Source: Sabellastarte sp. h YS-2021 (lineage: Eukaryota > Annelida > Polychaeta > Sabellida > Sabellidae). From it: a DNA stretch of 64,000 nt. Below, one piece after another: positions 1-64,000 of this stretch; the first letter of the stretch is position 1, and each line of letters opens with the position of its first letter. A program made the position numbers and the translations under genes. Location of the stretch: the NCBI GenBank assembly GCA_964017235.1, contig OZ024928.1, positions 2,356,001 through 2,420,000 of the forward strand, written 5' to 3'. Below the pieces are notes generated by a model, which saw nothing but the letters and a program-made list of their open reading frames with translations, was not told where the DNA came from and did no database searches.

Positions 1-338
1 ATGCATATAGATATATCATCATTATAAAGCTTCTCCTCACTTAGAGCATTAAAATCCAGGCAGAAATGGCAGAGAATTGTAAAGATAAAAATTGATGATT
101 TTATGTTCACTGCTGCCACTTTGCATGGATACCTGCTTAATTTTTCAAAATGAAGTGCGATAAAAGTAGTTAAGATTCGGGTTAGGTATATATGGTTTTA
201 TCGGACTGATTAATTATGGTCAAAAGTAAATGTAAAATGATCTTGCGGATACATTCGAATCGTCTTTTTCTCAGGAAGACAAAAATCCTATTCTAATGGT
301 TTGATTGTATATATTTGATTACATGTTTGTCACTTTCT
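1..338 (-). other. 3' UTR/flank of the EGF gene
   Basis: Follows the TGA at 339. I see no AATAAA on the minus strand here, so the UTR probably runs past the window edge. Confidence 0.4.
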
Positions 339-481
339 TCACCAGCTGCTCTTATTCATTTCCACTGGTGTCAGTGTGGATTTAGGACGCATTTGTGTAC
401 TAGCTGGAGTCATTCCATCAGGATCTAGTTCCTCTTGCACCTTTTTGTCACGTTTCCTGACCATCAAGTAAGAAACTGCAA
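339..481 (-). CDS. Exon 24: end of the helix, cytoplasmic tail, stop
   Basis: Starts in phase 1 after TTTTCTAG. Encodes VAVSYLMV, then Arg-Lys-Arg-Asp-Lys-Lys (stop-transfer) and a tail of about 39 residues ending Asn-Lys-Ser-Ser-Trp, TGA at 341-339. No kinase, ITAM or clear PDZ-binding motif is visible. Confidence 0.85.
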
Positions 482-3400
482 CTAGAAAAAAACATGCAAA
501 ATTAAACATTGTGACACTTAATTTTCATACTTTGAATTCTGTTATAATTTTAAAATTTAAAAAAAATGGTTACTTTGCTCCAATGGTAATAATCAGCAAG
601 AAATGACTGTTTTGGACTTTTGTTTGTATAAGTGTATCTGTTAGATACCGCCTGTGCATTAATAGGCAGATTTGTATGACTAAACTTCACCTGGGGGACT
701 TAAGCCCAGACTTAGACTTTGGTCTTAAATTTTATCAACAGAATGGTAAGTCCATGGTCTTAGACTTAGCGGATTTCATAAAGCCGCTCAAAGTCCATGA
801 AATTGCTAAGTCAGTGGACTTAACTTTAAGTCTGGAAGGCAGTGGTCTTAAATTTTGTAAAGAGGACTTAAATATACCCACCATAAACTTTTATCCACTT
901 CAAAATTTGAAATGGCTGTAAAGAAAGTATAATTATACAGAAGACCTCACTAAAATAGTCTTTGGGAAGTTTATATGTGGTAACAAGGTTTTCCATTTCA
1001 AAACAGCACTTTTCCTTAGATAAAATGCATCAAATGAAGAGTATATGCCACCAATAGTATATTTTGAACAGATATAAAAGGTCACATGACACACAAAGCC
1101 GCTGTGGTTATATGATAAGCTTGGACTTAGCTAAGTCACCCTTTGTGAAATCCATTTAAGTCCCAGACCTAGCTAAGACCAAAGTCTTAGATTTACATCC
1201 CAGACTTAGCTAAAAACTTGGCTAAGTATAAGACTCCTTCGTTAAATCAGCCCGTGGGTAAGAGTATTATGTTCTCTTTTCAAAGGAGTCATCACACCAC
1301 AGAAGCTGAGGACATGCCCTAATATAAAGCTGTCTGTTGAACAGGACATAAAACCCCAACTTTGACTTCAACAGAGATAAGTCATATCACCACAAAATTA
1401 AGCTGTAAGTACCTTACCAATAAAAATCTTTCATTGTGACTAATGGGGCAGAAATACTAACTCGCAAAGGTTTTTAAATATATTCGAAAATATGATGGCC
1501 ATCTAAATCAAACAGCGACACTACATTCTCATAGAACTTTTATAGTGCTTAATCTCTATGTGCAGATACCTAAAGAATCTCGCAAATGGAGAATTTTGAC
1601 AAAATCATATACACCCCTTTATCCTCCCCTTCAACAGAGACACAGTGGTGCAACAGATTACAGACAGCCTCACACCTCACCGAGTCCTGGGTTTGATTAC
1701 CGGTTCATCCTCTACAGGGAAAGTTATTAGTTGCTTGTAGTGCCTAATGGTTTTCCTTATAGAAACCAACTAGTATACATTGCTTCCCACCACCCCACCA
1801 CCCCACCCCAGTTAGAGGTTGGTTTATATATGACCTATGTAATGTGTGGAAAGCAAGGTCAAAGCCAATCAATCAACAAGGATTGAATGATTGAATCAAA
1901 TATCTGTGGATGGCTTTTGAAATAGAGCATTCTTTTCACGTGCAACATGCTAATAGTTTAAGTTCTAAATTCCATAATAAGGACCAGAAATACTGGCTAT
2001 AAATGGAGTCTTTTAATTAGGTCATACAATAACAGTAAACAATTATTCAACGGCAGAAATATAAAGTAAATTGTAATTTTAAAGATATATATTTGTTTAA
2101 TTTAAATGTGCTGTAACCAGCCTTTACAATAGAAATAATGTCCCTGAGTTTGTACTTAATTAGTGAATTTAGGATAAAAATCCACTATGATGGATTTAGG
2201 CCTGATGTATTTTGTTTGTCATCATTGGGGGCTTTATCAGACAACTAGTAGTCAACAGCTAAGTGCATCTGCAGGTGCCATGTCTGACTCTATAAGTCAT
2301 TTGACTTTCCTTCTGCACTGTGTAATTAAAAGTCTTCATACATTGCACAAAGGTGATTTAAATTTGAGGTTTATGTCCTATTCAACAGCCAGGATTATAT
2401 TGGGATAGGTACCCGCATTTCCACTTGTGGGAGTTGTACCCACACATAGAGGTGCTAATCCACTAATCCATTGAGGGCCTCCTGTTACACTGTTTAAAAT
2501 ATGTTTACATGGACATTATGGATGACTGTGTGGTGTACGTTTTATCAATTACAATAAACTCTTCTATCTTAGGATTTTATGTGGTGCAGTTGCATACTTC
2601 TCTGTTGATCTGTTGATGACACAGGGGTTAATTAAATTTGCATTCGTACAGTCCAACCTGTCCTTTTATTGCGCAAAATCACCAAAGTAAATCATGGTAA
2701 CAGACTGTCTCTATCTGGAGTCAGTATCTACAAATGAACTCGAGGAATTGTGCAGTTGCAGCTCCTTTTGGAGTGGAATATGTAGTTGTCAGCCCACAGT
2801 AAACCATAGCTTCTTTCCAATCCATATTAAAACACATATCTTTTTACAGCAAATTGTATCTCTGATCCCTATACCCTGCCTCTAGCCTGGTAAACGTTTA
2901 TTTTGGTTTTGGTAACTGGACCCTCCCTTATTTGGTCATCAGCGCCTTAGTAAATAGTCACTTAAATATGGGACCACACAAATCATTCATATCAATTAAC
3001 CATATATCAGACTGAGTAAAAATGGCATATATTCTTACCAAAACAATCTGAACCCACTAATGCTGCAGCTACAGCAGGTCCAACAATGTACCACATCATG
3101 GGTGAGTTGGAACGGTCAGCACCACTGGATGCGTCATCTCCCAATTGCGCAAGAATATCTGCAACAATTGTTATTTTTTTCAGTACCTATTCAAAAGTAG
3201 TAGTAGTGAGCGCCTGTGTGGCAGCATAACTATGAAACTCCAGCATAAAGCACTTTTTACACTGTTTCTATGAAAGGATATGTCACATATTTAGTATCAG
3301 GCTATAGAAGAAATTACATGGTAAAGTGTGATACTGTGGTTTCTACAAACTTTCTGAGATAGTAAGTCTAAAATCTGAATAAGTGTGTATAAGTAATGCA

Positions 3401-6400
3401 TAAAATCAAAGGATAAAAACCAGACATGTGGCCAGTCATCATTGCAACACAGTGCTTTTCGATTACTGCACACAGACCTGAAGCTCACAGAGGTTGTGTA
3501 AATAGACTCAAGGAAGCAGAAATGATGTCTCCTGTGGTATGTGATAAAAGATTACTTCCCTGCCACCCACACCACATTGGTGTGCACATCCAGCATAGCC
3601 TTGCTCAAGGCTCTGATCTCCTTATTGGGATAAGTCACAAATGATTCAATATACAAGAAATGACCTCTTAGCATATGGAGGCATAGGTTCTGCCATTAGG
3701 ATGTAATTAGAACCATCAAAAGCCCAGGACTAAATGCTAAACAAACAAGATGTGGAAAAAGAAGAGGTGTAAAGTTGAAACATCAACTGAAAACATGCTG
3801 TTAATCACAGCAACTTGATACACATTAAATGTGACAAAATCCCCCCCCCCCCCCACTTCCTTGACAAATGTGTGCCTGGTAAATGCTCAGTCAGCCAGGA
3901 ATAAAGTGGATGTACTGACAGGTTATATCCTTGAAAAGGAGCTTGATATAACTGTGCTCACTGAAACTTGGCTAAAGGATGGAGACAATGCAATGACCAA
4001 GGACTTAGCCCCTGATGGATTTAGTATCAAAAGTGTAAATAGTAAACTCAAAATGGTGGAGGGGTTGCAGTTGTCTACAGAGATGCCTTACTTTTCAAGC
4101 CTTCTGATCACAAACACTTTAAATCTTTTGAATATATATACTTAGTTCAATAAGTCACAACACAAAGTGTCTCACACTTTTAGTTGTGTATTGGCCACCT
4201 GGATCTAACTCTTGCCCTATAGGAGTATTTTTAATGACATCTGTGAACTAATGGATATTGTTTGTCAAGAGAAAGAACAATTGCTTATACTGGGTGATTT
4301 TAATATCCACTATGACAAAATCAGTGATGGCAACCGCTGGCATTTGTGTAAGTTACTGGAAACACACAACCTAGTTCAACATGTACAGGGTCCCACACAC
4401 CAATCTGGTCATACTTTAGATCTGGTTATTACCAGGGAAGATGATGGACTAATCTGATCTCCCCCTGTTGATGACCTTTACATCTCTGATCATGTGACAC
4501 TCATTTTTAGCATTCAACTCTCTAAACCTCTTCCAGAAATGAAAAAAGTAGCTTATAGAAAAATCAACAAAATTGTCACACTGATCCTAAAGAAAGAAGG
4601 GGCAGATCCTGACTTCAAGAACTTCCGTCCAATTTCAAACCTTCCTTTTCTCTCAAAACTTGTGGAAAAGGTTGTGTGTAAACAACTTACAGAATACATT
4701 GAGTTAAATAGCCTGCATGAACCCTACCAATCTGCATACAGACCCTGTCACTCCACAGAAACAGCAGTATTAATAGTAGTAAATGACATTCATCTCGAAT
4801 TGGATAACAGGAAAGTAGTTCTGTTAACACTTCTCTATCTCTCAGCAGCATTTGATACAGTGGATCACAAGATCCTTTTGGATAGACTGAGTGATATGTA
4901 TGGTGTACAAGGCACAGCTCTCATATGGTTTCATTCATATCTTGATAACAGGGGTCAGAGTGTTATGATCAATGGTGTTAGGTCTAACCAACATACTTTG
5001 GAGTATAGCATACCTCAAGGGTCAGTCATGGGACCGGACCTATACTGTAAATATACTAAACCAGTGGCGGGGATTATAAGTCAACATTTCATTCAATATC
5101 ATCTATATGCTGATGACTTTCAACTGTATACATCCCTCAGTCCTGATATTGACAACCAATCTTGATAGTATCCAATGAGAGTATCCAATCTTGAAAATTG
5201 TATTGCTGATATTAGTAAGTGGGTGTATGAATAAGTTAAAACTGAACCAAGATAAAACTGAATTTATACACTTTGGTAATTCTATCCACCAAAACAAAAT
5301 GTTTATCAACTCAATAACAGTGAGTCTAACATTAGCTCAAGTGAATGTGTCAGGAATCTTGGGGTTTACCTTGACCAAGAATTCAGCATGGAAAAACATG
5401 TGAATCAGCTTTGTAAATCCTATTACTTTCAGCTTAGAAACATTAGATACATAAGATCAAGTCTTACAGCTGAAGCAGCAAAAATAGTAATTCAAGCCCT
5501 TGTCATGTCAAAGTTAGACTATTGCAACAGTATTCTCTTTGGTATCTCGATCAAGCTATTAGTTAAACTACAGAGGGTTCAGAATTATGCAGCAAGACTT
5601 GTGTTGACCTCAAATATGGAGCACCAAAGTTCTCCTGAATGCTTGCAGACACTGCATTGGTTACCTATCAAGTACCTGATTCAGTACAAAATTCTTCTGT
5701 TGGTGTTTTTAAATCAACTAAAGGATTTGCACCTCTTTATCTCCAAGATGTACTTCAACCATACCAAAATGCAAGATTACTACTCTCATCAAGTAAATAT
5801 TTGCTGACAGTTCCAAAGTCCAAGTTGAAAACATTTGGAGACCATGCTTTTGCTGTTTGTAGACCAAAGCTATGGAATGATTTGCCTAACCATGTAAAAA
5901 CATCAACATCTACCAGTGATTTTAAGAAGAAGTTAAAAACTCACTTCTTCAATTGTGCCTTTAAACAATAAATAATTGTTATAAATAATGTAGATGTCCA
6001 GGCTGTAAAGCGCATTGATTACTGTTTGTAGATTTTGCACTATAGAAAAACATTTATTATTATTATTAAAATTAAAAAGAGGTCAGTAGGCTCATGCAAG
6101 TTTGGAATTTAATCCCTTATCCCTCAAGACTGTGGGTGTGGTGTTTGAACAACGTTTGTGTCAGATATGCAGAGTGTATGTCCTGGTATGGCCTTAGTTG
6201 TTAAGAGGTCTTAAACTGTAACTTTAATGTTTTATATGCACAGAACTGAAGGCCCAATCAGTTACTTTGTTTAAATGTGGTTTTACTTGCTACCATCATT
6301 GACAGACATATATCTGTATCTGTCAGTGACTTTGTCAATTTACGTTTTAGTTAAATCAGTCATAGTGAAAGAAATCAAATTTGAAATGATAAAAACTTGA

Positions 6401-9400
6401 ACCCAAGTTTGTTGGATGTATTTTCCATTTTGTCTTTACCCGAGTATGTATATTTTTGATCCTATTTTTCTTTGAAATATCTTATTGATATTGATGGATT
6501 AAATAAGAATCAACTGAAATTTAGTCATCATTAAAACAATATCACAGTGATATTTTCATTGACGTTTGGCTCAGTGAATTGAACATAATCATGGTCAAAC
6601 AATAATCGAAATTGGACCAGAAGTAGAAATCGGACCAGAAATAAGAAATGATCATTTAAACTAAGATTACTTCAGCCATTCTTTGCCTGTTACAGTCATT
6701 ATACAATGTTTGGACTAGACCTCATGACAATATTACCAGCATCACAGTTGGTCCCCGTGTATTCAGCTGTACATTCACAGGTGTAGCCGTCAGCTTTGTC
6801 TCTACACTGGCCACCATTTTGACAAGGGGAGTCGGCACAGGTCACTCTAGTCTGGTTACCAGCTTTAATATAATTAGGAGAAAAAAAGGGAAAAAATAAC
6901 AAAGAAAAATATTTTCAGTGAAGTAAAAAGAATTAAGCTTTTTTCTTCAAGTTGAGCAATTGATTCTATCTTTTATGCCCCTGTTCCACCACACGACTAA
7001 GGCTCCCGATTAAGGTATTTGGGGAATGGGTTTCCCAAAAATATAGAGTCCTAGGAAGTCGGCTTGAGTCTGTTTGGGTTGGTTGCTGCCAGTATAAAAA
7101 TCAAACATGTTTGATATTTTGCACGATTGTAACTGATCCACTTTTGACCCTACCCACCTATTTCCTAGTCCCAGGCTTCCTGATTCCTCCTCAGACCCCA
7201 ATTACACAATCCTACGTTGTCTGAGGCCTCCTGGGATTCATACCTTAGCTTAGTCCCAGGAGGCCAGGACTTAGTCCCAGATTGATCCCCAATCCACCTT
7301 GAAAAAGGAAAAACAAAAATCTGCCATTGCAGTCTAAGGAAATCAGTTATTAGTCCTAGGAGGGCTGAGGCGGCCTCAGACCAGTCTGAGACCCAGTCTG
7401 TATATCCCTGATCACAAACGTGGCTTAATCGCTTCTTAGTCACGGAATGATTGTGAGTTGTCTGAGGACGTCTGAGGCTTCCTGAGGATGATCTGAACTT
7501 CATCAAAGAACTGGATCAAGATTATTTTACATTTTCCCACCCAGTTTTCAGATTTTTCTCACCGACTCTCAAAAATTAAGGGTCGTAGGATAAATCAGGG
7601 ATTAATCCTTTGGTGGAACAGGAGCATTACAATCTATGAGTTGTGATTTTTATACTTTTTTTATGTTTCTTCCTCATACCACAATATTTAAGATGCAGAG
7701 AGTATTACTTGGGTGGTGCATAGTTATAAAATAATCACTAGAGATGATAAATCAATCCAATAATCAGATTCCAATAAGACAATTATTGCGTGTTTCGCCT
7801 TCAATGACATTTAAAAAAAACACTTTAAACAAGGCCAAATGGAGTTTCAGTCTACTAGCACAAGACACAAAGTAATAAGGAGATGAGTGATGCACTGAAA
7901 TGGTCACCCATCCCAGTACTGGCGTAGCCCATTGTTGCTTAACTTCAGGGATTTGACAGGTACTCATCATGCTACGCCACAATTCATGAAAGTCCGGAGA
8001 CAAAAAACAACAAAGAAGAAAAAAGTGATCTCTAGAAGTGTGAGCCTTGCCAGAGCAATAGATCTGAATCCCATAAAACTGAACAGAAGCTGTGTAAAAA
8101 TGCCTTTCTTATGATTAAAGTTGCAGGCTACATAGTCTGCATATACCCTGGTTTGTACTTCCAAGTTTGTCAGTTAAATTTGGCTCATGGTGGATAAACA
8201 GAGACATCTATAGTATATAACAGGAAACAGTTTATACCTAAGACGTCTTCACATCTTGAGCCTGTATACCCGGATGCACAGAGACATGTATACGGATTAC
8301 CAGTGTCATTGCAAGTTCCGCCATTTTCACATGGATTGGGGTCGCATCCACTTCTGGGTGTATTATCTAAAATTTAATATTATGCATAAATTAATAGTTT
8401 ATTTATTTGGGGTTTTACGTCATTTTCAACACTGTACAGGTCATATCATGATCGGTATTTTTGTGGGCAGAGGAAACCAGTACGTACAGTTGATTAAGGT
8501 TCTGTACTGTAAACTGCCAACAATAGGTAAGCAACTACCAACTTTCCCACAAAAGGTCCGGGGTTGAACTGCAAACGTCAGAGGTGGGAGGCGAGTGTGT
8601 TACCACTGCGCCACCATGGTCCCCCACATAAATTAATGGAGTTTTTCCAGATAAATCATTTACATAATGTCAGCTATTATCTCCACTAGAAGGTATGTGT
8701 TTGGATGTGTTGTTTTTGTTTGTTTGTCTTCAGCAAAGGAAGTAATGGGTAAATTTGGAAAAAAGATCTGGATCGTACTATCGAAACAAAAATTCTACAG
8801 TCTCATTTTTGATTATTAGGGGCTAAATGAATGCTACTTAAAGGTAATAGATCTATTGAATCAGAGAAATAACATTATGACATGTGAAGAATTAGGGTCA
8901 CAACCGAATTGGAACACCAGTATCCTCCATACTAATTCTCTTTTAGCTGCTATACCAAAAAGGTGGAAGTCAAAGATAAATGGTAGTGCATTTAAATTTC
9001 AAGGAACACCATGTTTTAGCCTAGTAATAAACAAGTGTATAACACCAAGATATAACTTATATAATTGGAATAAAATTTCCAGTAATAAGTGTTTCCACTG
9101 TTTTAACGTTGATACTTTAGAACATCACTTATACTACTGTCCTGTGTCAACAAAGTTTTGGTGTGAAATAAATAATTTCCTGCACAACACCATTTCAGTA
9201 AAAATACATTTTTCAGTATGTAAAATTTTGTTTGGCATATTCAATTATTTATATTTATGATGATGTATTTATAATAATAAATTTAATTATATTATTGGGG
9301 AAATGGTTCCTTAATAGTCGTAAATCAAGTGAAAGACCTGTCATTTTCTCCGAGTTTGTAAAAACGTTAAAAGATAAACTAGAAAGTATTAGAGTGTGCC

Positions 9401-12400
9401 ACACATTCAAAAATGATTTGGAGGCTTTTAATAGCAAATGTGGACTACTGTATGATAAACTTTGATTAGAAATAGTGACTACTTGTATACATAGCAAAAA
9501 CAGAATAATAGTGTGCATATAATATGTGCTAAATGTTATGTTGCTAAATGGTGTAGAATACTAGTACTTTAATAGGGATTTGCTTACCCTAGTTTTACAC
9601 TTAATTTCAGTAATTTGTTGCTGTCTGTTTTCTTAACCAAGGAATAGAAATGACTGACTGGGAATTTCTCTTGCCTTTTCGGTAATAAAGAATAAACACT
9701 CACAATGTTTGTGTTAAATACTTCATTATATAACTGTCATATGTACATGTATTGTAATATAACATATACAAAAAGAGGCAATAAAAATCTTTTAAAAAGG
9801 TTAAAATTACAATATGGGCGTACTTTGCTATCTTGGGGGAGTTGTGAACTCTGTAAAGGTTTTATGGTTCCTGTTAAAACAATCAACAAATTCATGTTCC
9901 TTGAAATAGACTGTCCAGTTTTTATTTTTGTCAGTTCTTTACAACTCCAAATTTTTCTCTAAGACACCTCCTGGCGCACTCAGAGGAAAGGAATGTGCCC
10001 AATATCAACAATTACAGAAGAACTGGTTCCAAATGACATCCCGTGAAGTTAGTAATACCAATACAAAACACCATAGAGTGAAGTGCAGTATTGAATTTAG
10101 TGATGTAAGCAAGACAAAGTTACCAAGGAGGACCCCGCATTATTTTTTTGGAAACATAATTAATGTGTAAACAATTAACTAATTAGCCATCTAGAGGGCA
10201 TTATTAGTGGCGATAATATAATTTCTGCATGGTATTGGTGGCCTAAATTCATACACAACCAATCAGTTTAAAGCTTACAATGGCCTTATTTTTGTGGTAG
10301 CATGGCCGCGAATCGCGAGTGTTAGCAAGAATTGCATTTTATTAAAACGGCTAAGATAAATATTCCTGTATGCTTTGGAGTTAACAGAAGTTGCTAACAG
10401 TGTGATGTCATTGTTCATTGTTGTTGAGGTTTGAAAGGAAAGAGTTGTGGAACGGTCGGTTTTGTCCTTGATTGTGGGTTTGCTGGTGCTAGTTTGTTTG
10501 TGGATGCAGGTGAGTGGTTAGGTTATGTGTGGTATGTTATAATTGAATCTATGTTTACAACTACCAAGCCCAATCTGCTAGTTAAAAGCAAACACTCATG
10601 ATTCACAGCCACGCTACCACATTTTGTTTTAGTATCCCAGATTGGTTACATTAGTTCAAAGAATAATAAGAGCAATTCCTCTAGACACCAAGAGGGAGTT
10701 GGGGTTAAATCATAACATTTGGTTGATTTCAAAGTTTTGGATAGTTACCTCATGCTATTTTTGAGGCATTTCATTCAGTTACTCATCACAAAGGTACTAC
10801 TCCTCATTCAACTGACAACTTTATTATTATTAGTTACATTAGTTATTGGATTTTTTTTTCCAATCTCAGGCATATGATTAATTAGCCAAGTCAAGTGGTA
10901 TATTTACACTGAACATACCTGTCTGGCAATTGTCGCCTAAATATCCAGCAGGACAAGAACATGTATAGGAGTTGCCACTCACAGAACATGTCCCACCGTT
11001 TTGACATGGGTTGTTGTCACACGCTGTTTCCGCTGAAATTATGTAATTTATAAACGAAATAGTTATTATTTATTTATTGTAATTTAGAGGCTTTACTTTC
11101 TCACAATATATTTTTGCCTATGTGGCAGCGCACTATGCTTATGTGCTTGAGTAAAATTGTCTTATAAAAATTAAACAAAAATGAGAAAAATTAAACCATC
11201 CATGTTATATTATCATCTTCATTTATGATAACTTTTTGTACATGTCATTCAAGAAGGTTTCTTACTATATCCCAACTTAAAGACTCAAGGTACTATTTCA
11301 CTTATACCAATTTAATAAGTACAGTCCAAGCCCTAGTGACTGATATTCCCATAACACCTAGGTCAAACAGTTACTTGCTGGCCTTATGAGCTGAATACAA
11401 GACAAAATATTCAAATCAAGTGGACTCATTTATGAACGTATCCATTCAGTCTCATAAGTGTAAATAAATAGGAGTGCTATTCAGGTGGGACAGCCTGCCA
11501 CAAGCCAGAACACATTATATCACAGGCCACATTATATTTCCCTAAGTTATGGAATGATCTTCCATATGATATACGCAGTGCTCCAAATCTCTCCAGTTTC
11601 AAAAGTCGACTCAAAACCTACTTATTTCAGAAATCATTCCCACCATAGCTTCTTACTACCGAACACCGGACCGCCTCCCTGGCAACGACTCGGAACATGT
11701 CTAATGTCTCATGATTTATGCCTTACGGATTGGATGGTGTGCCTTAGAATCTGTTGATACGGAGATTAAGCACCTGGACAACTGATTGATTGATTGATTG
11801 ATTACAAGCTGTATTAAACTCTACAAGAAAGAGGTGAAGGAATGGCGAAGTGGCTTTTCTGGGCAACTGGTTTGTAAAGGTACACTATCAACATGCAAGA
11901 TCTCATTGGAGTCATAAATAGTTACATCTACATTGAACTGTGTCAACTGGTAGGCCATAAAAGAAACTCAGAGTCTCATTGTTGACCATGTATCAATGTT
12001 ACGGAGTTTCTTTAGCCTGGGTTTAGGAACTAATAACAGAGAAACTGGTCATCCGAGGCACTATGTACCAGTCTGTACCTGGAATTGAATTGAAGCCAAC
12101 GTGTCTTATAATTTATTTACAGTGTAATTAACAGAAATAAAGTATACAATGAATTTAAACTTGAACCAGGTAGAAGACATGATGTAATAACTAGTTAGTT
12201 ACTAATTGAAAACCGTATGTTTATCGGTCAAGAGCCAATTTCAAGTAGAAATTTGATTGCCTGTCAAAGGGTAACCTATTCAGTTAGCTGCTTCACGTGT
12301 GATGTCTTCATATACATGTACCTCTATCAATGCACATTTTATTTAACAGAAACTTATTCTAATCAAATAAACAATCACAATTAGATTTAAATATGCATTC

Positions 12401-15400
12401 ACACATGCATCCTGCTTGACATTGAATTGAATTTAATGTGTTTTTGGCTGATTCAAGGTATATGCTACATTGACCAAGTCATGTGGTATATTTACGCTGA
12501 ACACACCTGCCTGGCAATTGTCACCCAAGTATCCTTCAGGACAAGAACATCGGTAGGAATTGCCAATCACAGCACATGTACCATCATTTTGACATGGGTT
12601 GTTGTCACACACTGTTGCATTGGGACTTTCTGAAATTGACCAGATATATTTTATCATTTTTATCTAGCAAAATATTTCGTTACTGCAGGATTGAAGGCAC
12701 TATTTCAGCTATCTAGAGTTCACAAAAACTAAATAATCAATAGTAACTGAAATTCCTTTAAATGAACCTCATGGTTGTGGTCAAATAGACATTCCAGTGG
12801 TCCTTGAGCCCGCCACTCGAGATTGCACCTATTATTGTCATTTAAGTGGTCATTCTACCCATAATGTTCCTGTCTTCACTTGAAATTGAACCCAGATCCT
12901 TTATATTCAACTTTGAGTATGTTACCCACTTGGCCAAATAGGCGGATAATTTTTTGGAATGTTATTAGCGTTTCAATTGTAGCAGTCTTGAGGTTATATC
13001 TCGTGACTAATAATGTACACACGTACGTGCCTTCCATCATCTGATACCCTCTGTTACCCTCATTAAAGCCTGCCACTAGTAAATGTTCTTATTTAATGAT
13101 ATGTAACTTAATTTGCATATGTGACGTCATTCCAACTAAAATGAATTCTAAGTGAGTAAGTCGGTCACTAAAGAATCGTGTAAGTTATTCAATAGTGGTG
13201 ACATGAAATAAGCTGGCAACATTTTGGAATTGTTGTACAAAAACAGGTGGTCTAAATTTGAATCAGAAAGAAACTGAGAAATTGTTAACATATTTTCTGC
13301 CAATTCAATCCAGAGCAGCATAAGTGCATTTATGTATTTGAGAACTCAGTTCATTTTGTTCATATTGTCCTTCAAATTACTAGTAGTAGCTACTAGAATT
13401 AGCTACATGTCCATATCTGCATGCAGGGTGACAACAAGGTTTTGTTGGCTGGTTTTGAGATTATTGAGGAGATTCATGCTTTGGTCATGAGCAACTAATG
13501 AATGGGCTAAGTTACTTTTGGCAAAGAATCACTGCGGTACCCTCCATTTCATGTCTGGGTAAGATGCACTCGCCATGATTCAATGGGATTCATATTTGGT
13601 TATGAAGCATACTCCACAACAACAAACACAATTTGCATTCTGGAAGGCATTTATAAAGTCTTTTAACAACCTTTGGTGAGCTAAAGTAAAATGTACACAG
13701 TGGGGTGGGATGGATACATGGAACATCTCTTTTTAAACGTGCATTAGCCAGATACCTATAATGATGATGTTATGCCACAAAAATCAAATATGTACAATGA
13801 AACAAGCCCACAGAAAGGTGTGAACTAAACATATGAATTCACAGAATAGAAAATGCTGTATGTAAAAATCATACAAAAAGGAATTCAGTTCATGTACCTG
13901 TTTGGCAGTTGTTCCCTGTGTATCCAGAAGCACAAGCACATGTATATCTGTTGTCTCCATCTACACAGGTGCCACTATTCTGACATGGGTTAGGTGAGCA
14001 TTCATCTGTTTCATCTGGAAATACATTAAAATTAAACATTTAAATTTCCCACTAATTGATTTACTTAGTTTTTATGTTCCTTTCAAAATATTTTACAGGT
14101 TACATCAAGACCATTAGTTGTGTGGAAGCTGGAAAGCAGCTTATCATCCGTCACATGCTGGGTCTGTCCTCACTAGAGGGTAAATACAGATTCATCAACA
14201 AGTGTGTGGCCTACAAAGATGTTGTTTTTTATTAGAAAAGCATTTTACACAACTGCTTATCCTTTTTGTGGAAATAAAATCCATGCAGATATGACAGTGA
14301 AAATGCAAGTGAGAGGAAAGTTTGTATATCACACATATGACACCCTTTTGCATTTTTCAAATATGGGCTAATTTAAATTATTATTCATACTCATGTTCAA
14401 AAGTGATGTATATTAAAAGTAAAACATCCTTCATTAGACATATACAGATGAGGAGTAACAATATACTGAAAGTTACACACTCGTACAATATTGTCTTCTT
14501 CATATATGTTTTGTATATGTCATTTGAGAAGTTTTCCTATTCCATATCAGTTGGTCAAGATTTTACACTGAAAACCATTAGGGACTGGATGCAACTTCTT
14601 CTTCGGAGGTTATGGTGGGAAACAAGACAGGAACTGAGGTATGGGAGGGGAATTCAAACCCCCAGCTAAATAGGATTGCTGGTATAAGAATCATAAGAAA
14701 ACACCTGTCTGGTGATTGGCCATGTGCTAACTAGGGCTCTTATTACTTCCACTGAAGAGGAATATTTTAGCAGCTTTAGTTTGCTTGTAAAAAAGTATCT
14801 CAAGAAGGAATTTTGGTGACAATTTTGGAACATGAAACTGCTGATTCAGTTTTGGTAGTGATCCAGATCACCATCTGTATCCACGAATGTTTGAAGTATT
14901 TGCAGAATTGATCCATTTCAGTATAAGTGTATATACCTGCATAATTAATTGTCAGATTGTTTTGTAAAAAATACAGGACACTGACACAATAGTGTCTATA
15001 ATATGCGTAAAGACAAATAATTTGGCACACCCTCAACTTTGCACAAAAGTTGCCTATAGAGAAGGTGGTAGGATAAATAGTTTGTTGTCGTTAATAACAC
15101 TTGTTCATTTCAAAGTTGATTCCCACTGAGTGGCCAATTTGGTTTGCTGTTTTCAAGCAATTATAAACAACTTATCATCCCTTAAAATCACTGTTAAGGT
15201 TAATGGATGTGAATATCTGTGGGTAAAGCAGATGTCAAACTGGCCCTTGTGTGACTTTATATTTTAGTCAATGGAACCCACAAAAAATAAGCCCATATAA
15301 GGATTTAATAACAGTTGTGCCCATTTATGATTCCAAGCAGTATATTTAAAGTCTCACCACAATCAGTTCCTGTGTATCCATCAGCACAGTCACAGGTGTA

Positions 15401-18400
15401 GCTATTGTCTCCATCTGTACAATTCCCTCCGTTGTCACAAGGATTAGGGCTGCATTCATCTGTTTCATCTGTGAAAAAGAAAATGAGTATTTTCTTGACT
15501 AATTATCTATAGCATATTTAGATGTATTTTTCTCATTCTGTTTTGCACATCAATTGATCTGCCACTCTGGCCTGTGGGTAAATACACTTGTCTAGGAGAT
15601 CGAACGACCTGGTCTTGATCCCAGGTAAGGCAGATAAATAGTCCCAAGAATTGCCACTTAAAATTGCAATCCTCTGTCATTGGGTCCTGTATCAAGTGGC
15701 AGGCTGGAGAATCCTAGAGATGTAGAAAAATGGTCATCTATAAGCCTGTGTTTTTCAGTTAGAAGAATGCCAGTCACAAGAGCTTGAGCTATACTTGTGC
15801 ATTCCGGATGGGTGAAATAATGGTTTGAGTGTTGCAGTAAAGGAGGCATTGTGCTGAGTATAAATGCGTACCAATACACGAATTCTGCTGTTCTTCCTCC
15901 TTATCAATTTGAAAAAACAAAACTCAAATCCAGACTTTTGTTTGGTGCCCTATAAGGTTCAGTCTCTGAGGTCCCACATTATTTCAATTATACTACTCCT
16001 CTCAGAAAGATCATTGGCAGACGCCTACATATTTAGTTTCATATTTATGCCGATGACACTCAGATCTACAGAGATCTCAGATCTCACTAATAAGAATGTG
16101 ACTCACTCGCTTGAAAGATTAAACAGGTGCTTTGATGTTGTTAAAGTGTCTATCGGCAAACAAGTTGAAACTTGACAAAACAGAGATCATCATTCGGGGT
16201 TCAAATAACCAGGGTGAAATGCTAAGGAGCTTATTGCCAGGCAATATTCTTGCAAGTGTAGTGCATGCTATCAAAGTAATGTAAAATCTGGACATGTGGT
16301 TTGACTCTGATGTCTCCTTTTCAATGCATGTTCAGGGCATCTGTAAGACCTGTTGTGTCCAATTCAAGGATCTTAGGAGACTCAGGTAGTATCCGATATC
16401 CATTCTGCCATGTTCATTCTGTCATTCAGAAAGAAACTGAAACTTACGATCTTTGCAAAAGGTCACCCATCCTAGCTTCTTTGATTTTTCCTGGTTGTCT
16501 CTGTTGTGTGAATCCCTGTTTTTGCTTCTCTGGCCTATGAATTTTTATTTTTGCTCTTTGAGTTGTTGTGCCTGTCTCCTGTGGAAATTAAGCACTTTGA
16601 AAGTTAAATTAGAGGATAGCATTTACTTCTCTTTACTATCTACACAGTTTTTTCAAATATCAGCTTGATATTCGATAAATACAATTATCCCGCAATTAAA
16701 ACCTGAGTCGCACTACGGGTAGTAAGTCCTGCGAGTATATAGTCATTGGGCAAAACTTCACTGTCCTTCAACTACCATCTGAGGTTTGTCTGCGACCTTG
16801 TGACGCAGTGGGGAAGCATCCATTACCTTGCGCATTCTACAGAAGTTTTAAAATGTTTAAAATTTCCACCTCTGACCACCTCACAGTGAGCATTCGCAGG
16901 TGGATGCGCACATGTGCAGGTGAACATCTTGCTATGGTAACTGAAGGTGTAGTCCACAGTGAATGTCAGGTTGTGACTCAATTGTCTTTCAGTGTAATAT
17001 GGTAACACAAGTACCAGAACATACAGAAGGGGTGTTTTTTTCATTCTATGACCCTACAATGTATAATTGATTTTGTATTTTATGTGCTTCTTCAATGTAT
17101 TTTCAAAATTTCTACAAAAATAAGTTATACATGCTTATACCCTGCCCACATGAAACTTTCCCCAAAAAATTATGTTCTATACTATGGGAATTTACAACAC
17201 AAACACATAGCAACAAACAATCAAATGAATACATCCCAAAACATGCTGGCTAAGGTAAATATTAATGAGTCAAGCCACTAATATTTACACAAAGAACCTC
17301 AAATGCCTTTTCAACTTCAATCAGTAATCAGTACTTTACTTTTTACTTAACTTTAGTCTCTTCTTCAATTGATAGAAAGTTCAAGTCATTATAACAAACA
17401 AAGCAGTCCAATTGAAAGACCATGAAGCAGTTAAAGTTCTTTTATGTCTATCCATACAAACAACCAACATGAAACTGATGGGGAGAAGTCAGGGAACATG
17501 TAAGGAATGACTACATTCTCTGGCAAACCTACATATAGCCTTCAATATATTTTATTTCGGTTTTAACGTCTTGTTCAGCACATTGTATAGGTAACATCAT
17601 GACTGGTAGTTTTAAGGGCAAAGGAAACCAGTACATACTAGTTGGTTAAAATTCTGCAATGTAAACTGCTGGGAATTCAGTAAACAACCAACTTTTACAA
17701 CTTGGATCTCAGAGATAGGAGGCGAGTTTCTCACCTTCTACACTACCAAGCTCCCTATTTTAGCTGTATAAACTTATTCATACCACAGTCAGTTCCTTTG
17801 TATCCAGTAGCACATTCACACGAGTAGGTATTATCTCCATCTGTACAGGTGCCTCCATTGTCACATGGATTAGGGCTGCATTCATCTGTCTCATCTGTTA
17901 TTTAAATACAGACATAAAAACGATGGAATTAAATCTAAAAAGCACACAACACTACTTTTGATAAAACAATATTGGAGATGTTAAGCAAAACTTTTTAAAA
18001 GCATAGCATGCTGAAGGTTTATGACCACAGCCAGTATTGAAATTTCCCAGATTCATAAAACTATTGAACTTGCTAGTCCCTGACATTTTTAGAATGACTT
18101 ATACCGTTATCTAATTTTTTTTTAAATATTCAAGAAATGGGTGAACAAATATAAAGTAATTTTACCTTGTGACATAGCAATATAAAAAGAATTAACATAG
18201 TTTGATACAATTTTAATGTTATAAAAAGTATCCCTGTTTTGATAAAACATGCAGAACACAAAAAAACACATGACCTTGGTAGAACATAAAGACGAAAGGG
18301 ATGAAACTACTTGTTAAAACATTGACAATGCAGAAAACATGTAGCCATTGGTAGAAACTAAAAACACTCTATTGCATGCTTGCACAATGTTACATAATTT

Positions 18401-21400
18401 TAATGTTATAGAAAGTATCACTATGTTATTATAGTTTAGGAACAACACATTTCTCAAGTGCCATGAAATTGATAACACTTGCCAGGTGAAATGCTTCTCC
18501 ATTTCATTTTGTATTTGCAATATCTCAATGAAAGCAGAATAAAAATTAGTTCTACTTTGTTAGACTTGGAAAAATTATCTATGTTATTGTCCAACGAGTA
18601 AATCTCCAATTTTTTAAAATAATGGCTTGTTGACGATGTCAAAAAGAAGACTATGAACCTTTTCACATTACACCAATCCTGATTGATTTGTACTTTTTAA
18701 GATGTTGCCGACATAATGACATTCCATTTCTAGCTATTTGGGATGTTGCTTTATACCTTCAGTTCTTTGTGGTCATTCAGTTGAAATAAATGTAAATGGT
18801 CAGAATGTCTGTAAAAGCAGTCATGTAGTAATGCAAAATTTATATAAAATTTGCTAGATGTGATTTACTGGATGAAATTCACAAAAACGTATCTCACAAA
18901 TGAAGATGATAAAAAATGCCTCGTTTTGTGGCTTATTACAGGTGTTTCACTTTTCTCATTTATATATTTTTTAATATTTTACCTCCCAATTACTCCAAAA
19001 CACACAAGCATGTAGTCTGTCACATGCGAAAAAATACATCCCAGTCTATATTTGTCTCTATTTTGAGAAAATGTTGCCTTGAATGGGTAATAAATTTTTA
19101 ACTTTAGTCAGTAGAAGATATATATAGAATTGAATTGGGCATAATAGGGATTGAGTATTTTGTCTTTATAAGAGAATATTGCTGTATTCATACCACAGTC
19201 AGTCCCTTTGTATCCAGCAGCACATTCACACGAATAGGTATTATCTCCATCTGTACAAGTCCCTCCATTGTCACAAGGATTAGGGCTACATTCATCTGTC
19301 TCATCTGTTATTAGATTGCACACACAAAAATAGTAGAATTAAATCTAATTAGCATGTTATGTTAGCTTAAATGAAGCCATATTGGAAAGGTTTAGCAAAC
19401 CTTTTTAATTTTGTTGCACACTTAAAATTTATAACCACCCCCAGTTTGGGGATTTCCAAGATCAACCTGGTAGTTATTAACATGTAATAATTATTTCTAC
19501 AGTTATCTTAAAGGAAGAAAAGGTATATCTAATGTAATTTATATTGTTACAATGTGCACACTATATTGTGTACTTTGACATAACCTTTATGTTTTCAAGA
19601 GTACCACTCTTTTTAAGAAAAGTAGTTATAGCGTAATAGACAAAAGTATGTATATCAGGTATCAGGTATCCATGTGCTTAATCTCCAAACTGGCGGATTC
19701 TGAGGCACATCATCCAAATCATAATACATGAATCAGAAGTCGTAAAACATAATAGGATCATCACCAGGGGATCATCATTGTTTGGTAGTAAGAAAATCAA
19801 GTGAGGGAAAGACTTCTGAAAGATAAGTTTTTAAGTCACTTTTTGAAACATGATAGTGCAGGAGCGGTTCAAATTTCCAGTGGAAAATCATTCCAGAGTT
19901 TTGGAGCATCATATGAGAAACAATTATAGCACTTTAGATTAATGAACCGAGGAGGCTTTTGGAAAGTAGGCTTTTGCAAACAGGCATGTTTTAAGCTTCT
20001 TTCTAAAGGAGGCAACTGATGTTGCACTGCGAACATCTTGAGGGAGTTCATTCCAGATCTTAGGAGCATCAAAGGCAAAACTATGACCAAAATGTCTGGC
20101 TGACTTAAAGACTGATGAATGGAAAGGAGGAACTGTAAGATATTGACGATCTGGGTGACTATGCCTAGTACTATAGGGACAACTACTAAAAGACAAGAAT
20201 GGTTCAAAATAGGAAGGAGAACCACTATGCAAAAATTTATACACAAGTGTTGCAGTTTAGAAAATACGTCGGTACTTAACAGGCAACCAGTGGAGTTTCT
20301 TTAGAATGGGTGTAATATGAGCATACTTTCTATGATTTGTAACAATACAAGCAAGGGTGTTCTGAATACTTTGCAATTTGTGCTGATTGAAACTTGACAA
20401 ACCTCTGAACAGAGAGTTACAATAGTCCAGATAACTACTACCCAAGGCATTTGCAGCAAGGACTGCCACTTCAGGAGTAAGATGCTTTCTAATTCTACGG
20501 AGGTCACGCATCTGAAGAAAGCACGCTTTGCAAGTCCTCTTGATATGCTCAGAGAAGAAAAAATCTGCATCAAACCACACACCTAGATTTCTGACAGAAT
20601 CAACCAGATGAAGAAGGCTACCAAGAATGCTAACAGGAAAGTGAGAAGAAATCTTCAGACGTTGAGCCTTAGAACCAAAGACAATAAATTCAGTTTTTTT
20701 TTCAGGGTTGAGCTTCAATTTACTGAGAGACATCCACTCTTGCACATCATGAAGGCAGGCATTTAGCTTGGCGAGAGCTGAAGAAGCATTCTTATGGGAG
20801 AGATGGATGTATAACCGAGTATCATCCGCATAAAAATGAAATTTAATATGCGGGTGGTGGCGAATAATTTTACTAAGTGGTGTTGTATAGAGTGAAAACA
20901 GCAATGGACCCAGAACAGAACCTTGTGGAATGCCATAGATGAGATTGCTTAATTCAGACAGTGTGGAGCCTATCATGATGGCCTGGCAACGATTTCTTAA
21001 GTAGGAAGCAAACCACCTTAGAACTGTTCCACCAAGACCAAACCAGGATTTAAGGTAACCAAGGAGAATATTATGGTCTATAGTGTCAAATGCAGCTGAT
21101 AAGTCAAGAAGTACTAGAGCTGTGGGTTCACCACGTGTCAGAGAGAGATGAACCTTGTTTTTTATCAACAATAAAGCAGTTTCCGTGGAATGTCCTGGCT
21201 TATATGCGGACTGATGAGGATTGTCCAGTTTGTTATTATTGATGTGTGATGTTAGCTGTCTGGCAATGACTCGCTCAACCAACTTTGAAAGGAAACAAAG
21301 ACCAGACACTGGGCGATAATTCTTAAGGTCATCTCTGGGAAGGGAAGCCTTTTTTATGAGGGGGGTGACAAAGTCCTTTTGGAAAGAATTTGGGAAATAT

Positions 21401-24400
21401 CCTTCAATGAGAGAATAATTTATCAACTTGGTAATAGAAGAGAGGAGGATATCAAGACAATCCTTAAGGAGGAATGTTGGTATAGGGTCTAGTGAGCAAG
21501 ATTTAGTGGGGAATTCACTGATACACTTATGGACCTCATCTTCAGTGACAGGCATAAAGGCATTGAAAGCAGGAGGCACCGAATCAGGTGCATCATTGGA
21601 ACAGCCAGAAGTAGAAAAATTATCCCATGATTTTGCTTATTTTATTGGAGAAAAAAGAAGCAAACATGTCCGCAAGGCTTTTGTCTGAGCTATGAGCAGG
21701 CAGGACAGTCTCAGAGGTGCGATGCAACACCTTCCTTAATGACTGCCATAGCTTCTTGGGGTCACCACTGTTTGCAGTGGACACTTATGGACCTTATCTT
21801 CAGTGACAGGCATAAAGGCATTGAAAGCAGGAGGCACCGAATCAGGTGCATCATTGGAAGAGCCAGAAGTAGAAAAATTATCCCATGATTTTGCTTATTT
21901 TATTGGAGAAAAAAGAAGCAAACATGTCCGCAAGGCTTTTGTCTGAGCTATGAGCAGGCAGGACAGTCTCAGAGGTGCGATGCAACACCTTCCTTAATGA
22001 CTGCCATAGCTTCTTGGGGTCACCACTGTTTGCAGTTATGAGATTAGCATAGTATGAACCCTTGTCTTTATTGGCCAGTCGATTACACCAGGCAATTTGC
22101 ATGCGGAGCCTTGACCTGTTCAACTCTAACTTATGTTTTCTCCACCTTCCTTCAAATTGCCGCCTAAGAGCTCGAGCCATGTGATACGAATCAGACAACC
22201 ACTCATGTGACTGCTGTTTTGCCTTGTGTGAGATGATAGGAGCATGCTTGTCAAGTACCTGTGTTACACCAGTTATATACTGATCATACAGTTCTGCAGC
22301 AGTACCTTCAGGGGACCTTACAAACGGTATATTTTTAAGGTCATTTCGGAACTGGTCGATATCGATCCTATGATAAGAGACCCATATGTCGATACTGATT
22401 GATGGGTGGGAGAAATCAAGTTGGCATTTTATGGCAGCATGGTCAGAAATAAAATCTCCAACACTAACATTGTGGACAAAATCAGAGTCACAAGGAGATA
22501 TAAAAACAGTATGACCCAGTAAATGAGTCGGGACACTGACACTTTGAACCAAACCACAACACTGAAGGATATTGTTAAGCCGGCACCTATCACCACACTC
22601 AATATCCAGATGGACATTTATGTCACCACAAATGATGAATCTGGAACCAGTCGAAGACAGAAAATCTTCCAGAAACTGAGTAGTACAAGAGCCTGGAGGA
22701 CAGTACACACAAGCAGCAACAAAGCTGTTGTAGTCGGACTTGAAAGAACGTATGATAATTTCAAATGACCTAAAAACTGGTAAAGAGACAATCCTGGGAG
22801 AAAAGGTTTTTCTACACAGAAAACCGACACCACCACCCAAACCAGTACACCTTGGTTTTTGGATGAAATTGTAATCGGTCGGAGTGAGATAATTCAGGAG
22901 GCCATCAGTATCATTTGGTCTAATATGAGTCTCAACCAGACCTAGGATATCCAGATCACTGCATTTTATGAGCTCCTGCAGGAGAGGGCCTTTATTGCGA
23001 ATGGATCTACAATTGACAAATCCAAAATTGGTGGGGCCAGGGTCTGAAGCAACATCACCACACAACAAAAGGAGTAGTAGTATGTTTTTAAATTTCAGTT
23101 GTGGAGGAACCTGTTTTGTATTACCAATGTTACAATATTTACGCACCAAAACATGAAGCTGAAAAATAGAAGGGATACTCCTGTCAATCTTTTCACAATT
23201 CTGACTCCTGTCAGCATTCAGCCAGTTACACGAGAAACCATCACACAGGAAACATATCACTAGAATGGCTTTCACAACTGACATGGCCAAGAACACACTA
23301 CCCAGTTCAAAACAAAAGGAAACCAGAACTGTGCAAAAATAAACTGTCACAAGAAAAAAAAGAATGAAAAATAATCGCAGAAGCCAAGAGTTAGCAAACC
23401 GTAAAAGCAGAGGAACCCATAATTACAATCATTCAAAAGCCAGAGTTAAAACCACAACTTGGTAATTCAGCATAAAAAAACAATAAAATGATCACTGGGA
23501 CATAAAACCATAAAATAATCACTGGGACATGTCAGGTGATAAGGGGGCATGTGAATTACAACAAATGGAGAATGTGGGTGATAATGCGGTATGAGAAGAT
23601 ATTTAAGCATTTCAAGAGATATGAAGGAGATTAAACCAAAAATTTGTTAAATGGAACTATGTATGTGGTAAAAAAGGCAATGATGAACCTTATAAACCAG
23701 TATGTAGCATAATTCATGCAATTTGAAATTATATCATTTGAAAACACAATACCCGCCACAGCCTCACGCCACACTGAGTATGAGTTTAGAGTACTACGCC
23801 TTGTAATTCTGGAAGAAGTGTAGGGGTGAATTAATTCCCTCAGGTAAACTGGCTGACCTTGGTTAAGGATTTTGTATGTAATGAGGCCTATTTTGAATTG
23901 AATCCTGTACCTGACTGGGAGCCAATGGAGTTTTTTTCAGTTGAGGGGTGATGTGAGAAAATTTTAAGGAATGGGTGACAACCCTGCAGAGTCAGTTTTG
24001 GACTAGCTGCTATCTCTTTAACTCAAAATCAGTGAGTGATAAGAACAGGGAACTGCAGTAGTCCAATCTACTGCTCACCAAAGCATTTGCTAGAAGAAAT
24101 GATGTTTTAAGGTCTAGAAGGGGACAAATTCTGTAGAGGTCTCTTGCATGAACTCTGGTGGACTTTATGACCTGTGACACATGGTCAGAGAAGGTGAAAA
24201 TGGAATCAAACACCACTCCGAGGTTCTTGACACTTTGTGGTGGTGAAACCTGATTACCAAGAATATTGATTGGAAAGTGAAGAAGGAGTTGTTTACGGTT
24301 ATTTTTCGAACCTATCAAAATGAACTCAGTTTTGTCAGGGTTGAGTTTTCATTTATTTGCGAACATCAAATTTTGAATGTCATTTAGGCAATTCTTTATT

Positions 24401-27400
24401 TTTTGTATAGAGTGACAGAAATTTGCTGGAGAGAGTATAATGTATAGCTGGGTGTCATCGGCAACGAAATGATAATTAATACTACTGTGGGAGTGAATGA
24501 TTGAGCTGATTGGGTTGGTGTAGAGAGAAAAAAGGAATTGGACCAAGGACAGAGCCCTGGGGACCCCATATTGGAGGCAACAGGATGTGAGATTGTGCTG
24601 CCTACATTAACCGAGTGTGTCCTTCCTGACAGGCATGATTTGAACCAGCCGAGTGCCAGTTCACTGATACCATAATAATGATTTAGTCTGTCCAGGAGAA
24701 TGGTGTGGTCAATGGTATCAAACATGTTGGAAAGATATAGAAGGGTAAGGGCTGTGACAGACCCTTTGGCCATATAGAGAAGAATATCATTGTGAATACT
24801 AGGGAGGGCGCTCTCAGTAGAATGGTGTTTTCTCTAAGCCAACTGGAAGGCAGTCATCAGGCTGGCTTCATCAAGGTGAGTTTGTAGCTGGAGTGCTACT
24901 ACCCTTTCAAGTATCTTTGAAATAAAGTTTCGATTAGAAACAGGCTTGTAGTTTTTGAAAACTTCTTTGTCTAAGGATGATTTTTTTGAGGATTGGGATT
25001 ACATGGCCCTGCTTAAAAAATTAGGACACTTACCTTGTTCAAGAGAGGCATTGATTATTGAAGTGGTGGGGGTGATGAGAATATCCAAATACTCAAGAAC
25101 AAGAAAAGTGGACCAAGGGTCAAGGGAACATGATTTACTTGGAGAGTCTGTGATGATTTTGGTAAGTTGATCTTCAGTTACTGTAGAGAAAGATGCAAAC
25201 ATGGGGGATGAGAGTCTGGGGTGATGTGTTGCAAATTCAGGGAAGTAGAGAATGTTAAGCGTATTTTTTCAATTCTTTCTGTAAAAAACTCCACAAATCT
25301 GTCAGCCAAAAGCTGAGGAGGATTTATCAATGGGTGCATCTTGCCTTGGAGTCAGTGAAACACATCAGACAGGACTTGCCCATAATTTTTGTGGGTTGTG
25401 TTGACTGTCCCGAATTTTTGCTTTCAAGAATTCAGATTTGGGCTGCATGCAGATTTTATTGTACTGGTGGAATTTATGCATGTATTGGGATCTACTGAAG
25501 ATAGATTTATTTCGGGGCAAAGTATTTATGTATGAGTACGAGGGTTTTGAAAATGATTCATTGATTAACAGGAAACCAGTGGAGAGAGTTTAAGATTGGA
25601 GTGACATGAGAAAATCTGGAAGTACCAGAGCCAAAGCATGCCAAATCATTTTGGATATTTTGAAGTCTTATGATATTCTTGGAGTACAAACCATGAAACA
25701 GAGAATTGCAATAATCCAAATGACTGCTGACCAATGCATTTGCTACCATGACTGAGACGTCACATGAGAAAAGCATAGGATACAATGCAAATCTTCAAGG
25801 CTAGCACAACAGGATTTAATGGCAGAATTTACATGATTAATGGAACTAAATTTAGAGTCCAACAGTACACCAGGATCATGAGCAACAACCACTGGAGATC
25901 AAGAACAGAGCCCTGAGGTACCCCCAAATTTAGTTTGAAACATTTGAAGATCACTGAGCCAATTTTGACAGATTGAAAATGATCCGGGAGATATGCTGTA
26001 AATCACCTAAGGAGAGTTTCAGTAAAGCCAAACTTTGCTGACAGACAGGTGAGGAGTGTGTCATGGTCTATGGTGTTAAAGGCCACTGACCAGTCAAGCG
26101 GGTCCAGGACCGTGGGCATACCCTTGGACAACAAAAAGTGTATCTCATTCTGAAAGCACAACAGGGCAGTTTCCGCTGAGTGTCCAGCTTTGTAGACTGA
26201 GTGGACTGTGTGTCCAAGATCACTTGAATCAATGTGACACCTTATTTGAGCAGCAACTACACACTCCACCAACTTAGACAAGAAGCGTAGCCAGGAAACC
26301 AGCTAATGTATAGGTTTATGTCCAAGGAAAAAACAATTTTTCAAAATAATAAAAAAAGTTGCCAAGGTCAAAAGAAAGGTAATAACTTTTTCAAGTTTCT
26401 CCTGCTTAATTTGTATTTTTTGAATTATTAAGATGTTGTTTAACATCATCACTTTCCAGTTTTTATTTGTTATGTATTTTTATATATTCATTTTCTTTTC
26501 TTTATACACAATAAATATATATCACAAATATAAATAACAATATTATATCAGTACACAATATTAGCTGTATGTTACATCTTCATCAGTGATATATTATTAC
26601 CAAAGTCAAGGAGGTACTGTATAAGTGGTTATTTTCGCGTGGAATTAATTTTCGCTATATTCGCGAGTGACTACAAAACGCGAAAATAACTTCTAGCCAA
26701 TATTTATCAGAACCAGTCTAGCGTGAGCGATAATACAAGATCGTGCAAGATATAATATTTGACACTGCCACGGAAACAATAAATTCCATTGCTTTATCAA
26801 ATGTACCATTCACAGAAACGCCTAACTTCTTTGATCTTTCTCACCAATAGGGAGGGATTAATTCAATTACACGACCCCGCTACACAACTTCTTTGATAAT
26901 GCGCCGATCAATGAAAGTGTGTTCGATTGGGTTTCGTAAATTTATAATCTCCCAGAGTAGGTTCACACACTGACAACGTGTATAAAAGAAAAGACGTCAA
27001 CTATGCATTTCCAGTCAAACCAGCAGAAGTCCGTGTAATATTTTAATTTGAACATGTTGTTAGTTTGGGCGATAATTGAATATATTTCACCGCGAAAATA
27101 AATTCTCGCGAACCAGGCCTACAGTGTACATTCGCGAACTTAAGTACCCGCGAAAAAAACCACTTATACAGTATTTGTTGTCATGATCATTTGTCTGTTG
27201 GTCCATTTCTCAGTTTGTTCGTAAGCAAGAATTACACTACCCTACTGGTTGGAGCTTCATGAAAAAATTTAAATGATGCATCTTATTCCAAGTGAGATCC
27301 CAGTAAAGTTAAAAATCTAGATCAACATCTGGTTTTGTATATGTGTCGTGACAGATGTTTTATTTTTTTCCGATTAACAGTTTATATATTTTACCAGTCA

Positions 27401-30400
27401 ATTTCACAAAAAAATAGGCATGTAGCCTGTCACATGTGAAAAAAAGATATGGTCTAGTCTATATTTCCACCCTTTGAGAAAATATGTCCTTGGATGGAGA
27501 ATAAATTTAAAACCTTAATCAGTAGAAGATAAAAATACAATCAACATTGGAGTAATGAGGATTGAGTATATTAGTCTTCATTAGTGTATTCGTACCACAA
27601 TCAGTGCCTGTGTATCCAGAAGCACAGTCACATGAGTAGGTATTATCTCCATCTGTACAATTACCTCCGTTATCACAAGGGTTAGGGTTGCATTCATCTG
27701 TCTCATCTGTTATTGGATTGCACATATAGAAACATAGAATTAAATCTAAGCATAATATGTGAAAATATAGAAGAGGTTTATCAAAACTCTATTAAACACA
27801 TAGTAAACTGAAGGTCTATCACCCTTCCCATTTTTTTGAATTCTCAAGATAATTTAAATTACTGAAGAAAAAACAAATAGTCATTAGCATTTTAGAATCT
27901 TTCTACAGTTATATAAAGCAAGAAACATTTATACACAAAAGGGTAAACATATTCATATGTGTAATGTAATTTATATTGTAGCATCACTTGTAACACTATG
28001 CAATAGAGTGTGATATAGTTTTTAGGTTATAAAAAGTAGCACTATTTTGTTAAAACATGGACACTATAGAAATCATTTGATGATTGGTGCAAAAAATACA
28101 TCGTATTTCGTGCTTCAACATGAATCTACACAATCTGCATTGGCATATTTTATTTATTTGTTGTTTTATGTCGTGTTCAACAGCCAGGGTCATATTCCGA
28201 TGGGTAGTTTACAGGTGGAGGAAACCAGTGTATACTGCACTGTAAACCACCGGGCATCGGTAAGTAACTAACAACTATCCAACATGAAGTGCCCGGCCCG
28301 AGATTTGAACGGGCGGCCTCAGAGGTTGGATGTGAGAACTCTAACCGCTACACCACCGAGCCCCCTCGCATTGGCATAATTAGGATTGTGTATTTTGTTT
28401 TACAAAGAGAATCTTATTGTATTCATACCACAGTCAGTTCCTTTATACCCATCAGCACATTCACATGAGTAGGTATTATCTCCATCTGTACAAGTACCTC
28501 CATTGTTACAAGGATTAGGGTTACATTCATCTGTCTCATCTGTTATTAGATCGCACATATAGAAACATAGAATTAAATCTAACAAGCATGTTACGCTAGC
28601 TTTCATGCGGAAATAATGAAGAGGTTTAGCAAAAGTCTATCACACACATAGTATACTGAAGGTCTATCACTATTCCCATTTTTGGAATTCTCAAGATTAT
28701 TTAAATTGTTGAAGAACAAACAAATAGTCATTAACATTTTAAAATCTTTCTACAGTTATCTAAAAGCAAGAAACATTTCTACACAAAAAGGGTGAACATA
28801 TTTATATGTGTGATGTAATTTTTATTGCTACATCACAATACAACACTATGCTATATAGTGTGACTTAGTTTTTATGTTATAAAAAGTAGTACTATTTTGT
28901 TGAAACATTGACGCCACAGAAAACATTTGAAGATTGGTGCAAGATAAAAGAATCCTATTTCATGCTTGCATATGAATCTACACAATCCGTGTTGGCATAA
29001 TTAGGATTGTGTATTTTGTTTTACCAAGAAAATTTTATTGTATTCATACCACAGTCAGTTCCTTTATACCCAACAACACATTCACATGAGTAGGTATTAT
29101 CTCCATCTGTACAAGTACCTCCATTGTCACAAGGATTAGGGCTGCATTCATCTGTCTCATCTGTTATTAGATTGCACACATAGAAACATAGAATTAAATC
29201 TAATAAGCATGTTATGCTAGCTTTCATGAGAAAGTAATGAAGAGGTTTAGCAAAACTAAAAAAAACACATGGTATACTGAAGGTCTATCACCATTCCTAT
29301 TTTTGGAATTCTCAAGATTACTACAGAAAACATTTGATGATTGGTGCAAAAAATACATCCTATTTCTTGCTTGCACATGAATTTGCACAATCCGAGTTGG
29401 CATAATTAGGATTGTGTATTTTGTTTTACAAAGAGAATCTTATTGTATTCATACCACAGTCAGTTCCTTTATACCCATCAGCACATTCACATGAGTAGGT
29501 ATTATCTCCATCTGTACAAGTACCTCCATTGTCACAAGGATTAGGGCTGCATTCATCTGTCTCATCTGTTATTAGATTAGATATGTAGAAACATAGAATT
29601 AAATCTAATAAGCATGTTATGTTAGCTTTTATGAGAAAGTAATGAAGAGGTTTAGCAAAACTAAAAAAACACATAGTGTATTGAAGGTCTATCACTATTC
29701 CCATTTTTGGATTTTCAAACTAATAGTCATAAACATTTTAGAATCCTTCTACAGTTATCTGAAAGCTGGAATCATGTCTACACAAAAAGGGGTGAACATA
29801 TTTATATGTGTGATGTAATTTTTATTGTTACATCACAATGTAACACTATGCTATGTTGTATGATTTAGTTTTTATGTTATAGAGAGTAGCACTATTTTGT
29901 TAAAACATGGACAGTACAGAAAACATTTGATGACTGGTGCAAAATAAAAACATACTATTTCATGCTTGCATATGAATATACACAATCTAACTTGGTATAA
30001 TTAGGATTATGTATTTTGTTTTACCAAGAGAAACAAAACTTACACAAACATTTATTATAATATTATATGTAAAAAGACATTTAAAGTAATCAGGGAAATA
30101 CAATTTACAAGTAATACAATTTATGCATATGGAGATTCATACATATTTTAATATAAACCCAGGCCATAGAATTACTATTAATAATGTTGAATTTGTCCAC
30201 ACAAGTAATTTATGTAATGAAGTCATAAATTTAGTTTCTAATTTTATACTGATTCATTTGCAAATTTTATCGCTTATTTTCTTTGTTTATTCTAGTGACA
30301 CAAACAGTATACAGAGTATAAAATCCTACATACATAACAGCACATAAACAAAAATACACTAACTCAAATGACATGTTTCTTAATACAAATCATAGAGGAT

Positions 30401-33400
30401 AGAACAGGGGGTGTAGGGGATTCCTGTTAAATGGTTTTACATTTTGTTACATAAACGGGCACTGTGCCTATACAGGATATAACCTGAGGAAAGTGTTGTG
30501 TGTGTTGCCATATAAGGTCATTGAGTTATTGATTTTTTTTCTATTCTAAAAAACTGGTCAAGTTACTACTGATTTTTGTTACACTCTGCATGAGTGATCT
30601 GTTTACAGATTAAGAGAAAACCCCCTAGACTAGAATCTCCTCAGTAGTTCTTATAATAATGTTTGTCATCAGGCAATTTCTATTTGCTTGCTGTAAGAAA
30701 AGTTAATAAAAAGCTGATATGCCACACTAGCCTCCAAACTGTAGGCTTCATGTTGATAAATATTACTTCATATATACATTCTGTGGTGAACTCCTATTGG
30801 AGTGAGTTGAATATAATGTGTGGATCTATTACAGAATTAGTTTGCTGTGTTTTGGATATTGTTCACATTGTTGGGGGAAGAGCATAATTGTGCAGACACT
30901 CAGAATATCTGGGTATAGATAGTTTGTGTTAATGGATGCCACATCACAGGACAGATCCCTGGATATAGTGGACAAACGTAACTGTTAAACATGTGGACAG
31001 GAATGTGGTCAGGTTAGATGTGTGTACTACTAAGAGCATATCAGTTGACTGTAATCATTATTTTAATTATTAAATAAATTTGTTAAGCAAGAATGTTGTC
31101 TTTGCCTGTTGCAACTTAAAAGCAACTGGTAATTGTACTGCACTTGCCCTGTGACTGTAACAATTTATATGAATGTCTATATGCTTATTTCACGATGGGT
31201 AGTTTTGTCGGCAAAGGAAACCAGTATATGCAGTTGAAGAAGGTTCTGTACTGTAAACTGCCGACCATCAATAAGCAACTACCAACTTTTCCACATAAGG
31301 TCTGCAGTTTTGAACTACCGACCTCAGAGGTGAGAGGCGAGGGTGTTACCACTGTGCAACCGTGTCCCTGAAGGTCTACGTGATAGCTAGGGCTGATTTA
31401 GATAATTTACAATAATTTCAACAGTTTTCAATTTAACAAGGACATTCTCCATCCATAACTGCTGGACCAGAGTAAGCCCCAAATGCTTTATTCATAGTGG
31501 AATAACCCTCTCATAGACAAAAACACTTATATCAAGATGCAATTACATTCTAGATACATTCTAGAAACATCGCAAGAAAAGCTATTGATAGATTCCTTTT
31601 GGAATAAAGTAAAATTACTTGCATACGTTCATTTGTAACATTCAGAAGTCACTTAGGACTTAAACAAAATTACTGGTTACACAACTTTACTGTTTCATAC
31701 ATATAACCTTACTGACAAATATTATGGAAATAATGGGTGTGTACTGTTACCCAGTCAACGGTAGATAATTTTCAATGAAATAAAGCATTATCGCATGAGA
31801 GCAAAACAGAAGCTATTTAGTCATGTGGTCTTGAAAAAGGTCAAAAGTTAAGCCTATGCATTTGACAAATTGTGCCCATATCCAATGAATATGAATAACA
31901 AAAAAAATTACATCAAGTCAATATCAAAGGAGATGTCTATGGAAAAATGTTGGATTGTGTGACAGTTCAGAGGCCAAGTTATGAGCTGCAGTTCTAGATT
32001 ACTGCAATTCCCTACTATATGGGGTCAAAAAGGCCAGTGTTGCTGAACTTCAGAAAGCTTAAATTGTTCTCTGCCACATTGTTTTCAGACTGGACCAAAT
32101 GAATCATGTCACACTCCATCCAGAAAAAAACTCAAATGCCGTCCCATTTCATATTGTATCCTTTTTCAATATATTCTCATTTTTAAAGCCATAAATTTCT
32201 CCCAACCCCTTTATTTGTCGTCTTTCATCAAGTCTTGTAGTTTGACATGGGCAGGGGTGATTCTGGCCTGACCACACTAGCGGAATGAGGGACAGACTCC
32301 CACTCAATCTCAGACCCCAAAAGACCATTTGAAGCTTTAGAACCAAACTTGAGACTTACTTGTTTAGGCTAGCATACCTTCCCAGTCATTCTCCCATGGC
32401 AGGCACTTACTGGGTTATGACTTTGCTTGGTTTTAGGGGTATCCCTTTACAATTTCAGTGCATTAGAGAATCCTTATCAATATTTCGCTATAGAAATGTT
32501 TCTGTTATTGTAATTTTATTATTATTATTATTTTATGTATTGGTGATCATCCAACGTGACATTGGGACAGGCCCTCACAGCATTGGTCACTTATCAAAGC
32601 CACATAGAGACTTGACTGTGTGCAATACATGAGACTCAGTAAGTATAACAGTTATCTTGCACATCAAAATATTTGTGAAAAAGTAGCTGAATATCTTATT
32701 TTGACTAAAATATTAATTACTTATCAGTTTAGAAGCTACAGGGCAAGACACAATAAAAATGCATTTATTTATGACGATATTTATCTGAATTAACTGGACT
32801 TGGAACATCAGTCAGGTTAATATATGTACCAGACTTGGGTCATGTTTAATATTTTCTGTGAAAAAAAATCTTCCCAACCAAGCTTAGTAAAAGATCATTT
32901 TGGGGTCATTTGACCCTTAGATCCTTCAAGTTTATGCATGTAAGGAAAATCCAAAGAAGAAACATGCCATATATCATTTCTGCACTGTTTATATTAAGCC
33001 CTGAGTGTAATTACCTCTGTGAGGGAGGATATGTAATTGGTGGCATGCACTTGTCTGCTTCTTTGATTGTTTGTAAAATAACTCATAAAATGATGGACAG
33101 ATTTGACGAACTTCAGGAAATGTCAATAATGGCACAAGGAAGAGATAACTAAATTTTGGTCGTGATTCAGATCATCATCTGGACCTGGGAACTTTCTAAC
33201 AGAAAATGTATCATTGCATAAGCAATATTTGAGGTGTTGGGCCTTCTTTAAGGTCTGTGCTTTTTAAGTGGTCTTGTTTTTTTTTATTGTGATGCCCACT
33301 GACAGTGTTCTCATTTCTTCACAAATGGTGGTAACTTTAAAGAAAATATTTATCCCCAATACTCTGTGTAGTGTAAAGGGTGAACATGATGCAAAGATTT

Positions 33401-36400
33401 TCAATGAAAGATATACACTCAGGACGTTTAAAATAACTGCAAATGGCAAAAACAAGATAAGAAAAACTAAGTTACCCATCATGAACCCCATCATGATTAC
33501 TGTTTTCATAAAAACATGATTGGTATTGACCCAGTAACTATACATAAACCCCTGACCATGCGACTGGGGGTGGGGGTGTCAACCCAATAAAAATTGCAGG
33601 CTTAAAATTATTTGTAGAATGACATTCAACTCACTACATATTGTGCCTTTGTACCCTTCAGTACAATTGCACTTGTAGCTCTCTCCATCTGCTTCGCAGA
33701 CACCATTGTTCTCACATGGATTGTTATCACAAGGTCCTGTTGACACGGATGCTAGAATGTATAGATAAATAAAATAAAGGTTTCAGAAACCTGTACACTC
33801 TAACATTCTTAATTTTATATTGATTATATTATATATACAGTAAAAATATCTTTCTTTTATTAAAATTCTTTTAAAGGGCAAATTATTCTAGAATAAATAA
33901 ATTAGGAAGTCCAATTAATGTCTAGTAAAACAATTTTTTAATTGAATGCCCTTTAACCCCTTTGACATTTTGGACAAAGTCCTCAATATCATCAAGTTCT
34001 CAGTAATACTTGTTATAACAGTTTAGACAACTTTATCAATATTACTAGTTCTTGATCACAACAACCTTTTGCAAGATATTTGTTTATGCTAAAATATTAC
34101 CATACAAAAATCTCTTTCACTTATTTTGCTCTATCTGTCTTTGCATAATGTTTACTTAATATTGATGGACAGTTTTCTATTATTATCTTAAATCATTATT
34201 GATGTAAAATGCCAAAAAAAATTCTCCAAGATTCACAAGTTCTTATTTGGGTACATAGCAAGTATCTGAGAATAAGAGTGATTTTAAGAATAGCAAATAA
34301 TAAATGTGCCATATGTATAAACCCTTTACTGGGTGCCTAATAAACAGTGTATGATTTTTAAATAGAACTTCTTGTGCTTAACCCCTTGACAACTTATATA
34401 TACACTAACATACAACAGTAAAGTGTATTTGCTATTACCATATCTGTTGGCTGGATGTCCACACCCTTTGTGTGTGCACTTTGATATTAAAACTCTTGTC
34501 ATATTGTATTATTTAAAATATTATGTACGAGGGCATTATGGATGAAGGTTAATACTTGTGCTGTGAGTTTTAACAAGTTAAACTACATGCAACCTGGCTT
34601 ACCCTAAAATTTCCTTTGATACCGTTAAATACTGCTTTATTTTACAGAGGAAATTTAGAACTCGGAGATCAAAGTTGATATTTGAAAGCTGGTAGCTGCT
34701 TGTCGCTGGTCAGCAGTTTACAGGGCAGAACCTTGAACACCTGTAAATATGGCTTCCTCTGCCCATCCAACTACCCATCACAATATAAGTGAGAAGGTAC
34801 TAGGTATCACGTAAAGACAAAACAAATTAAGAGGGAATTTAGGCCACATAAATAAGCCAACATCCGTTTTTATTTTCATGGGCTGAGTCTAGAAGCCTTT
34901 TTAAGGAGAAAATATATATTTAATGTCCAGTCATTGTCCAATTGTTATTATTATTATTGTCATCATTATTATTAAAACAAGATAAACCCTTAAGGAACAA
35001 CACTCACGAGAATTGCCTGCAGGACAAGTTGATGAAGAGGCAATACATTGTTTTCTTGAATTATCAAACAAAAGTCTGTTGCCATCCTGTCCCATTGCAC
35101 AAGGCCGGTTGTCAGTTACAGGCGAACTGCAGGTGATGTAAGCATCACATTGGATGCAGGATTGGTAATCCGTGACAGATAGGCCATCACAGTTAGAGGT
35201 ACATGAGTCTGTAGCTGAAAAAATTGCAACATTAAAGGTGTTGTTAATTATAGCTGGTATAGACTACAAATAAATTATTGAGGCTCTGCTTTTTTCAAAC
35301 CTGGTTCAAACTCATGCTTTATAGAACTAGTTGCCAGACTTTAAAGACATAGTTTTAAAGAGAAACACATGAAGCTCTTTGATCAGCATAAACTCGATTT
35401 AAAGACAAAATAACAATATCTGTATCAGTGAATGCAAATTCAGTCTGTCTGAGACAACTAACCTAACAAATCCTTAGATTTAGACCAACACATGCCCATT
35501 TAATCAAATAACCTTGTTGAATATTTTTTGCACTTCAAGAAAGATTTCAAAGAATCTCATTACTATTTCATGTACGAATTATATATTACATTGTTGCATG
35601 TGCATATATAAAGTCACATATTATATTAATGAGGTTTTCCAGATTTAAATGTTCTGATCAACAAAGTTTCACATGACATCACAGATACTGATCATAAGTT
35701 ATTTTGGTTCTATCTGATATGACGGAGGTCACTATCAGCTTTTTGTATCTCTGTCTTTTGTACACAAACTGATGTGTTTCTGCTGGGATTCCATTCCAGT
35801 CACTTTGATAATTGTGCACATAGAAGTTTGGACACAAATTTAGACCTTCAACAAGATGAACTAAATTATTCTTACAGCACAATGAATTGCCTCTTGATAT
35901 CCACAATCCGTCCTCTCAACCTCTTTCAGGAAAAGGTTTAAGATTTTCCTATCCAACAGTAGTCTTATTCAACAAAGGTTTTAAGCAAATATGTGGCTTA
36001 AGTTGGTAATATCTAAAGCCTAGAATCTTGAAGCCTAGAATCTAAAGCCTGAGTCTTGACTAAGAGCTTTTTTTGAGCATATGGCCACACACATTGTCTT
36101 CCTAAGTTTTTATGTGACTTCACAGCATATTTAAATTAAATTTAATTCTGTTCCTGCTGCTTAAAATATACTATTGCTTCGAAAAATAGTATCAGAGATG
36201 CCCGTAACCAACAGCCTTGTGAAATAGCATTTTAAAGACTATTCAACAGCAATATGACAGTGTAAAGGATAAATAGAAAAGCTCTGAATGGGTAAAATTT
36301 ATAATTCTGTCATTGGAGTATAGCTGGCAATGTGGGTAAAATTTATAATTCTGTCATTGGAGTATAGCTGGCAATGGAGGTGACATAAGTAGGCCAAAGT

Positions 36401-39400
36401 ACATATAATATTCAGTTAAAGCAATCAATATGACATCAAAACAGTCTAGGAGTGCGAAGGTCACAGGTTACAAAAAGGTCATACAATTTCTTATAGCTTC
36501 CAAAATATTATCCAGACAAGGTTTTAAAGGAAAGGGTCACTACGGCAAGAGCAAAGGTCATATCAAGTTCACATCATGATATTGTACCCTAACACCCCCA
36601 ACCAATTTCCGTATCAAGTATCAACTTCCTACCCCTTACAGTTTACCACGATATAGCCTAAAGAAGATTATAAAAGTCCAAGTAACTGCAGCAAGGTCAA
36701 ATATCAAATCAAGGTGACACCATTGTCACAGAAAGTATCAATATCTTACAGTCCAGATATTTTTCCACCAGCTTACATACCACTAAACTCAGTACTTGAA
36801 AAAAATACTCACACAACCTTTAAAGGTTGTGGGTAAAACATGCTATACAATTATGGTCAGATTAAATGACATTAGTTTTGCAGATGTATGTAAAAGACAC
36901 ATCGCATTTTAAATACTGAGGGAACCTGTTTTATTTCACTCTCTAATTCCTTTGAAGCGGCATGATGTGGTAGAGATGCCTACATGACAATATGAGGACG
37001 TTTTGAATACTTACAGACATAGTTACATTTGCTGGTTGTACAACATGAGTTGCAGTCCAAATTTGAGGCTGAATGCACCTGGTTACTAGGTGGGCAGCTA
37101 GCAGCCTGAAAGATAGAATGAAAATAAATAAACAGAAACATTAGCTCATAGTATTTTTTTCAGAGTACATTTCATATTGTTAACACTATTCTGCTCTAAC
37201 ATCTCTAATATAATTTATGCTAAGATGACAGCTTCCAGTCCAAGCATATCTATATGTATTTGATTTCCAGCTTACCACCTTCTCCATTTGGCTCTGGAAA
37301 GATACATGGTATGTTGGTAGTACATAAGTTGCCACATATGTCTCCACATAACCCCCAACTTCACCCCATCAGTGTGTAGACTTCTATACAACTCGTAAGA
37401 GGATGTGACAGAGATTTTAAACATTTTTTATAAAGTGGTCCCTACTGCAAACGACATTTCTTCTTGTGTCAAACAAGGCACAATGGTAGCACAGTGGTAA
37501 CACAATCGCCTCCCACCTCTAAAGTCGGTGGTTCAAACCCAAAGCCTGTGTGGTAAAGTTGGTACTTTCTTACCCATGGTCGGTAGTTTACAGTATAGAA
37601 CCCTGGCCAAATATAACCCGTTGTGATATGACATGTACAGTGTTGAAAGCGACGTTAAAACCCAAATGAATAAATCATGTGAAAATTTACTGTCTAAGGA
37701 TGTATAGAACATACATGTATTGACAGCTGACATAATTTGTAAAATATTTACGGAAACTGGCACTTTTTTAATTTGGAATTTTAAGTAGCCAAGGTAAGTA
37801 GTTTCAGGTAACACAAAGACATATTCTGTACCACTATTCTGGTCAAATCAGGTGGATAATAATATCCATGATCGGGTACTTATTCACCAATATCCATATT
37901 TTCAGTCCAAAAATTTTCTTACAGGATAGGGATTATTTTTTTTGGTAAAAAATTCCAAGAATAAGATGAAATTCTATTCACCAATATCCATATTTTTGTT
38001 CAAAAGAATTCCTTACATGGTGAGGATTTTTTTAGAAAATATTTCAAGAATTAGAAAAAATTCTAAGAATAAGAATTTCTTTTTAAAAAATTGTCATTAC
38101 AGAGCATTCTTTAGTATTTATTTTTTTGCATATAGTCTCTGTTTTTCACAAATCATAACACCAAGGTAGTTATCAAGTAAGATCTTAAGTCTGTCTTTAA
38201 TTCTTCACAATTTCTCAAAAAGTGGTTGTTATTTCTCTAAAGGCTGGCCACACCTTTCCTTACAACCGTGTCCGCACAATGTGAACAATGCTAATGTTCA
38301 AGAATGGGTTACTCTGAAAATCCATTAAACTAGCAATAAGCCCCCCCCCCCCCCACACACACACACACACACACACACACCCACACACCCCTTCTAGTTA
38401 CCCAGCAGATATATTTTGGTACAGCTTGTGAGTTGCCATAAGGGCTATTTAGCAAAGAGGTCCCAACTGCAAAATATGTTCTCTTGTGTTGAATCACCCA
38501 TGTAGACTAGCCCATTCGGTTGTAGTTCATGACCCCCCCCCCCCCACCCCCACCCCCGCATGGAAAAATATGACCTGGGTGTAACAAATCTGAGATGGCG
38601 AGAAATTCTAAGCATATAGAATGTTGGTGACTGTATGTCCCAGATCACAAATGATGTTTATGGAAAACTTAGACTTACTGAATTGGTAGCTTCGCTTTGA
38701 CAAGTTGCTTGTTGCTTGCAACTCTTGGTGACTTGTTCAACTGCACCATCTCTGTAAGATACCCTGGTTTGGCATCCTCCCTTGGTTTCACAAAAAGAAC
38801 ATAGAACTAGATTAGTACAGTTTTCTTTAAGAAAATATATTCATACGTTCTTGTTTCAACTAATCAGTTAATGAAATTAGCACTGAAACATGGCACGTAT
38901 GAAAATGTTATTTTAGAATTTCTTCTTGATATGTCATGACCCCTTTTGGCAAAAGCATTGTCATATTTGCAAGACAGACTTTCATTATGAGAATTTAGCA
39001 ATACCTCTCAGACATTTACTTGTACCAGGGAGTTTCTGTTACTGTTAGAATTTGTTTTTTTTTTGTTTGTTGTTTTTTTTGTTTGTTTGTTGGCAAAGAT
39101 TAAAAAGTACAGATGGACGTACATCAAATTTGGTAGGTGAGTCTTGGTCAAACATAGAACTGATTCAATGTTAGGCATGGTCTGGAATCAATTCTTCATC
39201 GAGGATTTTTAACTGATGTTTAGTACTCATTAGAAAAAGTAGAGGTGTTGGGTTTTGGCAGAGGTGTGCATTCTACAAATGCTCTCATTTGTTTATCTAC
39301 CACTCTAGCCTAGTGGGCAACACACTCTCCTAGGAACACAGAGGGCGTGAGTTCAAATCCAGGTACAGACAGATACGTAGTGGATACCACATAGTGGATT

Positions 39401-42400
39401 TATGGATGACCACTTAAAATGGCAGTCCTCTGTTATTGGGTCCTATCCCCAATGATAAGCTAAAGAACCTCAAGGACGTTGATAAATGGTCATCCTTGAT
39501 CCTCTGTCTTTCAGTTAGGGGAATGTCAGTAACTTGAGAGTTGGGCTGTACTTTTGCAATTGGATGGGATATATAGCACTTTAAGTCCTTTGGTACATGA
39601 AGATATTGTACTGAGTATAAATAATATACAATCTTATATGTTTACCGTGTCATCACTGTTGCATGTCTGCAAGTTTCCATTTGTGTTGCACGCCTCAAAG
39701 GATGGCTGGCTGCTACAAGTCCAACACTTGAAAGGCTCGGCTGAAACCAAATATAAGCAAAACAATAATGAGAAAGAAAAGTAATGCTAAAAATATATAC
39801 AATTGACTGGACAGATCTGGTGAAAAGCTTACAAAATCACCCATATCTAATTAACACAAAACACATTTTAGCTTGTGTTTGCAGACATTTAACTTTTATT
39901 GCACTATTGTTTTTGGTTCTGATCATAAATATAAGTAGAGTATGCGATGAACTCATCAAATATTCATGTGTGTAGGAACTATGAGGTCACAGATTGCCGT
40001 GGGTTTTCCTAACAACAGATTATAAATAGAAATGAAAAATCGTGTCTAATTTTAAACATTTCTACTTGAACCTGTACATTTCATCAATATCCATGTATGT
40101 ATATGTTACAGTAAATATGTGAAATCAGTAAATACGCATATTTACTGAAAATTTCAGTAAATACGCGTATTTACTGATTTGGTCAGTAAATACGCATATT
40201 TCCTAAAATTTTCAGTAAATACACGTATTTACTGATTTATGACCTGTGTTATTTTACAAGTTTACTGGTTTGACTTTCAGTAAATATGTGAAATGAAACT
40301 TTGATGTTCACTGGTTGTAACTATATAATATGAAATGGTAAACCAAACTGTGAATTATATTGGATCCTTTTACTCTATTATGATGACTATTAGAACATAC
40401 TAAGCATACTTCATTTTTCAGTACATTACATGCAAATATGTTGAAAAAATAGCACTGGGCTTTTAAATATTTATTTTAAAATACTTTAGCTATGTTCTTC
40501 TGAAGATATTTCATTTAACCTTATGTTATTTTCAATGTAAAATACATTGTTAAAACTACAGTAAAATTCAGTTCTTGAACAAGAAATATATCTTAATCTT
40601 ATTACCTTGCTTGTTGTTCCTTATACATAAAGCATCATAATTTGATATATACTTGTATAGTTAAATTTATAAACTTGTCTATTTATATTACAATTTATTT
40701 TAAATGAAAAAATTATTACAAGTTTTTATCACATATCACATGCAAATGTTTTTGAAATTATAAAGCGATGTTAAATAGTTATCCCAATGCCTGATTGTAA
40801 ACAAGTATCAAACTTTGAATATGACAAAGCCATTTAAAGTTTGAAATAACTATTAACATGAAGACATAGCAGATAACACCAAACTATTTAAGATATAAAG
40901 TCTTCATGATGACTTTAGTAAATATGCATATTTACTGGATCAAAAAATCAGTAAATACGCCTATTTACTGAAATTTTCAGGGAATACTCGTATTTAACGA
41001 CCAAATCAGTAAATATGCGTATTTTACTGAAAATTTCAGTAAATACGCGTATTTACTGATTTCGCATATTTACTGTAACATGTACAAAATCAGAGATTAT
41101 GATATTTCCTGAGGTTCCACCAATATTTTACAAACAAAATTGCTGTTTGAAGATCAAATATTTTATGTGGTTGTGTCTACCTGGTGATTTTTTCAGTTTT
41201 CAGTATTTCTATCTGATCAAAATGTTTTAAAAAACATTTTTGACAGTCATTTTTGACAGAATGTAGATTGTTTTCGTGGAACAGCCATTTTCGTATGTTG
41301 ACTTGGAAAGACTGATTACCACCACGGATGGGGGTTAACGAATGGTGTGGGTATTTGAGATTAGGGAAGACACATCAAGGACGAAAACACTGTGTATTTT
41401 GTCTGTTAGAGTGAAGAAATGTCAAGGGGGTTATTTAACTTCAAGTAATCCACCACTTTTACCACTCTTGTTTGTAACACGAAAAGGATTTGTAACACAC
41501 TAATTATCCACAATATTGTTTGGGACAAAATATGCAATCCCACGCCCAATTTTGTCAGAAACACACGCCCTTGGGGGATACAAATACTTAATCAACTTAC
41601 GTGTCCCTATGTTATTATAATCTGGACAGGTCTTGGAGTTATAGTTCCAATCACAGTTTTTACTCCTGTCATTCCACACTAATCCGCCAGCACATTGGTT
41701 TTCTCTGTTCCCGGATGATGCACAACTTCTGTAATAACTACAGGATTGACAAGAGTGGTAACTGCCCTCAGGAACATGCTGACAATCATCCACACATTCC
41801 CCTGAAAAAAAAAGAATCATATTTTAAAAACAGAATCAGCATCAGCTTGTAGAATTTTATTTTCATTTATATTGTCATTGGTGAACTCCTGGTGTGGCTT
41901 AAATAATATTCTGAGTTGGAGGCATGTTGGCGGGATAAATATGTGGACCATTAATTATTTTACATAATAAAAGTCCTAGGGAAAGCCAGTTGGTGAGATA
42001 TTGGGTCAGTCCAATAAAATTAGTAGGAAGTTGAAAGATAACTACCTAAGCTCTTTTACGTGTAACCTTAAGCCCCTTTCACACTACAGGTCGTATGTTC
42101 CCTGGTTAGAAGTTTTACTCAGTGGTAGAACGATCTCCAAGGTTGCCCCATTTCCACAGTTGTTCACTTTACAAGCGATGTAATTCCTATATGCCATCTT
42201 GTGACACAATAGCGAAATGTTCAATAACTTAACTCAATTTATATTATGTTGCCGTATTAAACCGAAGACTGAATCACAATTTTATGTACACTGTGGACCA
42301 TACCTTCGGTTACCATAGTCAAAAATTCACATGCACATGTGTGAAATCATCTGCACATGCCGAAGTAGCCAAATTCAGAGACGGGAATTTTAACATTTTA

Positions 42401-45400
42401 CAATTTCTGTATGATGCCCAAGGTAAAGGATGGTTGGCCACTGACTTGCAAATGGATGTCAGTAATTCAAGGAACAATAAACATTTCTCTGGTATATTAA
42501 ATAGTTTCCCATGCAGCCACTGCTAAAAAGTTTTCATTCTAATCTAACCTCACTTTATGAATAAATATGAAATCCTTGGAAAAGGATTTTTTGTCAAAGT
42601 TTTACAAACTGTCTATTTCATTCAATATTGTCCCATTAAAATTTTCCTTGTGCTCATTAGAATCTAGCAAAATCTAACATTTGCTTTTGTTAGGGTGTTG
42701 AATGAAGTCTGTATAATATTATCTTTTTGTTAGGTCATGTGATGAATTCACTTTGATATCTTATCTACTCACGGATTACTTTTACGACTTTCTGACTTGG
42801 AGGGTTTGCCTAAAGAATCCGCGAGTTCAGAAATTACACACATTGATACTTGATACCAAATTTTGCTGTGTATTGAATGTTTGAAATAATGTATTTTTCC
42901 TTTAGGCAAATCACGTGATTTTACCGTCCACTTTTTGCAAAAAAAATATGTCAGTGTTAATCAGTGCTAAAGCACACACATAATGAGCAAATAAATTAGC
43001 AGTAATATAAATATGTAAATAGAATGTAAAGCTTTTCAAAACACCATTGAGTAACAAATTCATTGTAGTGCTAAAATGATGCAAAAACGGATCAAAATGA
43101 GGGAATTGACTATCTCTAGGTGTAAAATATGTAAATAGTTTCAATTGTATTTGTGTTTATTGGAATGTATTGGCATTCATTAGACATGGCCTAAGTTAGC
43201 AGTAGTATTTGTACTGATTGCATGAAAAGTAGTAACAAAAAGGCATATTTCATGCAAAGGTTTGGCTTAAATATTACAGCTCAAACACAGTAGATTCTTG
43301 CTGCTGCAAAAATAGGAAAAGAGTCTCAAAAGAGCTTACTGTAAGAAGCACATGTATAAACTATTGACCCACTACACAAAAACTCTCAGAAGTTGAGCAG
43401 TAGTCTGCGATGAATTAGAGGAAAGCAACAGCAACCACCACAGAAGTCATTGTAATACAGATACAAAATCAAATTGGGGCCATTTCATCCTGTTTTACAA
43501 TGTATTTTGCACTTCTCAGCATAAATCTACAGTGTAATACATATTCAATAACAGAAAAACACCAATTTTTCTCTGCTAATTTGTCATTTTAATATCTGTA
43601 CAAGCTGATATTAGAAAAAATTAATGTTGTACCCAGAACAAAGGGTCATTGATGTTGGACACTTCTAGGACACGCCCGGTTCCATTACACTGAAATGAGA
43701 CTTTCATTGGCCCAAAGTTTTTGAGAAATAGAGGCAAGGGCATCACTGACTTTGACTTTTGGCATGTATAAGATGTAAAGGTAGAGTCAGTGCGTTCAGC
43801 AAAAGTTAAAGTCTGAATGGAATGTGGATACATTACACACTCATATATGTCAAAAGATTTAGTCCTAGATCAGCACAAATTGATGACTATTCCAAGTCAC
43901 TTATGTAGCAGTAGTAGTAGTGATAGTGCTAGTACGATCATAAGTAATTGTAGTACACGTAGCAATAGCAGCATCATTAGAATTAGTAAAATGGTAGTAG
44001 TGCTACTAACAGTAGTAGTAGTACTAATAGTAGTAGTAGTAGTAGTACAGAACCCTCACCTTCTACAGCCACGTTACAGTTATCTGATGTACAGCAGAAG
44101 TTGCAGACTGCTCCGGCAGTATTGAAACCATTTGCACAAGCTTGGACCTGTGACACATTTTGATATAATTACTGAGTGCATTCAGCAGGTTAATATAATC
44201 ACATAATACATTAAAAATCAGTTTTCAAATTTTGTAAAAACAAACATGTGATTTGAATGTCTTTCCTAAATGGTCAAATTGTTTATTCATTCGCTGGTAC
44301 TTTACAGTGTAAATATTTTACTTTGAACTGATTTTTTTTTCATTTTCCTTTATGAGGGAGTTCCCCTGGAACTGACCCACCAACTGACTCTATGATTCTA
44401 GAATTGGTTGCAAAATTCATGGAAACTTGGACAAATACCACAAAAAGCGTGCAAAAATGGGTCCGTTACTTCTGCCCAACAGGATGTAGAACATCCCAGC
44501 TTGTCTGGATCAAGATCCCGACCTGACAATGGATTGGGCTCATTTTTTTCATGAGTAGATGGAAAACTACCAGGACAAGCTGTAAACCCCTAACAAACAA
44601 GCTGTAGCACCCCACGTTAAGCTGTACTGACAAACGTCCAGGACTAGAGCATTGCTACAGCAACCTCCTGGTGGACCTCATACAAACTGACATTCCAGGC
44701 TACTAGAATTTTGTCAGTTTCTGGTAGCCATTAGACGTTGAACTGAAACTGGCAATAACCCTGAGACACCTGGCCACTGGAGAGACTTACACCTCCTTAC
44801 AGTATTACTGGTTGGTTGGCTGCACCATCTACAAATTTGTCCCCAAGGTCAGTCGAGCTGAGAATTCCTTGTGGAATTCTAGAATGAATACTTGTGCTGG
44901 TAGTGGAAAAGAGGAGAGGAGACGTTCAGAACCTGATAGAATGTCCCCCACACTGTAGGGGCATAGATATTAAGCATATATTGTTGTGGCGTGTGTCCGT
45001 CGAGGGAAGTAGCGTTTTTGAAATTAACCGTTTCTCATTGTAAACCTCACCATAAATACAACAATCTGCCTCTCCAAACTATTATCATTCCCTAAAAACA
45101 GTTGATTTTTTGCCATATACTTCTAATTTTTCAACCAAATCTTTTCTATCCAGACATTTTACTTAAATATCACTACAATCCCCTAATTTCGCCCGCATTC
45201 CCCGTTATTGGCCCAATAATATACTACCTTCTTACACATTTCCCCATTCTATCTTCCTACTTAAAACAACTTATAAAGTACTCCTTCCCAAATATGATGT
45301 TATTTTTACAATTTCTGTTGTTTTTCTTGCCTGCCATATCTGTTTTTCGCCACTATGGCAGTACTCAGATTGTCTGTCCCCCAGTTGTCAGTTTCTTTCA

Positions 45401-48400
45401 ACCTCCGCGTACACCAACTGCCTCCTGCCTACATTTTTTGTTCAAAAAGAACGTCCATATTCCATCGAAACCTCCACCTCTCAGCCTCCTTACACTTCTA
45501 CTACTAGCTGGTGATATTAATCCAAACCCTGGTCCTTCTGATTGCATAAATTTCTCTTTTGCCAATGTTAGATCCCTCTCAAACAAATACTCATCCATAC
45601 AAAAGTTTATTTTAGACAATAATACAGATGTGTTTGCCATGTCAGAAACCTGGATTCGCCCAGACGCTTCACAGGCGTATCTCAGCCATATCTCCCCACT
45701 GGGTCATACCCTTTTTCACCGACCAAGGGAGTCACGACGGGGTGGCGGAGTAGCTCTCCTGGTGAAAAATGAACTGCAAACTAGCCGCATACCTACAGAT
45801 ACTTATTCCTCTTTTGAAAACCTCCTTATTAAAATCTCCTTACATAATGAATCCTGCCTTTTTCTCAATATATACAAACCCCCATCAACCAGCTCTGCAA
45901 CCTTCTATGAACAGTTTAATGCACTTCTCGAAAATATTTACCCTACTACAGACAATTTGGTAATCATCGGTGATGTTAACATTCACATGGACACAAACTC
46001 CAACAACTCAAAAAAATTTCGTGCTCTTTTAGGGTCCTTTGACCTCCTTCAAAAGGTAAATTTACCTACCCACATCCTCGGACACACCATTGACTTAGTC
46101 CTCACCAAATCTAGAAATGACAACATTTCACACGTCCATGCCACTGAGGCCTTCTCCGATCACTTCTCCATAACATTCAAGGTCAATATCACCCCCCAAA
46201 GACGAATCTCTGGAGACACCGTCACTTTCAGAAAATACCATAAAATCAATATGGAAGCCATGAGAAAGGATCTTCTCTCATCTGAAGTTATTGTTGATCC
46301 CAAAAATAATTCTGATGCTATGCACTTGATAAAGGAGGTTATGGAAATTGAATATAATATAGTAATTAAAAAAGATGTGACTGTAACACGATTCAATGAA
46401 AAATGGGACCCTGTTAGGGTATGTTTGTGTTAAGAACCACAACACAGCCTCTTTCTTGTTTGCCCCCCTCCTGTGTCATACTGTGCTATTCAATGTAAAA
46501 ACTGTTTGGCCTAAAATGTCTTCTTTTCTGTTTTCTCTTGACAATATTAAAAAAAAATTAATATTTCTTACAATAGTAAATCTGGTTCTATAATTACACT
46601 GTTTTGAATATGCTGTATGTATGTATTCCTTTTGTATTGAATATATGTATGTTTCTAATGTGACTGGTGTGGAGAAATAAAAAAAAAAAAAAAAATTCTG
46701 ATGCCTTGTACTCACAGTACCACTCCACTCTAACAACTCTCATTGACAAGCATGCTCCTTCCATCACTAAACACGTCAGGTCCAATTATATCCCTGGGTG
46801 GGTAAATGACAGTGTTATTGCGGCAAAAGAAACAAAACGTCTCTTTGAATGCCTTTGGCGCAAAAATAAATCCAGTTTCAATAGATCACAATATATCAAA
46901 AAGGTTCATATTTATAATAAAATCTGCATGAAAGCGAAATCTGACTTCCTCAAATCCAGAATTCATGACAACCAAGACAATCCTCAGAAACTTTGGCAAA
47001 CTTTAAACAACGTACTCCACAGATCTGCTGCAAAGGTACTTCCCTCAGTAAATTCTCCTCAACTTTTAGCTGACAAATTTGTTGAATCTTTCACAGAAAA
47101 AATCACAATCATTCGTCAATCATTCGCCAACTCTAATTCCCCTAAATACACTCACTCTGATCTCACACCTCCTGTTTTCTCAGCTTTTTCCTCTGTTTCA
47201 GGAGATCAGGTAGCTAAAATCATCAAAAACTCCCCTAGCAAATCTTGCTCGCTTGATCCTTGGCCAACATTTTTTGTAATTGAGTTTTTAGATATCCTCA
47301 TCACCCCTATCACATCAGTAATTAATGCATCACTCCGTGAAGGAAGCTGCCCTAAATTTTTCAAACAGGCCCATGTAACTCCACTCCTAAAATAATCAAC
47401 CCTTGATAGAGAAGTCCTTAAAAACTATAGGCCTGTCTCTAATTTAAACTTTGTTTCAAAGATCTTAGAGAGAGTGGTGTCGTCCCAACTCCTGTCTCAC
47501 CTGGACGAGTCCTGTCTTTTGACTGGTTTCCAATCTACCTATAGAAGGTTCCATTCTATGGAAAGTGCCCTCCTAAATATACAGGATGATCTTTTCCTCA
47601 ATATGTCTGAAGGCAGTGCAACAGCCCTAACCCTCCTTGATCTCTCTGCAGCTTTCGACACCATTGACCACTCGATCCTGTTCCACAGATTACATGAATG
47701 CTATGGCATCAATGGACTGGCTCTGAGTCGGTTCAAGTCTTACTTGTCGGACAGGACTCAATCAGTCAAGGTAGGCTCTGTACTGTCACATCCCATGGAT
47801 TTGAAATTTGGTGTCCCTCAAGGCTCTGTCCTGAGGCCACTCCTCTTTTCCATGTACACAAATCCACTCAGTTCAATTATTCAATCTCATAGGGGTATCA
47901 AACACCACTTTTATGCAGACGACACTCAGTTATACATTACTCTTTCACCATCAAATTTCAGTCAGTCAATGACAGCTTTAACGGACTGCCTAAATGATAT
48001 ACAAAATTTCATGGCTGCAAATAAACTCAAATTAAACCCAGACAAAACAGAATTCATCCTGATTGGTTCAAAATACAGTCGTAAACAACTTCATTCGCTT
48101 TTTCCCACCGATATTCTTGGGAATAAAGTGGCACCTGCCTCAAATGTCAAAAACCTAGGAGTGGTGTTCGACCCCAACCTGACCCTCACAGATCACATTT
48201 CCCAAGTCATTAAGTCTACTCAGCTCCATATAAGAGATTTGTATAGGATTCGCCATCTCCTTGACCTTAACACAGCAATACTCCTTGCAAATGCTCTCAT
48301 CAGTAGCCGAATTGACTACTGTAATTCCCTCTTTGCCTCACTCACTCTTTCTGAGCTCAAGAGGTTGCAGGGTGTTCAGAACTCCCTCTGTCGGGTAGTC

Positions 48401-51400
48401 ACTAGATCCTCGAGGTACACTCATGCAACTCCAAATTTGGAAAAGCTACATTGGCTACCAGTCAAATACAGGGTTCTTTTCAAAATTGGGCTGATCACAT
48501 ATAAGGTCCTTAAGTATGGTCAACCTGTGTACCTCAAGGATATACTTCATCCATATACCTCATCAAGGAACACCAGACGTAGCAGTCCAAAATACAAATT
48601 CCTTCAAGTTCCTTCTTTTGACTCTAAAATACATAAGTCTCATAAGTATCTTACCAAATCTTTCAGCCATCATGCACCTGCTTTCACGAACTCACTTCCT
48701 GTCCATGTAAGAACCAGTCCATCTGTCACATCCTTCAGGAAGCACCTGAAAACCCACCTTTTCAAATCTGCTTTTCCGACCTAGATTTCTTCCCCACATT
48801 CACACCCACAACCATCGGAATACAGACCTGGACACGTCCCCCACTATGACTTGGAAATCATATATGATTAGTTAGCGCACTGAGTTCCCCTTCGGGGAAG
48901 ATATTGCGCCTGCAAAGCAGTAGATTTAGATTTTAGATATTAAGCATAAAGAAATCCGGCAGTGACTATTACATCTACAAGGACTTTTTTCCCTGATTCT
49001 CCTGACCCCAGTGGATGCAGAATACAGATTCCTGTGGGTAGATTGTGGGTTAAGTGGTTCTTGGTTAAATGTACAGATTTTTAATAGTAGCGATTTGAGG
49101 GAGAAGATCTAGGGGCTTCCAACACCTAAACTTGGGTCAAACTTACACCATTTTTAGCTGGGTGACATCACCTTTGCCTTGGTGCCATGGATGGTGAAGC
49201 CCTACAGCAGAAGACAACTAATAAGCGAAGGAAGCGAAGGAATTGACAACTACAGGATCTCCAGAGGCAGGAGGGTGTTTGAAAACTACTTTGAAATCTT
49301 GGTGAGCTGCTTCAGTGTACTATTGGGTACCATGGAGCAAAGGCCAAGGGTTGTGTTTACATTCGTTGTTAACGCTCGACGACATTTGGTGGACAGGTTT
49401 TTCATGGGGTACAGACGGATTTTTCCAAATTTGGTGTAATTTGTTTAAAAATTAAAGTCAGGAGAGAGTTTTTCTTATTTTTAACTGGGAATACACAGTG
49501 AAACTGCTTCTCTTCATCGCATATGTAAAAAATCAATATTTTGCCTTCTGATGTCATTGTTACAATGCAATTCTCATTGTGAGGTCACAAACCTAGCTTG
49601 TGATGCCTGCTGTATTTAAGTAAAATATTTCTTTTCATTTTATGTCTTGAAATTGACACAAAGACAATAAAGAGGGGGTGGTATATTCATTATTTTCATT
49701 AATTATTATTTCTGTTTTTATTTTCTCTTTCTTTTCTTTCAATTCCTGGACAGTCCATCACAAAAATTTACCATGAGTGATTTTCACCAAGAAGTGACTT
49801 TCAAGCTATATTTTACCTCCACCATCAGTTTATGTTTTGGGGGGCAAATTGTTTGTCTATTTGTCTGTCTGTCTGTTTTTTTGGTGTTTAGATTACTCAA
49901 GAATTAATGAACAGATCTTTTTTAAAACATTTTTGTGGGTAGGACCTGGCAAAAAGAAGTTACTAAAAGAAAGATCTGGATCTTATTTTGAACACAAAAA
50001 TTCAAGAATTTTCAGAGGAGCCATTCAATTTATTTTTAATGAATTTGGCTTTCTACTTGATATTTCTTCGAAAATTAATTTACATGTTTGGTTTTATTTA
50101 ATTGTCTTCCTTACAATACTTTATATCACTTTAGAGACTGGTCACATGGAGTTGAGCGTTTTGCTCTCTCTGAGTGCATCTTGTTGGTGTTGCACAACAT
50201 GCTGAGGACACTCAAATTTCAAACAGTAGTTGATTAATTGTTTTGAAAGATTTGGGTGCTCATACAAAAAGACCTTGAAATTGTTTACTGCAGTGGTCCT
50301 GAAAAGGACCGATTGGAGGCTTGGCAGGTGTTCTACTGAGGCTGCTGTTTGGCGTCGACTGACTGCAGAGGAGGCATAGGCTGGGCTTGTGGCTCTTGAT
50401 GTTGTTGCTGTGAGGCAGTGGTGGTTGGAGGAAAAGGCAGATGGTGGTTGTGTGTCAGCTGTTGAAAACGTTGCAGTGTGTCAATTTGCTGGTAGCTCAG
50501 CGGTGAGGGTATCATTCCGAAGAAGCTTGAAAGCACTGATATGTTGTGTTGACGTTTTTTGCCTGTAACAGAGGCAGCTAATGGAGGGTTGAAGTACTTC
50601 ATTGGGGTCAATGTGAACGTAAGTGTTCTTAAAGGTCCAATCTGTTGGTCGTCAACGACTAGGAAGGAAGTCAGCTGCCCTCAGGTTGCTGCTGCTATCC
50701 TTTACTTGCCACTTGGCTCTGCTGAGCGGGTTGGATGACCTGTCTTGAGGGCATCTGTCTCACTCGAATGGTTAAGATGTATTCCCTTGCAGCTGGAGCT
50801 GGCTGCTGTTGCTGTTGAAATGTCTGTGGCACAAATGTTGAAGTTGCATTTGAGCTTCGTAAAAGTGTCTGTTGCTGGCTGCTGGAGCTGAAAACCATGT
50901 TCTTCTGTCTTGCTTTGAATATGCCACTTCTTGTATCATGACTGTGATGGTCCCGCCTCTCCTCCAGCTTCTGTTTCAGTGTTACTTTTCTCTGTCCTGG
51001 GCCTTTTTTCCGCATCTCCCTCCTCTTGCGAGTGTGTTTCCTCTGCTCTTGCCTCCTCCTCCCTCTCTTGCTGTTGCTGAGGTTCCTCCGTCTCTCTTGC
51101 CTAAGTCTCCTGCCTCCCCCAGTGAATAGCTGCTGCTGTATCCCCCGGCTCAAATTCAGGAATACTGTCAGAGGGAACTTCTATCTTCCATGTATTTGAT
51201 ATTTTGCAGATCCACTCTGACAAGCCAGGAAACTACAAATGACCCTAACTGACTCAGTAAACATTGCTCCTGAAAAATACCTAATTAAGGACAAGTTGAC
51301 TACAGTGGAACACCCCTGTTAACTTATTTCATTTCACTTTACTTCCCTTCTTGCTGTAAAGGTGTATGCAATATCCTCATAAGGACCACTGTAATAATTG

Positions 51401-54400
51401 TAATTTGTTTATTCGAGTTTGATAGCACCATACTTTGACAATAAAACAAACCTTTGACACAAAAGTAGCAAATTATTCAAGGTCATAAAATAGATTATTT
51501 AACAAAAAAGTTGCAACTTAATCATTTTTAATTGGTTGAAATACTCTTCCATGTTAATAGTTTGCTGGCAGCAACTCGTTGTTGGGGATTTTTGTTAAAA
51601 ACTAACAATCGACAGTGAAGGTGAAATGTTTTTTCCCTTTCTTCCATGACATCTATGAATAATTTACACAGCCTACGTTATGAGATCCCTGCTGTTTTAG
51701 TTGTTTGAGAGCCACCTTAAACAAATATATGGTATATGTTTTTTTAAGTAAGGCCTGCCTGCTGGACCTATATCCCACAATACTTAGACCATTTCTAACT
51801 TAGATTTTAAGTATTACTTAGATTTCGAGTAAGAAATTATGAAACTGAACACTCCTAACTTATATTTCGTGAATACTAAGTGCAAGAAAAACTTAAGTGA
51901 AAACCTTCCCTTACTTAGATCTAAGGTCACATTTTCTAAGTAATGCTGCAGAATAGCGTCCCTGATTTACAAATATTGAGGCCTGGTCATGTGTGTCCCC
52001 TTTATTCACACTTTAAAGTAGGGAATTGTTGTAGTCAATTCGACTACTGATCATTAAGTTTGCCAGCAGTATCCACATTGATAAATTTAGGAATGCGTCT
52101 GAAATCTTTAAGATAATAGTAGCAAGCACGACAAACCTTGGTTATATGACTGGCAAAGGTGTCCAGAATCAAAATTTACACCTAACCTCTTAACTCCATT
52201 GGTTGGGCAGATAGAATTTCAAAGAAAACTGGGTGTGAAATTTTTGCAAAAAGTGATCCTATCAAGTTATCCCACATCAGGGTGCTTCTGCCAATAATGG
52301 CGTTTCACATCTTGCATAATTTATACTGTGTTAATAAAGAAACTTCAAAATGTGTTAGCACTTTAGAAAACGTTTTTCTGTTAACTCTTCTATTACTTCA
52401 CAGAGAGGGACTCTCCAGCCATGTGAGCCTAAGTGTGTCATTCCACCATCAACAGTTAGTCTAAAGTCATACAGGGTTACTTTTGACGATCAGATTAATA
52501 ATGTTTTCTTGACTGGCAATGCCTCTCTCAGTGCAACCCAATGTAATGTAATGGCTTGAGGCATGTCTTTGGATTCTATGAGGAAGTTCCCAGATGTTAC
52601 TTATAGATTCTCCAGATTACTTAGGAGTTATGGACAAGAGGACAAGGAAGGTTTACTTCAATGTAAGCCAGCTCCCCTACAAAAGTCAAGTTGTTTTATA
52701 ACTCATGATACATGCACATTGATGAATTTCTCAATTGGGTGTTTAACTGAGGCTGACCTGACAACCAAAATACCAGCTAACCGAAAAAAAAACAGAAAAA
52801 GGCATGGTTTGGTCACTTTCCAAACAAGATGTAGCACATCCCAAATTATCTGGATCCCAACTTGACTTAGGGTTGAAATGTTTTTCTCCACGACTAGATG
52901 GGAGACTAGTAGGAACAGCCGTAAACCCATAACAGACAAGCTCTATCAGGCCACAAGCCGCAGTGACAAACTGACAAGGACCCATCTTATAAATTAAATA
53001 AAAAAGCAGCATTTGTAAAAAGACAGAAGCCTTTCAACAAATCAGCACAATTTGTATCTCAACACTAAATCTGAATTTAATTTGGAAAAAAGGACTAAAT
53101 CTTATCTTAACACTGCCAGGAGTGATACATCAGATGCCGAAGCCCAAATGATGAATTACGCAAATCAATCACCTTATAAAGTCACAGATTTCAAGCTGTG
53201 GGTCAGTAAAATGAGGCCACCCTATCCCACACACTTCCCTGCCTGTCTGTTGCTGTAACCGCCTTGTTTGTGTCTCTTTATGGCTTTTCCTGGTGTGTTT
53301 CAAGCTTGTCCTGCTGAGACTTTGCAAGTGTCTTGATGGGAAGTGACCAAGTCAGGTCGGGGATGTTTACGATAGGACTGGTTTCTTTTCAAGTGGGGTC
53401 AGTTTGTGTCTACGGCCTATTGTGAACTGGTGTCCAGGTGCTGAATCATGACAGGTTGGCAAGTGTTTCTTGACAATGCGGTAACAGTATAGGATAAGGC
53501 AGGAAGTGTCTATGACAAGCCCCTGAGACACACAACAGGTCTGTTACTTGGTGGTCAGAGCCAGGATTGTTATCAAGAGTCATGTAGGAAAATATTGAAA
53601 TATAAAACCTGTATGATATTTTGTCAAGCCAGTGCAAAATGCTGAGAAACCTACAACCGACCCTAACCAACTCTGTCAACATTGATTATTTGGTTGTAAA
53701 GTTTTGTAACTATATTGTGGTAAAATGGTCTCGCTGAAGCGATATGCATACTGATATTTACTCACACCTACTTAACCTACATATTTTACTTACCTCACTT
53801 TGACAAGCAGACTTAGCTTTGCATTTCTTTGTGATTCTCAGATTTCCATTGTCGTTTCTCACTTCAGTCTGGCATCCTCCCTTGATACATAAACATAACT
53901 CAGTACATTAAAATACATATTAAACTGTGACACAGTAACAGGGGCGTAGGAAGCAATTTTTGGTTGGGGGGCGAGGAACTAGATTGCACCGACGCGACTC
54001 GACACCTACAATTTTGGTTAATTTTACAGTAGTATGTATGTAGGTAATATACAAATTCAAATTGTCCAACTAAAATATTTTAAAGTTAGTTTACCAAAGA
54101 AAATCTTTGTGGTGACATCATCCTAAGTTTCACAAACCTTGTATGGGTATAGAAATACATATAGTCACCTCGGGTTTTGAAAGTACGTATTTCTAATATC
54201 TTGACTACATGTTTCCAGAACCTGTGACCTTTCCTTCAAGAGCCGAGCTGATGCAAGATCTATTATAGCAAGGTTAAGCCTCATATTGATGGGGATGTAT
54301 AATCATTGGACTGCCTAGGCCCAATAAACACACAGTAAAGAAAGAAGAGTTTTCTGGGAAAAATCTTATCAGCTGACAAATTGCTGTGCCAAACCATTGC

Positions 54401-57400
54401 TCTGTGTGAATTTGAAACTACATGTCTAAGTTTTAAATAATTAGCAACACGGTAAATTAAATGTAGAAGATCATTATATGTATGATTTTGGTCTACATAA
54501 GTGAAACGTTCTACAGATTTTTACAAATGCCATGACAGGTTAACTGAAAATGTTCCTTTTACAAATCATAAAAATAAATATTTTATAGTTCAAATGGCAG
54601 CTTACACAATGGTACATGCGAGCAGTGAACAGGGTAAAAGAGTAATTTGACCACATATTATTCAGTTACTTGTAAAAATTTACGTAAATTTCAAAATTGG
54701 AATTAAGTTCTATTGCAAAAAGTTGGGGGGACGAAAAGATATCACCGCCGCCCCAACTTTATGGTTGGGGGGACGGCTGCCCCCGCTGCCCCCCAGTTCC
54801 GAGGCCTATGTCAGTATTAGAAAAAAAAACATTTTTCCTCAAGAAAATAAGCTTTTTACCCCTTTTTAACAAATCAGATGATCCAGTAAAACAACAAAGG
54901 ACACCTTATGTAAGAATTGTTGTGGAATAAGACTATTCTTAGCTTAGATATTCTGGTTTCCAAGTTTACACTTAAGTGAAAAGAATAGGGAGTTTGTTAA
55001 CTTAGAATCTAAATAATAGTTAACAACGTAGAGGTTGATGAATAGAAAATCCAAGTAATACTTTGGTAAGTAGAAGCCCATTCCTCAGTTGGATCTAAAG
55101 TGACATTAGCAAAGTATTGTTGAAGAATACTGCCCCTGGCCTCACCGCCTAGGTTCAGGGCTCAATAGTTAGGCTTGATCTGAAATCTGAAGTTGATTAC
55201 TGGTGCCTAAATGGCATATAGTGTGTAAATTCCCACTGGTATGCACTGTTCATCCATCTTATCAACAACTCAACGACATGACCAAACCAGTTTTTTAAAA
55301 GTTACATTCAAGCCACAATAAATCAAATCAGTCACTGACATGTGTTTCTGATATAAATAACTTACAGTGTCCCCAGAATCACACGTAGCCAGGTAGCCAT
55401 TTGCTCTGCAGTCCCGGAAGTTGGCTTCATTTGTGCAGGTCCAGCACTTACTGGCATCTGAAATATAAAAGAATAAAATGAAAAAGATGATATATGAAGA
55501 AAACTCATTTCCATTATGAATAAAACTCATTCGCATTTTAAATAACAAGTCCTCTGGATTACAGGGCATGAGCTGCAAAACCATCAGAGACACGAGTAGT
55601 GCAATAGAATTCATGAAAGTGTGGTGACAAATATACATACCATACCGGAATAGAAGGAAGACTGTCACCCATGAAAGTATTAACACAGCTCATCGATGGG
55701 TAGCTTCAGTAACAAGAGTTGTACCCGTATTGCTACACAACAATTCAAAATACTCCAGTGACAAGTAAAAAAAAATTTAAAAAGTAATGAGAGTTACTTA
55801 TTACTGAAAGTCACAATCCCTCTATGTATGCCAGGTTTATCCAAGGAACTTGTAAGGCCACTGGGCGTCATTGTTAACAGGAAGATTACTAGTATAACTA
55901 GAATTGTGGACAAAGTAGGTGCTACAAATGGAAATATGTGTCATACCACTCAAAACATAGATTGTAAGTAATTTTAAAAAAAATCTCCTTGAATCAGCCC
56001 CAATAATAAGCATAATATATTTCTTTAGCATAGGTCATACAATACACAAGTCATATCTAAGTTATAATCATTTTTTCTTAACCATGATTACTAATTATTG
56101 TAAAAACCTATTAAATGATTTACTTTATATTTGTCTTTTATCTTCACAAAGATCATCAAAGGTTTTAAGATAATCTGTGTCTATGTAATCTATGTATCTA
56201 AGAATGCTTAAAGAAAGGAGAGAGAGGCCTTTCTATATTTAAACTAATTGCACATTTCATAACTAGCATTGGATTGGTATGTATAGATTATGGACATGCA
56301 ATTAAAATGACTCACTTATTGTCAGTTCAATGTTTGGCATTGGTATATACAGGCTACACAATATATCAATTACTACAGGATTAAAGGCACTAGTGAACTC
56401 AATCTTACCTCTTAAATAAAGTCAAAGCTCTAATGAGTAACGTTCCCCAGTACTTATACACAGCTATTTGAACCTTTACTACAGTTATCTTCACTTTAAA
56501 TTTTTTTGCATCCATGATGATATGATTTAACCCGATCTTGTTCCTGTAAGAAGTTCAAACTCATGCGAAACACTCGGTTTATTTACACCGGTGCTGATAT
56601 ATGAGTCAGTGTAAAAGCGATTTTTGCTTGCTAAAAAAGTCTTTAACATTTTGGGGGGATCAGAGAACATTGTTGTTACAGTCCCCCCCACCCCAGGAAA
56701 GGAAACACACATCTGAGGAAATTTAATTTATTTATAATACATTCAAATTTATTATTACAATGCTATTACAATTACTATGCAGGACTACTAAGACTATTTA
56801 CAGACCATTGTTTCATATAAGTATACACATACAAGACCATTTAGTATTAAGAGTTTTTAAAGTCATCCATAGTTACATTCAACATTAAAGTTCACTTAAG
56901 GTGACCTTAAGCATGAGTAATACACGAGAAATAATGAATAAAGATACAATATAAGTAAGATATTTAAGGTCACCATAACAGTTAATACGAGAATTTGTAA
57001 TTCAACACTTTAAGATGACCTTAATAACATATGATACAGACAGATGTAAATATTATGATGTATATATGAATAATGCACATGCATACACCTAGTAAATGAC
57101 CCTGAATTACACAAGACATAATAATTGTAAAGATAAGATCATGTAAAAGAAAAAATAAGTACATTAAAAGACTAAAACTAGATTAAAAATTTAAGACTGG
57201 GCTCATAGGTAGCTGCATGCAGGCCCCAGGCTGTCGCTTTCTTAGTGGGATTCAAACCCAGAACTCCCACGCTTTGGGCCATATATGGCCGAGAATGTGG
57301 TGTGGGTGGGTGGGCAACAAATTTTTTGACAGTTCTTGTCCATTTGGTTTCAAAATTTAAAGTGAGGAATAAGAGACCAAGAAGCTCTATGTGACTAATG

Positions 57401-59049
57401 CTGACCAATGAAATTGCAGGATACAAATTGCTATGGGAAACCCCAGAATGTGCTAAGTTGTACACAGAGAAAACAGATTTAAGGTAACCTTCCACTTTCC
57501 TGGGGTGGGGGACTGACAGGCGTGATGCCTAGACACCACTATTGACAGTCCCCCCCACCCCAGGAAAGGAAACACACATCTGAGGAAATTTAATTTATTT
57601 ATAATACATTCAAATTTATTATTACAATGCTATTACAATTACTATGCAGGACTACTAAGACTATTTACAGACCATTGTTTCATATAAGTATACACTTTAA
57701 TAAATATTTTCAGCAAAAACGTTAGCATATAGAATGTTTATAAACTGTTTTTAAATTTTACAGTGTAAATATTTACTTGGAAACATTTAGTAACCCAAAA
57801 GATAGGATTTAAATAGCTTTTAAAGATATTTTGTAAACTTCTACACCATTTTAAAGCCTTTTTAATGTTTACTGTTTACAAACAATCTATAAGCATGTCA
57901 GGCTTACATATTAAGTTGCAAAAATGCAGTACTTTTTTCCCTTTAGTGAGCTGATAGTTTTCATAAATTACCTTGATATAGATTTGAACCCAAGACTACA
58001 ATCAAGTGATCAGTGGTCTTATCACCGATTATAAAAGATCATAAATGCCAGCCTCTTATTCTGTGGTTCTAATATATTCGTCGGATGAAAACCGTATAAA
58101 TACACATAACACATGCAAACCAAATTGAAATTTTGTGCTCAAAGTTGTGTCATTTTTTAACATTAACTGATTGGTAAGGGTCTGAATTTATTGTCTATTT
58201 CATATTTTGGCAATTCACATCAGGTGACAAATTACCAATAAGCCAGAGCTTTAAATCTTAAAATATGCCAAACTGTGACTGTATTAAAGATACCTTTTAA
58301 AGGGTGATATCAGCCAAACTATATAGACAACATTGCAATATAATCCAATAGAAACACTCTTTAAACTGAAAACAAATAGTGAACTAGATACTGATATCAG
58401 ACCGGAAATAGTGATCTGGTCATTTCAACTGAAACTGATCCGATAAAAAAGGAGAATCATTTGGTGTCAGATTGTATCATTTTTTCATAACATATAATAT
58501 TAAAACTTACCACATTACATATACAAAAAATATGTCATGCTTGATGATGACAATATAATAAGAGTAGATAGCCATTTACAAGTGAATAGTCAAGTTTACG
58601 GTAATACATCAGCACGGGTAGCTTCACAAAAAATGTCTCCCTTTCAGCCTTGAGTGGATAACATAGACAATGAGTTTCATATGAAGTATCAAACTACAGT
58701 ATCTTAAATACAGTGTTTATGTGAGAAAACATTTGAAAAAAGAAGCTACAATTAATTAACTTAGTTTATTCAATGTAATATAATTTAACAAAACATCGAC
58801 CACTAGAAACCATAATTTGGCATACACCATAAATTGGCATATGAATATAGCACTCAGCAAGAATAACATCTGATCAATCAGATTTGTAAAAACAAAAAAT
58901 ATATATATATTTTTAAAGGTGGCTCCTTTTTTACAAAATTGAAAATATATAAAAAATCAGACATATTATAAAATACAAAATAAACATTCAGTACCTCCGT
59001 AACATTGGCTTAATATCCCCAATAAAATAAAAACCATAAAACCGGCCAT
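339..59049 (-). CDS. Signal peptide, (LU, chitin-binding type 2) x2, 13 EGF repeats, transmembrane helix: single-pass membrane protein, 24 exons
   Basis: Joining the 24 exons listed separately gives 2784 coding bases and 927 residues with no internal stop. Order: signal peptide 1-18, LU 19-107, CBM14 108-174, LU 175-270, CBM14 271-339, EGF 340-840, juxtamembrane and helix 841-888, basic tail (Arg-Lys-Arg-Asp-Lys-Lys) 889-927. Every junction has GT donor and AG acceptor (minus strand) and phases fit throughout: 1 before each CBM14 and EGF exon, 0 inside the LU domains. Predicted location is the plasma membrane with the cysteine-rich part outside. LU and EGF domains usually bind proteins and CBM14 usually binds chitin, so a matrix-contact or adhesion receptor is plausible, but function is inference. 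Transposons fill the introns without touching the exons. The model lacks transcript support; non-coding 5' exons, the true TSS and the poly(A) site are unknown. Confidence 0.85.
664..1254. mobile_element. MITE family M1, copy 1 (diverged)
   Basis: About 590 bases, homologous along its length to 63022-63566. Ends are imperfect inverted repeats rich in GACTTAAGTC and GACTTAG motifs (AAGACCAAAGTCTTAGATTT near the right end). No transposase. An 81-residue open frame inside is not a gene. Lies in the last intron. Confidence 0.75.
1255..3038. other. Intron 23 remainder
   Basis: No gene. At about 1620-1700 a tRNA-like stretch (CAGTGGTGCAA, then GGGTTTGATTACC) could be a worn SINE head; otherwise nothing recognised. 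Confidence 0.4.
3039..3158 (-). CDS. Exon 23: juxtamembrane linker and most of the transmembrane helix
   Basis: Phase 1 to 1, 120 bases, acceptor TTGCAG, donor GTAAGA. A polar linker ([17 protein letters not shown]) leads into [16 protein letters not shown], then Ser-Asp-Cys-Phe before the junction. A weaker in-frame GT lies 15 bases upstream (exon end 3054); using it would drop the polar residues from the helix. Confidence 0.8.
3159..3655. other. Intron 22 proximal part
   Basis: No coding or repeat structure recognised. Confidence 0.4.
3660..6070 (+). mobile_element. LINE A: degenerate APE-type non-LTR retrotransposon (Jockey superfamily, CR1/L2/Rex1-like)
   Basis: Endonuclease pieces: NAQSARNK and LTETW (3831-4145), then GDFNIH and HTLDLVITR (4212-4457) and SDH. 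The endonuclease end runs almost straight into the RT start near 4590, so the linker between them is deleted. RT pieces at 4494-5165 include [32 protein letters not shown] and YADD (Y-A-D-D-F). The C-terminal part continues at 5191-5403 and 5388-5971 in shifted frames. The 3' end is an ATT-repeat tail near 6055-6067, as in CR1/L2-like elements. Multiple frameshifts, the deletion and the lost 5' part show it is dead. It lies in intron 22 opposite to the host gene. Confidence 0.85.
6071..6736. other. Intron 22 sequence between LINE A and EGF13
   Basis: Nothing recognised on either strand. Confidence 0.4.
6737..6862 (-). CDS. Exon 22: EGF domain 13 (membrane-proximal)
   Basis: Phase 1 to 1, 126 bases, acceptor TAAAG, donor [25 protein letters not shown]..., last EGF before the membrane. 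Confidence 0.88.
6975..7627. mobile_element. MITE with 17-base terminal inverted repeats
   Basis: Left end ATGCCCCTGTTCCACCA and right end TGGTGGAACAGGAGCAT are inverted repeats with one mismatch. The interior repeats AGTCCCAGGAGGCC-like motifs on both strands and has no transposase. About 650 bases. Two apparent open frames inside (7010-7201, 7165-7506) follow from the palindromic composition. Confidence 0.75.
7628..8237. other. Intron 21 remainder
   Basis: No gene or clear repeat. Overlapping short open frames on both strands are not supported by codon structure. Confidence 0.4.
8238..8366 (-). CDS. Exon 21: EGF domain 12
   Basis: Phase 1 to 1, 129 bases, acceptor TTTTAG, donor [29 protein letters not shown]...SRC, then Glu-Asp-Val-Leu. 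Confidence 0.88.
   Translation of the reverse strand: MIHPEVDATPIHVKMAELAMTLVIRIHVSVHPGIQAQDVKTS
8396..8626 (-). mobile_element. tRNA-derived SINE, family S-I, copy with target duplication
   Basis: The 11-base duplication CATAAATTAAT at 8385-8395 and 8627-8637 bounds it exactly. Read on the minus strand it starts with a tRNA-like head (TGGCGCAGTGGTAACAC as A box, GGTTCAACCCC-like B box) and ends with GACGTAAAACCCC and an AAATAAATAA tail. Homologous copies lie at 28148, 31190, 37478, 60741 and probably 17553. Confidence 0.85.
8825..9465 (+). mobile_element. C-terminal fragment of an L1-type LINE (reverse-transcriptase zinc-binding region)
   Basis: Translation contains [20 protein letters not shown] followed by FW, the CxxC...H...C zinc-binding motif (zf-RVT) found after the RT domain in L1/Tx1-type elements. 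Preceded by [14 protein letters not shown]. The frame changes near 9232-9260. 5'-truncated; no catalytic domain remains. It shows that an L1-type lineage, whose relatives can copy poly(A) RNAs, has been active in this genome. Confidence 0.7.
9480..10918. other. Intron 20 remainder
   Basis: No gene identified. The last 60 bases before EGF11 (10861-10918) are homologous to the corresponding flank of EGF10 (12470-12506), marking an exon-plus-intron duplication. Confidence 0.4.
10919..11032 (-). CDS. Exon 20: EGF domain 11
   Basis: Phase 1 to 1, 114 bases, donor [18 protein letters not shown]...[12 protein letters not shown]. Confidence 0.9.
11465..11806 (+). mobile_element. LINE 3' end fragment (CR1/L2-like)
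   Basis: The frame 11526-11648 reads [13 protein letters not shown]... [13 protein letters not shown] stop, the typical C-terminus of these elements (compare [18 protein letters not shown] and LINE B APKLWND). The 3' end has GGAGATTAAGCACCTGG and a (GATT)n tail at 11783-11806. 5'-truncated. Confidence 0.8.
11807..12506. other. Intron 19 remainder
   Basis: Nothing recognised apart from the duplicated EGF flank at its right edge. Confidence 0.35.
12507..12629 (-). CDS. Exon 19: EGF domain 10
   Basis: Phase 1 to 1, 123 bases, donor [18 protein letters not shown]...[12 protein letters not shown]. Sister of EGF11 in both exon and flanking intron. Confidence 0.9.
12790..12950 (-). mobile_element. 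tRNA-derived SINE, family S-II, partial copy
   Basis: The minus strand carries GGCCAAGTGGGTAACA (A box-like) and GGGTTCAATTTC (B box-like), then a GACCACTTAAA block shared with the copies at 15559 and 39299. Confidence 0.5.
12951..13897. other. Intron 18 remainder
   Basis: No gene, repeat or RNA structure recognised. Confidence 0.35.
13898..14014 (-). CDS. Exon 18: calcium-binding-type EGF domain 9
   Basis: Phase 1 to 1, 117 bases. Starts ETDEC, then [12 protein letters not shown]; ends NNCQT like EGF10 and EGF11. It is intermediate between the two groups. Confidence 0.9.
14015..15357. other. Intron 17
   Basis: About 1.3 kb without a recognised gene or repeat. An open frame at 14322-14669 has no recognisable domain. 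Confidence 0.35.
15358..15468 (-). CDS. Exon 17: calcium-binding-type EGF domain 8
   Basis: Phase 1 to 1, 111 bases, donor GTGAGA. EGF5 subtype (CDNGGNC...[12 protein letters not shown]). Confidence 0.9.
15559..15869 (+). mobile_element. tRNA-derived SINE, family S-II
   Basis: About 310 bases, homologous to 39299-39625 along the whole length: tRNA-like head, GACCACTTAAA-type block, GTCATTGGGTCCTGT, AATGGTCATC, TTTTCAGTTAG, ending CTGAGTATAAAT. Confidence 0.65.
15925..16690 (+). mobile_element. Degenerate LINE reverse-transcriptase fragment
   Basis: Reading across frameshifts gives [35 protein letters not shown] and a KDLRRLR block, the palm YADD box and downstream motifs of CR1/L2-like RT. 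Ends near ATTAAGCACTTTGA. The frames are broken. Confidence 0.65.
16700..17030 (-). repeat. Dispersed repeat R1, copy 1
   Basis: Minus-strand sequence is homologous to 42240-42400 plus strand, including the region translating as [14 protein letters not shown] here and [14 protein letters not shown] there. No known domain recognised. Confidence 0.5.
17553..17752 (-). mobile_element. tRNA-derived SINE, family S-I, diverged copy
   Basis: Shares with 8396-8626 the blocks TTTTAACGTC, GGAAACCAGTAC, TGTAAACTGC and GGAGGCGAGT in the same order. Worn, with no clean target duplication. Confidence 0.6.
17784..17894 (-). CDS. Exon 16: calcium-binding-type EGF domain 7
   Basis: Phase 1 to 1, 111 bases, same subtype as EGF6 ([12 protein letters not shown]). 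A SINE copy ends about 30 bases past its donor. Confidence 0.9.
17895..19193. other. Intron 15 (EGF6 to EGF7)
   Basis: No gene. 18300-18370 (GTTAAAACATTGACAATGCAGAAAA...) resembles the introns around 28040 and 28900, so it belongs to the duplicated EGF units. 18980-19110 resembles 27410-27520. Confidence 0.6.
19194..19304 (-). CDS. Exon 15: calcium-binding-type EGF domain 6
   Basis: Phase 1 to 1, 111 bases. EGF2/3/4/7 subtype ([12 protein letters not shown]). Its flanking intron resembles that of EGF5. The 8.3 kb intron separating it from EGF5 holds the LINE cluster. Confidence 0.9.
20257..21579 (-). pseudogene. LINE B reverse-transcriptase open frame (440 residues)
   Basis: Encodes fingers, palm ([16 protein letters not shown]) and the start of the thumb/C-terminal region of an APE-type LINE. 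The catalytic palm looks intact. Upstream continuity with the endonuclease half is lost through the tandem duplication and a frameshift. Confidence 0.85.
21523..22036. repeat. Tandem duplication of 256 bases inside LINE B
   Basis: 21523-21778 and 21781-22036 match almost perfectly; I see two substitutions (CTCATC/CTTATC and GGAACAG/GGAAGAG). The duplication is therefore younger than the LINE insertion. Confidence 0.92.
21878..23350 (-). pseudogene. LINE B endonuclease open frame (490 residues)
   Basis: Apurinic-type endonuclease with N-terminal hydrophobic leader and 2A-like motif, ending prematurely at ...KISKIMG stop inside the duplicated segment. The next frame continues [14 protein letters not shown] into the RT half. 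Confidence 0.85.
23755..25550 (-). mobile_element. LINE C: 5'-truncated relative of LINE D
   Basis: Minus-strand frames 24999-25202, 24396-24773, 24349-24546 and 24010-24318 match LINE D in order: [37 protein letters not shown] and LRARDLYRI-type blocks. The YADD box reads VADD and the frames are broken, so the element is dead. Confidence 0.8.
25556..26310 (-). mobile_element. LINE E: remnant of a LINE B-like reverse transcriptase
   Basis: 26003-26281 reads [12 protein letters not shown]...[12 protein letters not shown]...[10 protein letters not shown]; 25558-25785 reads [19 protein letters not shown]. Both match LINE B in order, but the YADD region between them is missing. LINE C begins exactly where this remnant stops. 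Confidence 0.75.
26617..27171. mobile_element. MITE, TA target site, TTCGCG-rich
   Basis: 555 bases bounded by TA dinucleotides (26615-26616, 27172-27173). Terminal inverted repeats begin CTGTATAAGTGGTTATTTTC on the left; the right end is the complement of CTGTATAAGTGG. Subterminal GCGAAAAT/TTCGCG repeats. No transposase. TA target sites suggest Tc1/mariner-type mobilisation. Confidence 0.8.
27596..27706 (-). CDS. Exon 14: calcium-binding-type EGF domain 5
   Basis: Phase 1 to 1, 111 bases. Belongs to a second subtype (CDNGGNC, ...[12 protein letters not shown]) shared with EGF8. Lacks the O-fucose Ser/Thr before the third cysteine. Confidence 0.9.
28148..28367 (-). mobile_element. tRNA-derived SINE, S-I related, variant head, with target duplication
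   Basis: GCATTGGCATA at 28137-28147 and 28368-28378 flanks it exactly. The minus-strand head reads GGTGTAGCGGTTAGAG (A box) and GTTCAAATCTCGGG (B box), a better tRNA match than the other copies. The distal half shares the GGAAACCAGT and ACTGTAAAC blocks with S-I. It sits at the boundary of a duplicated EGF unit. Confidence 0.8.
28428..28538 (-). CDS. Exon 13: calcium-binding-type EGF domain 4
   Basis: Phase 1 to 1, 111 bases. Like EGF2, but with CNPNPCNN at the first two cysteines. A SINE has inserted just past its downstream flank (28148-28367). Confidence 0.9.
29050..29160 (-). CDS. Exon 12: calcium-binding-type EGF domain 3
   Basis: Phase 1 to 1, 111 bases. Nearly identical to EGF2; the visible protein difference is Val-Val for Ala-Asp after the fifth cysteine. 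Confidence 0.9.
29455..29565 (-). CDS. Exon 11: calcium-binding-type EGF domain 2
   Basis: Phase 1 to 1, 111 bases. Starts ETDEC and carries the C-x-D-x4-Y-x-C-x-C hydroxylation motif. It sits in a tandemly duplicated exon-plus-intron unit. Confidence 0.9.
30034..31185. other. Intron 10, unassigned part
   Basis: AT-rich sequence without recognised coding content; open frames at 30123-30347 and 30663-30887 have no supporting features. Confidence 0.35.
31190..31370 (-). mobile_element. tRNA-derived SINE, family S-I, truncated copy
   Basis: Shares GGAAACCAGTATATGCAGTT, GGTTCTGTACTGTAAACTGC, AAGCAACTACCAACTTT and GAGGCGAG with 8396-8626. The AAATAAA end is missing. Confidence 0.7.
31940..32540 (+). 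mobile_element. Degenerate LINE 3' region
   Basis: Across frameshifts the plus strand reads [22 protein letters not shown], later [14 protein letters not shown], the conserved C-terminal blocks of CR1/L2-like RT. Ends in an ATT-repeat run near 32515-32535. Confidence 0.65.
32541..33634. other. Intron 10, part next to EGF1
   Basis: No gene or repeat recognised. Overlapping open frames on both strands at 33264-33545 are mirror shadows. Confidence 0.35.
33635..33751 (-). CDS. Exon 10: EGF domain 1
   Basis: Phase 1 to 1, 117 bases, donor GTGAGT. Six-cysteine EGF (CDNNPC...[12 protein letters not shown]...GTIC). Lacks the Asp-x-Asp-Glu calcium-binding start seen in EGF2-9. Confidence 0.88.
33752..35007. 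other. Intron 9
   Basis: AT-rich, with short ATT repeats near 34945-34975; nothing else recognised. Confidence 0.35.
35008..35214 (-). CDS. Exon 9: chitin-binding type-2 domain 2
   Basis: Phase 1 to 1, 207 bases. Cysteine spacing is C-x13-C-x5-C-x9-C-x17-C-x6-C. The fourth-to-fifth loop is longer than in domain 1 and the last shorter. The same two extra cysteines (SCxxxC and QSC) are present. The Asp-Ala-Tyr block precedes the third core cysteine. Diverged but clearly paralogous to exon 5. Confidence 0.75.
35215..37014. other. Intron 8
   Basis: Holds a 44-base tandem duplication (36289-36376); otherwise nothing recognised. Confidence 0.4.
36289..36376. repeat. 44-base tandem duplication
   Basis: Two adjacent copies of GGGTAAAATTTATAATTCTG...AGCTGGCAATG, identical as far as I can read. 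Confidence 0.9.
37015..37105 (-). CDS. Exon 8: LU domain 2, C-terminal part
   Basis: Phase 0 to 1, acceptor TTTCAG, donor GTAAGT. Encodes ...[11 protein letters not shown], the second copy of the LU closing signature. Confidence 0.87.
37478..37676 (+). mobile_element. tRNA-derived SINE, family S-I, sense copy
   Basis: Read 5' to 3': CAATGGTAGCACAGTGGTAA (A box region), GGTTCAAACCC (B box, 37530-37540), TACAGTATAGAACC, then GACGTTAAAACCCAAATGAATAAATC at the 3' end. It sets the orientation of the family. Confidence 0.8.
38341..38400. repeat. Poly(C) followed by (AC)n microsatellite
   Basis: A run of about 14 C, then about 12 AC units and CCCACACACCCC. A second C-rich run lies at 38532-38560 and a T/G-rich run at 39055-39095. 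Confidence 0.95.
38679..38780 (-). CDS. Exon 7: LU domain 2, middle part
   Basis: Phase 0 to 0, 34 codons, donor GTAAGT. Begins Gly-Gly-Cys-Gln-Thr as exon 3 does and carries the equivalent cysteines. It is five codons longer, ending Ser-Glu-Ala-Thr-Asn-Ser. Confidence 0.85.
39299..39625 (+). mobile_element. tRNA-derived SINE, family S-II
   Basis: Head CTAGCCTAGTGGGCAACACA (A box) and GAGTTCAAATCC (B box), then the GACCACTTAAAATGGCAGTC block, ending CTGAGTATAAATAA. Homologous to 15559-15869. It ends about 20 bases before exon 6 on the downstream side. Confidence 0.75.
39646..39740 (-). CDS. Exon 6: LU domain 2, first part
   Basis: Phase 1 to 0, acceptor TTTCAG, donor GTAAAC. Encodes FKCWTCSS..., matching exon 2 at all cysteines and at the closing Asp-Thr. 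Confidence 0.85.
40104..41080. mobile_element. Foldback (long terminal inverted repeat) element built of short palindromes
   Basis: Left arm 40104-40237 and right arm about 40915-41080 are inverted copies, starting TGTTACAGTAAATATG and ending with its complement. Each arm holds several copies of the perfect palindrome AGTAAATACGCGTATTTACT or variants. Flanks TGTATA and TGTACA may be a degraded target duplication. No coding sequence. Confidence 0.8.
41081..41600. other. Intron 5, part next to exon 5
   Basis: Nothing recognised. Confidence 0.35.
41601..41801 (-). CDS. Exon 5: chitin-binding type-2 (peritrophin-A, CBM14) domain 1
   Basis: Phase 1 to 1, 201 bases. The six core cysteines have spacing C-x13-C-x5-C-x9-C-x12-C-x8-C, which is classic peritrophin-A, with the aromatic Y-x-x-C and the G-L-V-W-N-D block before the fifth cysteine. 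Two additional cysteines (ECxxxC and HSC) are present and recur in the second domain. Chitin binding is expected from the family but untested. Confidence 0.85.
42240..42500 (+). repeat. Dispersed repeat R1, copy 2
   Basis: Homologous to the minus strand of 16700-17030. Upstream, CCCCTTTCACACTACAGGTCGTA (42073 onward) looks like a transposon end. No known domain. Confidence 0.45.
42501..44059. other. Intron 4 remainder with a GTA-rich microsatellite
   Basis: 43900-44050 is an imperfect TAG/GTA trinucleotide array ending about 10 bases from the exon 4 donor. The rest is unassigned. Confidence 0.6.
44060..44147 (-). CDS. Exon 4: LU domain 1, C-terminal part with the CCxxDxCN signature
   Basis: Phase 0 to 1, donor GTGAGG. 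Encodes ...[11 protein letters not shown], the closing signature of Ly6/uPAR (three-finger) domains. Domain 1 has 12 cysteines in total, more than the usual 8-10. A GTA-rich microsatellite lies immediately downstream of the donor. Confidence 0.88.
44640..44963 (+). pseudogene. Harbinger transposase, N-terminal fragment
   Basis: Translates in part as [20 protein letters not shown], then [15 protein letters not shown], closely following the conserved LAITLRxLATGxxY...V region of PIF/Harbinger (DDE_4) transposases. It ends NVPHTVGA stop just where the family has GAxDGKH, the first catalytic Asp. Internal stops and a deletion show decay. Confidence 0.8.
45102..46433 (+). pseudogene. LINE D N-terminal and endonuclease frame (last 38 codons belong to an insertion)
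   Basis: Residues 1-137 are a hydrophobic leader, 138-145 the 2A-like motif, about 148-370 the endonuclease with GDVNIH, HTIDLV and SDH intact. Native coding sequence ends at 46318; the rest is read-through into the poly(A) insertion. Confidence 0.85.
46319..46704 (+). mobile_element. Poly(A)-tailed insertion (probable processed RNA copy) inside LINE D
   Basis: The duplication AATTCTGATGC occurs at 46308-46318 and 46694-46704, and the insert ends in about 18 A following AGAAATAAAA. Removing it rejoins the LINE frame (...NNSDA to LYSQYHSTL). It has no tRNA-like promoter, so it looks like a 5'-truncated copy of a polyadenylated transcript. The possible coding tail ([14 protein letters not shown]... 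stop at 46431-46433) is not recognised. Confidence 0.8.
46705..47395 (+). pseudogene. LINE D linker between endonuclease and RT
   Basis: Continues the native frame after the insertion: [48 protein letters not shown], then a stop at the start of the RT domain. Confidence 0.85.
47474..48784 (+). pseudogene. LINE D reverse-transcriptase frame (436 residues)
   Basis: Contains [89 protein letters not shown] and the C-terminal [10 protein letters not shown]. The catalytic YADD is intact. A frame break separates it from the linker. Confidence 0.9.
48949..49440 (+). pseudogene. Harbinger transposase, C-terminal fragment
   Basis: Reads [32 protein letters not shown] (second catalytic Asp), [19 protein letters not shown] (catalytic Glu region) and [12 protein letters not shown]. 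Clear PIF/Harbinger DDE_4 signatures, with at least two internal stops. It is continuous with 44640-44963 once LINE D is removed. Confidence 0.85.
49441..50332. other. Harbinger interior or intron 3, unassigned
   Basis: T-rich, no domain recognised; 49837-50205 is an open frame without recognisable motifs. Confidence 0.35.
50333..51240 (-). pseudogene. Possible second Harbinger protein (MADF/BESS-like), broken
   Basis: The proximal part, in a frame other than the longest open one, reads [13 protein letters not shown], then an acidic Glu/Gln-rich linker ending [14 protein letters not shown]. The distal part (50333-50611) reads [20 protein letters not shown], then [13 protein letters not shown] and a Q/P-rich end, reminiscent of a BESS-type tail. 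The 152-residue basic frame at 50695-51153 is a shadow of the acidic one. Opposite orientation downstream of the transposase fits the two-gene layout of Harbinger elements. Frameshifted and not functional. Confidence 0.4.
51241..52730. other. Intron 3 sequence, mostly unassigned
   Basis: 51780-51970 (ACTTAGAT- and TAAGT-rich) resembles 54950-55140 and may be a transposon end. No gene seen. Confidence 0.4.
52731..53690 (+). mobile_element. Second, internally deleted Harbinger-like copy
   Basis: 52800-52960 matches 44470-44600 (AAGATGTAGCACATCCCA, GACTAGATGGGAGACTA, CATAACAGACAAGCT blocks). 53620-53690 matches 51215-51285 (GAAACCTACAACCGACCCTAAC). The transposase is missing between them. It ends about 100 bases downstream of exon 3. 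Confidence 0.5.
53794..53880 (-). CDS. Exon 3: LU domain 1, middle part
   Basis: Phase 0 to 0, 29 codons, acceptor CAAG, donor GTAAGT. Begins Gly-Gly-Cys-Gln-Thr and ends Ala-Cys-Gln-Ser-Glu, the same frame as exon 7. The exon lies in repeat-rich sequence, with transposon-derived pieces on both sides. Confidence 0.85.
53940..54815. mobile_element. Probable MITE with G-rich ends
   Basis: Left end GGGGCGTAGGAAGCAATTTT then GGTTGGGGGGCG; right end GCCCCCCAGTTCCGAGGCCTATG, roughly its complement. No coding sequence. It lies about 60 bases upstream of exon 3. Confidence 0.5.
54950..55140. repeat. ACTTAGAT-rich repeat, similar to 51780-51970
   Basis: Shared block GGATCTAAAGTGACATTAGC... GAAGAATACTGCCCCTG versus AGATCTAAGGTCACATTTTC... 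CAGAATAGCGTCCCTG. Perhaps Harbinger-type termini. Confidence 0.4.
55366..55457 (-). CDS. Exon 2: LU domain 1, first part
   Basis: Phase 1 to 0, acceptor TTTCAG, donor GTAAGT. Encodes the opening CWTC motif and two further cysteines, ending ...CDSGDT. It aligns with exon 6 at the same cysteines and the same phases. Confidence 0.85.
55458..56678. other. Intron 1, proximal part
   Basis: No gene or repeat recognised. Confidence 0.35.
56679..57515. mobile_element. 837-base element with C/G-rich terminal inverted repeats
   Basis: Starts CAGTCCCCCCCACCCCAGG and ends with the complement (CTTTCCTGGGGTGGGGGACTG), differing by two C. No transposase domain seen; the frame 57178-57495 is unsupported. 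No clean target duplication found. Confidence 0.65.
57546..57695. repeat. Identical 150-base copy of the left end of the 56679 element
   Basis: 57546-57695 equals 56679-56828 as far as I can read. It begins 30 bases after the first element ends and has no matching right end. Confidence 0.9.
57696..58994. other. Intron 1, distal part
   Basis: AT-rich, unassigned. Confidence 0.35.
58995..59049 (-). CDS. Exon 1: start codon and signal peptide
   Basis: Encodes 18 residues: Met-Ala-Gly, a hydrophobic core, then Ser-Gln-Cys-Tyr-Gly, a typical cleavable signal peptide. The ATG has A at -3 and G at +4, a strong initiation context. The exon ends at a GTACTG donor in phase 1, which matches exon 2. 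Confidence 0.8.
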
Positions 59050-59132
59050 GTTTTAGTTCTAAGATATTGTTGATAGCTATATCTAACCACTCAGTTTAAA
59101 AATATGTTCCAAGTTATATGACACGACATATA

Positions 59133-59138
59133 CTTATA
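59133..59138 (-). promoter_or_regulatory. Possible TATA element upstream of the signal-peptide exon
   Basis: Minus strand reads GTATAAGTATA about 85 bases before the ATG, with ATTGG (reverse of CCAAT) just upstream. The composition is AT-rich, so chance occurrence is likely. Confidence 0.2.
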
Positions 59139-59139
59139 C

Positions 59140-60740
59140 ACCAATTGTTTGGTGTTTATATGTTTGAAGATCTTATGTTACTAATTATATCTATTTCCCC
59201 AAGTGCCAAGAGTTAATATAAGTTTACCAAATATCATTCAAGGACAAAGTTAAGCCCATTGCCCGGATTCACAAATAAAGGTGTCAAATCTGAGATTATC
59301 GCTGACTTGGGAATTTTTCTTCCCTTTTGGGTGTCAACAAAGATCTTAAAAATTTACACTCAGATTAACCTTTATGATCTATTGCTCGACATATTCGATT
59401 TTATAAAGTCCTGTCCGTTTAAAAGGGGTGGGGTGGGGTGGTGAAACTGCCTCAAGTAAAAAGATGGGTTGCAAATAAAAAAGATAAACCTTAGCACCAG
59501 CTACCCACCACCAAGATTCATAAAGATCACTGTTATACCCCGGTCTCACCATTACCATGCTGCAGTCACTTGCTACAACCAAACAGACTCTTCTTTCATT
59601 TGTAGATCTTTGTGGTATCCATGGGATGTACATACAATCATTTCTATTATCAGTTGCTAATGTTGACTAGAGATGGCTCAGTACAATGTGTACATCGGGA
59701 GGTTGCCAACACAAAACTGTTGTAAAATCTCATCACAGTATTTCAGTAAAATACTCTTAATACTGACTTATACCTACTGTTGGCTATTATTATTATGCAT
59801 TATTTCCTTAAGCTGGTCCTCATCACCTCTCACTTCATCAGTTATTCCTTATTTACACCAATGAAACCTAATTCATGTATCAAATTCAACCGGTCGCAAG
59901 TTGTCCTCTTAAGCTACCTTGCTGATTAACAATATTTTTCCGGTATATCTTCAAAACTGTCCATGTACACACTTGTTCACGGTACTGCTTCCTACCACGC
60001 TGAAACAGCTACGTCATATCCTATAAAATTTTAAAACTTGGATATTAGATTTATAATAAATTGTTGGGTTAGGATTCCAGTTTCTGATTGGTGGCGTGCT
60101 AACTCATGTAATTAACATGTGCGTCATTTAAAAAAAAGAACATAGCTTAGTGGTTGTTAATTGTTTTAAAAAAATTTAATAATTGTATAATCCCATTTCA
60201 ATCTCCTGCTTGTCTTGAGGGAACTCTTGGCGAATGTGTTGTGCTGGCCACTTCATGGCTTGGAAGGATAAATTCAGCATGATTCTGTAAGATCTGCATT
60301 TTGGTAGGATTCATTTCACACGAGGATCATGTGTTCTGGAAAGCTTTTTTAAATGTTTGGGAAAAACCTAATAAAACCTTGTAATAAGAGTGCTCGGAGA
60401 ACACAGACCTCCACCAACATACCCCATAAGTAAATGGGAAAATCTGAATTTTCTGTTTTGTATCCAGACGGTGATCCAGGTTGATATCAAAACATAATGG
60501 TATCTAAGTTGCACAAAGACCCATCTTCTGGTTTGTTCAACTTCCAACTAGTAGTATTTAGGTAATCCTCCTAACGACCAAACACACAAATAGTTATGAA
60601 AATAAAACATCCTTAGCAATGTACACAATTGTGGGGTGAAGAGCTGACAGCAGGTATATATTGCACAGTTCATTAGTCAGAGTGGATTAGCCAGATATCA
60701 GATATGTTTCCAGAGGCAAGCACGAAATTGCGACCAGGAA
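59140..60740. other. Upstream flank of the EGF gene
   Basis: No gene found; a CCCC-rich stretch at 59423-59440 and AT-rich DNA. Confidence 0.35.
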
Positions 60741-60976
60741 GCCAATTTTTAGATTTATTTGGGTTTTATCATCGATTTCTACACTGTACAGGTCATATCG
60801 TGACAGGTAGTTTTATGGACAGAGGAAACCTGTACAGACAGTTGGTTAAGGTTCTGTACTGTAAACCGCCGGCCACCAGTAAGCAACTACCAACTTCCCC
60901 AGATAAGGTCCGGGGCTTGCACCACTGACTGCCGAGGTGGGAGGCGAGTGTGTTATCACTGCACCACTGCGACCCC
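60741..60976 (-). mobile_element. tRNA-derived SINE, family S-I, with target duplication
   Basis: ACCAGGAA at 60733-60740 and 60977-60984. Same block order as 8396-8626 (GGAAACCTGTACAGACAGTT, GGTTCTGTACTGTAAACCGC, AAGCAACTACCAACTT, GGTCCGGGGCTTGC, GGAGGCGAGTGTGTTATCAC). Confidence 0.82.
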
Positions 60977-60984
60977 ACCAGGAA

Positions 60985-61247
60985 ATCAAATATGTACCGA
61001 AGCAACAACTCAGAAAGGTATAACCAAGGCACAAACACTAAATTCCAATCATTCTTATGAAGTAATCATCGAAAACAGGTCAATTGGTCATGTGATGAGA
61101 AGAGCAGATAAAATAGGTGTAGCAACGAAGGCATTAAGGCTGAAAGGATTGATCACAAGTACTCAGGGCAAAAAGATTGCTACAAAGCTTTCAAATGTGC
61201 AAAAATATTTTCAACAGGGCACTATGATTGACGTGATTATGGTCTAA
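60985..61247 (+). pseudogene. Small coding remnant, possibly from an unclassified transposon protein
   Basis: The frame 60948-61247 starts inside the SINE, but beyond it reads RSIGHVMRRADKIG, then KKIATKLSNVQKYFQ. This recalls a GHVxKR...GK...LTxxxIxxxQxYY pattern seen in large invertebrate transposon proteins. The match is from memory and weak; it may not be coding at all. Confidence 0.25.
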
Positions 61248-61311
61248 CCTTTATGAACCAATATATCAATATATCGGATTAGATACTGTAGATGAACAAA
61301 TTATTGACAAG

Positions 61312-61519
61312 GAAAAACCATCTGTTTCATAATGTAATCTTAATATTCAAGATAAATGCCTTTACTATGTCTATGTCTAAGGGATGTTATATTTAAGTCA
61401 GAACTTAAGTCCAAACTAACACTTAAGTTCTGACTTAAGTATAACATCCCTTAGACATAGACATAGTAAAGGCATTTATCTTGCATATTAAGATTACATT
61501 ATGAAACAGATGGTTTTTC
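61312..61519. repeat. Near-perfect 99-base inverted repeat (hairpin) with 10-base loop
   Basis: Arms 61312-61410 and 61421-61519 are reverse complements with two mismatches (AATATTC/GCATATT and TATATTT/TACTTAA positions). The loop is CCAAACTAAC. The stem tip contains ACTTAAGTTC, resembling MITE M1 subterminal motifs. Confidence 0.95.
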
Positions 61520-63021
61520 GAGGGACAGAAAACAGTCAGAAGAAGGTTCAAACCTGAAACAGCATCCACTGGGGAAACGGTGACTGGTGGTAGGCTTATA
61601 ATTCTGACAGGAACTGAATCTTTTGCCTGTTACATGAAGTGTTTTGATCAGGTCACTTTGAGATATAGAGAACAAATCTAACTTAGTTTTTTATTTTTTT
61701 CCTTTTCATTAAAATCTGACAAGGTTTTCTCATAACCAAAGTAAAATTTAAATCAATCCCTTACAAACAATGTTACATTTGAGAACGAAGTAAATTCAAG
61801 TATCAAATCAGACTTCATATTTCATTTGGGTTTTCAAATCCCCCCCTCCCCATGATAAAAGTTTTAACACTATTATATTTGAAATGAACACCAAATTCTT
61901 TAGGGCTCTTCAAAAAGTTCTTCAAAATGTTTTTTTCACTACAAGAATATTTACTTTTTGTTTTCTATGATTTTCATTGTTATCACATTTTAGAAACTCA
62001 CCATCATTGATCATATCAATATTTAAAAAAAGCTCTCTATTTCAATAATTGAACAAACCCACAGCTGTAATTATTCTATATGATAAATTACAGAATATGT
62101 TTAGCATTTGTAAAACAAAATCTTAATGTTTTTAAAGAATCCCCCTGAACATGAGTGTTTGTGGCCCGGATTTACAAAGCCCAGTGTGTTTATTGTTTAA
62201 GTGCTTTAGTTTATAAACCATAACTGGAGCACCTTAACAGCCTGTTGAAGTCCTCATAAATATCTCATATTATGTAATAAATGCTCAAGCATTACTTTCA
62301 GAAAATATGGTACTTCCAATAAAACCACCTAATATCAGTCTAATGCCCTTACTCATGTGATATTTACGCCAAAGGATCAATAACTCTTAACACATTTATT
62401 ACGATATAATGCTTTCTATTAATTACCTACTCTACTTAGGTAAATTTAAATTTAAATCATTTTTCAGAAAAAAATAACAACACTGTATGATATTCTATGT
62501 TTTTTTGTAAATATACATTTATGTTCTTTTAAATAAATCTAATTTGGAAACATATTCAGTCAAGAAATTATAGAAAATAGAACAACCATTTAACAACGCA
62601 TTATGAACTACAAGATTATATATAAATAGAAAACAAAATCTAGAGCATTTCAGTTGTTTGTTTTGGATTACACACAAAAGTGACAACTGCATAAATACAC
62701 TCAAAATACCATTTCAGCTATCTTATTATACCTTGGTTGAACTGTTGAAATCTCATGTAATCTTGCCATAAGTGGCTGCTGTCCTTGCATGATTGCTCAG
62801 GACATTCTTGGGTCAATCATAGATATAGCTTCTCTTACATCCCACCGTATGTGTATATACGCGTGTGTAAAGAATATTGTTGAAAAATATGAGTATGGCC
62901 TGGTAGTGGAGTAGTAGAGAGTTGTACGTGTAAACAGGTGAATTCTTTCAACAATAGCTACAGGTTGTACAGTGGGTTTATATACATGCAAGGTACCCGT
63001 GAGTGTATTATACGACACCTG
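61520..63021. other. Upstream flank, unassigned
   Basis: AT-rich sequence without recognised features; open frames at 62519-62704 and 62797-63018 are unsupported. Confidence 0.35.
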
Positions 63022-63566
63022 GGGCCGATTTCACAAAGGGACTTAAGTCCAGATTTAGACTTAAATTTAAGACTTTGGTCTTAACTTTATGTTAAGTCTG
63101 TGGTCTTAGACTTAGCGGATTTCACAAAGCATCTAAGTCCATGAAATTGCTAAGTCAGTGGACTTAACTTTAAGTCTGGGAGGTAGTGGGCTTAAATTTT
63201 GTAAAGAGGACTTAAATATGGGCGCCATAAACTTTTCTCCACTTCAAAATTTGAAATGGCTATAAATAAAGTATAATTATGCAGAATACCTTACTGAAGT
63301 AGTCTTTCGGAAGTTTAAATAATGTAACAAGGTTTTCTTTTCCAAAACAGCACTTATCCTTAGATAAAATGTATCAAATGAAGGATATAAAAGGTCATAT
63401 GACACAGAAAACCACTGTGGTTATTTGATAAGCTTGGACTCAGCTAAGTCACCCTTTTGTGAAATCCATTTAAGTCCCAGACCTAGCTAAGACCAAAGTC
63501 TTAGATTTAAGTCCAAGACTTAGCCAATAAAGGGACTTACTTTAAGTCCTTTAGTGAAATCGGGCC
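63022..63566. mobile_element. MITE family M1, copy 2 (well preserved)
   Basis: Terminal inverted repeats start GGGCCGATTTCACAAAGGGA; the right end is the complement of GGGCCCGATTTCACTAAAGG. Possible 3-base duplication CTG (63019-63021, 63567-63569), which would fit PIF/Harbinger mobilisation. Homologous to 664-1254. Confidence 0.82.
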
Positions 63567-63569
63567 CTG

Positions 63570-64000
63570 TAAACAATGTAAGTAAGTGGGGAAAAATACA
63601 CTTGCCCAAGTCTCTCATAAATTACCATGGAGACATATGGATGCATTTGTAGCCATACTGTGTGCACGCAGAGAATAATGTGCATGCCAATTTTCAATGC
63701 GGGGTCTCTGTGACCTTGTGATTCTGTTATAAAATTGCATGTGTAGCTTTAGTAAGCAGGACGCACGAGCACATACGATGGGATGTAAGAGGGGCTTAAG
63801 GCTGATTTACATAGATTTACATGTTAAACTTGTTTTGCAAACTTTTGCAGCTGAGCATTTCTGTTCCAGCTATTTCCTCAAACTTGTCGGTCATAACTCC
63901 CCCCTATGACCTATTTTTCAGTAAAAGGACATTTTGTATAGTACTTTTACCTATCTTCTCAACAATTTTCATTTATCGCCCACCGTGCGCTGCATACTAC
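63570..64000. other. Right edge of window
   Basis: No gene or repeat recognised. Confidence 0.35.

Follow-up and report, generated by a model that had tools for sequence, protein, structure and literature searches.

LU domains have been linked to contacts between proteins; chitin binding is not universal among CBM14 domains. The insect cuticle Ly6 protein Retroactive, which we compare by description, links a Ly6 domain to chitin biology; according to a section of its source, it has 150 residues with 10 conserved cysteines, it acts in chitin organisation with loops predicted to touch chitin, and the authors favour an action via Knickkopf trafficking, perhaps with no direct protective role (PMC3561106). 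At that length it would be too short for the other modules. Chitin-binding domains are described in molluscan matrix proteins (PMC11291548), here represented by the shell matrix proteins Pif/BMSP. Pif and BMSP combine these domains with VWA, which is absent by Pfam scan from the protein modelled below. Fibropellin-, Notch- and Crumbs-type arrays share tandem EGF modules with this protein, which carries an N-terminal LU-CBM14 block instead. According to a passage published in 2011, the Ly6 module never occurs together with further extracellular motifs (PMC3058042), and a passage of another paper has EGF domains absent from the Ly6/uPAR superfamily (PMC9293771).

Our analysis of a 64,000-nucleotide stretch of the annelid Sabellastarte sp. 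h YS-2021 (the window) confirms a set of exons, probably forming one gene, in which known modules appear in an order not found elsewhere in our searches. After translation of the window in six frames, 24 exons with GT/AG ends were rebuilt from splice borders on the minus strand from 59049 to 339; all 23 junctions agree in phase, no stop codon interrupts the exons, and the product of 922 residues reads signal peptide, LU, CBM14, LU, CBM14, 13 EGF, membrane helix and basic tail. A first-pass annotation had described 24 exons joining without frame conflict, and all of them were present, with the outer ends at 59049 and 339; the domain order that it gave is supported by the in-frame joins and by a cassette duplication described below. 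Every extracellular domain of the model is flanked by phase-1 introns: each LU copy is spread over three exons of phases 1-0, 0-0 and 0-1, with internal phases 0 and 0 in both domains, and each of the two CBM14 and 13 EGF exons is 1-1. Profiles built from the exons and scanned against 1511 stop-to-stop frames of at least 25 residues recovered the six LU parts, two CBM14 and 13 EGF exons, all at E 3e-16 or better; for additional domain copies or missed exons these 1511 frames gave weak matches only (three EGF at E 0.015-0.37, one LU exon a at E 0.036). The window holds no Rfam family at gathering score and no tRNA.

The first LU domain (LU1) is encoded by exons a (55366..55457; this and all following exons on the minus strand; profile E 4.2e-22), b (53794..53880; donor score 7.7) and c (44060..44147; donor AAG/gtgagg, 8.0, the top score in the model), and the second (LU2) by exons a (39646..39740), b (38679..38780) and c (37015..37105), all three recovered by the exon profiles. 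Each domain has 12 cysteines with a CxxC start and a CC-x(4)-CN end, in line with the LU pattern of at least 10 cysteines. Scanned alone against Pfam, LU1 reached 17.1 bits with PF00087 (cut-off 21.2, E 0.0097) and LU2 15.9 bits with PF16975 (cut-off 31.5, E 0.015), the latter just behind the unrelated family PF03277 (E 0.012). A search with LU1 at E up to 5 against 177,635 solved sequences brought three matches only, LYPD1 and twice LYPD6, aligned end to end at E 0.039-0.083; a two-row LU profile reached E 0.91 at best. When LU1 was shuffled with its cysteines fixed, 4 of 500 shuffles equalled the real local score against LYPD1 and 7 of 500 that against LYPD6, the corresponding counts for LU2, which on its own does not stand out from its shuffles, being 41 and 199 of 500; one LU1 shuffle used as a query still picked up LYPD1, at E 0.49, along with an unrelated protein. 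These comparisons lend some support to a marginal resemblance of LU1 to LYPD1/LYPD6 that may go beyond its cysteines. LYPD1 shares with LU1 the same 12 cysteines and the C-x2-CC-x4-CN end; the solved chains of LYPD1 and LYPD6 are single domains of 86-104 residues, whereas the LU domains of this protein, two in number, are interleaved with CBM14 and precede the EGF modules. LU2 is classed with LU1 because the two are 45% identical, and the LU identity of both domains is supported, though less firmly than the EGF and CBM14 domains.

The two CBM14 domains (CBM1, 41601..41801, and CBM2, 35008..35214) have eight cysteines each. Scanned alone against CBM_14 (PF01607, cut-off 22.1 bits), CBM1 scored 35.2 bits (E 1.4e-8) and CBM2 18.2 bits (E 0.0028, under the cut-off), so that of the LU and CBM14 domains claimed in the first-pass annotation and tested singly, CBM1 passes its Pfam cut-off and CBM2, LU1 and LU2 fall short. 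The Pfam search that the annotation had proposed for the spliced protein listed EGF but neither CBM_14 nor any LU family. Among solved structures, chitin-binding beak protein 3 comes closest to CBM1 (E 3.1e-5); the fold prediction for CBM1 was poor (pLDDT 50). Aligned over 159 columns, LU1-CBM1 and LU2-CBM2 show 37% identity (pairwise E 7e-27) and the same intron phases, indicating that LU and CBM14 were duplicated jointly, as one cassette of four exons, which in turn argues that they share a transcript; between the cassettes pS is 0.80 (saturated) and pN 0.43.

The nearest CBM14 relatives found are the Patella vulgata 'lactadherin' P0001 and the protein P0002, which have the same 8-cysteine CBM14 pattern and are 39-51% identical to the two copies; identity reaches 48% between CBM1 and the CBM14 of the Patella protein and 47% between CBM2 and a CBM14 of P0002. 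P0001 carries PF00754/PF22633, which we take to be of discoidin type, and P0002 three CBM14 domains with Thr-rich linkers; no LU was found in either. The protein searches covered 5.8 billion proteins, but because they reach only sequences that have 5-residue words in common with the query and fall within a set length range, absence from them is not proof. Of 471 candidates for residues 1-345, a single protein was retrieved, the one with CBM14 from Patella; the cassette pair (122 candidates) retrieved P0002 and P0003, an LU1 exon a frame identical to the window's own; and residues 756-922 retrieved 189 EGF-type proteins among 683 candidates, with fibropellins, Crumbs, Notch and others among the 120 listed. 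Matches to the protein include Patella, Littorina, Crassostrea and Pinctada, which by themselves no more than hint at a lophotrochozoan origin. Against a set of 123 proteins (120 of the 189 EGF-type proteins plus three), the CBM14 copies matched only P0001 and P0002 at E below 0.01, and the LU domains matched only P0003. No relative combining LU, CBM14 and EGF was present among the matches listed from these word-limited searches, none was confirmed among 69 pattern matches in viral and 44 in prokaryote contigs, and no such protein was described among the listed titles and opening lines of abstracts in the open-access literature. The earlier statement that no named family has this order has thus held, within the limited reach of the protein searches, contig scans and literature and among the matches listed.

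The EGF array comprises EGF1 (33635..33751), EGF2 (29455..29565), EGF3 (29050..29160), EGF4 (28429..28539), EGF5 (27596..27706), EGF6 (19194..19304), EGF7 (17784..17894), EGF8 (15358..15468), EGF9 (13898..14014), EGF10 (12507..12629), EGF11 (10919..11032), EGF12 (8238..8366) and EGF13 (6737..6862), of which EGF3 is a tandem duplicate of EGF2 and EGF12 has a weak acceptor (-8.3) and a weak donor (-2.8). In the scan of the whole protein, the EGF model of Pfam hits 13 stretches (E 1.7e-97), and PF25024, the teneurin EGF model, also matches above its cut-off. By the usual consensuses, eight of the 13 modules carry a calcium-binding consensus, nine an O-fucose site and none an O-glucose site; an Asp/Asn hydroxylation motif, as given in part of PMC9293771, occurs in 10 of 13. 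The calcium and O-fucose counts suggest that the array may form a stiff, glycosylated spacer.

A 405-bp tandem duplication contains EGF2 and EGF3, whose exons are 98% and whose flanks are 90-91% identical; in certain pairs that include EGF5 or EGF9, the similarity of the flanks equals that of the exons. Pooled over 21 non-independent pairs of EGF2-8, pS is 0.297 against a pN of 0.050; the closest pairs, EGF2/EGF3 (pS 0, pN 0.023, no synonymous change) and EGF3/EGF4 (pS 0.046, pN 0.046), are uninformative. The pooled excess of pS over pN means that the frames were most likely kept as protein, and these values indicate that the repeats are under purifying selection. They bear on the idea that the locus is decayed or chimeric, its exons assembled by duplication with no functional protein, to which three LINE copies within introns and many weak splice sites would be congenial; set against the absence of stops in the exons, the in-phase joins and the pooled EGF pS well above pN, we regard it as very improbable. 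Scored with a generic table of frequencies, eight of the 23 acceptors exceed 0, as do 10.4% of all 3589 AG on the strand, and 15 score 0 or below, the lowest being those of EGF12 (-8.3), EGF11 (-6.4) and the membrane exon (-5.1).

The juxtamembrane stretch and the first part of the membrane helix are encoded at 3054..3158, and the end of the helix, a 40-residue basic tail and the stop at 339..481. The splice after the membrane exon as first modelled is doubtful: its donor TGG/gttcag scores -7.0, and an alternative in-frame donor 15 bases on, which would end the exon at 3039, scores 2.6 and gives a product of 927 residues. This better donor inserts GSDCF into the helix and lowers its hydropathy from 2.32 to 1.94, with the frame kept either way. 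Neither AATAAA nor ATTAAA occurs in the 338 bases of the window beyond the model, and the 3' end is therefore not secured.

By Pfam scan, the 922-residue model has none of the LNR, heterodimerisation and ankyrin domains of Notch and none of the LamG domains of Crumbs. Crumbs tails end in ERLI, whereas the modelled tail ends in NKSSW, at a 3' end that is not secured. A stretch of the membrane segment, WYIVGPAVA, recurs in the Crumbs-like protein P0123 (BLAST E 2.9e-4 in the set of 123 proteins). Crumbs membership was examined with profiles of 39 Crumbs tails and rejected, as helix and tail together were outscored by 67 of 1006 others (rank 68 of 1007) and the tail alone ranked 579 of 735 among shuffles and other proteins. 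The protein is accordingly not a Notch, since it is without LNR or ankyrin domains in the Pfam scan, and not a Crumbs, since it is without LamG, without ERLI as modelled and with a tail that the profiles did not single out. The 40-residue tail has no Pfam match, and its features, as judged by Pfam and the Crumbs profiles, leave a signalling role unsupported.

Whether the exons belong to one gene depends largely on where a transcript could begin and end. When the entire minus strand was searched for signal-peptide exons whose phase-1 donor scores above 0, nine candidates emerged; the plus strand yielded four. One minus-strand candidate lies upstream of the rest of the model and serves as its exon 1 (58995..59049), with the start codon at 59049, a second ATG at 59037, a signal peptide of hydropathy 3.21 and a phase-1 donor scoring 0.6; further minus-strand candidates start at 55536/55530, 29227, 28606, 18271, 17234 (hydropathy 3.50) and 5834. 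The start at 55536 gives LU1 exon a its own ATG with a hydrophobic read-in of 18 residues, and 55536/55530 may be an alternative first exon. At 29227 and 28606, an ATG with signal-peptide-like sequence reads in frame into EGF3 and EGF4, respectively; these read-ins may serve as alternative starts, or they may be accidental and preserved because the duplication is recent. In the minus-strand scan, no signal-peptide exon was found in the gaps between LU1 exon c and CBM1 (44060-41801) and between CBM2 and EGF1 (35008-33751).

The last gap is where a division into two adjacent genes would fall, one encoding LU-CBM14-LU-CBM14 with its own GPI-like tail and the other a separate EGF-repeat membrane protein. 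Reading through the CBM2 donor gives a 25-residue hydrophobic tail and a stop (34931..35007, stop at 34931-34933), closely followed by ATTAAA (34924) and AATAAA (34874), although motifs of this type are common in this AT-rich sequence; and the read-ins before EGF3 and EGF4 would offer the second gene a signal peptide, but a start there would leave EGF1 and EGF2 without one. The CBM2 and EGF1 borders are moreover phase-compatible across a 1.3-kb intron that yielded no signal-peptide exon, and we consider two genes rather unlikely. The in-frame joins, the cassette duplication, the signal-peptide exon at 59049 and the lack of another in the two gaps all support the one-gene reading of the first-pass annotation, and we infer that all exons lie on one transcript, although the further start-like sequences make separate starts conceivable.

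A single gene may still have more than one end. Each of the 23 donors was read through to the next stop and the hydropathy of the resulting tail scored, and GPI-signal-like tails emerged at two of them, LU1 exon c (hydropathy 3.88; a 25-residue Leu-rich tail with stop, 43983..44059) and CBM2 (3.02). At a hydropathy of 3.0, a threshold chosen after the tails had been seen, the controls that reached this level were 4 of 3604 GT within introns of this strand (three of which read into the two tracts just described) and 0 of 3656 on the opposite strand. Short anchored isoforms are therefore possible rather than established. It is conceivable that intron retention or alternative polyadenylation yields nested products, namely a GPI-anchored one-LU Ly6 protein (stop at 43983-43985), a GPI-anchored LU-CBM14-LU-CBM14 protein (stop at 34931-34933) and the full receptor, and both tails do sit where a domain is complete and a protein might stop. 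However, both are built from triplet-like repeats that could put them in frame by luck, the controls rise to 11 of 3604 and 16 of 3656 at a threshold of 2.5, and the LU1 exon c donor is the highest-scoring of the model; we hold this reading of the locus to be unlikely. The fuller proposal that one locus with one signal peptide encodes all three, the longest being an EGF-stalked transmembrane receptor, is quite unlikely in our estimation, but, if true, would be the first case on record of a Ly6 module forming part of a multi-domain matrix receptor.

For the single full-length product, the reading that we favour on balance, if by no wide measure, is that one gene encodes a type I membrane protein tethering an epithelial surface to a chitinous layer via its LU-CBM14 tip and EGF stalk. 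At the outer tip, two LU-CBM14 units would bind a chitin-containing extracellular matrix, the domain content suggesting that contact with chitin may be made through CBM14, and the LU domains could provide protein-protein or accessory chitin contacts. The stalk of 13 EGF modules would keep the tip away from the membrane, and the single helix and short basic tail would anchor the protein in the cell. The tethered layer may be shell matrix, cuticle, chaeta or gut lining. Chitin binding, tethering and tissue are proposed here by analogy with CBM14 domains and Retroactive, and the 'receptor' role is putative. If the model is true, the gene would break the rule, stated in the passage of PMC3058042 mentioned above, that Ly6 never combines with other extracellular motifs, and in lophotrochozoans it would be a candidate for connecting cells with chitin-containing matrices.

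The introns contain further elements. Three LINE copies, at 45096-48781 (plus strand), 20260-23422 (minus) and 4458-5804 (plus), all give reverse transcriptase matches, and the first two also endonuclease matches, that at 20260-23422 below the cut-off. In these two, a hydrophobic stretch is followed by a 2A-like motif, GDINPNPGP in the plus-strand copy and GDVASDPGP in the minus-strand copy. Both depart from the 2A motif D[V/I]ExNPGP as given in a portion of PMC4981915. A 258-bp tandem duplication with 99% matches (21523-22036) lies across the break between the endonuclease and reverse transcriptase frames of the minus-strand LINE. At 50142-51180 (minus strand), a patch of higher GC (0.44) holds overlapping Gln-rich and basic frames, including a 161-residue frame without a Pfam match, and could be a frame-broken retrocopy. 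The intron between CBM1 and LU2 exon a contains two arrays of a 29-base near-palindromic unit with the consensus TCAGTAAATACGCATATTTACTGAAATTT, at 40125-40238 and 40945-41059, about 700 bases apart.
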